Source: Bretschneidera sinensis (taxonomy: Eukaryota > Streptophyta > Magnoliopsida > Brassicales > Akaniaceae). From it: a stretch of 64,000 bases of DNA. Made by a program: the position numbers and the translations under genes. The stretch spans positions 34,753,456 to 34,817,455 of the forward strand of contig CM043700.1 of NCBI GenBank assembly GCA_023935145.1. The letters run 5' to 3'. Below are positions 1 through 64,000 of this stretch, piece after piece. How positions within the stretch are numbered: position 1 is the first letter of the stretch; each line of letters begins with the position of its first letter. Below the pieces are notes generated by a model. The model saw only the letters and a program-made list of their open reading frames with translations, made no database searches and had not been told where the DNA came from.

Positions 1-149
1 GAAAGAATCGTCACAAATACTTTTAGCGACAAAGATATGTAGATGAACCTCATGACGAATTATTTTCGTTAACTGAACGATTGCCTGACGAAATTAGTAA
101 TTTTTTGTTACACTTTAATGCGCCACTAAATACCAATTTTGTTGTAGTG
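1..149 (-). mobile_element. CACTA-type DNA transposon end (partial)
   Basis: Read on the minus strand, the segment begins at 149 with CACTACAACAAAA, the usual terminal inverted repeat of plant CACTA (En/Spm) transposons. Short GACGAAAT/CGTCA-like motifs recur behind it, as in the sub-terminal repeats of that superfamily. The rest of the element lies left of the window, so no transposase is visible. The identification rests on the terminus alone. Confidence 0.55.
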
Positions 150-324
150 ATATGTTTGCCTTAGATTTAAATCTTCACAATTACTTTCAAAGCTCTTGCA
201 TTCATTGAGGAGATAACAAGGAATGCAAAAAAGTTGCAAGAGAGAGGTTTGGAGTGCGAGATATTATGTCGTAGCGATGATTTAAAGCTTGAGGTCCAAC
301 TATCACTAATGGTGAATACAATAT
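150..324. other. Unassigned intergenic stretch
   Basis: AT-rich sequence between a CACTA end and a chromovirus LTR. No convincing open frame, repeat or RNA gene is seen. Confidence 0.5.
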
Positions 325-628
325 TGTATCAGATTTCTAGGTAAGCTAGAATAGTAAGAAGAGAAAGAAGAGAAAAAAAAGAGAGTCAGAAGAAGGAGAA
401 GGAAATAAGAGAAAGAAGAAGAAGAATTCAAGAGAAAAGATTAGATTAATTCTTTCTTATTATTTGAAATGATGGAAGTTGCTATATTTATTCAATTCTG
501 GATATAGCTAAGGATCATTCTCTAAAAGCATAATGCTAACTAACTTTAATACAACAGATTGAATTATTCAACTAACTGCTAAAATTAACTAACTAACTGC
601 TAAAACCAACTAACTAACTACACAACCA
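325..628 (-). mobile_element. Chromovirus 3' LTR (short)
   Basis: On the minus strand this starts TGGTTGTGTAGTTAG at 628 and ends CTGATACA at 325, giving TG...CA ends. It lies directly downstream of a chromodomain-bearing pol remnant in the same orientation. A purine-rich run sits just before the LTR start at about 629-645. A long GA-rich tract (about 355-440) lies inside. The length of about 300 bp suits the short LTRs of some chromovirus clades. The matching 5' LTR is not in the window, so the boundaries are inferred from context. Confidence 0.5.
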
Positions 629-639
629 TGGCTTCCATA

Positions 640-1201
640 TTCCAATTACTCCTTAGGTAAGGCTCTAGCAATTGTGGAGCGTTCCTTCTCCTCTAGCTTC
701 TTCTTACGTTTGGTGGTTGTCCTTGAAGCTCTAGTTCAACTTCCAGCTCATCTTAGTTCTTGGACTTAACACTGGAATCTTTTGTTATTGCTCCTGCCCC
801 TTTAGTTCTATGGTTATTATTAGCTACCCTTGCAAAAAAAAACTTATCCTAAAGGTTATGAGCTCTCAGCAATGGTTGAACAACAGAAAGATCTTCCCAT
901 GATGTATCCTCAGGTGCCAATCGTTACCATTGAACAAGTACTTGTGGAAATAATTTTTTGTGTACCCAAATGTTCTTGTTATACAAGATGGTAGTAACTG
1001 GTTTATTCTCAATGCTTAAGTCAGGCAGGGAAAGAGGTTTATCAGGTGGATTGCCTTGAAATGGTTTGAGTAAGGGATATGAAAAACATTGTGAATCTTA
1101 GAAGTAAAGGGCAAGGCAAGCTTGTAAGCTATGGGTCCAATGCGTTTAATCACTTGAAAGGGTCCATAATACCTTTTGCTCAGCTTCTGGTTAAGCGTCA
1201 A
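640..1201 (-). pseudogene. Chromovirus integrase C-terminus and chromodomain remnant
   Basis: The minus-strand frame 1201-1016 reads KRYYGPFQVIKRIGPIAYKL followed by TSKIHNVFHIPY, the GPY/F-type integrase C-terminus of chromoviruses. Downstream, in broken frames between about 1000 and 770, QVLVQW, RLAPEDTSWEDLSV and a decayed version of HNLEDK(V)FF resemble a chromodomain. In this family such a domain is thought to guide integration into heterochromatin. At least two stop codons interrupt it, so it cannot make an intact protein. It continues the integrase and RNase H remnants at 1226-2600. The exact chromovirus clade is not resolved. Confidence 0.65.
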
Positions 1202-1225
1202 AGCAAGAGATTGTTGCTTATAAGA

Positions 1226-1868
1226 CTATAACTTAACCAACACCCAACTACCTAGTTCCAGCTTCTTGTCCATTCTTTTGGCATTTCCTATTGATTTCAT
1301 TCTTGATTGAGCTTGCAAGATATGATTTTTAAGTTGTTGGAGCTTATCTCTGCTTAATAACTCACTATCAACTGCCTCAACATTGGAGGAACCAGCTAAA
1401 TATCTTTGAATTACATGGGGCTCTCTGCCATACAAAGCTTGGAATGGAGTCATCTTGATTGTAGAATGATAAGAAGTATTATAAGAGTATTTAGCCCAAG
1501 GAAGCAACTGAATCTATAATTGGGGCTTTTCTTATGTAAAAGCCCTCAAATGCTGCTCCAAACGTTTGTTAAGCATTTATGTTTACCCATCTAATTGTGG
1601 ATGGTAAGCAGAACTTAAATTGAGAATAGTGTCACTATATTTGAATAGTTACCTCTAAAAAGAACTCATAAAGACCTTTTCTCTATCAGAGAATAGATTT
1701 AGGAAATCCATGTAGCTTAACCATTATCTCACAAAGTAGTGTAATCATTTTTTTAGCAGAAAAAGTGTTAGGTATAGCTCTAAAGTGAGCGTATTTAATC
1801 AATCTATTAATGACTACCATAATTACTGAACAATCATGGGTAACAGGCAACCTAGTTATGAAATCCAT
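1226..1868 (-). pseudogene. Chromovirus integrase core (broken)
   Basis: Two minus-strand frames are visible. The frame at 1868-1686 begins MDFITRLPVTHDCSVIMVVI and carries KYAHF and LHGFPKSIL. The first catalytic Asp of the DDE set is in MDF, and the next motif (SDRE) follows after a frame change at about 1688. The frame at 1507-1226 carries SYNTSYHSTIKMTPFQALYG, typical of the end of the Ty3/gypsy integrase core. The stretch between 1508 and 1685 has lost an open frame. This is a dead copy of the enzyme that inserts the element's cDNA into the genome. Confidence 0.75.
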
Positions 1869-2165
1869 TGAAATATCCTCCCAAATTTTCTCAAGAATAG
1901 GTAGAGGTTATAGTAAACCATATGGCAAGGTGGAAGAGTACTTTGTTTATTGGAAAATCAAACATTGTTTCAAAAATTGCTTGGTGTCTTGTCGGATACT
2001 CTTCTAGAAGAAGTTTGCAGATATTCTCATAAAGGTTCTGAGAGCACCATTATGTCCTCTAATAAGTGAAGTGTGGAATTCTTCTAGTACTTTGAATCTA
2101 AGAGTGCAAGTAAAACTGAGGATGAACTTGTTATTTTAAAACAATAACCTTTGCTTGACTGAGTA

Positions 2166-2823
2166 TCATGTAGGACAATCACCCATACTAATCTGCTGAT
2201 ATAAAGTAACCAAGTCTTGAGCTGCTGTATTCTTAATTGTCAAGTCATCTAGTAAATCAAGAAGGGGGTAAGAGAGAAACATTAAAAATTCACAATACTC
2301 ACTGTCTTCCTTATTTCTCTGATTGAAAACCACAAAGTCATCATTTGTAGGTAATTTGGACAAGGCCTCTGCAACAACATTTTCTCTCCCTGGTTTATAA
2401 ATAATATCATAGAAAAAACCTAACAATTTACTAAGATAATATTGTTTCTCAAGGGTTTGTATAACCCAAAACATTAAGCTTCTTAATGCCTTTTGGTCTG
2501 TATGAATTTTAAATTTCCTTCCTAGCAAGTATTGTTTCCATTTCTTTACAGCTTGAGTAATAGCATACAATTCTTTAACATATACTGAAGATGCATCCAT
2601 TGTAAGACTGATCTTTTTTGTTGTAAAAAGCTATATGATGGAGTTGTTCCATCAACATTGCTCCAATTCCTACATTGGAGGCATTTGTTTATATTACAAA
2701 GACCTTGTTAAAGTTAAGTAAAGTCGGGCTTTAGTCATAGCTGCTTTTAAATCATCAAAAGTCTATTGAGTTTCTTGGTTCTAGTTGAAAGCATCCTTCT
2801 TCAGGAGATTGGTTAATGGAGCT
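2166..2823 (-). pseudogene. Chromovirus RT tail and RNase H (broken)
   Basis: From 2823 to about 2600 broken minus-strand frames give APLTNLL, KDAFN and DDLKAAMTKA, the connection after the RT domain. The frame 2600-2166 then carries SVYVKELYAITQAVKKWKQY, a TDQKALRSL motif with its catalytic Asp, and VVAEALSKL. In relatives that last motif is VVADALS, so the final acidic residue appears changed from Asp to Glu. RNase H removes RNA from the RNA/DNA hybrid during reverse transcription. The coding region stops abruptly at 2823, where the Athila LTR begins, so the RT and gag part was displaced or lost. Confidence 0.75.
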
Positions 2824-4118
2824 TGATTACATCCAAAGAGTAATGCGGTTCTTGTAGCACGACTTTGGGGTATTGATTCCACAGGGAAACAAGTTAACTA
2901 CAAAAGAAGGTGTAAACCATAACACAAGCGATAAAGATTTAAGTGAGAAAATATGAACTTTTGGTAATGAAGTAATTGTGTAAAGTAGTTTGTAAAATAT
3001 AATAGGAAGATAACAAGGATCCGGGAATCCTCCCCAGGTTCGTTGCCCTATCCCTAACTTGATTCAGTTATTTTTATTTCAGTTGCAAGATTCACATCCC
3101 AAACATGCAACCGGTAAGTATTCAATGAGCACATATATAAACCCTAATATGATTGTTATGAAATACTTTTTCGATTCATGCATATATGATCTATCCTATA
3201 GGTTTATCAAGAAACGACAATATATCTTTATTGACAATATTGTAGTAATGGACAAACCTAAAGGCTAGATTTACCGAACTTAATTATACCCAAGCAATCT
3301 TGACATAAGAGAAGCATGACTAAATTTATATCAAGGAAAAAGGATACAATCACCGGAATAGATAAGATCTTATAATTAGATAAAGAAGTAAATCATAATA
3401 ATAAACTCTTATTACAACTGAATCAAATAAGGGAAGATAGGGATAACTACACCTAGGGATTCATCCCTTTGCCTTGCTTGGAAGTTAGTTAGCCATGGTG
3501 TTCATGGCCAAGCACTTTTATGGATGAGAGCTGCTGCCTTCAGTTTCTAGGTTTTTCTTCATAGCCAAGATCCCCTTCTCTTAAACCCTAAGTGTCCTAT
3601 TTATAGTACAAGAGTCCAAGGGTGTTCTTGGGTTTAATCTAATGCTTAAAACCCTAATTAAAGTCTAACTCGGAGATACAAATCCGTGTGCGCGCTGCGG
3701 TGCTTCTTGAGGAGCACCGCAGTGCTAGGCATAATTTGGCTAGGCAATCTTCTGAGCACCGCGGTGCTGGCTAAGAAGCACTGCTGTGCTGGCTGTTTGT
3801 CTTCAATACGAGAGTTTCTGGGTGCCGTGGTGCTTACTGAGGAGCACCGCGGTGCTCACTGAATGCTGCTTTTCTTCATGATTTGCCTCTCCGCAGCCAC
3901 TCCAATGCTTCGTCTTGTATGGAATTTTGGTGCTTTTAAACAACGATCGCTTCTTCTTCTCTTGGGACTCAAAATACCTAAAACTGCACTAGGATAAGTC
4001 AGTGGTCCAATAATATTACTTAAGAGTTATCAACACATAAAAGTGCAATATAGACCGAGAAGAATCATAAAGTGCTAACAATTAAACATCGTTGAGGTGC
4101 ATTTTATGGTTCTTATCA
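2824..4118 (-). mobile_element. Athila 3' LTR (minus element)
   Basis: On the minus strand it runs from TGATAAGAACCATAAAATGC (at 4118) to GGATGTAATCA (at 2824). Both ends align with the plus-strand Athila LTRs at 13185 and 19377. A TATAAATA box on the minus strand lies at 3598-3605. A GC-rich cluster of imperfect palindromes, including GAGCACCGCGGTGCT, occupies about 3688-3860. The LTR length is 1295 bp. Confidence 0.8.
3598..3605 (-). promoter_or_regulatory. LTR TATA box
   Basis: The minus strand reads TATAAATA in the middle of the LTR. The same box is present at the equivalent place in the other Athila-type LTRs of the window. Confidence 0.5.
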
Positions 4119-4134
4119 CAACCCCCAACTAGCT
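4119..4134 (-). promoter_or_regulatory. Polypurine tract of minus Athila
   Basis: The minus strand reads AGCTAGTTGGGGGTTG immediately before the LTR start. The plus-strand element has the nearly identical AGCTAGTTGGGGGTTA before 19377. This is the expected site for plus-strand DNA priming. Confidence 0.75.
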
Positions 4135-5668
4135 TATTGCTAGTCCCTAGCAACTCAAGCGGAAACAAGAGATGAAATCCATGGTGGGAATCGAAATAAA
4201 GTAAAGCAATATCAGTGTTAACCAAGAGTAATCCACATTTTGTCTCAAAAATTTCGCATAACACACAGCACATAAAATTGTTTAAATTCACCCAAGTTCG
4301 AAAGTAATCCAAACATCAATCTTGAAATCGTTATTGACTCTTAACATCCATCTTACCACAATCCATTAATCCGTACATCCGGATGATTTTATGCATAACA
4401 TTCATGAATACAAGTCTTGGCCTCTAAAAATATAATAAATTGTGTGACATCAATCACATAAACAAGCTCCATAGGCTTATGTTTCAAATCACTCTCCACT
4501 ATTGTAGAAATATCACACCACCTTGGATCAATAAGTCTTTTAATAAGCTTGTAATGTTAGGCTAAGGTAAAGAACAGAAAGGATTCAAAAATTAAAAGAA
4601 CTTAATCTCTTAGTTTTGAATACAACTCTTTAAGCACTAGGTAACCTTACTTCAATATCCAACTCTTCCAACCATTTTCCGAGCATTTCTTTCAACAAAT
4701 CACCATTTTTTTTTCTTTCTTTCCTCTTTCTTTGCCATAATTCACTTCTTTTTCTTTTTTTGGCACATAAGACCATTCATCTCCTTTTTCATCATCATTT
4801 TTTTTCTTTTCCACAACCCCCAACTTATCTCTTTTCATGTATTTGGGCTATGGTAGCAATATTTTTTTTTCATACTTTCATCCTTACTCCTCTTGAGTGC
4901 TTCTCAACAAATGTGTATAACTAAGTTCTTTTAAAAGGAAGATAAGGATAAAATATTTTAGGCTCATAAAGGTGAGTAAATGGGCTATTGAAAGAAACAA
5001 GGTTCAAATTCTTTTTCAAGAAAAAGGCTCAAATGGGTGACTAGTGATAAATATAGCAATGGTAAGTTTGGAAGGCTCAAACGGTTAAAAAATGGCCTAT
5101 ATCATATCCTATGTAGAGTGCATTCTAGGAATTCACCTCAAGTGATTATCTAATAAGTTCTAGAGCTTGTTGTGACCGCAAAAGTATTCAGAAGGCAATC
5201 ACACATAAAACTTCTCTAAATGCTTTAGATTAATCATACAATCTTACCACAAACTAGAGTCTCTAACCAAATCAAGATTGATACTTGCATTATTCTCAAA
5301 GCTGAAACAAAATTTAACTTCTTCTAAATGATGTATATTATCTCAATTAAGCTTATATCATTGACATGTGAATTACATCCAAGGCAAACATAAAGCATGC
5401 TTAAAACAAAAGGTAAAGGAAAGTAGCAATTTAATGAAAAAAAAATATGTTTCCTCCACCCCCAACTTAAAAATTGAATTGTTCTCAATGTTAAAGAGAA
5501 AGTAAAGGAAACTCCCTTTTTTATCAACAGGAGTGCATAGGTGCTGAAAAATGTGTACCACCAGGTGAATTGAATGCCATTCTTCTTACTGAAATTACAA
5601 TCTACAACATAGAACAAGACACCAAAAAGAAAACAACTATGGTGTACCCTTAAGATTCCCACCATATG
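4135..5668 (-). other. Athila 3' non-coding tail
   Basis: This lies between the env-like ORF and the PPT. It holds pyrimidine-rich low-complexity DNA at about 4690-4870 on the plus strand. A second PPT-like motif (TTAAGTTGGGGGTGG on the minus strand, about 5456-5470) also occurs in the two other Athila-type elements. The segment aligns with 17800-19376 in reverse. A short open frame at 5665-5324 overlaps the PPT-like motif, but I do not treat it as a gene. Confidence 0.6.
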
Positions 5669-6695
5669 TTAGGTTAGAACATAAAATGTAGAAAAATCAC
5701 TATAATGGGAAAAAGGGAAAATAAGAGATAGAACCCAAAAATAGTCCTCTAAATTCTCATCATCATCTGCATTCCCTTCACTTTCTTCACCTTCCTCATG
5801 GAGGTGGATTAAAAGATGAACCCAGATTGGTTGGCATATTAGGAAAATGACCCATATTGTAACCAGTAGCGGAGGCAAGGTGTTGGTACACCTGACCAAA
5901 GGAGGAGTTGACCTCCGCTTGATAATCGGCTTGCCAAGCCAAAAACTTGTCTTGATGATCTAACCTATTAAGCAATAATTGGGTTATTAAAGAAGGAAAA
6001 TATAATCCGAGCTTTTTCCTAATAGTTTGTTTGATTGAATCATATATGACTTGGCCTACATCGATAGTCATTCCCATCAAAATTGTATAGATTAACACAA
6101 CTCGCTCAACAGTTAAGGCACTATAATGTAAAACAGGCATCATCTGCTGACATATAAAACATTACCAAGCCCTAGCAGTGGCATTGAGAGAAGTACCGGG
6201 AAAAGTGACAGGGATATCTCCCGTCATTTTCCATGAAGTGCTCGGAATACAAAGGGTAGTGCAAATCTCTTCATAATTAATGTTAGACACATATGCACTA
6301 TATTCACTATGTTCAAAGTTAGGTAAGCCATAGAAACTATTAATGGTTGAGCTGCTAAAAGAAACTGTTTGCCCTCTTACTCTCACTTTACCATTCCTAT
6401 GCTCGGGTGCATTTTCGTAGAATTCTCTAACCAAATTTGGTAGGGAGGGAGAGGGTGGTCTTGTAAATGTACCCCAATTCCTATCTAGAATCATTCTAAA
6501 TAAGGTCGGATTTCCCCTCTTGGTGATGTTGAATCCTCTTTCGGGAATGGGTTTTCGACTTTGTAACATGCTAATATATCTCTCATTTGCTTCAAAACTT
6601 ACAAATTTGGTGTCATCATACTCTTGTTGTGTTTGCCCCCCTAGGTCTCTTGGTTTTAGGTGCCATTGATAAAATAGACTTAGAGCAAAATTCAA
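5669..6695 (-). pseudogene. Athila env-like / extra ORF protein (broken)
   Basis: The minus-strand frame 6695-6162 (177 aa) contains VSFEANERYISMLQSRKPIP, YGLPNFEHSEYSAYVS and TWKM-like stretches. It resembles the extra ORF after integrase in Athila elements, often annotated as a putative plant transposon protein and sometimes called env-like. It continues in another frame at 6143-5796 (HYSALTVERVVLIYTILMGM, then IRKKLGLYFPSLITQLL) and then at 5899-5669, which ends in an acidic EEGEESEGNADDDENLED run. Stops near 6150 and a frame change near 5850 break it. No signal peptide or fusion peptide is evident. Its biochemical role is unknown, and the name env-like reflects position rather than demonstrated function. 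Confidence 0.65.
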
Positions 6696-7449
6696 CCACT
6701 AAATAGCACAAATAAGCAATAAAATGAAAGAAAGTGGTCTTACTTGATGTCTATTGTTAGAGAGAAAAAATACTACCTTTCTATTGAAGTGTGCTTTGAT
6801 AAACCCCAAGTCTTCTTGTAACCAAGCTTGTGAGAGAGAAGGTAGCAAAAACAGCAAAATTAGTGAGCAATGATGGTAGAAACAAGAAAGTTTGGAGTCT
6901 AAGTTAGTGTCTAGGTAAGGATTTGTTGCAAAGTGGAGAGAGGAGGTTGTGTGCTACTGGTTTTGTGAAAGGAGATATGAAGAGAGAGGCTGTAAAATGG
7001 CTTTTATAGTGCAGAATTAGGGTTAGGAGTGTGCTGGGCTCGGTCAGGCGTTGTGCAGTGCGCTGCGGTGCTGGGCTTGGAGCTGTGCGCTGCGGTGCTG
7101 GCCTGTGCGCACCGCTGTGCTGGGCCTGGCGTGCTGGACCTGGCACTGTGCAATGCGGTGCTGGCCTGTGCACTCCACGGTGCTGGGCCTGGCCTGGTGC
7201 TGTGCGCTGTGCACACTGTGTGCTGCAGGGCGCACTGTCCTGTTTCCAAAAAAAAAAAAATTTGGGTGTTTGCCAAATAAAATAAAGTTAGCCAAATAAT
7301 GAACAATAGTCCCAAAAATTTAAATTAAACTAAAAACTAACAATTAAAATTGAATAAAAATTAATTAAAAACAGAACAAACAAAATAAAAATGAAAATAA
7401 TAAAAAAAGTGTACCTTAGTTGTGTGGTCAAGGTGAATAGACCGGATCC
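6696..7449 (-). other. Athila spacer with GC-rich repeat cluster
   Basis: This lies between integrase and the env-like ORF. About 7030-7235 is far more GC-rich than the surroundings and consists of degenerate TGCGGTGCTGGCCTGTGC-like units. As a result several frames are open at once, none of which looks like a protein gene. The remainder is AT-rich with poly-A/T runs. Confidence 0.6.
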
Positions 7450-8550
7450 ATAAGCAGAATGTCTTCCACTTCCTAATCTTGTCTATCGATTAAGATCTTA
7501 AGTCGTTAACCATTTACTCTAAAGACTCAGCCATCCCTAGTATCTTCAATTTCTACCGCCCCATTTTCAAAAACATTTTTCACTATAAAAGGGCAGTCCA
7601 TCTTGACCGAAGTTTTCCAGGATGCTTATAAAGTCTAGAGTCGTATAAAAACACTCGATCATTGGGTTTAAATGTTTTCCTCAAAATATTTTTATCATGG
7701 AATACTTTCATCTTATCCTTATAGATTCTAGAATTTTCATAAGCATCGTTTCTTAACTCTTCTAACTTGGTCAGCTGATATTTTCTAAGCTTACCCGCTT
7801 CGCCCATATTAAAATTAAAAGACTTGATGGCCCAATAAGATCGATGCTCGAGCTCCACTGGTAAATGGCAAGGTTTTCCAAAAACAAGCCGATAAGGCGA
7901 CATACCTAAGGGAGTTTTAAAGCCTGTACGGTAAGCCCAAAGCGCATCAGTTAGTCTCAACGACCAATCCTTGCGATCGGGGTTAACTGTTTTTTCTAAA
8001 ATTTGTTTAATCTCCCTATTAGCAAGCTCTACTTGTCCACTTGTCTGAGGATGGTAAGCAATAGAGATTTTATGTAATACCCCATATTTTTTCATCAAAG
8101 CTTCAAAAGAACGGTTGCAAAAATGTGTACCTCGATCTCTAATTATAGCACGTGGTGTACCAAATTGGGATAACACATTTTCTTTAAGGAATTTAATCAC
8201 CGTTCCATTATCATTGCTTCGATAAGCTGCTGCCTCTACCCACTTAGATACATAATCTATTGCCACGATGATAAATTGGTATCCGAAGGAAGGAGGAAAT
8301 GGTCCCATGAAATCGATGCCCCAACAATCAAAGATTTCAATTACTAAAGTAGGGTTTAGGGGCATCATATTTCGACAAGACACAACTCCTAACTTTTGAC
8401 ACCTTTCACATGAGCGACAATAGGTGTTTGCATCCTTAAACAAGGTAGGCCAATAAAATCCACACTGCAAAATTTTTGCAGTGGTTTTTTTCATTGAAAA
8501 GTGGCTTCCACAAGCTTGGGAGTGACAAAATTATAAGACACTCGCAATCT
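7450..8550 (-). pseudogene. Athila integrase (near complete, frameshifted)
   Basis: A His/Cys zinc-binding region (CHSQACGSH, then CRSCERCQ) is followed by the catalytic core: [20 protein letters not shown] (first Asp), [14 protein letters not shown] (second Asp) and [15 protein letters not shown] (Glu). The core then runs through [20 protein letters not shown]. The C-terminal [11 protein letters not shown] motif is broken by a one-base loss at about 7597, so the 303-residue frame (8494-7583) ends in WTALL. The remainder (VKNVFENGAVEIEDTRDG) is readable in another frame down to about 7450. An in-frame stop also lies near 8545 in the zinc region. The enzyme would insert element cDNA but this copy cannot encode it intact. 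Confidence 0.85.
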
Positions 8551-8551
8551 C

Positions 8552-9209
8552 TTAATTAGGGATGCAATGCCTTAGAATTTGGTCAGAGCAGTACTTGAAA
8601 AGATAAGGGTCATCCCAGTAAAAATTATATACCTCGTATAAGAATTTCCTCTTATCTTGAGCACTCCAATCCACAAGTATCTCACCTGTAGCCAAATAGT
8701 TTACGATGTGAGCAAACCATGGTAGAGAAGTAATTGATATCAGGAAAATCGTCCTTGATTGGCATGTCATCACAAGTGTCCTCGAATGTAAGTCTCGAGA
8801 GGTGATCTGCGACTACGTTCTCCACTTCTTTCTTGTCCTTGATGGTGATATCAAATTCTTGCAAGAGGAGGATCCATTGGATGAGTCGTGTCTTAGCATC
8901 CTTCTTTGTGAGAAGATACTTGAGGGCGACATGATCTGTAAAAATAAGGATAGGCAACCCAATTAAATAAGCACGAAATTTATCTAAAGCAAATACTACA
9001 GCTAGCAATTATTTTTCAGTTGTAGAGTAATTCATTTGAGCACTATTTAAAGTCTTACTAGCATAGTAAATGACAAAAGGTTTTCCCTCTCTTTGCTGTC
9101 CAAGAACAGCACCTATAGCGTAGTCACTAGCATCACACATGATTTCAAAAGGCAAAGTCCAATCTAGTGACTGCATTATAAGTGCGGAAGTAAGCTTGCC
9201 GATCAACAT
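8552..9209 (-). pseudogene. Athila RNase H and linker (broken)
   Basis: CDASDYAIGAVLGQ carries the first catalytic Asp. YSTTEK is then followed by a TAA stop exactly where relatives have the catalytic Glu (TTEKELLAVVFA). After the stop come [11 protein letters not shown] with another Asp and VVADHLSRL with the last Asp. The linker to integrase ([29 protein letters not shown]) is in a different frame at 8773-8552. The single GAA-to-TAA type change both removes a catalytic residue and truncates the protein. Confidence 0.8.
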
Positions 9210-9299
9210 TTGGAATGCTTCTTGACAAGCTTCTATCCATTCAAAGGGAGTTTCTTTAACTAGGAGGGTACTTAGAGGTCTAGAGATGTTTGAAAAATT

Positions 9300-10200
9300 C
9301 TATATGAACCTCCTATAAAAACCAGCATGACCAAGGAAAGATCTCACATCCTTTATTGTCTTAGGGGTAGATAATTTAGAGATTAATTCAATCTTAGATT
9401 GATCAACCTCTATTCCTTTAAAAGAGACAATATTCCCTAAGACAATACCTGATGGTACCATGAAATGACATTTTTCCCAATTTAAAACCAATTCTTTTTC
9501 CTCACAGCGAATTAACACTCTTTCTAAATTCATTAAGCATGCTTCAAATGAAGATCCAAAAATAGTTAGGTCATCCATAAAAACCTCCATGCAATTTTCA
9601 ACCATGTCACAAAAAATACTCATCATGCAGCGTTGAAAAGTAGTAGGGGCGTTACATAATCCGAATGGCATTTTACGAAAAGCATAGGTGCCAAAGAGAC
9701 AAGTAAAATTGATTTTTTCTTGGTCTTCTAATGCAATTTCTATTTGATAATAACCAGAATAACAATCTAGAAAACAGTAGAAGGGATGACTAGCTACACA
9801 CTCAAGAATTTGGTCAATAAAAGGGAGTGGGAAGTGGTCTTTCTGAGTGGGAGCATTTAATTTTCAGTAATCAATGCACATACGCCACCCGGTCACAAGT
9901 TTGGTAGGGACTAGCTCTCCTAGGTCATTCTTTACCACAGTGACTCCGGACTTTTTAGGGACGACTTGCGTAGGGCTTACCCACTTACTATTAGCTATGA
10001 GCTATATAATACCCACATCTAACAGTTTCAGCACTTCATTTTTTACTACTTCTTTCATAGTGGGGTTAAGCTTACATTGAGGGTCTCTACGAGAACTAGT
10101 TCCTTCATCCAAATTTATTTTATGGGAGTAGATCAGGGGACTAATTCCCTTTAAATCAGCCATGCTCCATCCTAAGGTTGATTTGTGTGCATTTAAAATT
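9300..10200 (-). pseudogene. Athila reverse transcriptase (broken)
   Basis: Minus-strand order is NSKWVSPTQVVPKKSGVTVV and LVTGWRMCID (about 10000-9870), then DHFPLPFIDQIL and FLDCYSGYYQIEIA (about 9850-9740). The best open frame (9671-9300) contains MPFGLCNAPTTFQRCM, the catalytic box FMDDLTIFG (Y/F-x-DD type) and FLGHAGFYRRFI. In-frame stops lie near 9990, 9865 and 9299. The domain is recognisable over its whole length but is not translatable as one piece. It lies between protease and RNase H as expected for Ty3/gypsy. Confidence 0.8.
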
Positions 10201-10217
10201 TGAATTAATCTCTTACC

Positions 10218-11279
10218 TTAGGTCTCAGATAATTCAGAAGAAATTATAACAGGAAAGGTATCACCTGGACCGAGAAAGGCATGCTTTAGTCCCTTAGGTA
10301 GTGGCTTCAGTTCGACTTTAGGTGCTTCCACACTTGAGGGGACTTGTGTCTTGCTTCTTTCGGGCAGCTCCTCAAACCTTGGTTGCCATGACCGATTGCC
10401 ATAATCCTGAGATTTTTCAAAAACAGCACAGATATCAATTATATCAGTTTTATCATCAAATAAATCTATCTCAAAATTCACAAGAAAATTTTCAAGAGGA
10501 TCATAATCATGAGTTAAGGAAACTCCCTCATTGATGAGTGACTCGATCATGTAAAGCTGGTGGTTTTCGTCCTCATCTTCGGGCTGCTTTGCAACATTGA
10601 AAATATTTACTTCAAGGGTTATGTTGCCAAAGGTCAGCTTCATAAGTCCATTCCTACAATTTATTAAAGCATTTGCAGTAGCAAGAAAAAGTCTACCCAA
10701 AATCAAAGGGATTTTAAAGTTAGTGTCAACAGCAGAAGTGGTATCAAGAATTAAGAAATCAACAGGATAGTAAAATTTATCAATTTGAATCAAAACATCC
10801 TTTACCACACCCCGGGGTACTTTGACTGAATGATCAACCAATTGCAATACCACGCCGGTTGGTTTGATTTCTCCTAACCCCAGCTGTAAGTAAATGGAGA
10901 ATGGCATCAAGTTTACACTAACTCCTAGATCTAGCAAGGCTTGTCCAACCTCATGATTTCCAATGCTGCAAGCAATGGTAGGACAACCTGGGTCTTTGTA
11001 TTTTGGGAGAATTCTTTGCTCAATTAATGCACTAACTTGCTTAGTTAGGAATGTTGTTTTCTTAACATGGTGTTTCCTTTTAATTGTGCATAAATCCTTA
11101 AGAACTTTTGCATAGGTAGGGACTTGTTTAATTACATGCAAAAGAGGAAGATTAAGTTTTAGTTGCCTTAAGTTCTCAAGGATTTCATTATTTATTTCCA
11201 GATTTTTCTTGTTGGATTTTAAAGCTTGAGGGAATGGGGCCTTAACAGGACTTTTGGTCACTTCAGGGTCTTTAGGCAA
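10218..11279 (-). pseudogene. Athila gag end, aspartic protease and RT leader
   Basis: This is one open minus-strand frame of 353 aa. Residues 20-110 (LPLLHVIKQVPTYAKVLKDL to YKDPGCPTIAC) match the Athila gag-protease linker. QALLDLGVSVNLMPFSIYLQ is the protease site, written D-L-G in this lineage rather than D-T/S-G, and ILGRLFLATANALI is the second protease motif. The end (VELKPLPKGLKHAFLGPGDTFPVIIS) is the conserved lead-in to RT. A stop at 10218 separates it from RT, and frame changes separate it from the gag part upstream. It is homologous along its length to 16662-17309. Confidence 0.8.
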
Positions 11280-11292
11280 CTCGGCTTCACTA

Positions 11293-11863
11293 CTAGTTTG
11301 ACCTTTTTCTCACTTCCTCGGGTTTATTCATTGGTGGGATGTGTAGTAACTTACCACTTCGGGTCACAATGGCATTTACATCTTTCACATTTTCTTGTGC
11401 CATATGTTGACCGTGAGGTATGGACTGAGCTTGGGAAGGGAACTTACCTCGCTCAGTCACACTCAAGGAGCCCATTAATTTAGACATTTGGCTCCTTATT
11501 TCTTTGTTTTCCTCAACCACTTATGTAATTAAAGCCTCACACCTTTGGTTTGTCTTGCCTTGTGCTTCTATAAAAGTATGTAAAGTGTCTTCTAAAGAGT
11601 TCCTAGAGGATGAGGGTGCATGATAAGGTGCTAAGTATGATCTAGGGGGCTGTGCATGCTACTGATTTTCAGATTTCCAGCTGAAGTTGGGATGATTTCG
11701 CCACCCCATATTGTAAGTGTTAGAGAAGGGTACTGAAGGCGTCTTGTACATGCTTAAGGCATTATATTGTTCCTCATATAGCCCTCTCATGTCAACAAAT
11801 GTGGGGCAATCTTGAGTGGGATGATCAACCCCTCCACACACAAAACATGGTTCTAAAGGTTCG
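11293..11863 (-). pseudogene. Athila gag C-terminal part, cut by tandem repeat
   Basis: The frame at 11841-11659 has the end of a zinc knuckle (CGGVDHPTQDC after CFV, a CCHC motif) and then YNMGWRNHPNFSW, the hallmark gag tail of Athila. The frame at 11520-11293 has ENKEIRSQMSKLMGSLSVTE, which resembles a coiled coil, and IVTRSGKLL. Everything upstream of the knuckle is missing. At about 11863 the sequence passes within a shared GCTGGA into the tandem repeat. Confidence 0.7.
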
Positions 11864-12175
11864 GCTGGAAAAGTTGTATTATTGTCCCTTCGGTGGTGCC
11901 TTTATGTTGGTTTTTTGAAGGAAAGACTACTTCTGAATTCTATTTGCACTTGAGTTCATTATGGTAAACATTATATTTTTTTGTCCCTTCGGTGGTCCTT
12001 GTCCCTTTGTCATTTGAAGAAAGACTAATTCTGAATTCTAAATCAAATTGAATTCCATGCTAGCAAAGAGTCAAATGAATTTCATCCAGACAAACATCGT
12101 ATTGTTTTGTCCCTTCGGTGGTGCATTCCTGGTGGTTTTGAATTATTTATGGAAACATTCTATTCTTTTGGTCCC

Positions 12176-12382
12176 AAAGATATTTTAGAGGTTCATAAGG
12201 TCCATTTACAGGTCAATGCCATAAAGGACTATATGAAATCCTAACAACATCATGGCATGCTCAATTATCTCTTAACATAGCTATGTTAGGCTCTTTAACC
12301 ATTGTTGTAGCTCACCATATGTATTCCATGCCCTCTTTTCCATATCTAGCTACTGATTATGGTACATAACTGTCATTGTTCA
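12176..12382 (+). pseudogene. psaA: psaA fragment, copy 1
   Basis: Full span of the captured plastid segment. A missing A in GTTCATAAGGTCC shifts the frame after KDILEVHK. Confidence 0.85.
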
Positions 12383-13128
12383 TGTCTGTTGGTTTTTTGA
12401 AGAGAGACTGATTCTGAGTTCTAATTCTAATGGAATTCCATGTTGGAAAAGTTGTATTATTGTCCCTTCGGTTGTGCTTTTCTGTTGGTTTTTTGAAGGA
12501 AAGACTAATTCTGAATTCTAATTTGCACCTATATTCATTATGGTAAACATTATGTTTTTTTGTCCCTTTGGTGGTCATTGTCCCTTCGTCATTTGAAGAA
12601 AGACTAATTCTGAATTCTAAATTAAATTGAATTCCATGCTGGTAAAGATTCAAATAAATTTCATGCATATTGTTTTGTCCCTTCGGTGGTGCATTCCTGG
12701 TGGTTTTGAGTTATTTATGGGAAAAATTGCATTCTTTTGGTCCCTTCGATTGTGCATGTCCATTGGTTTTCTGACGAGAGGCTTATTCTAAATTCTAATT
12801 CTAATTGAATTTCATGCTGGAAAAGTTGTATTATTGTCCCTTTGGTGGTGCCTTTCTGTTGGTTTTTTGAAGGAAAGACTAATTCTGAATTCTATTTGCA
12901 CTTGAATTCATTATGGTAAACATTATGTTTTTTTGTCCCTTCGGTGGTCCTTGTCCCTTTGTCATTTGAAGAAAGACTAATTCTGAATTCTAAATCAAAT
13001 TGAATTCCATGCTGACAAAGATTCTAATGAATTTCATGTAGACAAACATCGTATTGTTTAGTCCCTTCGGTGGTGCGTTCTTGGTGGTTTTTAATTATTT
13101 ATGGAAAACATTGTATTCTTTTGGTCCC

Positions 13129-13184
13129 AAAGATATTTTAGAGGTTCATAAAGGTCCATTTACAGGTCAAGGCCATAAAGGACT
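13129..13184 (+). pseudogene. psaA: psaA fragment, copy 2 (interrupted)
   Basis: Only the first 56 bases are present, up to CATAAAGGACT. The Athila LTR begins at the next base. The rest of this copy does not reappear on the right side of the insertion. Confidence 0.8.
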
Positions 13185-13770
13185 TGATGAGAGTCATAAA
13201 ATGCATCTAAACAATACTTAATTGTTAGCATTTTAGGGTTGTAATCGCACTTTTATATGTTAATAACTCTAAAGTGATATTCATAAACCGTTGACTTAAT
13301 TCGATGCATTTTCAGGTGCTTTGCATCCAAAAGAGATGATAAAGCGATCCATGTTTAAAGCGCCAAAAGATCTCGCATGTCGGTTTTCGTATTTGTCCAA
13401 GGTTTAAACATGTCTAAACATGGTTCAAAGATGGTTCAAGTCTAAACCAAGGTTGGAGAAATAAAACACAATAAGTTAAAAGACTGCACACAAGTGTGTG
13501 CATCACTTTGGAGCAAGGTAAGGGTAGGCACACCACTTGGAAAGGAGTTTCACTAAATTGCCAGAATTTCCCGTGCAGATCAATCATCTTTTCAGATTAA
13601 ACTGTATTGATACAGGAAGAACCAGGAGATGAGCCATATATGTTTAGAAAGATTCGGAAGTCTATTTTCTGGAGAATTTTACGGTTCATAAAAAGGATTT
13701 TTCTAGAGAAAGTTATGGCAGTTTTAGTAGACACAGGTCAGGCCTCCAGATCAGCATCCACCTAGCGCCA

Positions 13771-13835
13771 CGCCCCTCACTTTCCAGCACTGCACCCTCA
13801 CTTTCCAGCACTGCACCCCTCACTTTCCAGCGCCC
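13771..13835 (+). repeat. 22-bp minisatellite in LTR
   Basis: Three tandem copies of a CTCACTTTCCAGCACTGCAC-like unit. The same block is kept in the second LTR at 19971-20035. Confidence 0.75.
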
Positions 13836-13908
13836 ACTCGTTCCAAGACCAAATTAGGGCTGCACAATGACATTTTCTGGACCAAAATGCCCCTAACTGC
13901 TTGTGCTC

Positions 13909-13916
13909 TATAAATA
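13909..13916 (+). promoter_or_regulatory. LTR TATA box
   Basis: TATAAATA, repeated in the second LTR at 20109-20116. It is the likely core promoter of the element. Confidence 0.5.
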
Positions 13917-14795
13917 CATCTTTAAGGAGTGTGCAGCCAGCATCATTAAGCTTGAAGGGGATCCAAGGGATCCAAATCCAGAATATTTCCAAGTCTCTTT
14001 AGGGCTGCAAATCAAGGGGAGAACATCCATATTGTTCATCCACCTTGAGCTCCATGGCCAACTAATCATCAAGTAAGGGAAAGGGATGAATCCTTAGGGA
14101 TTTGTTGTTCCTTACTTCCTGTTCTTGATTCATTTATATGGATTTATTGTTAAAACATTGTCTATGATTTACTCTTTGATTAAGTAAGAAGGATTTGAGT
14201 TCATGTGATAGCTGTTCTTTATATTCTTCTTCTTTTAGATTCTCTTAATCCGGTGATTGCATCCTTCTCCTCCACATAAGTCTAGTCAAGCTCTTCTTAT
14301 GTCAAGTTGTTTGGATGTAATTGATTTCGGTAGATTTATCTTATAGATCGGCCATTACTATGGTATCATTATTGCAATATATTGTTGTTTCTTGCTAATC
14401 TATAAGATAAATCATGTGTGCTTGAATTGAAATCAAAGAGTAATTTGTAGCAATTATATTAGAGTTATAAATGTGCTTGATTGAATATTTTCCGATTGCT
14501 TGTTTGGGATGTTAAATTTGCAATCGAGATAAAAACAATTGAATCAAGAGAGGACATAGGGAACGAACCTTGGGAGGATTCCCGGAACCTTGTTATTTCT
14601 CATTTATATTCTTCAATATATTCACACAACTCTTTTACACATTATTTCATTATCAAAACTCAAAATCTTTCGTTTAACTTTTATCGTTAGTATTAAAGTT
14701 TACACCTTCTTTGTAATTAACTTGTTTCCCTGTGGAATCGACACCCCAAAGTTGTACTAAAATAACTGTGTTATACTTTGGGCGTAATCAAATTT

Positions 14796-14813
14796 TGGTG
14801 CTGTTGCCGGGGA
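14796..14813 (+). promoter_or_regulatory. Primer binding site (tRNA-Asp type)
   Basis: TGGTGCTGTTGCCGGGGA lies 5 bp after the LTR end. It has two differences from the complement of the tRNA-Asp 3' end, TGGCGCCGTTGCCGGGGA. Confidence 0.8.
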
Positions 14814-15016
14814 AACACGCTTAAGTATAAGGAAGCTTGTCAACTTTGAGTGTGACGGTAAAAGAATTGTAAATATTTTTTTTTCAGCAGTTTGTAAATA
14901 CGGTAATATTGTTCCTTTACCTTTGTTTTGATTTTCTAATTTTCTTTTATTATTCTGTTTTATTTATATTATTTTCCTGTTTTATTTATTTTATTCCCCT
15001 CTAAATTAATTGGTGC
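14814..15016 (+). other. Leader before gag
   Basis: AT-rich untranslated leader between the primer site and the gag ATG, with T-rich runs. The same leader occurs after the second LTR (21017-21237). Confidence 0.6.
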
Positions 15017-16597
15017 ATGCTTAGACCGAGATATTCTCGAGGTAGATTCATTAGAGGACCCGAATTAGAGTTACTCTCTCCTTCCATGTCCGTTGGTGAA
15101 ACCTCGCCTAGATCAAACCATAGTGCACCTCCACACGAAAATTTAGAGGATTTTGTTAACATGGCCGATAACCCTAATGAGAATGTTGCTAGGATACTTA
15201 AAGACTACTTGCACCCTAGCCGAACGGCCACACCCTTTTGTATCATGTTCCCCCCTAATGCCCCACAACTTGAGTTTAAGCTAGGCATGATACAATTGCT
15301 ACCAACCTTCCATGGGTTTGAGAATGAAAACCCCTATGTCCACATTAGGGAATTTGAGGAAGTAGTAGCAACCTTTCAAGGTAGGGCTGAAATGGTAGAC
15401 ACTGTCAAACTTTGGTTTTTCCCTTTTTCACTTAAGGAAAAAGCCAAGACTTGGCTATACTCATTAAGGCCTAGGTCTATAGGTAGTTGGGATGAGATGA
15501 CCTGAGTTTTCTTCCAAAAACACTTCCCAACCCATAAGACCAACAACCTCAAGAGACAAATCTCAAACTTTGCACAAAAAGAGAGTGAAACCTTATATCA
15601 AGTTTGGGAACGTTTCAAAGACCTTTTAAATTCTTGTCCACACCATGGGTATGAGAGTTGGCGGGTAGTTAGCTACTTCTATAATGGACTCCTAAGTAGG
15701 GAGAGGCAATTCATAGAAATGATGTGTAATGGGGATTTTCTTCAAAAAGATCCCGATCAAGCCATAGATTTCCTAGATGACCTATCAGAAAAAGCCCACA
15801 CTTGGACAGGACCAAGTGTCATGGAAAGTACTAGGAGAAATCAACCTGCTGGAATCTACCAACTTAAGGAAGAGGACAGCCTTAAAGCCTGTTTAGAGGC
15901 CCTAACTAAGGAAATTGAAGTCTTAAGAACCAAGGATGCTAGAGCCCCCGAACAAGTTGCTATGGTAGAGTCCCGTGAGCCTTGTTTCATGTGTAATGGG
16001 GTAGATCATGTGCCTAGGGATTGTCCAACCTATTTTGAGATGAAAGGAGAGTGTAATGCTTTAGGTATACCCTCTAGCAAACCATACTCACCCTATTCTA
16101 ACACTTATAATCCCGGTTGGAAGAATCACCCAAATTTTAATTGGAGACCCGATACACAACCCCCTGCCCAATCTAGCACCCGTTGGAGATCCGATATACA
16201 ACCTCATCCCCACTCTAGTACCCAATGGCAACCGGAAGCAACCTCATCTAATGCACCACAACAATCTTTACCTTTGGAAGATACGTTTAAGTCATTTCTA
16301 CAGGTACATGCCAAGAGTGCGGAAGAACAAGGCAAGATAAATCAACGATTACTAGAAGAGCAAAAAGGGATCAAAGAGGAACAAAAGGAAATAAAAAGTC
16401 AACTCACCAAGTTGACTAGTTTCTTGACAGTCCAAGAACAAGGTCAGTTTCCTTCGCAGCCACAACAAAATCCAAGGGGACAACATATGGCACAAACCTC
16501 CGATCCAAAAAATCACAATATTAAAGAGGTTAATGCCATAATCACCCGCAGCAGTAAGAAAATTGATGGACCCACACTACCATCACATGATTCCTAA
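15017..16597 (+). pseudogene. Athila-type gag (one internal stop)
   Basis: The reading frame starts at the ATG at 15017 (MLRPRYSRGRF) and continues to 16597 with one TGA at 15503-15505, where relatives probably have Trp (DEMT-stop-VFFQKHFPTHKT). The retrotransposon gag domain spans about 15280-15720 (LGMIQLLPTFHGFENENPYV, then KLWFFPFSLKEKAKTWLYSL). The CCHC zinc knuckle CFMCNGVDHVPRDC lies near 15985, followed by YNPGWKNHPNFNW and a Q/K/E-rich probable coiled coil (EEQKGIKEEQKEIKSQLTKL). Gag would form the particle that packages element RNA. With one stop in 527 codons it is nearly intact, much better kept than the other retroelement genes here. Confidence 0.85.
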
Positions 16598-16661
16598 TAC
16601 CGTGAACAACAAGGATAAAGCCCCCAAGGAATAAGAGGCCCATGATGATTATTCTCCACCA

Positions 16662-17309
16662 GTGCCTTTCCCTCAAGCTCTCCTTAAACCTAAGGAGAGA
16701 AATTCAGCACTAAAAGGCGAGATTCTTGAACAACTTCAGCATGTTAAGATTAACCTCCCTCTTCTTCATGTTATAAAACAGATTCCTAATTATGCTAAAG
16801 TCATCAAGGATCTATGCACACTCAAGAGGAGGCACAATATTAAGAAGACTGCATTCTTAACGAAGCAAGCAAGTGCGGTAATTGATAGCATGACACCGCC
16901 CAAATATAAAGATCCGGGCTGTCCAACAATGGCTTGCCAAATTGGAAACAAATCTTGTGGCCAAGCATTGCTAGATTTGGGAGCTAGTGTGAACCTCATA
17001 CCATACTCCATGTACTTACAACTCGGTTTAGGTGAGATTAGACCAACCTCCGTGGTACTTCAACTAGCGGATAGATCGGTAAGAAAACCAAGAGGTATTG
17101 TAGAAGATGTTTTGTTGCAAATTGATAATTTCTATTATCCTGTTGACTCCTTGGTTTTAGATACTGTTTCTATGGTAAATACGGAGTCCAAAATTCCTTT
17201 GATACTTGGAAGACCATTCCTTGCCACCACCAATGCTCTTATTAATTGTAGGAATGGCCTAATGACATTATCATTTGGAAATAGTACTTTAGAGGTAAAT
17301 GTTTTCTGA
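16662..17309 (+). pseudogene. Athila-type aspartic protease
   Basis: Open frame of 215 aa beginning MPFPQALLKPKERNS. The gag-protease linker LPLLHVIKQIPNYAKVIKDL is followed by the protease site QALLDLGASVNLIPYSMYLQ and the second motif ILGRPFLATTNALINCRNGL. It is colinear with the minus-strand frame at 10218-11279. A frame change between 16597 and 16662 separates it from gag. After 17309 further Athila-like sequence continues in broken frames (QPFEEDECFDTYMIDKL, then QPCFEELLERS) to about 17640. No RT motif follows. Confidence 0.8.
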
Positions 17310-17639
17310 ATCTCAAGGCAACCATTTGAAGAGGATGAGTGTTTCGACACTTATATGATTGATAAGCTTAATTCGGAGGATGAGAACATTGAAGATAATT
17401 CTAACTCTTTGGAATTCCCTCCTAATAATTTCGAGTTCAATGATTCTTTAATTTATCCCCATGTCGTTAACGTTATTGATATTTGTGATAAGTCACAAGG
17501 ATTTATTAAGAAATCTTAGCAACCATGCTTTGAGGAGTTGCTTGAGAGAAGTCACATGGATGCGGGAATCAAATACCCTACTGCTGATAGTAAATGGGCA
17601 ACACCAAGAAAACTTGAGCCTTATGTGGTGGACTTTAAG

Positions 17640-17800
17640 TATTCCTTGCCAAAATATTAGTACTGAGGCCATTGAGTTTGGAGCCTCATTTTCAGCACCA
17701 TAATGAGGCCAGTAGTGAGAGTGGTGCAGTGTCTGGCTGAAGACATAAAATTTAGCGCTCATGGGAGGCACCCCATAGCATATCCTTTTATTTTTATTGT
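17640..17800 (+). other. Pol deletion junction
   Basis: Protease-downstream sequence runs within about 100 bp into GCTGAAGACATAAAATTTAG and CGCTCATGGGAGGCACCCCA, a motif that marks the end of pol in Athila-type elements. About 4 kb that would hold RT, RNase H, integrase and the env-like ORF is therefore missing. A closely similar end motif sits in the nested element at about 51690-51730 on the minus strand. Confidence 0.65.
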
Positions 17801-19376
17801 TTTTCATAATTCTTTTTCTTGTTTATTATTAGTATTTTATTGTTTTCCAGTTTTACTTTCGTATTTCTTTTTCATGGACAAATATACGAAACAGTTCAAA
17901 TGGTGGTGCACGATTCTCAGCTTCTGTGCACTTTTGGCTACAAAGGGAGTTTCCTTATCTTATGCTTCCATATTGAGGACAATGCCTATTTTAAGTTGGG
18001 GGTGGAGGAAACATATTCTTGTTTCTCGTGTTTTTCATTGAACTGCTTGGTGTCATTTTACCTTTTTGTTTGTTTTTAGCATGCTTTGTGTTAGTCTTGG
18101 AGTCAATTCATATGTCGATGATATGAGCCTAATTGAGATAGCATATAGTGGTTAGAAGAAGTTAAATCTTGCTTCGCTTTGAGAATAAATTAAGTGTCAA
18201 TTTTTCTTTGGTTTGAGACTCTGGTTTGTGGTAAGATTGCATGGTTAGTCTAAAGCATTTGGAGAAGTTTTATGTGCGATTGTTTTGTGAATACTTTTGC
18301 GGTCTCAACAAGCTCTAGAACTTATTTGATAATCACTTGAGGTGAAAATCATAGAATGCACACTACTTAGGATATGATGTAGGCCATTTTTGGGCGGTTT
18401 TAAGCCTTTTTAAACTTGCCCTTGTTATATTTATCACTAGTCACCTATTTTAGCCTTTTTTTCTTGAAAAGAAAAATTGAGCCTTGTTTTCTTTTCGATA
18501 AACCATTTACTTACCTTTATAAGCCTAAAAATATTTTATCCTTACCTTTCTTTTAAAAGAACTTAGTTATACACATGTTGTGAGAAGCACTTAAAAGGAG
18601 TAAGGGTGAAAATATGAGAAAATATTACTACCATACCCCAAGTACATTAAAAGAGATAAGTTGGGGGTTGTGGAAAAGAAAAGAAAAGAATGAAAGAGGA
18701 GGTGAATGGTCTTATGCCAAAATTAAAAAAAAAAAGAGAAAAAATGAATTATGGCAAAGAGAAAAGAAAAAAAATTGGTGATTTGTTGAAAGAAATGCTC
18801 AAAAAATGGTTGAAAGAGTTTGATGTTGAAGTAAGGTTATCTTGTGCTTAAAGTGGTTGTGTTTAAATTAAGAGACTTAGTTCTTTTATTTGTTTAAACT
18901 TTCTCGTTATTTCTTGACCTTTACCCTAGCCTAACGTTACAAGCTTATTAAAGACCTATTGATCCGATGTAGTGTGATTTTTCTACATAGTGGAGAGTGA
19001 TTTGATAAGTGAGCTTATGGAGCTTGATTTGTGATTGATGTCACGCAATTTAATATGTTTTTAGAGGCCAAGACTTATATTCATGCTATGTTGTGCATAA
19101 AATCATCCGGGTGTTCGGACTAATGTATTGTGGTAAGATGGATATTAAGAGTCGATAACGATTTTAAGGTTGACATTTGGGTTATTCTTGGGACTTGAGT
19201 GATATTTAATGATTCTATTTGTTGTATGTTATGCATGATTTTTGAGACAAAGATTTTTGAATCACTTTTGGTTAACACCAGCATTGCTGTATTTTGCTTT
19301 GATTTATAAATAAAGAATTCATTTCATGTCTTTCGCTTGAATTGCTAGGGACTAGCAATAAGCTAGTTGGGGGTTA
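17801..19376 (+). other. Athila 3' non-coding tail and PPT
   Basis: Homologous in reverse to 4119-5660. It includes an internal PPT-like TTTTAAGTTGGGGGTGG at 17989-18005, an A/G-rich tract at about 18650-18790, and the polypurine tract AGCTAGTTGGGGGTTA at 19361-19376, directly before the LTR. Confidence 0.7.
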
Positions 19377-20993
19377 TGATGAGAGTCATAAAATGCATCT
19401 AAACAATACTTAATTGTTAGCATTTTTAGGGTTGACCTCGGTTGTAATCGCACTTTTACATGTTAATAACTCTAAGTGATATTCATAAATCGTTGACTAA
19501 ATTTGATGCAGTTTCAGGTGCTTTGCATCCAAAAGAGATGATAAAGTGATCCATGTTTAAAGCGCCAAAAGATCTCGCATGTCAGTGTTCGTATTTATCC
19601 GAGGTTTAAACATATCTAAACATGGTTCAAAAATGGTTAAAGTCTAAACCAAGGTTGGAGTAATAAAATACAGTAAGTTAAAAGACTGTACACAAGTGTG
19701 TGCATCACTTTGGAGCAAGGTAAGGGTAAGCACACCACTTGGAAAGGAGTTTCACTAAATTGCCAGAATTTCCCGTGCAGATCAATCATCTTTTCAGATT
19801 AAACTGTATTGATACAGGAAGAACCAGGAGATGAGTCATATATGCTTAGAAAGATTCGGAAGTCTATGTTCTGGAGAATTTTACGGTTCGTAAAAGGATT
19901 TTTCTAGAGAAGTTATGGCAGTTTTAGTAGACACAGGTCAGGCCTCCAGATCAGCATCCACCTAGCGCCGCGCCCCTCACTTTCCAGCACTGCACCCTCA
20001 CTTTCCAGCACTGCACCCCTCACTTTCCAGCGCCCACTCGTTCTAAGACCAAATTAGGGCTGCACAATGATATTTTCTATACCAAAATGCCCCTAACTAC
20101 TTGTGCTCTATAAATACATCTTTAAGGAGTGTGCAGCCAGCATCATTAAGCTTGAAGGGGATCAAAGGGATCCAAATCCAGAATATTTCCAAGTCTCTTT
20201 AGGGCTGCAAATCAAGGGGAGAACATCCATATTGTTCATCCACCTTGAGCTCCATAGCCAACTAATCATCAAGTAAGGGAAAAGGATGAATCCTTAGGGA
20301 TTTGTTGTTCCTTATTTCCTATTCTTGATTCATTTGTATGGATTTATTGTTAAAACATTGTCTATGATTTACTTTTTGATTAAGTAAGAAGGATTTGAGT
20401 TCATGTGATAGTTGTTCTTTATATTCTTCTTCTTTTAGATTCTCTTAATCCGGTGATTGCATCCTTCTCCTCCACATAAGTCTAGTCAAGCTCTTTTTAT
20501 GTCAAGTTGTTTGGATGTAATTGATTTCGGTAGATTTATCTTATAGATCGGCCATTACTGTGGTATCATTATTGCAATATATTGTCGTTTCTTGCTAATC
20601 TATAAGATAAATCATGTGTGCTTGAATTAAAATCAAAGAGTAATTTGTAGCAATTATATTAGAGTTATAAATGTGCTTGATTGAATATTTTCTGATTGCT
20701 TGTTTGGGATGTGAAATTTGTAATCGAGATAAAAACAATTGAATCAAGAGAGGACATAGGGAACGAGTCTTGGGAGGATTCCCGGGAACCTTGTTATTTC
20801 TCATTTATATTTCTTCAATATATTCACACAACTCTTTTACACATTATTTTATTATCAAAACTCAAAATCTTTCGTTTAACTTTTATCGTTAGTATTAAAG
20901 TTTACACCTTCTTTTGCAATTAACTTGTTTTCCTGTGGAATCGACACCCCAAAGCTGTACTAAAATAACCGTGTTATACTTTGGGCATAATCA
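19377..20993 (+). mobile_element. Second LTR of plus Athila relative
   Basis: It starts TGATGAGAGTCATAAAATGC and ends GGGCATAATCA, 1617 bp. It is followed by another primer site, so it acts both as the 3' LTR of the left unit and as the 5' LTR of a second, truncated unit. Confidence 0.9.
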
Positions 20994-21403
20994 AATTTTG
21001 GCGCCGTTGCCGGGGAAACACGCTTAAGTACAAGGAAGCTTGTTAACTTTGAGTGTGACGGTAAAAAAATTGTAAATATTTTTTTTTCAGCAGTTTGTAA
21101 ATATGGTAATATTGTTCCTTTACCTTTGTTTTGATTTTCTAATTTTCTTTTATTATTTCTGTTTTATTTATTTTATTTTTCTTGTTTTTTTATTTTATTT
21201 CCCCTCTAAATTAATTGGTGATTGCTTAGACCGAGAGATTCTCGAGGTTGATTCATTAGAGGACCCGAATTAGAGTTACTCTCTCCTTCCACATGCGTTG
21301 GAGAAACCTTGCCTAGATCAAACCATAGTGCACCCCCATACGAAAATTTAGAGGATTTTGTTAACATGGGTGATAACCTAAATGAGAATGTTGCTAGGAC
21401 ACT
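20994..21403 (+). mobile_element. Truncated second internal start
   Basis: The primer site TGGCGCCGTTGCCGGGGA (20999-21016) matches the tRNA-Asp complement perfectly. The leader and about 165 bp of gag follow. The gag start codon is altered (GGTGATTGCTTAGACC instead of GGTGCATGCTTAGACC). The homology ends in GCTAGGACACTT, after which satellite (TCATTTGAAGAAAGAC) resumes. Confidence 0.8.
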
Positions 21404-21572
21404 TTATCATTTGAAGAAAGACAAATTCTGAATTCTAAATCAAATTGAATTCCATGCTGGCAAAGATTCAAATGAATTATATGCAGACAAACATCGTATT
21501 GTTTTGTCACTTCGGTGGTGCCTTCCTGGTGGTTTGAATTATTTATAGAAAACATTGTATTCTTTTGATTCC

Positions 21573-21780
21573 AAAGATATTTTAGAGGTTCATAAAGGTC
21601 CATTTACAAGTCAAGGCCATAAAAGACTATATGAAATCCTAACAACATCATGGCATGCTCAATTATCTCTTAACCTACCTATGTTAGGCTTTTTAACCAT
21701 TGTTGTAGCTCACCATATGTATGCCATGCCTTCTTATCCATAGCTAGCTACTGATTATGGTACAAAACTGTCATTGTTCA
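21573..21780 (+). pseudogene. psaA: psaA fragment, copy 3
   Basis: Full span. The frame is open until a TAG in place of TAT of YPYL (near 21743). Confidence 0.85.
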
Positions 21781-22328
21781 TGTCTATTGGTTTTCTGAAG
21801 AGAGACTTATTCTGAGTTCTAATTCTATTTGAATTTCGTGTTGGAAAAGTTGTATTATTGTCCCTTCGGTTGTGCTTTTTTAATGGTTTTTTGAAGGAAA
21901 AACTAATTTTGAATTATAATTCAAATTGAATTCCATGCTGGTAAAGATTCAAATGAATTTCATGCATATTGTTTTGTCCCTTCGGTGGTACATTCCTGGT
22001 GGTTTTGAATTATATATGGGAAACATTGTATTCTTTTGGTTCCTTTGATTGTGCATGTCTGTTGGCTTTCTGACGAGAGATGTATTCTAAATTCTAATTG
22101 AATTTCATGCTGAAAAAGTTCTATTATTGTCCCTTCGGTGGTGCTTTTCTGTTGGTTTTTTGAAGGAAATACTACTTCTGAATTCTATTTGCACTTGAAT
22201 TCATTATGGTAAACATTATGTTTTTTTGTCCCTTCGGTGGTCCTTGTCCCTTTGTCATTTGAAAAAAGACTAATTCTGAATTCTAAATCAAATTGAATTC
22301 CATGTTAGCAAAGATTTAAATGAATTTC

Positions 22329-22531
22329 ACAACATCCATTTAAGTTGAAGAAGTAGGAGGTAATCGATCTCTTTTTATCCCGGTCTGCTCCATAGTCCGA
22401 ATCTGCAAACCCTTCAAGGCAGATTGCATTACCCCTCTTCTCATACACCATCCCTACTTCTGGGCTTCCCTTCAAATACCTTAGCAACCACTTCATCCCA
22501 ATCCAATGCTCCTTTCCGGGATTACTCATAA
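22329..22531 (-). mobile_element. Copia RNase H fragment inside satellite
   Basis: 203 bp matching 25569-25771 of the nearby copia element with about three differences. It encodes the minus-strand stretch [20 protein letters not shown] to FNLNGCC. Its right edge coincides with the RT-deletion breakpoint of that copia element. It replaces part of a satellite unit, with no target duplication visible. Confidence 0.85.
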
Positions 22532-22555
22532 ACCATTGTTGTACCTCACCATATG
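22531..22555 (+). pseudogene. psaA: psaA fragment, copy 4 (remnant)
   Basis: Only about 25 bp, AACCATTGTTGTACCTCACC and ATATG, between the copia fragment and satellite GAAAAGTAGTATT. The right junction is identical to that of copy 8 at 29802. Confidence 0.7.
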
Positions 22556-23238
22556 GAAAAGTAGTATTATTGTCCCTTTGGCTGTGCTTTTCTGTTGGGT
22601 TTTTGAAGGAAATACTAATTCTGAATTCTAATTTGCTCTTGAATTCATTATGGTAAACATTATGCTTTTTTGTCCCTTCGGTGGTCATTGTCCCTTTGTC
22701 ATTTGAAGAAAGACTAATTCTGAATTCTAAATCAAATTGATTTCCATCCTGGCAAATATTCAAATGAATTTCATGCATATTGTTTTGTCCCTTAGGTGGT
22801 GCATTCCTGGTGGTTTTGAATTATTTATGTGAAAAATTGCATTCTTTTGGTCCCTTCGATTGTGCATGTCTGTAGGTTTTCTGACGAGAGACTTATTCTA
22901 AATTCTAATTCTAATTGAATTTCATTATGGAAAAGTGGTATTACTGTCCCTTTGGGGGTGCCTTTCTGTTGGTTCTTTGAAGGAAAGACTAATTCTGAAT
23001 TCTATTTGCACTTGAATTCATTATGGTAAACATCATGTTTTTTTGTCCCTTCGGTGGTCCTTTTCCCTTTGTCATTTGAAGAAAGACTAATTCTGAATTC
23101 TAAATCAAATTGAATTTCATGCTGGCAAAGATTCAAAAGAATTTCTTGCAAACAAACATCGTATTGTTTTGTCCCTTCGGTGGTGCATTCCTGGTGGTTT
23201 TAAATTATTTATGGAAAACATTGTATTGCTTTGGTCCC

Positions 23239-23323
23239 AAAGATATTTTAGAGGTTCATAAAGGTCTATTTACAGATCAAGGCCATAAAGGACTATATGA
23301 AATCCTAATAACATCATGGCATG
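23239..23323 (+). pseudogene. psaA: psaA fragment, copy 5 (truncated)
   Basis: First 85 bp only. At CATCATGGCATG it jumps to satellite TAGACAAACAT, consistent with recombination at a shared CATG. Confidence 0.8.
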
Positions 23324-23412
23324 TAGACAAACATTATATTGTTTTGTTCCTTCAGTGGTGCATTCCTGGTGGTTTTGAATTATTTATGGAAACATTGTAT
23401 TCTTTTGGTCCC

Positions 23413-23619
23413 AAAGATATTTTAGAGTTTTATAAAGGTCCATTCACAGGTCAAGGCCATAAAGGACTATATGAAATCCTAACTACATCATGGCATGCTC
23501 AATATCTCTTAACCTAGCTATGTTAGGCTCTTTAACCATTGTTGTAGCTCACCATATGTATTTTATGCCCTCTTATCCATATCTAGCTACTGATTATGGT
23601 ACAGAGCTGTCATTCTTCG
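23413..23619 (+). pseudogene. psaA: psaA fragment, copy 6
   Basis: Full span with a one-base loss in GCTCAATATCTC that breaks the frame. Its start reads GAGTTTTAT instead of GAGGTTCAT. Confidence 0.85.
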
Positions 23620-24261
23620 TGTCTGTTGGTTTTCTAAAGAAAGACTTATTCTGAGTTCTAATTCTAATTGAATTTCGTGCTGGAAAAGTTGTATTATTGT
23701 CCCTTCGGTTGTGCTTTTTTGTTGGTTTTTTTAAGGAAAGAATAATTCTGAATTCTAATTTGCACTTGAATTTATTATGGTAAATATTATGCTTTTTTGT
23801 CCCTTCGGTGGTCATTGTCCCTTTGTCATTTAAAGTTCTGAATTCTAAATCAAATTGAATTTCATCCTGGTAAAGATTCAAATGAATTTCATGCATATTG
23901 TTTTGTCCCTTCGGTGGTGCATTCCTGGTGGTTTTGAATTATTTATGGGAAACATTGTATTCTTTTGGTCCCTTCAATTGTGCATGTCCGTAGGTTTTCT
24001 GACGAGAGACTTATTATAAATTCTAATTCTAATTGAATTCCATGCTGGAAAAGTTGTATCATTGTCCATTTGGGGGTGCCTTTCTGTTGGTTCTGTGAAG
24101 GAAAGACTAATTCTGAATTCCATTTGCACTTGAATTCATTTTTGTAAACATTATGTTTTTTTGTCCCTTCGGTGGTCCTTTTCCCTTTGTCATTTGAAGA
24201 AAGACTAATTCTGAATTCTAAATCAAATTGAATTCAATGCTGGCAAAGATTCAAATGAATT

Positions 24262-24266
24262 TCATG
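24262..24266 (+). repeat. Copia target site duplication, left
   Basis: TCATG, matched exactly by TCATG at 29330-29334. The empty site would read GAATTTCATGCAAACAAAC, a normal satellite sequence. Confidence 0.95.
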
Positions 24267-25101
24267 TGTTGGAAATCACCTTGACAAGATGCCCAGGTGG
24301 TGATCTTCCAAACACCCAAGTCTTGAATGACTTGTAGAAAGAATTTCAGCAATCGAACTCAAGAACAGAAAATCAAAGAAAGAAAGAAGACAAGTAATTT
24401 GTTGTCGAGGTTCGGCAATGTGCCTACGTCCCCGTGAGTTCCTCCGAACTCTCTGCACTATCTCAATGGTTCTTACAAAGTTACAGCAATCCCCTTCAAG
24501 AATCCAAGTTCTTGAAGAAACAAGAAGGGAAGGAAGAAGATGAGAACTCAACAATGTTCTCTAATCTAATCTAGACTCTCTCTATCTAATTACAACCAGC
24601 CTCACTACAAGAGTCCCTCTTATGTTTATGTCTCTCTACACAATTCTCTCTTAGTGTATACAATGATCTCACAATGTCACAAAACTCTCTTGTATGTGTG
24701 TTTTTGTATCTTGTATTATCTTATGAAATGAGGCCTTGAGAACCCCTTTTATAGCCTCTTAATTCTTGGACATTCTTGTGAGTCATTATCCTCCCTTTGA
24801 TCATGTTCTTCCTTTAATCTCAGCCCTACATCACTCTCCAAGTGATGCTGTGTGTTTTGGTGTGGTGCTGTGTGCTGCGGCGTGACCTGATGCTGTAGCC
24901 ACCTGATGCTGTGCACACACCTCCTACCTGTGGGCAGAAACTTCCACAGCAGTGTGCCTGACCTTCCTATGCTCAAAATTGAAGCACACACATGTGTGCA
25001 ACCTTATAACTTGCTGAACTTTGATATCCTACAATTGGTTTGGACATTAACCAAACTTAGACCATGTTTGGACATGTTTGAAACTTAGGCAAATAACAAC
25101 A
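24267..25101 (-). mobile_element. Copia 3' LTR
   Basis: Plus-strand reading TGTTGGAAATCACC to AAATAACAACA. A TATAAAAG box lies on the minus strand at 24746-24753. A purine-rich AAAGGTAGAGATT on the minus strand abuts the LTR at 25102-25114 as the likely PPT. Confidence 0.93.
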
Positions 25102-25193
25102 ATCTCTACCTTTGTCTAAGTGTTCAAAAAAAAAAAAAAACCTGAACCATTGTGCAGAAAGTTTCGGGATCCAAACTGATATTGAGTTACCAA

Positions 25194-25769
25194 TTAACCC
25201 ACTCCAATCCTAAGTAATTCAAGGCAATGATTGAACTTACTTAGAGGTAAGACTTTAGTACCCAAGTCAGCAGGATTTTCTTCCGTGGAAACCTTGTCCA
25301 CATGGATGCATCCTTTCGTAACATTTTCTCGAATGAAATGATACCGAACATCCATGTGCTTTGTCCTCTCATGGAACACTGGATTTTTACACAAGTGCAA
25401 GGCACTTTGACTATCCGAAAATACCACAACCTGCTCATCCAGTACCTTCAACTCTTCAAGCAACCCTTTGCACCACATAGCTTCCTTAATGGCCTCTGTA
25501 GCAGCTATGTACTCAGCCTCGGTTGTTGAGAGTGCTACCACTGGCTGCAACTGAGCCTTCCAACTTACACAACATCCATTTAAGTTGAAGAAGTAGGAGG
25601 TAATCGATCTCTTTTTATCTCGGTCTGCTCCATAGTCCGAATCTGCAAACCCTTCAAGGCAGATTGCATTACCCCTCTTCTCATACACCAGCCCTACTTC
25701 TGGGCTTCCCTTCAAATACCTTAGCAACCACTTCATCCCAATCCAATGCTCTTTTCCGGGATTACTCAT
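25194..25769 (-). pseudogene. Copia RNase H (open, start of frame lost)
   Basis: 191-residue open frame starting [20 protein letters not shown]. Catalytic acids are seen in [23 protein letters not shown] and [11 protein letters not shown], and the usual ENPADLGTK motif precedes the C-terminus. In an intact element this region follows RT. Here the sequence immediately upstream is the end of the integrase linker (AEPETYE), in another frame. The domain itself shows no stop or frameshift. With RT gone it could be made only by internal initiation. Confidence 0.88.
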
Positions 25770-27372
25770 AAGTTTCTGGTTCAGCCATCCCTCCTTCTAT
25801 CCAAGGAGCTGCTGCATCTACAACATTTGCAAACCCATATCTCAAGGGTGGTCTAACCACTCTTCTTTCCCGGTCTCTTATGAGCTGGTAGTTACTTACT
25901 GCATCAACTACTTCTTGTTCAGCCTCTTCTTGAGTTTCTTGAGCTTCTTGGCCTTTTTCCAAGGGCTCTACCTGGTCCGAACCCTCTTGCCTCCTCTGCT
26001 CTACCTGAACCGAGTGCTCTTTGATGTGATGCTCAACAATTTCTGAATTGGTTTGCTCACTAGCCCCTGCAGGGTTAGTTTTCTCCAAGTAGGGAAATAA
26101 TAATTCATTAAAGACAACATCCCTACTTATAATCAGTTTCATTCCCTTCTTTTCTAAGGACCACAACCTATATCCCTTAATCCCATCACCATATCCTAGA
26201 AATACACATTTTCTAGACCTAGGGTCAAGTTTATCCTCCTTTTGGTGTGCATATGCTGCACATCCAAAAGTCCTAAGGTTGCTTAATTCAGGGGGTTTTC
26301 CACTCCACATCTCCATGGGAGTCTTGAGCTCTATTGCTCTAGAGGGTGATCTATTCACCAAGTATGCAGCTGTAGCTACAACTTCTCCCCAAAAATATTT
26401 TGGTAACCCGGATCCTATTAGCATGCACCTAACTTTTTCCATAAGGGTTCGATTCATTCTTTCAGCAACTCCATTTTGCTGGGGTGTTTTTGCAACCGTT
26501 CTATGTCTTAGAATGCCATTTAATTCACAGAATTTATCAAAATCTTTGTTGCAAAATTCTAAGCCATTATCGGTTCTTAAAGCTTTAACTACCCTACCAG
26601 TTTGGGTTTCCAACAATTTCTTCCACACAACAAATTTATTCAAGGCATCCAATTTATTCCTAAGCAAATAAATCCACACTCTTCTTGAATAATCATCAAT
26701 TAAAGACAGAAAGTAAAAGTTACCTCCCTGTGTTGGTGTTCTTGCTGGTCCCCAAAGGTCCGAATGAATGTAATCAAGAATCTCCTTAGACTTGTGCACT
26801 CCGATGTTAAAGCTGACCCAGTGTTGCTTCCCAAGAATGCAACTCTCACAGAAATCCAGTTTTTCTACTTTGTCACCACCAAGTAGACCTTCATTGCTAA
26901 GCACTTGCAGGCCTTTTTCGCTCATGTGTCCCAAGCGAGTGTGCCAAAGGGCTGCCTTATCCAGCTCAGCCATCAAGCTTGCTGCTTGATCATTGGTTTC
27001 TGTTTCTCCGATCATCTCATAAAGTCCATCATTTCTTGCTGCCTTGATCACTACCAAAGATCCCTTGGCCACCTTGATCTTTCCTCCCTCTAATTTGCAT
27101 GTGTACCCCATGGAGTCCAGCTGCCCCAATGAGATCAAGTTCCTCTTCAAGTCTGGAAGATATCTTACATTTCGCAGCAGCCTTATGACTCCATCAAACA
27201 TCCTCAATTGGATGTCTCCAATCCCTCTCACTTGGCAAGAATTGTCATTCCCCAAGAAGACTCTTCCCTCATTGATCTCCTTGAAATTCTTGAACCATTC
27301 TTTGTGAGGGCACATATGATAGGTGCACCCGAAGTCAAGAATCCACTTTCCGCTGTCTTGCCTCCTGCTCAC
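25762..27372 (-). pseudogene. Copia protease and integrase
   Basis: 536-residue open frame. Protease: GKWILDFGCTYHMC, where the active-site triplet D-S-G is D-F-G, a change expected to abolish cleavage. Integrase zinc site: LWHTRLGHMSEKGL and FCESCILGKQ. DDE catalytic core: YIHSDLWGP, KALRTDNGLEF and TPQQNGVAERMNRTL. A long E/Q-rich linker (QEAQETQEEAEQEVVD) follows, then PPLRYGFANVV. The frame ends in PETYE-stop where RT should begin. Upstream it is in the same frame as gag, separated by a single TGA at 27409-27411. Confidence 0.88.
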
Positions 27373-27408
27373 ATTTGAGCATGCAACAAGAACATCATCT
27401 TGCTGTTC

Positions 27409-28233
27409 TCATTTGGCAACCGAAGCCTCTCCATTGTTGGTATGACTTCTCCTCTCATCCCATATCCTCTTCTTGCAATCTTTCTTGAAATGGCCCTCCT
27501 TGTTGCAGTAGAAGCATCTCTTTCCTCCTCCATATCTTGTCTTGGAGTAAGATCTCCCATGGCTTTGCCCTCTACCTCTTGATTTCTCCCGGTAGCTACC
27601 ATAAGTGCTACTGCCATTCCGAGCTGCTGGCCTTCCTCTTACGAACAGCCCTTCACCACTTGATGCCTCCTTCATCTTGGCTTTGAAATCATGTGCCCTT
27701 ATGGCATTGATCACAATCTCCTTTGTCAAAGAATCCCTTCCATACTCAATTGCATTAATCAAATTATCAAAGCAATCTGGAAGTGAATTTAATAAAATGA
27801 CAGCAAATTGTTCATCCAGAAAAATAATGCTACAGCTATTCAAATCTTGAACTAGCTTGTTAAAGACATCAAGATTATCTTGCAACTCCTTACTAGGGTC
27901 CATTTTAAAAGCAAAGATTCTTTTAAGAAGATAAATTTTGTTAGGAAGAGTTTTGGTAAGAAACAACTTATCTAGTTTCTTCCATATGACAGCCAGATCC
28001 TCTGAGTCTCCGCACTCCCTTGTGATATTATCCGACATGTGCAAGAAAATGGTGCTGTATGCCATCTTCTTCATCTCGGTCCGCTGGTCCTCCGTGATAC
28101 TTGCTGGAAAAGCATCATCTTTTCCAATAGCCAAGTCCACTTTCTGCTGCATTAGAACCGCCTTGATCTTCCGCTTCCATAGGGTAAAGTCCCCCTTTCC
28201 ATCAAACTTCTCCACACAGAAATTTGAAGCCAT
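27409..28233 (-). pseudogene. Copia gag
   Basis: Open frame of 274 aa from the ATG at 28233 (MASNFCVEKFDGKGDFTLWK). The helical gag core includes MKKMAYSTIFLHMSDNI, VIWKKLDKLFL and LLNSLPDCFDNLINAI. A basic RGRGQSHGRSYSK segment precedes the zinc knuckle CFYCNKEGHFKKDC (C-x2-C-x4-H-x4-C). It ends at a TGA, after which the same frame runs on (EQQDDVLVACSN) into protease. The gag itself looks intact and could still package RNA. Confidence 0.88.
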
Positions 28234-28460
28234 CTTTTGCGGACAAGATCCCAGATTTATGCACTAACCACAACTACTTTCTTTAACCTCAAGAACACAG
28301 ATCGAAGATGGATCTTTAACACCGTTCTTGAATCAACCTTCAAGAACACGACCGGATCTTGATCTTTAACCGTTCTTGATTCACCCAAGAAGTTTGATCT
28401 TTGATTCTTGGAGTCTTGGCTCCGTACCTTCTACTTCTTATTCCGATAACCAGCTGCTGT

Positions 28461-28493
28461 GCTCTGATACCACTGTTCAAAGCTCTGATACCA
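28461..28493 (-). promoter_or_regulatory. Duplicated primer binding site (tRNA-iMet)
   Basis: On the minus strand, TGGTATCAGAGC occurs one base after the LTR end (28493-28482) and again at 28472-28461. The repeated unit includes the terminal ACA of the LTR (ACAGTGGTATCAGAGC twice, 21 bp apart). Confidence 0.88.
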
Positions 28494-28494
28494 C

Positions 28495-29329
28495 TGTTGG
28501 AAATCACCTTGACAAGATGCCCAGGTGGTGATCTTCCAAACACCCAAGTCTTGAATGACTTGTAGAAAGAATTTCAGCAATCGAACTCAAGAACAGAAAA
28601 TCAAAGAAAGAAAGAAGACAAGTAATTTGTTGTCGAGGTTCGGTAATGTGCCTACGTCCCCGTGAGTTCCTCCGAACTCTCTGCACTATCTCAATGGTTC
28701 TTACAAAGTTACAGCAATCCTCTTCAAGAATCCAAGTTCTTGAAAAAACAAGAAGAGAAGGAAGAAGATGAGAACTCAACAATGTTCTCTAATCTAATCT
28801 AGACTCTCTCTATCTAATTACAACCAGCCTCACTACAAGAGTCCCTCTTGTGTTTATGTCTTTCTACAAAATTCTCTCTTAGTGTTTACAATGATCTCAC
28901 AATGTCACAAAACTCTCTTGTATGTGTGTTTTTGTATCTTGTATTATCTTATGAAATGAGGCCTTAAGAACCCCTTTTATAGCCTCTTAATTCTTGGACA
29001 TTCTTGTGAGTCATTATCCTCCCTTTGATCATGTTCTTCCTTTAATCTCAGCCCTACATCACTCTCCAAGTGATGCTATGTGTTTTGGTGTGGTGCTGTG
29101 TGCTGCGGCGTGACCTGATGCTGCAGCCACCTGATGCTGTGCACACACCTCCTGCCTGTGGGCAGAAACTTCCACAGCAGTGTGCCTGACCTTCCTATGC
29201 TCAAAATTGAGGCACACACATGTGTGCAACCTTATAACTTGCTGAACTTTGATATCCCACAATTGGTTTGGACATTAACCAACCTTAGACCATGTTTGGA
29301 CATGTTTGAAACTTAGGCAAATAACAACA
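28495..29329 (-). mobile_element. Copia 5' LTR
   Basis: 835 bp, the same length and ends as the left LTR. TATAAAAG lies on the minus strand at 28974-28981. The right flank TCATG is the second target duplication. Confidence 0.93.
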
Positions 29330-29424
29330 TCATGCAAACAAACATCGTATTGTTTTGTCCTTTCGGTGGTGCATTCCTGGTGGTTTTGAATTATTTATGG
29401 AAAACATTGTATTGTTTTGGTCCC

Positions 29425-29587
29425 AAAGATATTTTAGAGGTTCATAAAAGTCTATTTACAGATCAAGGTTATAAAGGACTATATGAAATCCTAACAACAT
29501 CATGGCATGCTCAATTATCTCTTAGCCTACCTATGTTAGGCTCTTTAACCATTGTTGTACCTCACCATATGTATTCCACGCCCTCTT
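29425..29587 (+). pseudogene. psaA: psaA fragment, copy 7 (truncated)
   Basis: Reaches TCCACGCCCTCTT and then enters satellite GTCCCTTCGG at a shared CTT. Carries CCTCAC (Pro) in place of GCTCAC (Ala) before HHMY. Confidence 0.83.
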
Positions 29588-29655
29588 GTCCCTTCGGTGG
29601 TGCATTCCTGGTGGTTTTAAATTATTTATGGAAAACATTGTATTGTTTTGGTCCC

Positions 29656-29802
29656 AAAGATATTTTAGAGGTTCATAAAGGTCTGTTTACAGATCAAGGC
29701 CGTAAAGGACTATATGAAATCCTAACAACATCATGGCATGCTCAATTATCTCTTAACCTACCTATGTTAGGCTCTTTAACCATTGTTGTACCTCACCATA
29801 TG
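29656..29802 (+). pseudogene. psaA: psaA fragment, copy 8 (truncated)
   Basis: Ends at CTCACCATATG and passes into GAAAAGTAGTATT. Shares the CCTCAC variant with copies 4, 7, 9 and 13. Confidence 0.83.
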
Positions 29803-30485
29803 GAAAAGTAGTATTATTGTCCCTTCGGCTGTGCTTTTCTGTTGGTTTTTTGAAGGAAAGACTAATTCTGAATTCTAATTTGCACTTGAATTCATTATAG
29901 TAAACATTAAGCTTTTTTGTCCCTTCAGTGGTCATTGTCCCTTTGTCATTTGAAGAAAGACTAATTCTGAATTCTAAATCAAATTGATTTCCATCCTGGC
30001 AAATATTCAAATGAATTTCATGCATATTGTTTTGTCCCTTAAGTGGTGCATTCCTGGTGGTTTTGAATTATTTATGTGAACAATTGTATTCTTTTGGTCC
30101 CTTCGATTGTGCATGTCCGTAGGTTTTCTGACGAGAGACTTATTCTAAATTCTAATTCTAATTGAATTTCATGATGGAAAAGTGGTATTATTGTCCCTTT
30201 GGGGGTGCCTTTCTGTTGGTTCTTTGAAGGAAAGACTAATTCTGAATTCTATTTGCACTTGAATTCATTATGGTAAACATTATGTTTTTTTGTCCCTTCG
30301 GTGGTCCTTTTCCCTTTGTCATTTAAAGAAAGACTAATTCTGAATTCTAAATCAAATTGAATTTCATGCTGGCAAAGATTCAAAGGAATTTCTTGCAAAC
30401 AAACATCGTATTGTTTTGTCCCTTCGGTGGTGTATTCCTGGTGGTTTTAAATTATTTATAGAAAACATTGTATTGTTTTGGTCCC

Positions 30486-30693
30486 AAAGATATTTTAGAG
30501 GTTCATAAAGGTCTATTTACAGATCAAGGCCATAAAGGACTATATGAAATCCTAACAGCATCATGGCATGCTCAGTTATCTCTTAACCTACCTATGTTAG
30601 GCTCTTTAACCATTGTTGTACCTCACCATATGTATTCCATGCCCTCTTATCCATATCTAATTACTGATTATGGTACAGAACTGTCATTGTTCA
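30486..30693 (+). pseudogene. psaA: psaA fragment, copy 9
   Basis: Full span with an open frame throughout, [19 protein letters not shown]. The CCTCAC variant is present. Confidence 0.88.
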
Positions 30694-31864
30694 TGTCTGT
30701 TGGTTTTCTGAAGAGAGACTTATTCTGAGTTCGAATTCTAATTGAATTCCATGCTGGAAAAGTGTTATTATTGTCCCTTTGGTTGTGCTTTTCTGTTGGT
30801 TTTTTGAAGGAAAGACTAATTCTGAATTCTAATTTGCACTTGAATTCATTATGGTAAACATTATGTTTTTTTGTCCCTTCGGTGGTCATTTTCCCTTTGT
30901 CATTTGAAGAAAAACTAATTCTGAATTCTAAATCAAATTGAATTCCGTGCTGGTAAAGATTCAAATGAATTTCATGCATATTGTTTTCTCCCTTCGGTGG
31001 TGCATTCCTGGTGGTTTTGAATTATTTATGGGAAAAATTATATTCTTGTGGTCCCTTCGATTGTGCATATCCGTTGGTTTTCTGACGAGGGACTTATTCT
31101 AAATTCTAATTCTAATTGAATTCCATTGTGGAAAAGTTGTATTATTGTCCCTTCGGTTGTGCTTTTCTGTTGGTTTTTTGAAGGAAAGACTAATTTTGAA
31201 CTCTAATTTGCACTTGAATTCAATATGGTAAACATTATGCTTTTTTGTCCCTTCAGTGGTCATTGTCGCTTTGTCATTTGAAGAAAGACTAATTTTGAAT
31301 TCTAACTCAAATTGATTTCCATGCTGGCAAATATTTAAATGAATTTCATATATATTGTTTTGTGGCAAAGATTTAAATGAATTTCATGTATATTTTTTGT
31401 CCCTTAGGTGGTGCATTCTTAGGTGGTGCATTCCTGGTGGTTTTGAATTATTTATTTGAAAATTTGTATTCTTTGGGTCCTTTACATTGTGCATGTCCAT
31501 AGTTTTTCTGACGAGAGACTTATTTAAAATTCTAATTCTAATTGAATTCCATGCTGGAAAAGTTGTATTATTGTCCCTTTGGGGGTTCCTTTCTGTTGGT
31601 TCTTTGAAGGAAAGATTAATTCTGAATTCTATTTGCACTTGAATTCATTATGGTAAACATTATGTTTTTTGGTCCCTTCGGTGGTCATTGTCCCTTTGTC
31701 ATTTGAAGAAACACAAATTCTGAATTCTAAATCATATTGGTTTCCACGTTGGCAAAGATTCAAATGAATTTCATGCAGACAAACATCGTATTGTTTTGTC
31801 CCTTTGGTGGTGCATTCCTGGTGGTTTTGAATTATTTATAGAAACGTTGTATTCTTTTGGTCCC

Positions 31865-32072
31865 AAAGATATTTTAGAGGTTCATAAAGGTCCATTTACA
31901 TGTCAAGGCCATAAAGGACTATATGTAATCCTAACAACATTATGGCATGCTCAATTATCTCTTTACCTAGCTATGTTAGGCTCTTTAACCATTGTTGTAG
32001 CTCACCATATATGTTCTATGCTCCCTTATCCATATCTAGCTACTGATTATGACACGGAACTGTCATTGTTCA
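31865..32072 (+). pseudogene. psaA: psaA fragment, copy 10
   Basis: Full span, subtype with CATATATGTTCTATGCTCCC ([11 protein letters not shown]). Open frame. GTCAAGGCC is preceded by ACAT instead of ACAG. Confidence 0.87.
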
Positions 32073-33189
32073 TGTCTATTGGTTCTCTGAAGAGAGACTT
32101 ATTCTGAGTTCTAATTCTAATTGAATTCCATGTTGGAAAAGTTGCATTATTGTCCCTTCGATTGTGCTTTTCTGTTGACTTTTTGAAGGAAAGACTAATT
32201 CTAAATTCTCATTTGCAATTGAATTCATTATGGTAAACATTATGTTTTTTTGTCCCTTCGGTGGTCATTGTCCCTTTGTCATTTGAAGAAAGACTAATTC
32301 TGAATTCTAAATCAAAATGAATTCCATGCTGGTAAGGATTCAAATGAATTTCATGCATATTGTTTTGTCTCTTCTGTGGTGCATTCCTGGTGGTTTTGAA
32401 TTATTTATGGGAAAAATTGTATTCTTTTGGACCCTTCGATTATGCATGTCTGTTGGTTTTTTAACGAAAGGCTTATTTTAAATTCTAATTCTAATTGAAT
32501 TCCATACTGGAGAAGTTGTATTATTGTCCCTTCAGTGGTGCCTTTCTGTTGGTTTTTTGAGGGAAAGACTAATTCTGAATTCTATTTGCACTTGAATTCA
32601 TTATGGTAAACATTATGTTTTTTTGTCCCTTCGGTGGTCCTTTTCCCTTTGTTATTTGAAGAAAGACTAATTCTGAATTCTAAATCAAATTGAATTCCTT
32701 GTTGGCAAAGATTCAAATGAATTTCATGCATATTGTTTTGTCCCTTCGGTGGTGCATTCCTGGTGGTTTTGAATTATTTATGGGAAACATTGTACTCTTT
32801 TGGTCCCTTTGATTGTGCATATCCGTTGGTTTTCTGACAATACTTATTCTAAATTCTAATTCTAATTGAATTCCATACTAGAAAAGTTGTATTATTGTCC
32901 CTTCAGTGGTGTCTTTCTATTGATTTTTTGAAGAAAAGACTAATTCTGAATTCTTTTTGCACTTAAATTCATTATGGTAAACATTATGTTTTTTTGTCTC
33001 TTCGGTGGTCCTTGTCCCTTTGTCATTTGAAGAAAGACTAATTCTGAATTCTAAATCAAATTGAATTCCATGCTGGCAAAGATTCAAATGAATTTCATGC
33101 AGACAAACATAGTATTGTTTTGTCCCTTCGGTGGTGCATTCCTGGTGGTTTTGAATTATTTATGGGAAACATTGTATTCTTTTGGTCCC

Positions 33190-33395
33190 GAAGATATTTT
33201 AGTGGTTCATAAAGGACCATTTACAAGTTAATGCCATAAAGGACTATATGAAATCTTAACAACATCATGGCATGCTCAATTATTTCTTAACTTAGCTATG
33301 TTAGACTCTTTAACCATTGTTGTAGCTCACCATATGTATTCCATGCCCCCTATCCAAATCTAGCTACTGATTATGGTACAGAACTGTTATTGTTA
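33190..33395 (+). pseudogene. psaA: psaA fragment, copy 11
   Basis: Subtype with AGTGGTTCAT, GTTAATGCC, a one-base loss in GCCCCCTATCC, and a TTGTTAATGTC end. The frame is broken. Copies 14 and 17 share these marks. Confidence 0.86.
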
Positions 33396-34141
33396 ATGTC
33401 TGTTGGTTTTTTGAAGTGAGACTTATTATGAGTTCTAATTCTAATTGAATTCCATGCTGGAAAAGTTGTATTATTGTCCCTTCGGTGGAGCATTTCTATT
33501 GGTTTTTTTAAGGAAAGATTAATTATGAATTCTATTTGCACTTAAATTCATTATGGTAGACATTATGTTTTTTTGTCCCTTCGGTGGTCCTTGTCCTTTT
33601 TTCATTTTAAGAAAGACTAATTCTGAATTCTAAATCAAATTGAATTCAATGCTAGTAAAGATTCAAATGAATTTCATGCATATTGTTTTGTCCCTTCGGT
33701 GGTGCATTCTTGGTGGTTTTTAATTATTTATGGGAAAAATTGTATTCTTTTGGTCCCTTCGTTTGTGTATGTCCATTGGTTTTCTGACGAGAGACTTATT
33801 TTAAATTCTAATTCTAATTGAATTCCATGCTGGAAAGGTTGAATTATTGTTCCTACGGTGGTGCATTTATGTTGTTTTTTTGAAGGAAAGACTAATTCTG
33901 AATTCTATTTGCACTTGAATTCATTATGGTAAACATTATGTTTTTTTGTCCCTTCGGTGGTCCTTGTCCCTTTGTCATTTGAAGAAAGACTAATTCTGAA
34001 TTCTAAATCAAATTGAATTCCATGCTAGCAAAGATTCAATTGAATTTCATGCAGATAAACATCATATTATTTTATCGCTTCGGTGGTGAATTCCTGGTGG
34101 TTTTGAATTATTTATGGGAAACATTGTATTCTTTCGGTCCC

Positions 34142-34349
34142 AAAGATAATTTAGAGGTTCATAAAGGTCTATTTACAGGTCAAGGCCATAAAGGACTATA
34201 TGAAATCCTAAAAACTTCATGGCATGCTCAATTATCTCTTTATCTAGCTATGTTAGGCTCTTTAACCTTTGTTGTAGCTCACCATATATGTTCCATGCTC
34301 CCTTATCCATATCTAGCTACTGATTATTATACAGAACTGTCATTGTTCA
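34142..34349 (+). pseudogene. psaA: psaA fragment, copy 12
   Basis: Full span, [20 protein letters not shown] subtype. Open within a 123-codon frame (34013-34384). Confidence 0.87.
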
Positions 34350-36216
34350 TGTCTATTGGTTTTCTGAAGAGAGACTTATTCTGAGTTCTAATTCTATTTG
34401 AATTCCGTGTTGGAAAAGTTGTATTATTGTCCCTTTGGTTGTGCTTTTCTGTTGGATTTTTTGAAGGAAAGACTAATTCTGAATTCTAATTTGCACTTGA
34501 ATTCATTATGGTAAACATTATGTTTTTTTGTCCCTTCGTTGGTCATTGTCCCTTTGTCATTTGAAGAAAGACTAATTCTGAATTCTGAATCAAATTGAAT
34601 TCCATGCTGGTAAGGATTCAAATGAATTTCATGCATATTGTTTTGTCCCTTCGGTGGAGCATTCCTGGTGGTGTTAAATTATTTATGGGAAAAATTGTAA
34701 ACTTTTGGTCCCTTCGATTGTGCATGTCCACTGGTTTTCTGACTAGAAGCTTATTCTAAATTCTAATTCTAATTGAATTCCATGCTGAAAAAATGGTATT
34801 ATTGTCCCTTCGGTTGTGCTTTTCTGTTGGTTTTTTGAAGGAAATACTAATTCTGAATTCTAATTTGCACTGGAATTCGTTATGGTAAACATTATGTTTT
34901 TGTGTCCCTTCGGTGGTCATTGTCCCTTTGTCATTTGAAGAAAAACTAATTCTGAATTCTAAATCAAATTGAATTTCGTGCTGGTAAAGATTCAAATTAA
35001 TTTCATGCATATTGTTTTGTCCCTTCGGTGGTGCATTCCTGGTGATTTTGAATTATTTTTGGGAAAATTTGTATTCTTTTGGTCCGTTCGATTGTGCATG
35101 TCTGTTGGTTTTCTGACGAGAGACTTATTCTAAATTCTAATTCTAATTGAGTTCCATGCTGGAAAAGTTGTATTATTGTCCCTTCGGTTGTGCTTTTCCG
35201 TTGGTTTTTTGAAGGAAAGACTAATTCTGAATTCTAATTTGCACTTGAATTCATTATGGTAAACATTATGCATTTTTGTCCCTTCGGTGGTCATTATCCC
35301 TTTGTCATTTGAAGAAAGACTAAATCTGAATTCTAAATCAAATTGATTTCCATTCTAGTAAAGATTCAAATGAATTTCATGCATATTGTTTTGTCCCTTA
35401 GGTGGTGCATTCCTGGTGGTTTTGAATTATTTATGTGAAAAATTGTATTCTTTTGGTCCCTTCCATTGTGCATGTCCGTAGGTTTTCTGACGAGAGACTT
35501 ATTCTAAATTCTTATTCTAATTGAATTCCATGCTGGAAAAGTTGTATTATTGTCCCTTTGGGGGTGCCTTTCTGTTGGTTCTTTGAAGGAAAGAGTAATT
35601 CTGAATTCTATTTGCACTTGAATTCATTATGGTAAACATTATGCTTTTTTGTCCCTTCGGTGGTCATTGTCCCTTTGTCATTTGAAGAAAGACTAATTCT
35701 GAATTCTAAATCAAATTAATTTCCATGCTGGCAAAGATTCAAACGAATTTCATGAATATTGTTTTGTCCCTTAGGTGGTGCATTCCTGGTGGTTTTGAAT
35801 TATTTATGTGAAAAATTGTATTCTTTTGGTCCCTTCGATTGTGCATGTCCGTAGGTTTTCTGACGAGAGACTTATTATAAATTCTAATTCTAATTGAATT
35901 CCATGCTGGAAAAGTTATATTATTGTCCCTTTGGGGATGCCTTTCTGTTGGTTCTTTGAAGGAAAGACTAATTCTGAATTCTTTTTGCACTTGAATTCAT
36001 TAGGTAAACACTATGTTTTTTTATCTCTTCGGTGGTCCCTTTCCCTTTGTCATTTGAAGAAAGACTAATTCTGAATTATAAATCAAATTGAATTCCATGC
36101 TGGCAAAGATTCAAATGAATTTCATGCAAACAAACATCGTATTGTTTTGTCCCTTCGGTGGTGCATTCCTGGTGGTTTTAAATTATTTATCGAAAACATT
36201 GTATTGTTTTGGTTCC

Positions 36217-36424
36217 AAAGATATTTTAGAGGTTCATAAAGGTCTATTTATAGATCAAGGCCATAAAGGACTATATGAAATCCTAACAACATCATGGCAT
36301 GCTCAATTATCTCTTAACCAACCTATGTTAGGCTCTTTAACTATTGTTGTACCTCACCATATGTATTCCATGCCCTCTTATCCATATCTAGCTACTGATT
36401 ATGGTACAGAACTGTCATTGTTCA
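36217..36424 (+). pseudogene. psaA: psaA fragment, copy 13
   Basis: Full span with an open 123-codon frame (36088-36459). CCTCAC variant. Confidence 0.88.
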
Positions 36425-38661
36425 TATCTGTTGGTTTTCTGAAGAGAGACTTATTCTAAGTTCGAATTCTAATTGAATTTCATGCTGGAAAAGTGTTATT
36501 ATTGTCCCTTTGGTTGTGCTTTTCTATTGATTTTTGAAGGAAAGACTAATTCTGAATTCTAATTTGCACTTGAATTCATTATTGTAAACATTATGTTTTT
36601 TTGTCCCTTCAGTGCTCATTGTCCCTTTGTCATTTGAAGAAAAACTAATTCTGAATTCTAAATCAAATTGAATTCCGTGCTGGTAAAGATTCAAATGAAT
36701 TTCATGCATATTGTTTTGTCCCTTTGGTGGTGCATTCCTGGTGGTTTTGAATTATTTATGGGAAAAATTGTATTCTTTTGGTCCCTTCGATTGTGCATGT
36801 CTGTTGGTTTTCTGATGAGAGGCTTATTCTAAATTCTAAATCTAATTGAATTCCTTGCTGGAAAAGTTGTATTATTATCCCTTCGGTTGTGCTTTTCTGT
36901 TGGTTTTTTGAAGGAAAGACTAATTCTGAATTCTAATTTGCACTTGAATTCATTATGGTAAACATTATACTTTTTTGTCTCTTCGATGGTCATTGTCCCT
37001 TTGTCATTTGAAGAAAGACTAATTCTGAATTCTAAATCTAATTGATTTCCATGCTGGCAAAGATTCAAATGAATTTGATGCATATTGTTTTGTCCCTTAG
37101 GTGGTGCATTCCTGGTGGTTTTGAATTATTTATGTGAAAAATTGTATTCTTTTGGTCCCTTCCATTGTACATGTCCGTTGGTTTTTTGACGAGAGGCTTA
37201 TTCTAAATTCTAATTATAATTGAATTCCTTGCTGGAGAAGTTGTATTATTGTCCCTTCGGTGGTGCCTTTCTATTGCTTTTTTGAAGGAAAGACTTATTC
37301 TGAATTCTATTTGCACTTGAATTCATTATGGTAAACACTATGTTTTTTTGTCCCTTCGGTGGTCCTTGTCCCTTTATCATTTGAAAAAAGACTAATTCTG
37401 AATTCTAAATCAAATTGAATTCCTTGTTATCAAAGATTCAAATGAATTTCATGAAGACAAACGTCGTATTGTTTTGTCCCTTCGGTGGTGCATTCCTGGT
37501 GGTTTTGAATTTTTATGGAAACATTGTATTCTTTTGGTCGTTTCGATTGTGCATGTACGTTGGTTTTCTGATGAGAGACTTATTCTAAATTCTAATTCTA
37601 ATTGAATTCCATGCTGGAAAATTTTTATTATTGTCTCTTCAGTGGTGCCTTTCTGTTGGTTTTTTTGAAGGAAAGACTAATTCTGAATTCTATTTGCAAT
37701 TGAATTCATTATGGTAAACATTCTAATTTTTTGTCCCTTCGGTTGTCCTTGTCCTTTTGTCATTTGAAGAAAGACTAATTCTGAATTCTAAATCAAATTG
37801 AATTCCTTACTGCTAAATATTCAAATGAATTTCATGCATATTGTTTTGTCCCTTCGGTGGTGCATTCCTAGTGGTTTTGAATTATTTATGGGAAACATTG
37901 TACTCTTTTGGTCCCTTCGATTGTGCATGTCTGTTGGTTTTCTGACGAGACTTATTCTAAATTCTAATTCTAATTGAATTCCATACTGGAAAAGTTGTAT
38001 TATTGTCCCTTCAGTGGTGTCTTTCTATTGATTTTTTGAAGGAAAGACTAATTCTGAATTCTATTTACACTTGAATTCATTATGGTAAACATTATGTTTT
38101 TTTGTCTCTTCGGTGGTCCTTGTCCCTTTGTCATTTGAAAAAATACTAATTCTGAATTCTAAATCAAATTGAATTCCTTGTTGGCAAAGATTCAAATGAA
38201 TTTCATACAGACAAATGTTGTATTTTTTTGTCCCTTCGGTGGTGCATTCCTGGTGGTTTTGAATTATTTATGGAAACATTGTATTCTTTGGTCGTTTCGA
38301 TTGTCCATATCCGTTGGTTTTCTGACGAGAGACTTATTCTAAATTCTAATTCTAATTGAATTCCATGCTGGAAAAGTTGTATTATTGTCCCTTCGGTGGT
38401 GCCTTTCTGTTGGTTTTTTGAAGGAAAGACTAATTCTGAATTCTATTTGCATTTGAATTCATTATGGTCAACATTCTAATTTTTTGTCCCTTCGGTTGTC
38501 CTTGCCCTTTTGTCATTTGAAGAAAGACTAATTCTAAATCAAACTGAATTCCATACTGGTAAAGATTCAAATGAATTTCATGTGTATTGTTTTGTCCCTT
38601 CGGTGGTGCATTCCTGATGATTTTGAATTATTTATGGGAAACGTTGTATTCTTTTGGTCCC

Positions 38662-38866
38662 AAAGATATTTAGTGGTTCATAAAGGTCCATTTACAGGTT
38701 AATGCCATAAAGGACTATATGAAATCTTAACAACATCATGCAATGCTCAATTATCTCTTAACCTAACTATGTTAGACTCTTTAACCATTGTTGTAGCTCA
38801 CCATATGTATTCCATGCCCCCTATCCAAATCTATTTACTGATTATGGTTCAAAACTGTCATTGTTA
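38662..38866 (+). pseudogene. psaA: psaA fragment, copy 14
   Basis: Same derived subtype as copies 11 and 17, with additional loss of one T in ATATTTAGTGG. Confidence 0.86.
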
Positions 38867-40359
38867 ATGTCTGTTGGTTTTTTAAAGTGAGACTTATTAT
38901 GAATTCTAATTCTAGTTGAATTCCATGTTGGAAAAGTTGTATTATTGTCCCTTCGGTTGTGTTTTTCTGTTGGTTTTTTGAAGGAAAGACTAATTCTGAA
39001 TTCTAATTTGCACTTGAATTCATTATGGTAAACATTATGTTTTTTTGTCCCTTCGGTGGTCATTGTCCCTTTGTTATCTGAAGAATGACTAATTCTGAAT
39101 TCCGAATCAAATTAAATTCCATGCTGGTAAGGATTTAAATGAATTTCATGCATATTGTTTTGTCCCTTTGGTGGTGCATTCCTGGTGTTGTTGAATTTTT
39201 AATGGGAAAAATTGTATTCTTTTGGTCCCTTCGATTGTGCAAGTCCGCTGGTTTTCTGATGAGAGACTTATTCTAAATTCTAATTCTAATTGAATTTCAT
39301 GCTGAAAAGTTGTATTATTGTCCCTTTGGTTGTGCTTTTCTGTTGGTTTTTTGAAGGAAATACTAATTCTAAATTCTAATTTGCACTTGAATTCATTATG
39401 GTAAACATTATGTTTTTTTGTCCCTTCGGTGGTCATTGTCCCTTTGTCATTTGAAGAAAAACTAATTCTTAATTCTAAATCAAATTGAATTCCGTGCTGG
39501 TAAAGATTCAAATGAATTTCATACATATTGTTTTGTCCCTTCGGTGGTGCATTCCTGGTGGTTTTGAATTATTTATGGGAAAAATATTATTCTTTTGGTC
39601 CCTTCGATTGTGCATGTCCGTTGGTTTTCTAACGAGAGGCTTATTCTAAATTCTAATTCTAATTGAATTCCATTGTGGAAAAGTTGTATTATTGTCCCTC
39701 CGATTGTGCTTTTCTGTTGGTTTTTTGAAGGAAAGACTAATTTTGAATTCTAATTTGCACTTGAATTCATTATGGTAAACATTATGCTTTTTTGTCCCTT
39801 CGGTGGTCATTGTCGCTTTGTCATTTGAAGAAAGACTAATTCTGAATTCTAAATCAAATTGATTTCTATGCTAGCAAAGATTTAAATGAATTTCATGTAT
39901 ATTGTTTTGTCCCTTAGGTGGTGCATTCCTGGTGGTTTTGAATTATTTATTTGAAAAATTGTATTCTTTTGGTCCCTTACATTGTGCATGTCCGTAGTTT
40001 TTCTGACGAGAGACTTATTTAAAATTCTAATTCTAATTGAATTCCATGCTGGAAAAGTTGTATTATTGTCCCTTTGGGGGTGCCTTTTGGTTGGTTCTTT
40101 GAAGGAAAGACTAATTCTGAATTCTATTTGCACTTGAATTCATTATGGTAAACATTATGTTTTTTTTTCCCTTCGGTGGTCATTGTCCCTTTGTCATTTG
40201 AAGAAAGACTAATTTTGAATTCTAAATCAAATTGGTTTCCATGCTGGCAAAGATTCAAATAAAATTCATGCAGACAAACATCGTATTGTTTTGTCCCTTC
40301 GGTTGTGCATTCCTGGTGGTTTTGAATTATTTATAGAAACATTGTATTCTTTTGGTCCC

Positions 40360-40567
40360 AAAGATATTTTAGAGGTTCATAAAAGTCTATTTACAGGTCA
40401 AGGCCATAAAGGACTAAATGAAATCCTAAAAACTTCATGGCATGCTCAATTATCTCTTTACCTAGCTATGTTAGGCTCTTTAACCTTTGTTGTAGCTCAC
40501 CATATATGTTCCATGCTCTCTTATCCATATCTAGGTACTGATTATTATACAGAACTGTCATTGTTCA
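40360..40567 (+). pseudogene. psaA: psaA fragment, copy 15
   Basis: Full span, open frame. Shares CTAAAAACTTCATGG and CTTTGTTGTAGC with copy 12. Confidence 0.87.
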
Positions 40568-42437
40568 TGTCTATTGGTTCTCTGAAGAGAGACTTATTCT
40601 GAGTTCTAATTCTAATTGACCTCCATGTTGGAAAAGTTGCATTATTGTCCCTTCGGTTGTGCTTTTCTGTTGATTTTTTTAAGGAAAGACTAATCCAAAA
40701 TTCTAATTTGCAATTGAATTCATTATAGTAAACATTATATTTTTTGTCCCTTCCGTGGTCATTGTCCCTTTGTCATTTGAAGAAAGACTAATTTTGGATT
40801 CTAAATCAAATTGAATTTCGTGCTGGTAAAGATTCAAATGAATTTCATGCATATTGTTTTGTCCCTTCGGTGGTGCATTCCTGGTGGTTTTGAATTATTT
40901 ATGCGAAAAATTGTATTCTTTTGGTCCCTTCGATTGTGCATGTTCGTTGGTTTTTTGACGAGAGGCTTATTTTAAATTCTAATTCTAATTGAATTGCATG
41001 CAGAAGAAGTTGTATTATTGTCCCTTCAGTGGTGCCTTTCTGTTGGTTTTTCGAAGGAAAGACTAATTCTGAATTCTATTTGCACTTGAATTTATTATGG
41101 CAAACATTATGTTTTTTTTGTCCCATCGGTAGTCCTTGTCCTTTTGTCATTTGAAGAAAGACCAATTCTGATTTCTAAATCAAATTGAATTCCTTGTTGG
41201 CAAAGATTCAAATGAATTTCATGCTGACAAACGTCGTATTGTTTTGTCCCTTCGGTGGTGCATTCCTGCTGGTTTTGAATTATTTATAGAAACATTGTAT
41301 TCTTTTGGTCGTTTCGATCGTGCATGTCCGTTGGTTTTCTGACGAGAGACTTATTCTAAATTCTAATTCTAATTGAATTCCATGCTGAAAAAGTTGTATT
41401 ATTGTCCCTTCGGTGGTGCCTTTCTGTTGGTTTTTTGAAGGAAAGACTAATTCTGAATTCTATTTGCATTTGAATTCATTATGGTAAACAATCTAATTTT
41501 TTGTCCCTTCGGATGTCCTTGTCCTTCTGTCATTTGAAGAAAGACTAATTCTGAAATCTAAATCAAATTGAATTCCATACTAGTAAAGATTCAAATGAAT
41601 TTCATGCATATTGTTTTGTCCCTTCGGTGGTGCCTTCCTGGTGGTTTTGAATTATTTATGGGAAACATTGTACTCTTTTGGTCCCTTCGATTATGCATGT
41701 CCGTTAGTTTTCTGACGAGACTTATTCTAAATTCTAATTCTAATTGAATTCTATGCTAGAAAAGTTGTATTATTGTCCCTTCGGTTGTGCTTTTCTGTTG
41801 GTTTTTTGGAGGAAATACTACTTCTAAATTCTAATTTGCACTTGAATTCATTATGGTAAACATTATGCTTTTTTGTCCCTTCGGTGGTCATTGTCCCTTT
41901 GTCATTTAAAGAAAGACTAATTCTGAATTCTAAATCAAATTGATTTCCATGCTGGCAAAGATTCAAATGAATTTCATGCATATTGTTTTGTCCTTTCGGT
42001 GGTGCATTCCTGCTGGTTTTGAATTATTTATAGAAACATTGTATTCTTTTGGTCGTTTCGATCGTGCATGTCTGTTGGTTTTCTGACGAGAGACTTATTC
42101 TAAATTCTAATTCTAATTGAATTCCATGCTGGAAAAGTTGTATTATTGTCCCTTCGGTGGTGCCTTTCTATTGGTTTTTTGAAGGAAAGACTAATTCTGA
42201 ATTCTATTTGCACTTGAATTCATTATGGTAAACATTATGGTTTTGTCCCTTCAGTGATCCTTGTCCCTTTGTCATTTGAAGAAAGACTAATTCTGAATTC
42301 TAAATCAAATTGATTTCTAGGCTGGCAAAGATTCAAATGAATTTCATGCAAACAAACATCGTATTGTTTTGTCCCTTCGGTGGTGCATTCCTGGTGGTTT
42401 TGAATTATTTATAGAAACATTGTATTCTTTTGGTCCC

Positions 42438-42645
42438 AAAGATATTTTAGAGGTTCATAAAGGTCCATTTACAGGTCAAGGCCATAAAGGACTATATGAA
42501 ATCCTAAAAACATCATGGCATGCTCAATTATCTCCTTACCTAGCTATGTTAGGCTCTTTAACCATTGTTGTAGCTCACCATATATGTTCCATGCTCCCTT
42601 ATCCATATCTAGCTACTGATTACGATACAGAACTGTTATTGTTCA
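42438..42645 (+). pseudogene. psaA: psaA fragment, copy 16
   Basis: Full span, 208 bp, open frame; used here to measure the segment. [11 protein letters not shown] subtype. Confidence 0.88.
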
Positions 42646-43389
42646 TGTCTATTGGTTCTCTGAAGAGATACTTATTCTGAGTTCTAATTCTAATTGAATT
42701 CCGTGTTGGAAAAGTTACATTATTGTCCCTATCGATTATGCTTTTCTGTTGATTTTTTGAAGGAAAGACTAATTCTGAATTCCAATTTGCACTTGAATTC
42801 ATTATGGTAAACATTACGTTTTTTTGTCCCTTCGGTGGTCATTGTCCCTTTGTCATTTAAAGAAAGACTAATTCTGAATTCTAATCAAATTGAATTTCAT
42901 GTTGGTAAGGATTCAAATGAATTTCATGCATATTGTTTTGTCGCTTCGGTGGTGCATTCCTGGTGGTTTTGAATTATTTATGGTAAACATTGTACTCTTT
43001 TTGTCCCTTCGATTGTGCATGTCCGTTGGTTTTCTGATGAGACTTATTCTAAATTCTAATTCTAATTGAATTCCATGCTGGAAAAGTTGTATTATTGTCC
43101 CTTCAGTGGTGCCTTTCTGTTGATTTTTTGAAGGAAAGACTAATTCTGAATTCTGTTTGCACTTGAATTCATTATGGTAAAAATTATGTTTTTTTGTCTC
43201 TTCGGTGTTCCTTGTCTCTTTGTCATTTGAAGAAAGACTAATTCTAAATTCTAAATCAAATTGAATTCCATGTTGGCAAAGATTCAAATGAATTTCATGC
43301 AGACAAACATCGTATTGTTTTGTCCCTTCGGTGGTGCATTCCTGGTGGTTTTGAATTATTTATGGGAAACATTGTATTCTTTTGGTCCC

Positions 43390-43595
43390 AAAGATATTTT
43401 AGTTGTTCATAAGGGTCCATTTACAGGTTAATGCTATAAAGGACTATATGAAATCTTAACAGCATCATGGCATGCTCAATTAACCCTTAACCTAGCTATG
43501 TTAGACTCTTTAACCATTGTTGTAGCTCACCATATGTATTCCATGCCCCCTATCCAAATCTAGCTACTAATTATGGTACAGAACTGTTATTGTTA
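43390..43595 (+). pseudogene. psaA: psaA fragment, copy 17
   Basis: Third member of the subtype of copies 11 and 14. Frame broken at GCCCCCTATCC. Confidence 0.86.
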
Positions 43596-44319
43596 ATGTC
43601 TCTTGGTTTTTTGAAGTGAGACTTATTATGAGTTCTAATTCTAACTGAATTCCGTGCTGAAAAAGTTGTATTACTGTCCCTTCGGTAGAGCATTTCTGTT
43701 GGTTTTTTGAAGGAAAGACTAATTCTGAATTCTATTTGCACTTGAATTCATTATGGTAGACATTATGTTTTTTTGTCCCTTCGGTGGTCCTTGTCCTTTT
43801 GTCATTTGAAGAAAGACTAATTATGAATTCTAAATCAAATTGAATTCAATGCTAGTAAAGATTCAAATGAATTTCATGCATTGCATTCTTGGTGGTTTTT
43901 AATTATTTATGGGAAAAATTGTATTCTTTTGGTCCCTTCGATTGTGTATGTCCATTGGTTTTCTGATGAGAGACTTATTTTAAATTCTAATTCTAATTGA
44001 ATTCCATGCTGGAAAGGTGTATTATTGTTCCTACGGTGGTGCATTTCTGTTGGTTTTTTGAAGGAAAAACTAATTTTGAATTCTATTTGCACTTGAATTC
44101 ATTATGGTAAACATTATGTTTTTTTGTCCCTTCGGTGGTCCTTGTCCCTTTGTCATTTGAAGACAGAATAATTCTAAATTCTAAATCAAATTGAATTCCA
44201 TGCTGGCAAAGATTCAAATGAATTTCATGCAGACAAACATCGTATTATTTTATCCCTTCGGTGGTGAATTCCTGGTAGTTTTGAATTATTTATGGGAAAC
44301 ATTGTATTCTTTTGTTCCC

Positions 44320-44527
44320 AAAGATATTTTAGAGGTTCATAAAGGTCCATTTACAAGTCAAGGCCATAAAGTACAATATGAAATCCTAACGACATCATGG
44401 CATGCTCAATTATCTCTTAACTTAGCTATGTTAGGCTCTTTAACAATTGTTGTAGCTCACCTTATATGTTCCATACTCCCTTATCCATATCTAGCTACTG
44501 ATTATGGTACAGAACTGTCATTGTTCA
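44320..44527 (+). pseudogene. psaA: psaA fragment, copy 18
   Basis: Full span and open. GTACAATATGAAATC replaces GGACTATATGAAATC. Confidence 0.86.
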
Positions 44528-45273
44528 TGTTTATTGGTTTTCTGAAGAGAGGCTTATTCTGAGTTATAATTCTAGTTGAATTCTGTGTTGACAAAGTTGT
44601 ATTATTGTCCCTTCGGTTGTGCTTTTCTGTTGGTTTTTTGAAGGAAAGATTAATTCTGAATTCTAATTTGCACTTGAATTCATTATGGTAAAAATTATGT
44701 TTTTTTGTCCCTTCGGTGCTCATTGTCCCTTTGTCATTTGAAGAAAGACTAATTCTTAAATTCTGAATCAAATTAAATTCCATGCTGGTAAAGATTCAAA
44801 TGAATTTCAAGCATATTGTTTTGTCCCTTCGGTGGTGCATTCCTGGTGGTGTTGAATTATTTATGGGAAAAATTGTATTCTTTTGGTCCCTTCGATTGTG
44901 CATGTCCGCTGGTTTTCTGATGAGAGGTTTATTCTAAATTCTAATTCTAATTGAATTCTATGTTGAAAAAGTTGTATTATTGTCCCTTCGGTTGTGCTTT
45001 TCTGTTGGTTTTTGAAGGAAAGACTAATTCTGAATTCTATTTGCACTTGAATTCATTATGGTAAACATTATGTTTTTTTGTCCCTTCAGTGGTCCTTGTC
45101 CCTTTGTCATTTGAAGAAATGCTAATTCTGAATTCTAAATCAAATTGAATTCCTTGCTAGCAAAGATTCAAATGAATTTCATGCAGACAAACCTTGTATT
45201 GTTTTGACCCTTCGGTGGTGCAATCCTGATGGTTTTGAATTATTTATGGGAAACATTATATTCTTTTGGTCCC

Positions 45274-45480
45274 AAAGATATTTTAGAGGTTCATAAAGGT
45301 CCATTTACAGGTCAAGGCCATTAAGGACTATATGAAATCATAACAACATCATGGCATGCTCAATTATCTCTTAACCTAGCTATGCTAGGGTCTTTAAACA
45401 TTGTTGTAGCTCAACATTTATGTTCCATGCCCCCTTATCCGTATCTAGCTTCTGATTATGGTACAGAACTGTCATTGTTC
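45274..45480 (+). pseudogene. psaA: psaA fragment, copy 19
   Basis: Full span. A TAA at CATTAAGGACT breaks the frame. CAACATTTATGTTCC variant. Confidence 0.85.
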
Positions 45481-45853
45481 TTGTCTGTTGGTTTTCTAAA
45501 TAGAGACTTATTCTGAATTCTAATTCTATTTGACTTTCGAGTTAGAAAAGTTGTATTTTTGTCCCTTCGGTTGTGGTTTTCTGTTGATTTTTTGAAGGAA
45601 AGATTAATTCTGAATTCTAATTTGCACTTGAATTCATTATGGTAAACATTATGTTTTTTTGTCCCTTCGGTGGTCCTTGTCCCTTTGTCATTTGAAGAAA
45701 GGCTAATTCTGAATTCTAAATCAAATTGAATTTCATGCTGACAAAGATTCAAATGAATTTCATGCTGACAAACATTGTATTGTTTTGTCCCTTCGGTGGT
45801 GCATTACTAATGGTTTTGAATTATTTATGGAAACATTGTATTCTTTTGGTCCC

Positions 45854-46049
45854 AAAGATATTTTAGTGGTTCATAAAGGTCTATTTCCAGGTCAAGGCCA
45901 TAAAGGACTATATGAAATCCTAACAACATCATGGCATGCTCAATTATCTCTAAACCTAGCTATGTTAGGCTTTTTAACCATTGTTGTAGCTCACCATATA
46001 TATTCCATGCCCTCTTATCCATATCTAACTACTGATTATGGTTGTTTAT
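45854..46049 (+). pseudogene. psaA: psaA fragment, copy 20
   Basis: The last 20 or so bases are lost: GATTATGG is followed by TTGTTTATCTCTGTTGG. Confidence 0.83.
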
Positions 46050-46794
46050 CTCTGTTGGTTTTCTGAAGAGAGACTTATTCTGAGTTCTAATTCTAATTGT
46101 ATTCCATGCTGGAAAAGTTGTATTATTGTCCCTTTGGTTGTGCTTTTCTGTTGGTTTTTTTTAAGGAAAGACAAATTCTGAATTCTATTTGCAATTGAAT
46201 TCATTATGGTAAACATTACATTTTTTTGTCCCTTCGATGGTCCTTGTCCCTTTGTTATTTGAAGAAAGACTAATTCTGAATTCTAAATCTAATTGAATTC
46301 AATTCTGTTAAAGATTCAAATGAATTTCATGCATATTGTTTTGTCCCTTCGGTGCTGGATTCCTGGTGGTTTTGAATTATTTATGGGAAACATTGTATTT
46401 ATTTGGTCCCTTCGATTGTGCATGTCCCTTGGTTTTCTGACGAGAGGCTTATTCTAAATTCTAATTCTAATTGAATTCCATGAATGAAAAGTTGTATTAT
46501 TGTCCCTTCGGTGGTGCCTTTCTGTTGGTTTTTTTGGAGGAAAGACTAATTCTGAATTCTATTTGCACTTGAATTCATTATGGTAAATATTATGTTTTTT
46601 TATCCTTTCGGTGATCCTTGTCCCTTTGTCATTTGAAGAAAGACTAATTCTGAATTCTAAATCAAATTGATTTCCATGCTGGCAAAGATTCAAATGAATT
46701 TCATGTAGACAAACATCGTATTTTTTTGTCCCTTTGGTGGTGCATTTCTAGTGGTTTTGAATTATTTATGGAAACATTGTATTCTTTTGGTCCC

Positions 46795-47002
46795 AAAGAT
46801 ATTTTAGAGGTTCATAAATGTCCCTTTACAGGTCAAGGCCATAAAGGACTATATGATATCCTAACAACATCATGGCATGCTCAATTATCTCTTAACCTAG
46901 CTATGTTAGGCTCTTTAACCATTGTTGTAGCTCACCATATATGTTCCATGATCCCTTATCCATATCTAGCTACTGATTATGGTACAGAACTATCCTTGTT
47001 CA
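46795..47002 (+). pseudogene. psaA: psaA fragment, copy 21
   Basis: Full span, open; the frame runs on to 47166, 146 codons in all. Confidence 0.86.
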
Positions 47003-47747
47003 TGTCTTTTGGTTTTCTGAAGAGAGACTTATTCTGTGTTCTAATTCTAGTTGAATTTTGTGTTGGAAAAGTTGTATTATTATCCCTTCGGTTGTGCTTT
47101 TCTGTTGGTTTTTTGAAGGAAAGACTAATTCTGAATTCTAATTTTCCCTTGAATTCATTATTGTAAACATTATGTTTTTTTGTCCCTTCGGTTGTCATCG
47201 TCCCTTTGCCATTTGAAGAAAGACTAATTCTAAATTCTAAATCAAATTGAATTCCATGCTGGTAAGGATTCAAATGAATTTCATGCATATTGTTTTGTCC
47301 CTTCGGTGGAGCATTCCTGGTGGTGTTGAATTATTTATGGGAAAAATTGTATTCTTTTGGTCCCTTCGATTGTGCATGTCCGTTGGTTTTCTAACAGGAG
47401 GCTTATTCTAAATTCTAATGCTAATTGAATTTCATGCTGGAAAAGTTGCATTATTGTCCCTTCGATGGTGCCTTTCTGTTGGTTTTTGAAGGAAAGACTA
47501 ATTTTGAATTCTATTTGCACTTGAATTCATTATGGTAAGCATTATGTTTTTTTGTTCCTTCGGTGGTCCTTGTCCCTTTGTCATTTAAAGAAAGGCTAAT
47601 TCTGAATTCTAAATCAAATTGAATTCCTTGCTGGCAAAGATTCAAACGAATTTCGTGCAGACAAACACCGTATTGTTTTGTCCCTTCGGTGGTGCAATCG
47701 TGGTGGTTTTGAATTATTTATGGGAAACATTGTATTCTTTTGGTCCC

Positions 47748-47956
47748 AAAGATATTTTAGAGGTTCATAAAGGTCCATTTACAGGTCAAGGGCATCAAGG
47801 ACTATATGAAATCATAACAACATCATGGCATGCTCAATTATCTCTTAACCTAGCTATGTTAGGGTCTTTAACCATTGTTGTAGCTCACCATATATGTTCC
47901 ATGCCCCCCTTATCCATATCTAGGTACTGATTATGGTACAGAACTGTCGTTGTTCA
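47748..47956 (+). pseudogene. psaA: psaA fragment, copy 22
   Basis: Full span with one extra C in GCCCCCCTTATCC that shifts the frame near the end. Confidence 0.85.
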
Positions 47957-48220
47957 TGTCTTTTGGTTTTCTGAAGAGAGACTTATCCTGAGTTCTAATT
48001 CTATTTGAATTCCGAGTTGGAAAAGTTGTATTTTTGTCCCTTCGGTTGTGCATTTCTGTTGGTTTTTTGAAGGAAAGATTAATTCTGAATTCTAATTTGC
48101 ACTTGAATTCATTATGGTAAACATTATGTTTTTTTGTCCCTTCGGTGGTCATTGTTCCTTTGTCATTTGAGGAAAGACTAATTCTGAATTCTAAATCAAA
48201 GTGAATTCCATGCTGGTAAA

Positions 48221-49088
48221 TGATAGGTGCTTAAATATTCATATTTAAGCCCATTGATTTACATTTGTTAAGCTCTTTACCTATATATTTTAGTCTATTT
48301 TACCTCACTTTTGTGTTTTACACGTTGTTATAGGGTTTTGGAGAAGAAAGAAGCATTTTTGGCATTTAAAGGAACAAAATCTGGAAATCCTGGAGCAGTT
48401 GCTGGATAAAGTGCGATCAAGCCCATCAGTGCTCGTGCGCGTGCAAAGAAGGATCAAGCGCAGCATTGTGATCGAGCGCACTGTGTATGCGATCGAGCGC
48501 ACATGTACGGGCGTGAACAGTAAAGCGACAGAACCAGTTTTGGAAATAAAAGAGTTTTATGTTTTAGGAAAGTTTAGGGTTCTTGAGTCTTCTAGGATTA
48601 CTCAACCCCTATAAATACACCTGTAAAACACACACAAGGGACATCACTTCTTTTATCTTTTGCTTTAGCTTGGAGAAGGAAACTGTGGAGGAGAATTGAC
48701 AACTCTTCTCTCGGATTTCTTTTTTCCTTTATTTTTATTATGTGTACTTAAACTTTTAATAAGGGCTTATATCAATTATGTTTATTCAATAAATCAGTAT
48801 TGGCGCCTTTGCGATATTTGTGTTGTGTTGCTTAACTTGATTAATGCTTGCTTTTATTTAAATTCCTCATGTGTGTGTGTCTGATCAACGTAAGCATGTG
48901 GTATGGATTAGTTAGTTGAATCAATTTGGATGACCGAGTCCTGGGTTCAATAATAGTAACAAAAGATATCCACGTCAGATTCTTGGGTTAATCAACATGG
49001 GAAACCGGGAGTAGATACCATGCCCTAGGTCTCATGTGGTAGTCGATTTCCAAAGATCTTATGCTCTCTTAAGGAACAACTCAGTAGA
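48221..49088 (+). mobile_element. Host LTR, left part
   Basis: It starts TGATAGGTGCTTAAATATTC and runs in plus orientation to CAACTCAGTAGA, where a minus-strand element of the same LTR family is inserted. TATAAATA at 48610-48617. A GCGATCGAGCGCAC-type motif cluster lies at about 48412-48510. The right part is at 54276-54577. Confidence 0.75.
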
Positions 49089-50387
49089 TGTTGAGCGAAA
49101 ATATACCTAAATAAATAAGCAAATAATCGCACTCGTTTTACTTACAAGTGCACAAGGTCAACTTAGTAGTATAGTGTGCGAAAGCAAGATCATCTCCACA
49201 GGGATTGGTGAATTTTGTTTTAGAATTATATTCACAATGTAATAGAAATAATAAAAGAGTTGATTTTGATAAAGATAAAATAATAAGGATAAAGGTGTAG
49301 GGACTTGATATCCACCACTAATTATGCTACCACAACAAAACAGTATGCCAATGCTTTACTCATGTCATGAATACCTAATGTTTGTCAACCTAAGGGCATG
49401 GTATCTACTCCTTAAGCTATTGATCTCCCTCCAACGAGTTAGGCATGGTATCTTCTCTAACTCTTTTCTCTCTCAAGGGATTCAACATGGTGTATGCTGA
49501 GTTGTTCCTTAAGAGAGCATAGGATCTGTGGAAATCGACAACCACACGGGACCTAGGGCATGGCATCTACTCCCGGTTTTCCATGTTGATTAACCCAAGA
49601 ATCCGGTGTGGATATCTTTTGTTACTAATGTCAGACCCAGGACTCGGTCATCCAAATTGATCTAACTAACAAGTCCATACCACATGCACATATTGATCAG
49701 ACATATACATCTGAGGAATTTAAATAAAAGCAGGTATTAATCAAGTTAAGCAACATAACATAAATATTGTAAAGGGGCCAATACTAAATTTATTGAGTAA
49801 ACATAATTAGGGCTTCACCCAAGCCCTTACTAAGAATTTAATTATACATAATAAAATAAAATAAAGAAGAAACCCGAGAGAAGAGTCGTCAATTCTCCTC
49901 CACAGTTTTCTTCTCCAAGCTAAAAGCGAAAGATAAAAGAAGAGATTAATTGATGTCTAAGAAGTGATTATTTGTGTGTGCTTTACAGGTGTATTTATAG
50001 GGCTTGAGTAGTCCTAGAAGGCTCATGAATTCCTAAACTTTCCTAAAACACAAAACTCATTTATTTCCAAAAATAGAGTTATCCAAAATAGGGTTCTGCA
50101 GTTTACTGTTCACGCCCGTACATGTGCGCTCAATCACATGTGTCTTGCGCTCGATCGCATTGCTGCGCTCGATCCTTCGTGTGTGCGAATGATCGCACTT
50201 TAACCAGAAGCTGCTCCAGGATTTCCAGGCTTCTTCCCTTAAGTGCCAAAACTACTTCCTTTTTCTCCAAGACCTATAAAAACATGTGAAACACACAAAA
50301 TGAAATAAAACAGACTAAAACGTATAGACAAAGAGCTTAACACATGTAAATTAAGGGGCTTAAATATGAATATTTAAGCACTTATCA
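49089..50387 (-). mobile_element. 3' LTR of nested element
   Basis: Plus-strand reading TGTTGAGCGAAAATATACC to AAGCACTTATCA. TATAAATA on the minus strand at 49992-49999. A cluster of TGCGCTCGATCGCAT-like motifs at about 50115-50200. Confidence 0.85.
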
Positions 50388-51659
50388 CACCCCCAAACTT
50401 ATATATTGCTAGTCCCTTAGCAATACAAAACTAAAAACTAAATGAAGAACAAAATTAAAGGTAAATTCACTTCCATGATACTCAAAGATTTGGGTTGCAC
50501 AGAAAACTATGATAACAGTTCATGAGTCAGCTTAAAATAAAAACAACTTTTTGTATTGAAAAAGGATTTTCAAAAGTTCATGTTACTTACCTAAGGTTGG
50601 CTTAAGGCATCGTAACTTTGATTTGTGTGTGATGAATTAGCACATATAAGATGGGGCTTCCATATAATTTTAGTGTATAGGGTTTCGATGCCCAAACTTT
50701 TATCAAATTCCTTATCAAAGAGAACAAAAATGGCATAATACTTTCTTCTTCTTTCTTTTTCTTTCATCATGCGATCTTTGCCATGTTGAGTTCCATCGAG
50801 CTTTCTATTTGACCCTTGTAACGAGTGTTTAGCCAATGACTCCCAAATCAGATGGTTTTAGGGCATTAGGTGTAAAGACACCCCTAAGGACTTATTAACT
50901 CGAATAAAAAAGGCTACGAAACTAACAGGTTTTAATGCTTCTAAATGAAATTCCCACCTTTTGACGTGAACACTCAATGCTTACTGAGGCAAGAGGCCCA
51001 GTTACTCAGTGGAAAGCTTTTTGATCACTTATTGCATAATGAATATTTTTCTTATATTTTTTTTTCTTCTTTATTTTTCTTATGCCAAAGTGTTCTTTTC
51101 AACAAGTTATCCGATCACAGTTAGATTGTGGAAACATATACAAGAGAATTATATGTCATACCCCACACAAATGCGTGTTTAAATGTGCTCGTGCAAATTT
51201 GGACCAAACTCGTGAATTCTTAGGTGCCTTGAGGTAGGTAACTAAACGTTGTAACATTTTCATTGCAATACTATGTGTTCTAGCTTTTAAGCTTACTAAT
51301 GAAGTGTTATCAAATTTTTAAATCAACCAAAATTTTTGTTTACCAAAGGAACATGCATTTATCTTCCTAAAAAAAAAACTGGGACTTAGTGTGTGAATGT
51401 GTTTCAAGTACGTGTGTGATAGTATCTAGTATCTCCCACTACCCCCAAACTTAAAATACACATTGTCCCCAATGTGTGGCATGGAAAGATTTGACCTAGG
51501 AGATGGAGATCTAGGTTGCTTGCTTTGCTTGTAACATGCCCCCAAACTTGAACTGGATGCACGCACTAAGTACTGGACAAATAAAAATAAACATTATTCC
51601 GGAAAACAAGAAATATAAATACTAGATATGTAAATATAAATATAAATAAAAGAAAAATA
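50388..51659 (-). other. PPT and 3' non-coding tail of nested element
   Basis: On the minus strand AAGTTTGGGGGTG abuts the LTR (about 50388-50400) as the PPT. A second TTTTAAGTTTGGGGGTAG at 51439-51456 follows GGGGACAATGTG, matching the internal PPT-like motif of the other Athila-type elements. T-rich low-complexity sequence lies near 51050-51085. No convincing gene. Confidence 0.65.
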
Positions 51660-52799
51660 CTAAAATGAAAAGGATAAGTCTGGGGTGCCTCCCATGAGCG
51701 CTAAGTTTAACGTCTTCAGCCGGACCAAGCCTAATTTTTTTCCAAAAGTAAGAGTGGTAGCAGCTGGCATAGGAAGTGTCTTATTCTCTCCCATATAAGC
51801 ATAAGGTAAGTGCTCTGGCAACTGCTTGAATTCCAAGTTAGGTGCCTGTACAATAAAAGGGAAAATAGTATTAGTAGGCACATGAATATCAAATGGATCA
51901 GTGTACTTACTTTGATGCTTTGGAGAGGCTTCAATGAGGTGCATAGTTTCGATGATGTCATCAGTAACATCCTCAGATTCTGGCACTGTACTCGATCTTG
52001 TGAGACTATATGTAAGAGTAGTTTCTAATGGATTAAAGTGATGGTTATGAAAAACTTGTTCAACAACACCTTGCTTTTGTTTACTTAGCTCCTTAGCTAT
52101 ATGCCCCACTTGTACATCTAATCTTTGAATAGCTTGCTCATGCCTTGCATTTATTTGTCTTTGCTCAGTCATAAACTGCTCTTGTAAGGTAAGTAGCTAT
52201 TGTTGTTGAATGACCAATTCCCTCACAATGCTTTCTAGGTCATTCTCTCTTGATTCTGGGACTAATTGAGCTGCTTGTTGGAAGTCCCTTTGCTGCCCTT
52301 GAAGGTTCAAGGCATTTTGATTGTTCCATGCGAAGTTGGGGTGGTTCTGCCATCTAGGATTGTAGTTATATGCATATGCATTGTTCGGTCCCTCATAATT
52401 TGCTTGCTCTTGATCTGCATATAAATATAAAGGGCAAGTTTCAGTAGTGTGATCAAAATGAGAACATATAGCACATACCTGGAGTTGTGTAGCTCGTAGT
52501 CGAGGTTGGATGCTCTGAGCAGTCATGGCTTCTATAAGCATATCTAGATTCCTCTCCATAGCAGCTAGATAAGCATAACTAGCTTCCATCATTGGTGCTT
52601 CTCCCTTGGATGAATTAGTAAAAACAGCTTCAGTGCAGCAGTTCAGCACTGCTGCTCGGGGTAGCTTCTGCCTTAAATGCGATCGATTGCACCAAGGAGT
52701 GCGCTCGATCGCAAAGGTGAGCTCGATCTTACTTGAGCTTGCGCTCAAGTGCAAGGCCAGAAACAACGCTGTCACTGACCTGAAAAAAGCAGAAAACAA
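51660..52799 (-). pseudogene. Nested element gag C-terminus fused to pol remnants
   Basis: One frame from 52799 to 51660, interrupted by a single TAG at 52197-52199. The first about 60 residues (MFSAFFRSVTALFLALHL, then ELTFAIERTPWCNRSHL) come from a GC-rich palindrome cluster and do not resemble gag. Gag follows: MERNLDMLIEAMTAQ, the CCHC knuckle CAICSHFDHTTETC, and YNPRWQNHPNFAW. After the stop come HIAKELSKQ and LEFKQLPEHLPYAYMGENKT, the conserved lead-in to RT. The frame then ends in LNLALMGGTPDLSF, which overlaps the end-of-pol motif. Protease and the RT-to-integrase block are thus deleted. Confidence 0.7.
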
Positions 52800-52925
52800 A
52801 AAGAAGAAGTAAAACTAAAAAAAAAAAAAATAGATTTTAAATAAAAATAAAATAAAACAGGATAATAAACTAAAACAAAATAAAATAAAAAATAACAAAA
52901 ATAATTCCAAAAATAAATTTAGCAC

Positions 52926-52945
52926 GATCCCCAGCAACGGCGCCA
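52926..52945 (-). promoter_or_regulatory. Primer binding site of nested element
   Basis: The minus strand reads TGGCGCCGTTGCTGGGGATC shortly after the LTR end, one mismatch from the tRNA-Asp complement in the 18-base site. Confidence 0.8.
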
Positions 52946-52951
52946 AAAACT

Positions 52952-54270
52952 TGTTGAACGAAAATATACCTAAATAAATAGGCAAATAATCGCACTCGTT
53001 TTACTTGTAAGTGCACAAGGTCAACTTAGTAGTATAGTGTGCGAAAGCAAGATCATCTCCACAGGGATTGGTGAATTTCATTTTAGAATTATATTCACAA
53101 TGTAATAGAAATAATAAAAGAGTTGATTTTGATAAAGATAAAATAATAAGGATAAAGGCGTAGGGACTTGATATCCACCACTAATTATGCTACCACAACA
53201 AAACAGTATGCCAATGCTTTACTCATGTCATGAATACCTAATGTTTGTCAACCTAAGGTCATGGTATCTACTCCTTAAGCTATTGATCTCCCTAAGCAAC
53301 GAGTTAGGTGTGGTATCTACTCTAACTCTTTTCTCTCTTAAAGGATTCAACATGGTGTATGCTGAGTTGTTCCTTAAGAGAGCATAAGATCTGTGGAAAT
53401 CGATAACCACACGGGACCTAGGGCATGGTATCTACTCCCAGTTTCCCATGTTGATTAACCCAAGAATCCGATGTAGATATCTTTTGTTATTAATGTCAGA
53501 CCCAGGACTCAGTCATCTAAATTGATCTAACTAACAAGTCCATACCACATGCACATATTAATCAGACATATACATATGAGGAATTTAAATAAAAGCAGGT
53601 ATTAATCAAGTTAAGCAACACAACATAAATATCGCAAAGGCGCCAATACTAAATTTATTGGGTAAACATAATTAGGGCTTCAACCAAGCCCTTACTAAGA
53701 ATTTAATTATACATAATAAAATAAAATAAAGAAGAAACCCGAGAGAAGAGTCGTCAATTCTCCTCCACAGTTTTCTTCTCCAAGCTAAAAGCGAAAGCTA
53801 AAAGAATAGATTAATTGATGTCTAAGAAGTGATTATTTATGTGTGCTTTACAGGTGTATTTATAGGGCTTGAGTAGTCCTAGAAGGCTTATGAGTTCCTA
53901 AACTTTCCTAAAACACAAAACTCATTTTTTTCCAAAATAGGGTTATTTCCAAAATAGAGTTCTGCAGTTTACTGTTCACCCCCGTACATATGCGCTCGAT
54001 CGTATTGCTATGCTCGATCCTTCATGTGTGCGAACGATCGCATGTGCGCTCGATCGCATGCAGTAGTACGATCGATCGCACTTTGACCAGAAGCTGCTCC
54101 AGGATTTCCAGGCTTCTTCCCTTAAGTGCCAAAACTGCTTCCTTTTTCTCCAGGACCTATAAAAACATGTGAAACACACAAAATGAAGTAAAACAGACTA
54201 AAATGTATAGACAAAGAGCTTAACACATGTAAATTAAGGGGCTTAAATATGAATATTTAAGCACTTATGA
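52952..54270 (-). mobile_element. 5' LTR of nested element
   Basis: TGTTGAACGAAAATATACC to GCACTTATGA on the plus strand; the last bases should be CA and appear mutated to GA. TATAAATA on the minus strand at 53857-53864. CGATCG-rich motif cluster at about 53990-54085. Confidence 0.82.
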
Positions 54271-54275
54271 TTAGA

Positions 54276-54577
54276 TACCATGCTGAATCCCTTAAGAAAG
54301 AGAAGAGTTATAGTAGATACCATGCCCTTAGGTTGACAACCATTAGGTATTCATAGCACGAGTAGAGCATCGGTATACTGTTTTGTTATGATAGCATAAT
54401 TAGTGGTGGATATCAAGTCCCGACGCCTTTATCTTTATTATTTCAAACTCAATATTTATTTCTCTTGTTTTTTATTTTATTATTGCGAAACTAATTCTAA
54501 AGTGAAATCTACCAATCCCTGTGGAGATGATCTTGCATTCGCACACTATGCTACTATTGACGTTGTGCACTTGCAAA
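54276..54577 (+). mobile_element. Host LTR, right part (truncated)
   Basis: Continues the LTR from 49088 in plus orientation (TACCATGCTGAATCCC onward). It stops at GTGCACTTGCAA, about 60 bp short of the expected LTR end, and passes into satellite AAAGTTGTATTAATG. The LTR therefore lacks its 3' end. Confidence 0.75.
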
Positions 54578-54881
54578 AGTTGTATTAATGTCCATTCGGA
54601 GGTGCCTTTCTGTTGGTTTTTTGAAGGAAAGACTAATTCTGAATTCTATTTGCACATGTATTCATTATGGTAAACATTATGTTTTTTTGTCCCTTCGGTG
54701 GTCCTTGTCCCTTTTTCATTTGAAGAAAAACTAATTCTAAATTCTAAATCAAATTGAATTCCATGCTGGCAAAGATTCAAATGAATTTCATGCAGGCAAA
54801 CATCGTATTTTTTTGTCCCTTCAGTGGTGCATTACTGGTGGTTTTGAATTATTTATGGAAATATTGTATTCTTTTGGTCCC

Positions 54882-55079
54882 AAAGATATTTTAAAGGTCC
54901 ATTTACAGGTCAAGGCCATAAAGGACTATATGAAATCCTAACAACATCATGGCATGCTCAATTATCTCTTAACCTAGCTAATTTAGGCTCTTTAACCATT
55001 GTTGTAGCTCACCATATGTATTCATGCCCCCTTATCCATACCTAGCTACTGATTATGGTATAGAATTGTCATTGTTCAT
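54882..55079 (+). pseudogene. psaA: psaA fragment, copy 23
   Basis: Internal loss of about 10 bp (GAGGTTCATA) after ATATTTTA. Otherwise full span. Confidence 0.84.
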
Positions 55080-56209
55080 GTCTGTTGGTTTTCTGAAGAG
55101 AGACTTATTCTGAGTTCTAATTCTAATTGAATTCCATGCTAGAAAAGTTGTATTATTGTCCCTTCGGTTGTGCTTTTCTGTTGGTTTTTTGAAGGAAAGA
55201 CTAGTTCCGAATTCTAATTTGCGCTTAAATTCATTGTGGTAAACATTATGTTTGTTTGTCCCTTCGGTGGTCCTTGTCCCTTTGTCATTTGAAGAAAGAC
55301 TAATTTTGGATTCTAAATCAAATTGAATTCTATACTGGTAAAGATTCAAATGAATTTCATGCATATTATTTTGTCCCTTCGGTGGTGCGTTCCTAGTGGT
55401 TTTGAATTATTTATGGGAAACATTGTATTCTTTTAGTCCTTTCGATTGTGAATGTCCGTTGGTTTTCTGATGAGAGACTTATTCTAAATTATAATTCTAA
55501 TTGAATTCCATGCTGGAAAAATTGTATTGTTTTCCCTTCGGTGGCGCCTTTCTGTTGGTTTTCTAAAGGAAACACTAATTCTGAATTCTATTTGCACTTG
55601 AATTCATTATGATAAACTTTATGTTTTTTTGTCCCTTGAGTGGTCGGTGTCCCTTTGTCATTTTATGAAAGACTAATTCTGAATTCTAAATCAAATTGAA
55701 TTCCACGCTGGTAAACATTCAAATGAATTTCATGCAGACAAACATCATACTGTTTTGCCCCTTTTGTAGTGCATTCCTGGTGGTTTTGAATTATTTATGA
55801 GAAACATTGTATTCTTTTGGTCTCTTCGATTATGCATGTCCGTTGGTTTTCTGACGAGCGACTTATTCTAAATTTTAATTCTAATTGAATTCCACGTTGG
55901 AAAAGTTGTGTTGTTATCCCTTTGGTGGTGCCTTTCTGTTGGTTTTTTGAAGGAAAGAGTAATTCTGAATTCTATTTGCACTTGAATTCATTATGGTAAA
56001 CATTATGTTTTTTGGTCCCTTCGGTGGTCCTTGTCCCTTTGTCCTTTGAAGAAAGACTAATTCTGAATTCTAAATCAAATTGAATTCCATGCTGGCAAAG
56101 ATTCAAATGAATTTCATACAGACAAACATTGTATTGTTTTGTCCCTTCGATGGTGCATTCAATGGTGGTTTTGAAGTATTTATGGGGAACATAGTATTCT
56201 TTTGGACCA

Positions 56210-56417
56210 AAAGATATTTTAGTGGTTCATAAAGGTCCATTTATAGGTCAAGGCCATAAAATACTATATGAAAACCTAACAACATCATGGCATGCTCAAT
56301 TATCTCTTAATCTAGCTATGTTAGGCTCTTTAACCATTGTTGTAGCTCACCATATGTATTCCATGCCCCCTTATCCATATCTAGCTATTGATTATGGTAC
56401 TGAGCTGTCATTGTTCA
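56210..56417 (+). pseudogene. psaA: psaA fragment, copy 24
   Basis: Full span, open frame of 76 codons from 56222. [10 protein letters not shown] and TATAGG variants are shared with copies 25 and 26. Confidence 0.86.
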
Positions 56418-56789
56418 TGTCTGTTGGTTTTTTTAAGAGAGACTTATTCTGAGTTCTAACTCTAATTGAATTCTATGCTGGAAAAGTTAAATTATTGTCC
56501 CTTCAGTGGTGCCTTTCTGTTGGTTTTTTGAAGGAAAGACTAATTCTGTATTCTATTTGCACTTGAATTCATTTTGGTAAACATTATGGTTTTTTGTCCG
56601 TTCGGTGGTCCTTATCCCTTTGCCAATTGGAGAAAGACTAATTCAGAATTCTAAATCAAATTGAATTTCATGCTGGCAAAGATTCAAATGATTTTCATGT
56701 GGGCAAACATCATATTGTTTTATCCCTTCGGTGGTGCATTCCTGGTGGATTTGAATTATTTATGGGAAACATTGTATTCTTTTGGTCCC

Positions 56790-56997
56790 AAAGATATTTT
56801 AGAGGTTCATAGAGGTCCATTGATAGGTCAAGGCCATAAAGGACTATATGAAAACCTAACAACACCATGGCATGCTCAGTTATCTCTTAATCTAGCTATG
56901 TCAGGCTCTTTAACCATTGTTGTAGCTCACCATATGTATTTCATGCCCTCCTGTCTATATCTAGCTATCGATTGTGGTACAGAATTGTCATTGTTCA
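56790..56997 (+). pseudogene. psaA: psaA fragment, copy 25
   Basis: Full span and open: [19 protein letters not shown]. Confidence 0.86.
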
Positions 56998-57751
56998 TGT
57001 CTGTTGGTTTTTTGAAGTGAGACTTATTATGAATTCTAATTCTAATTGAATTCAATGCTGGAAAAGTTATATTATTGTCCCTTCAGTGGTGCCTTTCCGT
57101 TCGTTTTTTGAAGGAAAGACTAATTCTGAATTCTATTTTTTGAATTCATTATGGTAAACATTATGTTTTTTTGTCCCTTTGGTGGTCCTTGTCCCTTTGT
57201 CATTTGAGGAAGGACTAATTCTGAATTCTAAGTCAAATTTAATTCCATGCTGGCAAAGAATCAAATGAATTTCATGCAGACAAACATCGTGTTGTTTTGT
57301 CCCTTCGGTGGTGCATTCTTGGTGGTTTTGAATTATTTTTGGGAAACATTGTATTCTTTTGGTCCCTTCGATTGTGCATGTCCGTTGGTTTTCTGACGAG
57401 TAATTTATTTTAAATTTTAATTCTAATTGAATTCCATGATGGAAAAGTTGTATTATTGTCCCTTCGGTGGTGCCTTTCTGTTGGTTTTTTGAAGGAAAGA
57501 TTAATTCTGAATTCTATTTGCACTTGAATTCATTATGGTAAACATTATGTTTTTCTGTCACTTCGGTGGTCCTTGTCCCTTTGTCTTTTGAAGAAAGACT
57601 AATTTTGAATTCTAAATCAAATTGAATTACATGCTGGCAAAGATTCAAATGAATTTCATGCAGACAAACATTGTATTATTTTGTCCCTTCGGTGGTGCAT
57701 TCAATGGTGGTTTTGAATTATTTGTGGGAAACATTGTATTCTTTTGGTTCC

Positions 57752-57959
57752 AAAGATATTTTAGAGGTTCATAAAGGTCCATTTATAGGTCAAGGCCATA
57801 AAAGACTATATGAAAACCTAACAACATCATGGCAGGCTCAATTATCTCTTAATCTAGCTATGTTAGGCTCTTTAACCATTGTTGTAGCTCACCATATGTA
57901 TTCCATGCTCCCTTATCCATATCTAGTTATTGATTATGGTACAGAATTGTCATTGTTCA
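57752..57959 (+). pseudogene. psaA: psaA fragment, copy 26
   Basis: Full span and open: [20 protein letters not shown]. Last copy before the right edge of the array. Confidence 0.86.
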
Positions 57960-59596
57960 TGTCTGTTGGTTTTTCGAAGAGAGACTTATTCTGAGTTCTA
58001 ATTCTAATTGAATTCCATGCTGGAAAAGTTATATTATTGTCCCTTTGGTGGTGCCTTTCCGTTCGTTTTTTGAAGGAAAGACTAATTCTGAATTCTATTT
58101 GCACTTGAATTCATTATGGTAAATAGTATTTTTTTTGTCCCTTCGGTGGTCCTTCTCCCTTTGTCATTTGAGGAAAGACTAATTCTGAATTCTAAATCAA
58201 ATTTAATTTCATGCTGGCAAAGATTCAAATGAATTTCATGCAGACAAACATCGTATTGTTTTGTCCCTTCGGTGGTGCATTCATGGTGGTTTTGAATTAT
58301 TTATAGGAAACATTGTATTCTTTTGGTCTCTTCGATTGTGCATGTCTGTCGGTTTTCTGACGAGATACTTATTATAAATTTTAATTCTAATTGAATTCCA
58401 TGATGGAAAAATTGTATTATTTTCCCTTCGGTGGTGCCTTTCTGTTTGTTTTTTGAAGGAAAGACTAATTTTGAATTCTATTTGCACTTGAATTCATTAT
58501 GGTAAACATTATGTTTGTTTGTCCCTTCGGTGGTCCTTGTCCTTTTGTCATTTGAAGAAAGACTAATTCTGAATTCTAAATCAAATTTAATTCCATGCTG
58601 GCAAAGATTCAAATGAATTTCATGCAGACAAACATCGTATTGTTTTGTCCCTTCGGTGGTGCATTTTCGGTGGTTTTGAATTATTTATGGGAAACATTGT
58701 ATTCTTTTGGTCTCTTCGATTGTGCATGTCTGTTGATTTTCTGACGAGTGACTTATTATAAATTTTAATTCTAATTAAATTCCATGATGGAAAAGTTGTA
58801 TTATTTTCCCTTCGGTGGTGCCTTTCTGTTTGTTTTTTGAAGGAAAAACTAATTCTGAATTCTACTTGCACTTGAATTTATTATGGTAAACATTATATTT
58901 TTTTGTCCCTTCGATGGTCCTTGTCCCTTTGTCATTTGAAGAAAGACTAATTCTGAATTCCATGCTGGAAAAGTTGTATTATTGTCCCTTCGGTTGTGCT
59001 TTTATATTGGTTTTTTGAAGGAAAGACTAATTCCGAATTCTAATTTGCACTTGGATTCAATATGGTAAACTTTATGTTTTTTTGTCCCTTTGGTGGTCCT
59101 TGCCCCTTTGTCATTCGAAGAAAAACTAATTTTGAATTCTAAATCAAATTGAATTTCACGCTAGTAAAGATTCAGATGAATTTCATGCATATTGTTTTGT
59201 CCCTTTGGTGGTGCATTCCTGGTGGTTTTGAATTATTTATGGGAAACATTGTTTTCTTTTGGTCCCTTCAATTATGCATGTCTGTTGGTTTTCTAGCAAT
59301 AGACTTATTCTAAATTCTAATTCTAATTGAATTCCACGATGGAAAAGTTGTATTATTGTCCCTTCGGTGGTGCCTTTCTGTTGGTTTTTTAAAAGAAAGA
59401 CTAATTCTGAATTCTATTTGCACTTGAATTCATTATGGTAAACATTATGTTTTTTAGTCCCTTCGGTGGTCCTTGCCCTTTTGTCATTTGAAGAATGACT
59501 AATTCTGAATTCTAAATCAAATTGAAATCTATGCTGGTAAAGATTCAAATGAATTTCATGCATATTGTTTTGTCCCTTCGGTGGTGCATTCCTGGT

Positions 59597-60235
59597 CCTT
59601 GAGTTGCCTCTGGCCTCTCAACGATCATCCTCAGCTTGCCCTCCAAATTTTATACTTCGGATTCCTCTTAAAAGCCCTTTGGATTTATTCCTAAAAGCCC
59701 TCTAGAGTCACTCTCTAATGATCTCAGAAGATGATCTTAGAAGAGCTCCGATTGGTTGATGATTTCAGCTGAGCAGAGTAGGTCGTTATATAAACAAACT
59801 CCCGGAATGCTATGTGTTCTCTAGCCGATGTGGGATACTGTCCAGGTGCGCTCGATCGCAGCCCGAGTGCGATCGAGCGTAGCAATCAATCGCAAATGCG
59901 CTCGATCGCAGCTTTTGCGCTCGATCGCATATGCACTGCAGAGTACTTTGCTCGATGTGGGATGTGCGCTCGATCACACTGCTTGTGCGCTCGATCGCAA
60001 TTCAGGCAGCAGTCCATCTTGTTCTTCTAGAAGCATGGGATCTTGGTCTTTTAAGCAACGATCGCTTCTTTTTCTCTTTTAAACTTAAAGTACCTGAAAA
60101 TTACACTGAAATAAGTCGGTGGTCCAATAATATTACTTTAGAGTTATTAACATATAAAAGTACAATAAAAACCTAGATCAATCCTAAAATTCTAACAATT
60201 AACCACTGTTGAGAGGTATTTTATGACTTTCATCT
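59597..60235 (-). mobile_element. Athila-type LTR, 5' part, minus orientation
   Basis: From 60235 leftward the minus strand reads GATGAAAGTCATAAAAT and continues through GGACCACCGACTTATTTCAG, matching the start of the LTR at 2824-4118. At about 59845-60000 it has repeated TGCGCTCGATCGCA motifs. It is cut by satellite at 59596. Confidence 0.7.
59599..59760 (-). repeat. Inverted repeat, left arm
   Basis: 162 bp whose reverse complement closely matches 60481-60642 (edges GAGTTGCCTC and ATTGGTTGAT). The spacer is 720 bp. Confidence 0.88.
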
Positions 60236-60480
60236 TTAGGCACCGTTTCCGGGGAAACGCACTTAAGTACAAGGAAGTTTGTCAACTTTTGATATAACAA
60301 TAGAAGAATTATAAATAGTTTCTTTCAACATTTTATTTGATATTTTGTGATCTTGCATGCCCAGATATAGGGACACTTTGGGTAGATTTGCCTGTAGGCC
60401 TGTGCTAGAGACAGGAGGAACCTTTTTAAACCCTTTGTTTGATAATCCATCTAGTCCTGAGGAAATGAGTGAACACGAGG
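60236..60480 (+). mobile_element. Primer site, leader and gag start fragment
   Basis: A degenerate tRNA-Asp type site (AGGCACCGTTTCCGGGGA, about 60238-60255) abuts the inverted LTR end. A gag start follows at the ATG at 60357: MPRYRDTLGRFACRPVLETG and NPLFDNPSSPEEMSEHED. It resembles MLRPRYSRGRF at 15017. The gag sequence passes directly into LTR sequence at about 60481. Confidence 0.65.
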
Positions 60481-60955
60481 ATCAACCAATCGGAGCTCTT
60501 CTAAGATCATCTTCTGAAATCATTAGAGAGTGACTCTAGAGGGCCTTTAGGAGTGAATCCAGAGGGCCTTTAAGAGGAATCCGAAGTAGAAAATTTGGAG
60601 GGCAAGCTGAGGATGACCGTTGAGAGGCCGGAGGCAACTCAATGAGGCATGAGCTCTATGGCCAGCTAATCTCCAAGCAAGGCGAAGGGATGAATTCCTA
60701 TGTGTAGTTGTTCTTATTTTCCTTTATTTGATTCAGTTGTAGTTGGTATTATTTTTATCAAACATTGTTATGTTTTATTCTTTAATTTAATTAATAAATT
60801 ATTTTATTAGTCTGGTGATTGCATGCTTCCTTTCCATATAAGTTCAGTCATGCTTTTATTATGTGTATCTGTTTGGATGTGATTGAGTCCGGTAGACCTC
60901 TTTTATAGATTTGTCCATTACTGCGGTATTATCGTTAGATATATCGTCGTCTTTT
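60481..60955 (+). mobile_element. Athila-type LTR, inner part, plus orientation
   Basis: Includes the right inverted-repeat arm (60481-60642), then GAGCTCTATGGCCAGCTAAT, TCTGGTGATTGCATGC, GTTTGGATGTGATTGAGTCC and GGTAGACC, matching 14045-14400. It ends without an LTR terminus where chromovirus sequence begins. Confidence 0.7.
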
Positions 60956-62407
60956 GATGTACCTACCCATAGAGAGTTAAATCTGAGACAAAGATGATAG
61001 ATGGAGTTGATTAATAACGATGATTGTACAATTCGCTATCATCTAGAAAATGATAAGGTGATAGCTGATGCATTTAGTAGAAATTCTACAAAAAGGTTAA
61101 CTTCTACAGGGGTTATGATGTGAAATTGATGATAGATTTAAAAGAGATAAGAATGAAATTGAATAGCAGTGATAGAAGATCATGGTTAATAAATATGGTT
61201 GTACAGTCATCCATACTAAAATGCTTTAGAGATGTAAGGTAGAAATGAAGAAATATAAAAGATTAAGCATTGAGCGCTTACTAGAAATTAACATGAGTTC
61301 AAAAAAAAAATTGAAATGAGGGTATTTTGGTATTAGAACATGAATTTGTGTTCCCAATGATATGAAGTGGAGAAAGAAAATATTGAGAAAGGTACATGAT
61401 GATGTAGATTCGATGCAACCAAGTAACAATAAGATGTATAGAGGATTAAGATAGAAATTCTGACGGTTAGGATTAAAGAGAGATGTAGCTGAGATTGCGA
61501 GGTTGTATGGAATACCATGAAGCATAGTGTCAAATAGAGATGCTAGAATTACATCTTGGTTTTGGAGAGAGATTCAGGAAGCTGCGGGTACACAGTTGCA
61601 ATGTAATATAATTTTCATGCTCTGACAAAAAGAATTTTTATAGTACTAGAAGATATGTTAAGGGCAAATGTAATGAGTTCTCAGTGAGTTTGAATGCTTA
61701 CATGCCATCGATTGAGATTACTTATAATAATCAGTATTAAACTAGTATTGGGATGGCACCAATTGAGACATTGTATGGTAGGAGGTGTAGAACTCTTATA
61801 TGTTGGGAAGAAATGGGAGAGAGAAATATATCTGGTCCATCCATTATTGAGCTAATAACTGGGGAGATCAAACTAGTTAGAGAGAACCGTAAAGCAGCAC
61901 AGAGTAGATCGAATAGTTATACTAATAATAGGAGAAGACCTCTCAAATTTCAAGTAGGTGATTGGGTGTATTGAATAATATCTCAATGAAAATGTGTACT
62001 GAGATTTAAACAAGAAATGAAAGCTTAATCCGAGGTATGTGGGACCATATGAGGTTGTTGAGAAAGTTGGGCTAGTTGTGAGTAACCTGAATTTGCCTCC
62101 AGAATTAAAACATTTATATAATGTGTTCCATGTTTTACTTTTAAGAAAGTGTTTACATGATATTTCGAGTTAAGCTGTAGAGATTCAGAAGGATTGGACT
62201 TATATACAAGTACTAGTGAGAATTTTAGACAAAAAGAACAAGTCTTGTGTAATAGAATAATTTCATTAGTTCAAGTTTTGTGGCAGAATAAAGATGTTGA
62301 AGAGAGTAAGTGAAAGTGAGACAATTATAAAGAAGTATTATTCACTTTTGTTTCTGGAATTAGATAAGGAAATTTCGAGGAAGAAATTTTTGTAAGGTGT
62401 GTAGATT
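60956..62407 (+). pseudogene. Tekay/Del-like chromovirus pol remnant
   Basis: Heavily mutated coding sequence in shifting frames. It has an RNase H tail (CTIRYHLENDKVIADAFSRN, about 61025-61080), then integrase (SNRDARITSWFWREIQEAAG, about 61530-61590). The best frame, at 61753-61974, reads MAPIETLYGRRCRTLICWEE and LKFQVGDWVY. At about 62030-62140 traces of the integrase C-terminus remain (PELKHLYNVFHVLL-like). At about 62215-62395 there is a chromodomain-like trace (RILDKKNKSCVIE). The sequence is rich in A and T at positions where relatives have G and C, as expected from long decay of methylated DNA. No functional protein is possible. Confidence 0.75.
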
Positions 62408-64000
62408 TGTAATACCTGTATTAGTAAAGTAAGGATAAATAAGTAATTTAATAAATATTACATGGAATTAAAAACAAAAATTTATGTGAAACGTTTAGTG
62501 GTATTTGAATAAAGGAATTCTGAAAAAAAAATTTAAAAATTTATTAGTAAAAAAAATATTGGATGTAAACGTCCCAGAAGATAGAAAAGAAGAAAGTGAA
62601 GTAAAAAAAAGTAAAAAAAAAAGTAAAGGAAAAATAAAAGTGGTAGCACCTGCTGCCAAGTAAATTTGTGTGGGGAGAGAGTCCTCCACGTTTTTGAAAC
62701 GTGGAGGCTTTATATTTTGTTGAGAATGCAGTTGTTGAGCTGCAAAGTTTCAAACTTTGCTTATATATAGATATAAGCTGAAAACGCAAGCCTTTGGTAC
62801 CAAATTTTGTTTACATTTTCTTTTGATTTTTTTGGTTTTCTCTAAACACTTGGGGATTGGAAGAAATGTTAAAAGAGAAAAATTTTAAAGGAGTTTTCTG
62901 CAGAATTTCATAGAGAATCAGGAAAAGCAATCAGAAAAGCAGAAGGTAATAATATAATGTTTATTTTTGAATTTTTGACATTTATGAAGTTTCCCTAAAT
63001 TCAAAGTGGGAATTTTCAAAATGTGTGGTTTATAAAGAGTTGAAGAATAAAGTAGAATTTTATTATAAATATTATATCAGGTATTGATGATCTGCTACAA
63101 GGAGAAATTCTGAGGGGATCGGGAAGGGTAAGGAGGTGATCCACGGGTAGCTTTAAGTGCTACGTGGTGAGTTGGATTTACTTTAAGTAGTCTAAATAAA
63201 AATCAAATATCTAGTGATAATACTAAAATAAATTATTAGCTTATATTTTGGTGATAGATAAATATTTGGTTGATAGATATAATGTGAATATTGGACCGTA
63301 GAAAAAGTATTATGTGAGAAGAAATATTATTAGAATAATGGGTTGATTTAATAATAATAGTGAAAAGTGATCTTGATGAGTTATGGTTAATGTTTTGATA
63401 CGAATTTTGAGGAGATGAATTTTGGTGGATCTTGACAAACTTTGATGGATGATTTGATATGGTTTGTGATGAAATTTAGTGGATCTTGATAAGCTTTAAT
63501 GGATGATTTGATATGATTTGGGATAAAAGGGACCGGTCTAATGGAACAACCGTGACAGCCGGTATATGCTGGAAATAAAAGAGACACCGTGACAGCCGGT
63601 ATATGCTGAAAATAAATTCTGTGACAGCTGGGATAAGCTGTAAAGAACTGTGAAGGGGCCGGTCTAAGATAATAATAACCTGTCGACATGTGGGAAGACG
63701 TTCCCATTATAATCATTCATGCATTGCATATGTTTTAATTATTGCTTGCATTATTGAAATGCTGATGTGTGGTATATAAATTGTGAATTTAATTATAGAT
63801 GGTTGAGTCTCACAGAAAGAGACAGTTATGGTGATAAGATTATTGAAATGCTGAGGTATGGTGTATTATTGTGAATAAAATTAATGATGGTTGAGTCTCA
63901 CTAAAAGAAACAGTTATGGTGATAAGATTATTGAAATGTTGAGGTGTTGTGTATTATTGTGAATATAATTATAGATGGATGAGTCTCACAGAGAGACAGT
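62408..64000 (+). mobile_element. Tekay/Del-like 3' LTR (runs off window)
   Basis: It starts TGTAATACCTGTATT directly after AAGGTGTGTAGATT, the decayed polypurine region. TGTAATACC starts are common in this lineage. The window ends before the LTR does. Inside lie GTGACAGCCGGTATATGCTG repeats (about 63553-63630) and an 88-89 bp tandem repeat from 63751. Confidence 0.65.
63751..64000 (+). repeat. 88-89 bp tandem repeat in LTR
   Basis: Units start TTATTGAAATG at 63751, 63840 and 63928. Each contains GGTTGAGTCTCAC or GGATGAGTCTCAC. The third copy is cut by the window end. Confidence 0.85.

Follow-up and report, generated by a model that had tools for sequence, protein, structure and literature searches.

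A plastid psaA fragment probably captured once by a satellite unit and co-amplified with it in Bretschneidera sinensis

A tandem satellite array of Bretschneidera sinensis carries a 208-bp piece of the plastid gene psaA inside part of its repeat units. The best explanation overall is that one satellite unit very probably captured this piece a single time, after which the two were amplified together. The array lies within the window, which is the whole 64,000-nucleotide stretch of contig CM043700.1 that was analysed. A blastn search of the whole window with one psaA copy as query returned 26 psaA-derived stretches, all on the plus strand, in agreement with the preliminary description, which had counted about 26 places with a segment of about 207 bp. 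The core measures 208 bp; 19 copies are near full length (at least 200 of the 208 core columns) and seven are partial, with BLAST starts at 13134, 22525, 23244, 29430, 29661, 45859 and 54878. Within the window, psaA matches were confined to the array. The features are as follows, the coordinates of the near-full-length copies resting on blastn and the joints.

11864..59596, plus strand, satellite array, unit length ~374 bp (64 unit matches of at least 150 bp)
12176..12382, plus strand, psaA copy, near full length
13129..13184, plus strand, 5' portion of a psaA copy, interrupted by an LTR retrotransposon
21573..21780, plus strand, psaA copy, near full length
22525..22555, plus strand, psaA remnant fused to a copia fragment, BLAST match of 31 bp
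23239..23323, plus strand, psaA copy, truncated
23413..23619, plus strand, psaA copy, near full length
29425..29591, plus strand, psaA copy, 3' end truncated
29656..29802, plus strand, psaA copy, 3' end truncated
30486..30693, plus strand, psaA copy, near full length
31865..32072, plus strand, psaA copy, near full length
33190..33396, plus strand, psaA copy, near full length
34142..34349, plus strand, psaA copy, near full length
36217..36424, plus strand, psaA copy, near full length
38662..38867, plus strand, psaA copy, near full length
40360..40567, plus strand, psaA copy, near full length
42438..42645, plus strand, psaA copy, near full length
43390..43596, plus strand, psaA copy, near full length
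44320..44527, plus strand, psaA copy, near full length
45274..45481, plus strand, psaA copy, near full length
45854..46048, plus strand, psaA copy, deletion close to the 3' end
46795..47002, plus strand, psaA copy, near full length
47748..47956, plus strand, psaA copy, near full length, with a single-base insertion
54882..55078, plus strand, psaA copy, 10-bp deletion close to the 5' end
56210..56417, plus strand, psaA copy, near full length
56790..56997, plus strand, psaA copy, near full length
57752..57959, plus strand, psaA copy, near full length

Tandem Repeats Finder (TRF) and the unit matches characterize the array as satellite DNA, that is, a head-to-tail succession of one diverged unit of ~374 bp. 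It is not continuous: foreign blocks occupy ~13185-21404, 24267-29329 and 48219-54576, and LTR retrotransposons occur both inside and around it. The copia polyprotein matched 2456 proteins at E 1e-50 or better; among the 120 best listed, the top-scoring one is 59% identical, and those with a named source come almost entirely from a range of plants. Filled and plain units are interspersed; of the 41 consecutive units from 29804 to 48021, 14 contain the psaA piece. Plain units, filled units, the joints and the later decay can thus be viewed side by side within 48 kb. A plain unit used as blastn query matched no plasmid record.

The insert consensus reads through 69 codons of PsaA without a stop. 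In a PDB search, 66 of the 69 residues were identical to the best chain (E 2.4e-41), and the peptide matched the Pfam family PsaA_PsaB (PF00223, E 8.4e-30), which places the earlier assignment of the translation to PsaA far above chance. As expected of plastid pieces in nuclear DNA (NUPTs), the insert is plastid-derived, all 69 residues aligning to PsaA in this protein-level comparison, and it is located in the nucleus, embedded in satellite with LTR retrotransposons. Exact patterns of plant-like psaA DNA found no locus in a viral contig collection, where a search with the PsaA peptide gave one locus (87% identical); the single exact-pattern match in a genome contig collection, in Caldanaerobacter, was put down to chance. 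With one psaA copy as blastn query, no plasmid record was matched, and Prochlorococcus phage psaA aligned at 72.1% over 66% of the query (two records, one phage).

The joints between satellite and insert are fixed. At the 5' side, all 25 copies that keep this end join the satellite at one position, with the sequence TTTTGGTCCC exact in 18 and variant in seven. At the 3' side, read by eye, all 21 copies that keep the end share one position as well; TTGTTCA is exact in 15 and base-changed in six, and the copy at 45859 has a deletion just before the joint. Plain units have TTCGATTGTGCA-like sequence at the insertion site. This bears out the constant start and end points described earlier, and differing junctions, named there as a possible refutation, did not appear among the copies that keep these ends. 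The proposed microhomology at the 3' joint is real but short, consisting of an exact CA, or of ATTGTNCA with one mismatch. Since the plain sequence at the insertion site resembles another sub-repeat within the same satellite unit, the plain state is the older one.

The copies also share substitutions. At the codon where valine had been noted in nearly all copies, 23 of the 24 covering copies have GTT and one has TTT, so that all 24 carry a non-plastid base. The reported change from glutamine to glutamate in most copies was likewise recovered: 17 of 20 readable copies have glutamate (15 GAA, two GAG), the remainder have AAA (two) or TAA (one), and the glutamine codon is absent from all 20. Judged against the PsaA proteins in three PDB alignments, both changes probably arose after capture. 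They might instead have arisen in mitochondria, if the plastid DNA first moved there and then became a NUMT. Transfer of plastid DNA to plant mitochondria is known (from the accessible part of PMC7145815), and non-synonymous changes such as those shared here would be expected in a copy that was already silent. However, both joints run directly into satellite and the direct route is one step shorter, which makes a mitochondrial detour improbable.

We consider it quite unlikely that a retrotransposon or Helitron brought the psaA piece into the array. LTR elements do lie in and around the array, and the accessible text on papaya links NUPT proliferation to neighbouring Ty3-gypsy elements (PMC7037861). 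Against this, a search of the joints for element ends flanking the captured piece found satellite on both sides, and the restriction of psaA matches to the array within the window speaks against such carriage.

The insert has diverged to the same degree as its host. Mean pairwise divergence was 9.2% for the insert (19 copies, 171 pairs) versus 9.0% for the 19 host units. Substitutions were spread evenly over the three codon positions (78/73/58, p 0.21), six of the 19 full copies contain an in-frame stop, and six of 19 have an insertion or deletion of one or two bases; on these three observations we rejected a working PsaA-derived product. On this sequence evidence, the insert is without a coding role today and drifts like the surrounding satellite.

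In a tree of the satellite units computed without the insert and junction columns (54 of 58 units used), all 19 insert units lay to the same side of a single branch (99/92), which was present in 100% of 200 bootstrap trees. One satellite position just downstream of the insert holds A in all 19 insert units and in none of the 37 plain units with data (Fisher test with 36 plain units entered, p 3.6e-15). As the linked downstream bases of insert units resemble the ancestral state of other sub-repeats, this marker alone is no proof of shared descent. In Mantel tests, distances between inserts track those of the 3' flank (r 0.50, p 0.0003) and show a weak correlation with those of the 5' flank (r 0.28, p 0.037). 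The two satellite flanks are uncorrelated with each other (r 0.13, p 0.21), which demonstrates heavy recombination among units and makes a tree-like reading less secure.

Together, the shared joints, the non-plastid codons, the one-sided tree and the equal divergence point to one capture followed by passive co-amplification of a dead fragment, and so uphold the scenario proposed at the outset. Many independent plastid insertions into the same motif would have had a recurring target in the repeated satellite, but agreement of the joints at both ends, non-plastid codons in 24/24 and 20/20 copies and the single tree branch render them scarcely credible. An assembly artefact that joined plastid reads into a satellite contig is hardly more plausible: satellite arrays are difficult to assemble and the case is judged from assembled sequence alone, yet the 19 full copies differ pairwise by 2.9-14.5% while having the non-plastid states and joints in common, and one copy is interrupted by a retrotransposon.

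Under single capture, a satellite unit of ~374-384 bp would have lost ~10-12 bp at one site and gained the ~208-bp psaA piece. The joints suggest that end joining, with short microhomology on the 3' side, most likely repaired a double-strand break at this site. The resulting ~580-bp unit would then have been copied along with plain units, presumably by the ordinary unequal exchange, block duplication and gene conversion of satellites; the repeated blocks themselves are observed. At least one retrotransposon would have arrived later, into a psaA copy.

Multi-unit blocks with insert and plain units recur at ~88-92% identity and reach up to 3.8 kb among the matches listed. A pair of ~953 bp, made of a 580-bp insert unit and a 373-bp plain unit, also recurs. 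In one block of 41 units, to which the arrangement tests were applied, adjoining insert units were rarer than by chance (1 pair observed, 4.4 expected, P 0.016), and the alternation insert-plain-insert was marginally more frequent (6 versus 3.0, P 0.052). The separate block 54575-58791, outside these tests, has nine units, four with insert, and one adjoining insert pair. Of the 24 distances between successive inserts, seven fall within 930-954 bp; overall, the spacing is irregular. The earlier suggestion of a higher-order unit is thus sustained only in part: the recurring pair and the scarcity of adjoining inserts agree with it, but the alternation is marginal and the spacing irregular.

In common with other NUPTs, the psaA piece is plastid sequence in nuclear DNA, has no long homology at readable joints and shows pseudogene decay; it differs in that a single internal stretch of a gene, 208 bp long, occurs 26 times within one repeat family, 19 of these copies being near full length. 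The available text of one review describes a papaya plastid piece with a ribosomal protein gene that proliferated to 23 copies, and NUPT clusters in asparagus (PMC7037861). There too plastid pieces multiplied in the nucleus after insertion. Those cases involve neighbouring retrotransposons or clusters of near-identical plastid sequence, whereas the psaA piece multiplied within a satellite unit and its joints are mapped. The B-chromosome repeat Bd49 of Brachycome dichromosomatica, a tandem repeat with chloroplast-like flanking sequence, resembles our case in this linkage; as far as the accessible part of a review goes, some clones have the chloroplast-like sequence linked to the repeat or interspersed with it (PMC6210368), whereas in the present array such sequence is part of the unit and amplified with it.

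Chloroplast insertions are also associated with the Allium centromere repeats AfCen1K and AcCen1K, where satellite DNA again occurs with plastid DNA and retrotransposons. According to the excerpted text, the evidence there comes from read pairs and FISH, with many insertions judged >10 kb; it associates them with the repeats without placing them inside the unit, and the authors called it 'intriguing' to check the part of chloroplast insertions in new centromeric tandem repeats (PMC7644871). In our satellite array, whether or not it is centromeric, the plastid piece did multiply as part of the unit. Among titles and abstract openings, a search mostly outside subscription papers, we found no case of a satellite unit amplified together with a plastid gene piece that it contains. 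NUPTs next to satellites and NUPT proliferation are already known; co-amplification inside a satellite unit appears, within the scope of that search, to be new. It provides a sequence record of organelle DNA turning into structural repeat DNA, and the satellite-psaA joints can be used as probes for its spread over chromosomes and relatives.

The array also holds another foreign piece of ~200 bp:

22325..22531, plus strand, second foreign segment, 207-bp copia fragment (203 of 207 bases identical to 25565-25771)

In our first reading, this fragment may be a second filler capture. The best matches to its left flank are other units (95.4% at 11869); the left flank of the complete copia element does not appear among the top 14 matches listed. 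It is conceivable, if doubtful, that the satellite repeatedly takes up foreign ~200-bp fragments by break repair (psaA, later copia), with at least one hybrid unit spreading normally; in that event, new satellite variants would regularly arise through capture with co-amplification. The fragment may instead have been left by a deletion within a duplicated block that contained copia, because its left edge, at unit position 217, lies two bases from the site of the complete element (219), and the sequence right of that element matches the fragment's right flank at 97.3% identity.

A blastn search with one copy of the psaA insert, the ~208-bp plastid piece carried by some satellite units, located 26 psaA-like stretches in the window, all on the plus strand; 19 extend over 200 or more of the insert's 208 core columns and seven are partial. 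The insert consensus has a single open frame of 69 residues, which matched photosystem I PsaA among PDB chains (residues 320-388 of the best chain, E 2.4e-41), confirming the psaA-derived segments claimed for about 26 places of the array. It is identical to that chain at 66 of 69 residues; at the other three, the chain has Ala, Pro, and Gln where the consensus has Val, Ser, and Glu. The best-scoring chains are presumably those of land plants, and those of green algae and cyanobacteria would rank below them. Cyanophage psaA DNA showed 72.1% identity to one insert copy across 66% of that copy.

The insert meets the satellite at the same place in every copy retaining the respective end (5' joint, 25/25; 3' joint, 21/21). 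In line with the preliminary description, the Val codon has the non-plastid T as its second base in 24/24 copies. At the site of the Gln to Glu change, previously ascribed to most copies, none of 20 copies has a Gln codon. Soon after the insert, the satellite carries an A in 19/19 insert units (~580 bp) and in 0/37 plain units with data. A tree was built from 54 of the 58 units, with the insert excised and 15 junction columns dropped (21845, 31132, 58791, and 59343 were excluded as short or rearranged). All 19 insert units fell on one side of a single branch (support 99/92; recovered in 100% of 200 bootstrap trees), compared with a mean of 15.9 changes required when insert and plain labels were shuffled. 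The common joints, common non-plastid codons, and single branch in an insert-free tree support one capture followed by co-amplification, as proposed earlier, with the copies sharing descent. Seven plain units lie nearest (32511/37236/37990/41005 and 57062/58024/58407), forming with the insert units a group of 26 (support 87/82). Six of them are 381-384 bp long, the exception being 32511 (371 bp); the 384-bp unit 55517 was placed elsewhere. These seven may descend from the empty-site unit.

NUPTs and their proliferation have been published for papaya and asparagus (PMC7037861), chloroplast DNA near tandem repeats for Brachycome Bd49 (PMC6210368) and Allium centromeres (PMC7644871), and NUPT accumulation for Y chromosomes (PMC5704215). 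Among the titles and abstract openings listed by the literature searches, none described a plastid gene piece co-amplified within a satellite unit. Judged against these, the present case would be a variant of known NUPT phenomena, set apart by co-amplification inside the unit.

Plain units carry GTCCCTTCGATTGTGCATGTCCGTTGGTTTT at the insert site. This sequence aligns with GTCCCTTCGGTTGTGCTTTTCTGTTGGTTTT, which belongs to a different sub-repeat within the unit (the two sub-repeats are 74% alike across 96 columns). This resemblance indicates that the plain form is the older state, and that the psaA piece would have taken the place of about 10-12 bp of satellite. At the 3' joint, psaA CATTGTTCA stands against satellite GATTGTGCATGTC; the microhomology noted before amounts to an exact CA or to eight bases with one mismatch. 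This overlap is compatible with end joining using microhomology, by which the piece may have been inserted.

The array (11864-59596) also holds other foreign sequences:

~13185-21404: foreign block containing two 2-kb direct copies, 95.2% alike
22325-22531: copia fragment, 207 bp; 203/207 bases equal 25565-25771 of a complete copia nearby
~24267-29329: foreign block, copia, LTRs 98.2% alike
~48219-54576: foreign block

The copia fragment has satellite at its left and a psaA remnant at its right, with 1-2 bases in common as read by eye. Its length almost equals that of the psaA piece, and its left edge lies 2 bp off the unit position occupied by the complete copia element. The evidence is split between a second break-repair filler and a leftover of a duplicated copia block. 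The 2-kb copies (13185-15199 and 19377-21404) apparently comprise an LTR and the beginning of the internal region; right of that block, the base at which the array restarts does not match the left break.

Mean pairwise divergence was 9.2% for the insert (19 copies, 171 pairs), and 9.0% and 9.1% for the satellite part of 19 insert and 35 plain units. Equal divergence is expected if insert and host unit were co-inherited since the last common insert unit, and the values suggest such a common history. Distances in the insert correlated with those in the 3' flank at r 0.50 (p 0.0003), whereas their correlation with 5' flank distances was weak (r 0.28, p 0.037). The two flanks were uncorrelated with each other (r 0.13, p 0.21), which indicates that exchange or conversion has shuffled the units. 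Multi-unit blocks also recur (>2.5 kb among the matches listed, ~88-92% alike, the longest at least 3.8 kb).

Adjacency and alternation were assessed over 29804-48021, where 14/41 units carry the insert; separate from this, block 54575-58791 has nine units, four with insert, and one adjoining insert pair. Adjoining insert units were rarer than by chance (1 observed vs 4.4, P 0.016), and insert/plain alternation was commoner yet marginal (6 vs 3.0, P 0.052). Hence, the higher-order unit described earlier is borne out in part, as a 580+373 pair that is favoured without being a strict period.

No sign of protein-preserving selection was found in the 19 full copies: substitutions relative to the consensus were even by codon position (78/73/58 for positions 1/2/3, p 0.21), and in-frame stops and small indels each occur in 6/19. 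The commonest changes were C>T (50/209) and G>A (31/209), an excess expected in methylated repeat DNA. Copy 13129-13184 is cut by an LTR element, and thus the capture predates the insertion of that element.

The window has the appearance of nuclear DNA from a plant. Satellite units measure ~374 bp, the commonest spacing (13/63), and unit 35163 is built of degenerate sub-repeats 63-115 bp apart, each starting with GTCCCTT. LTR retrotransposons surround the array, and Pfam domains in the window comprise gag, reverse transcriptase, integrase, and copia-type gag; the non-copia elements are probably Ty3/gypsy, judging in part by domain order and motifs. Read by eye, the left edge of the array (11600-11864) abuts minus-strand sequence that is presumably gag-like, judging by a motif, and sequence resembling a gag start seems to lie right of the array. 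The array may thus sit inside a broken element. On its right, the array directly borders a 165-bp inverted repeat (93.9%; 59596-59760 and 60481-60645), and another tandem repeat, with a period of ~88 bp, starts in the last part of the window (63750-64000).
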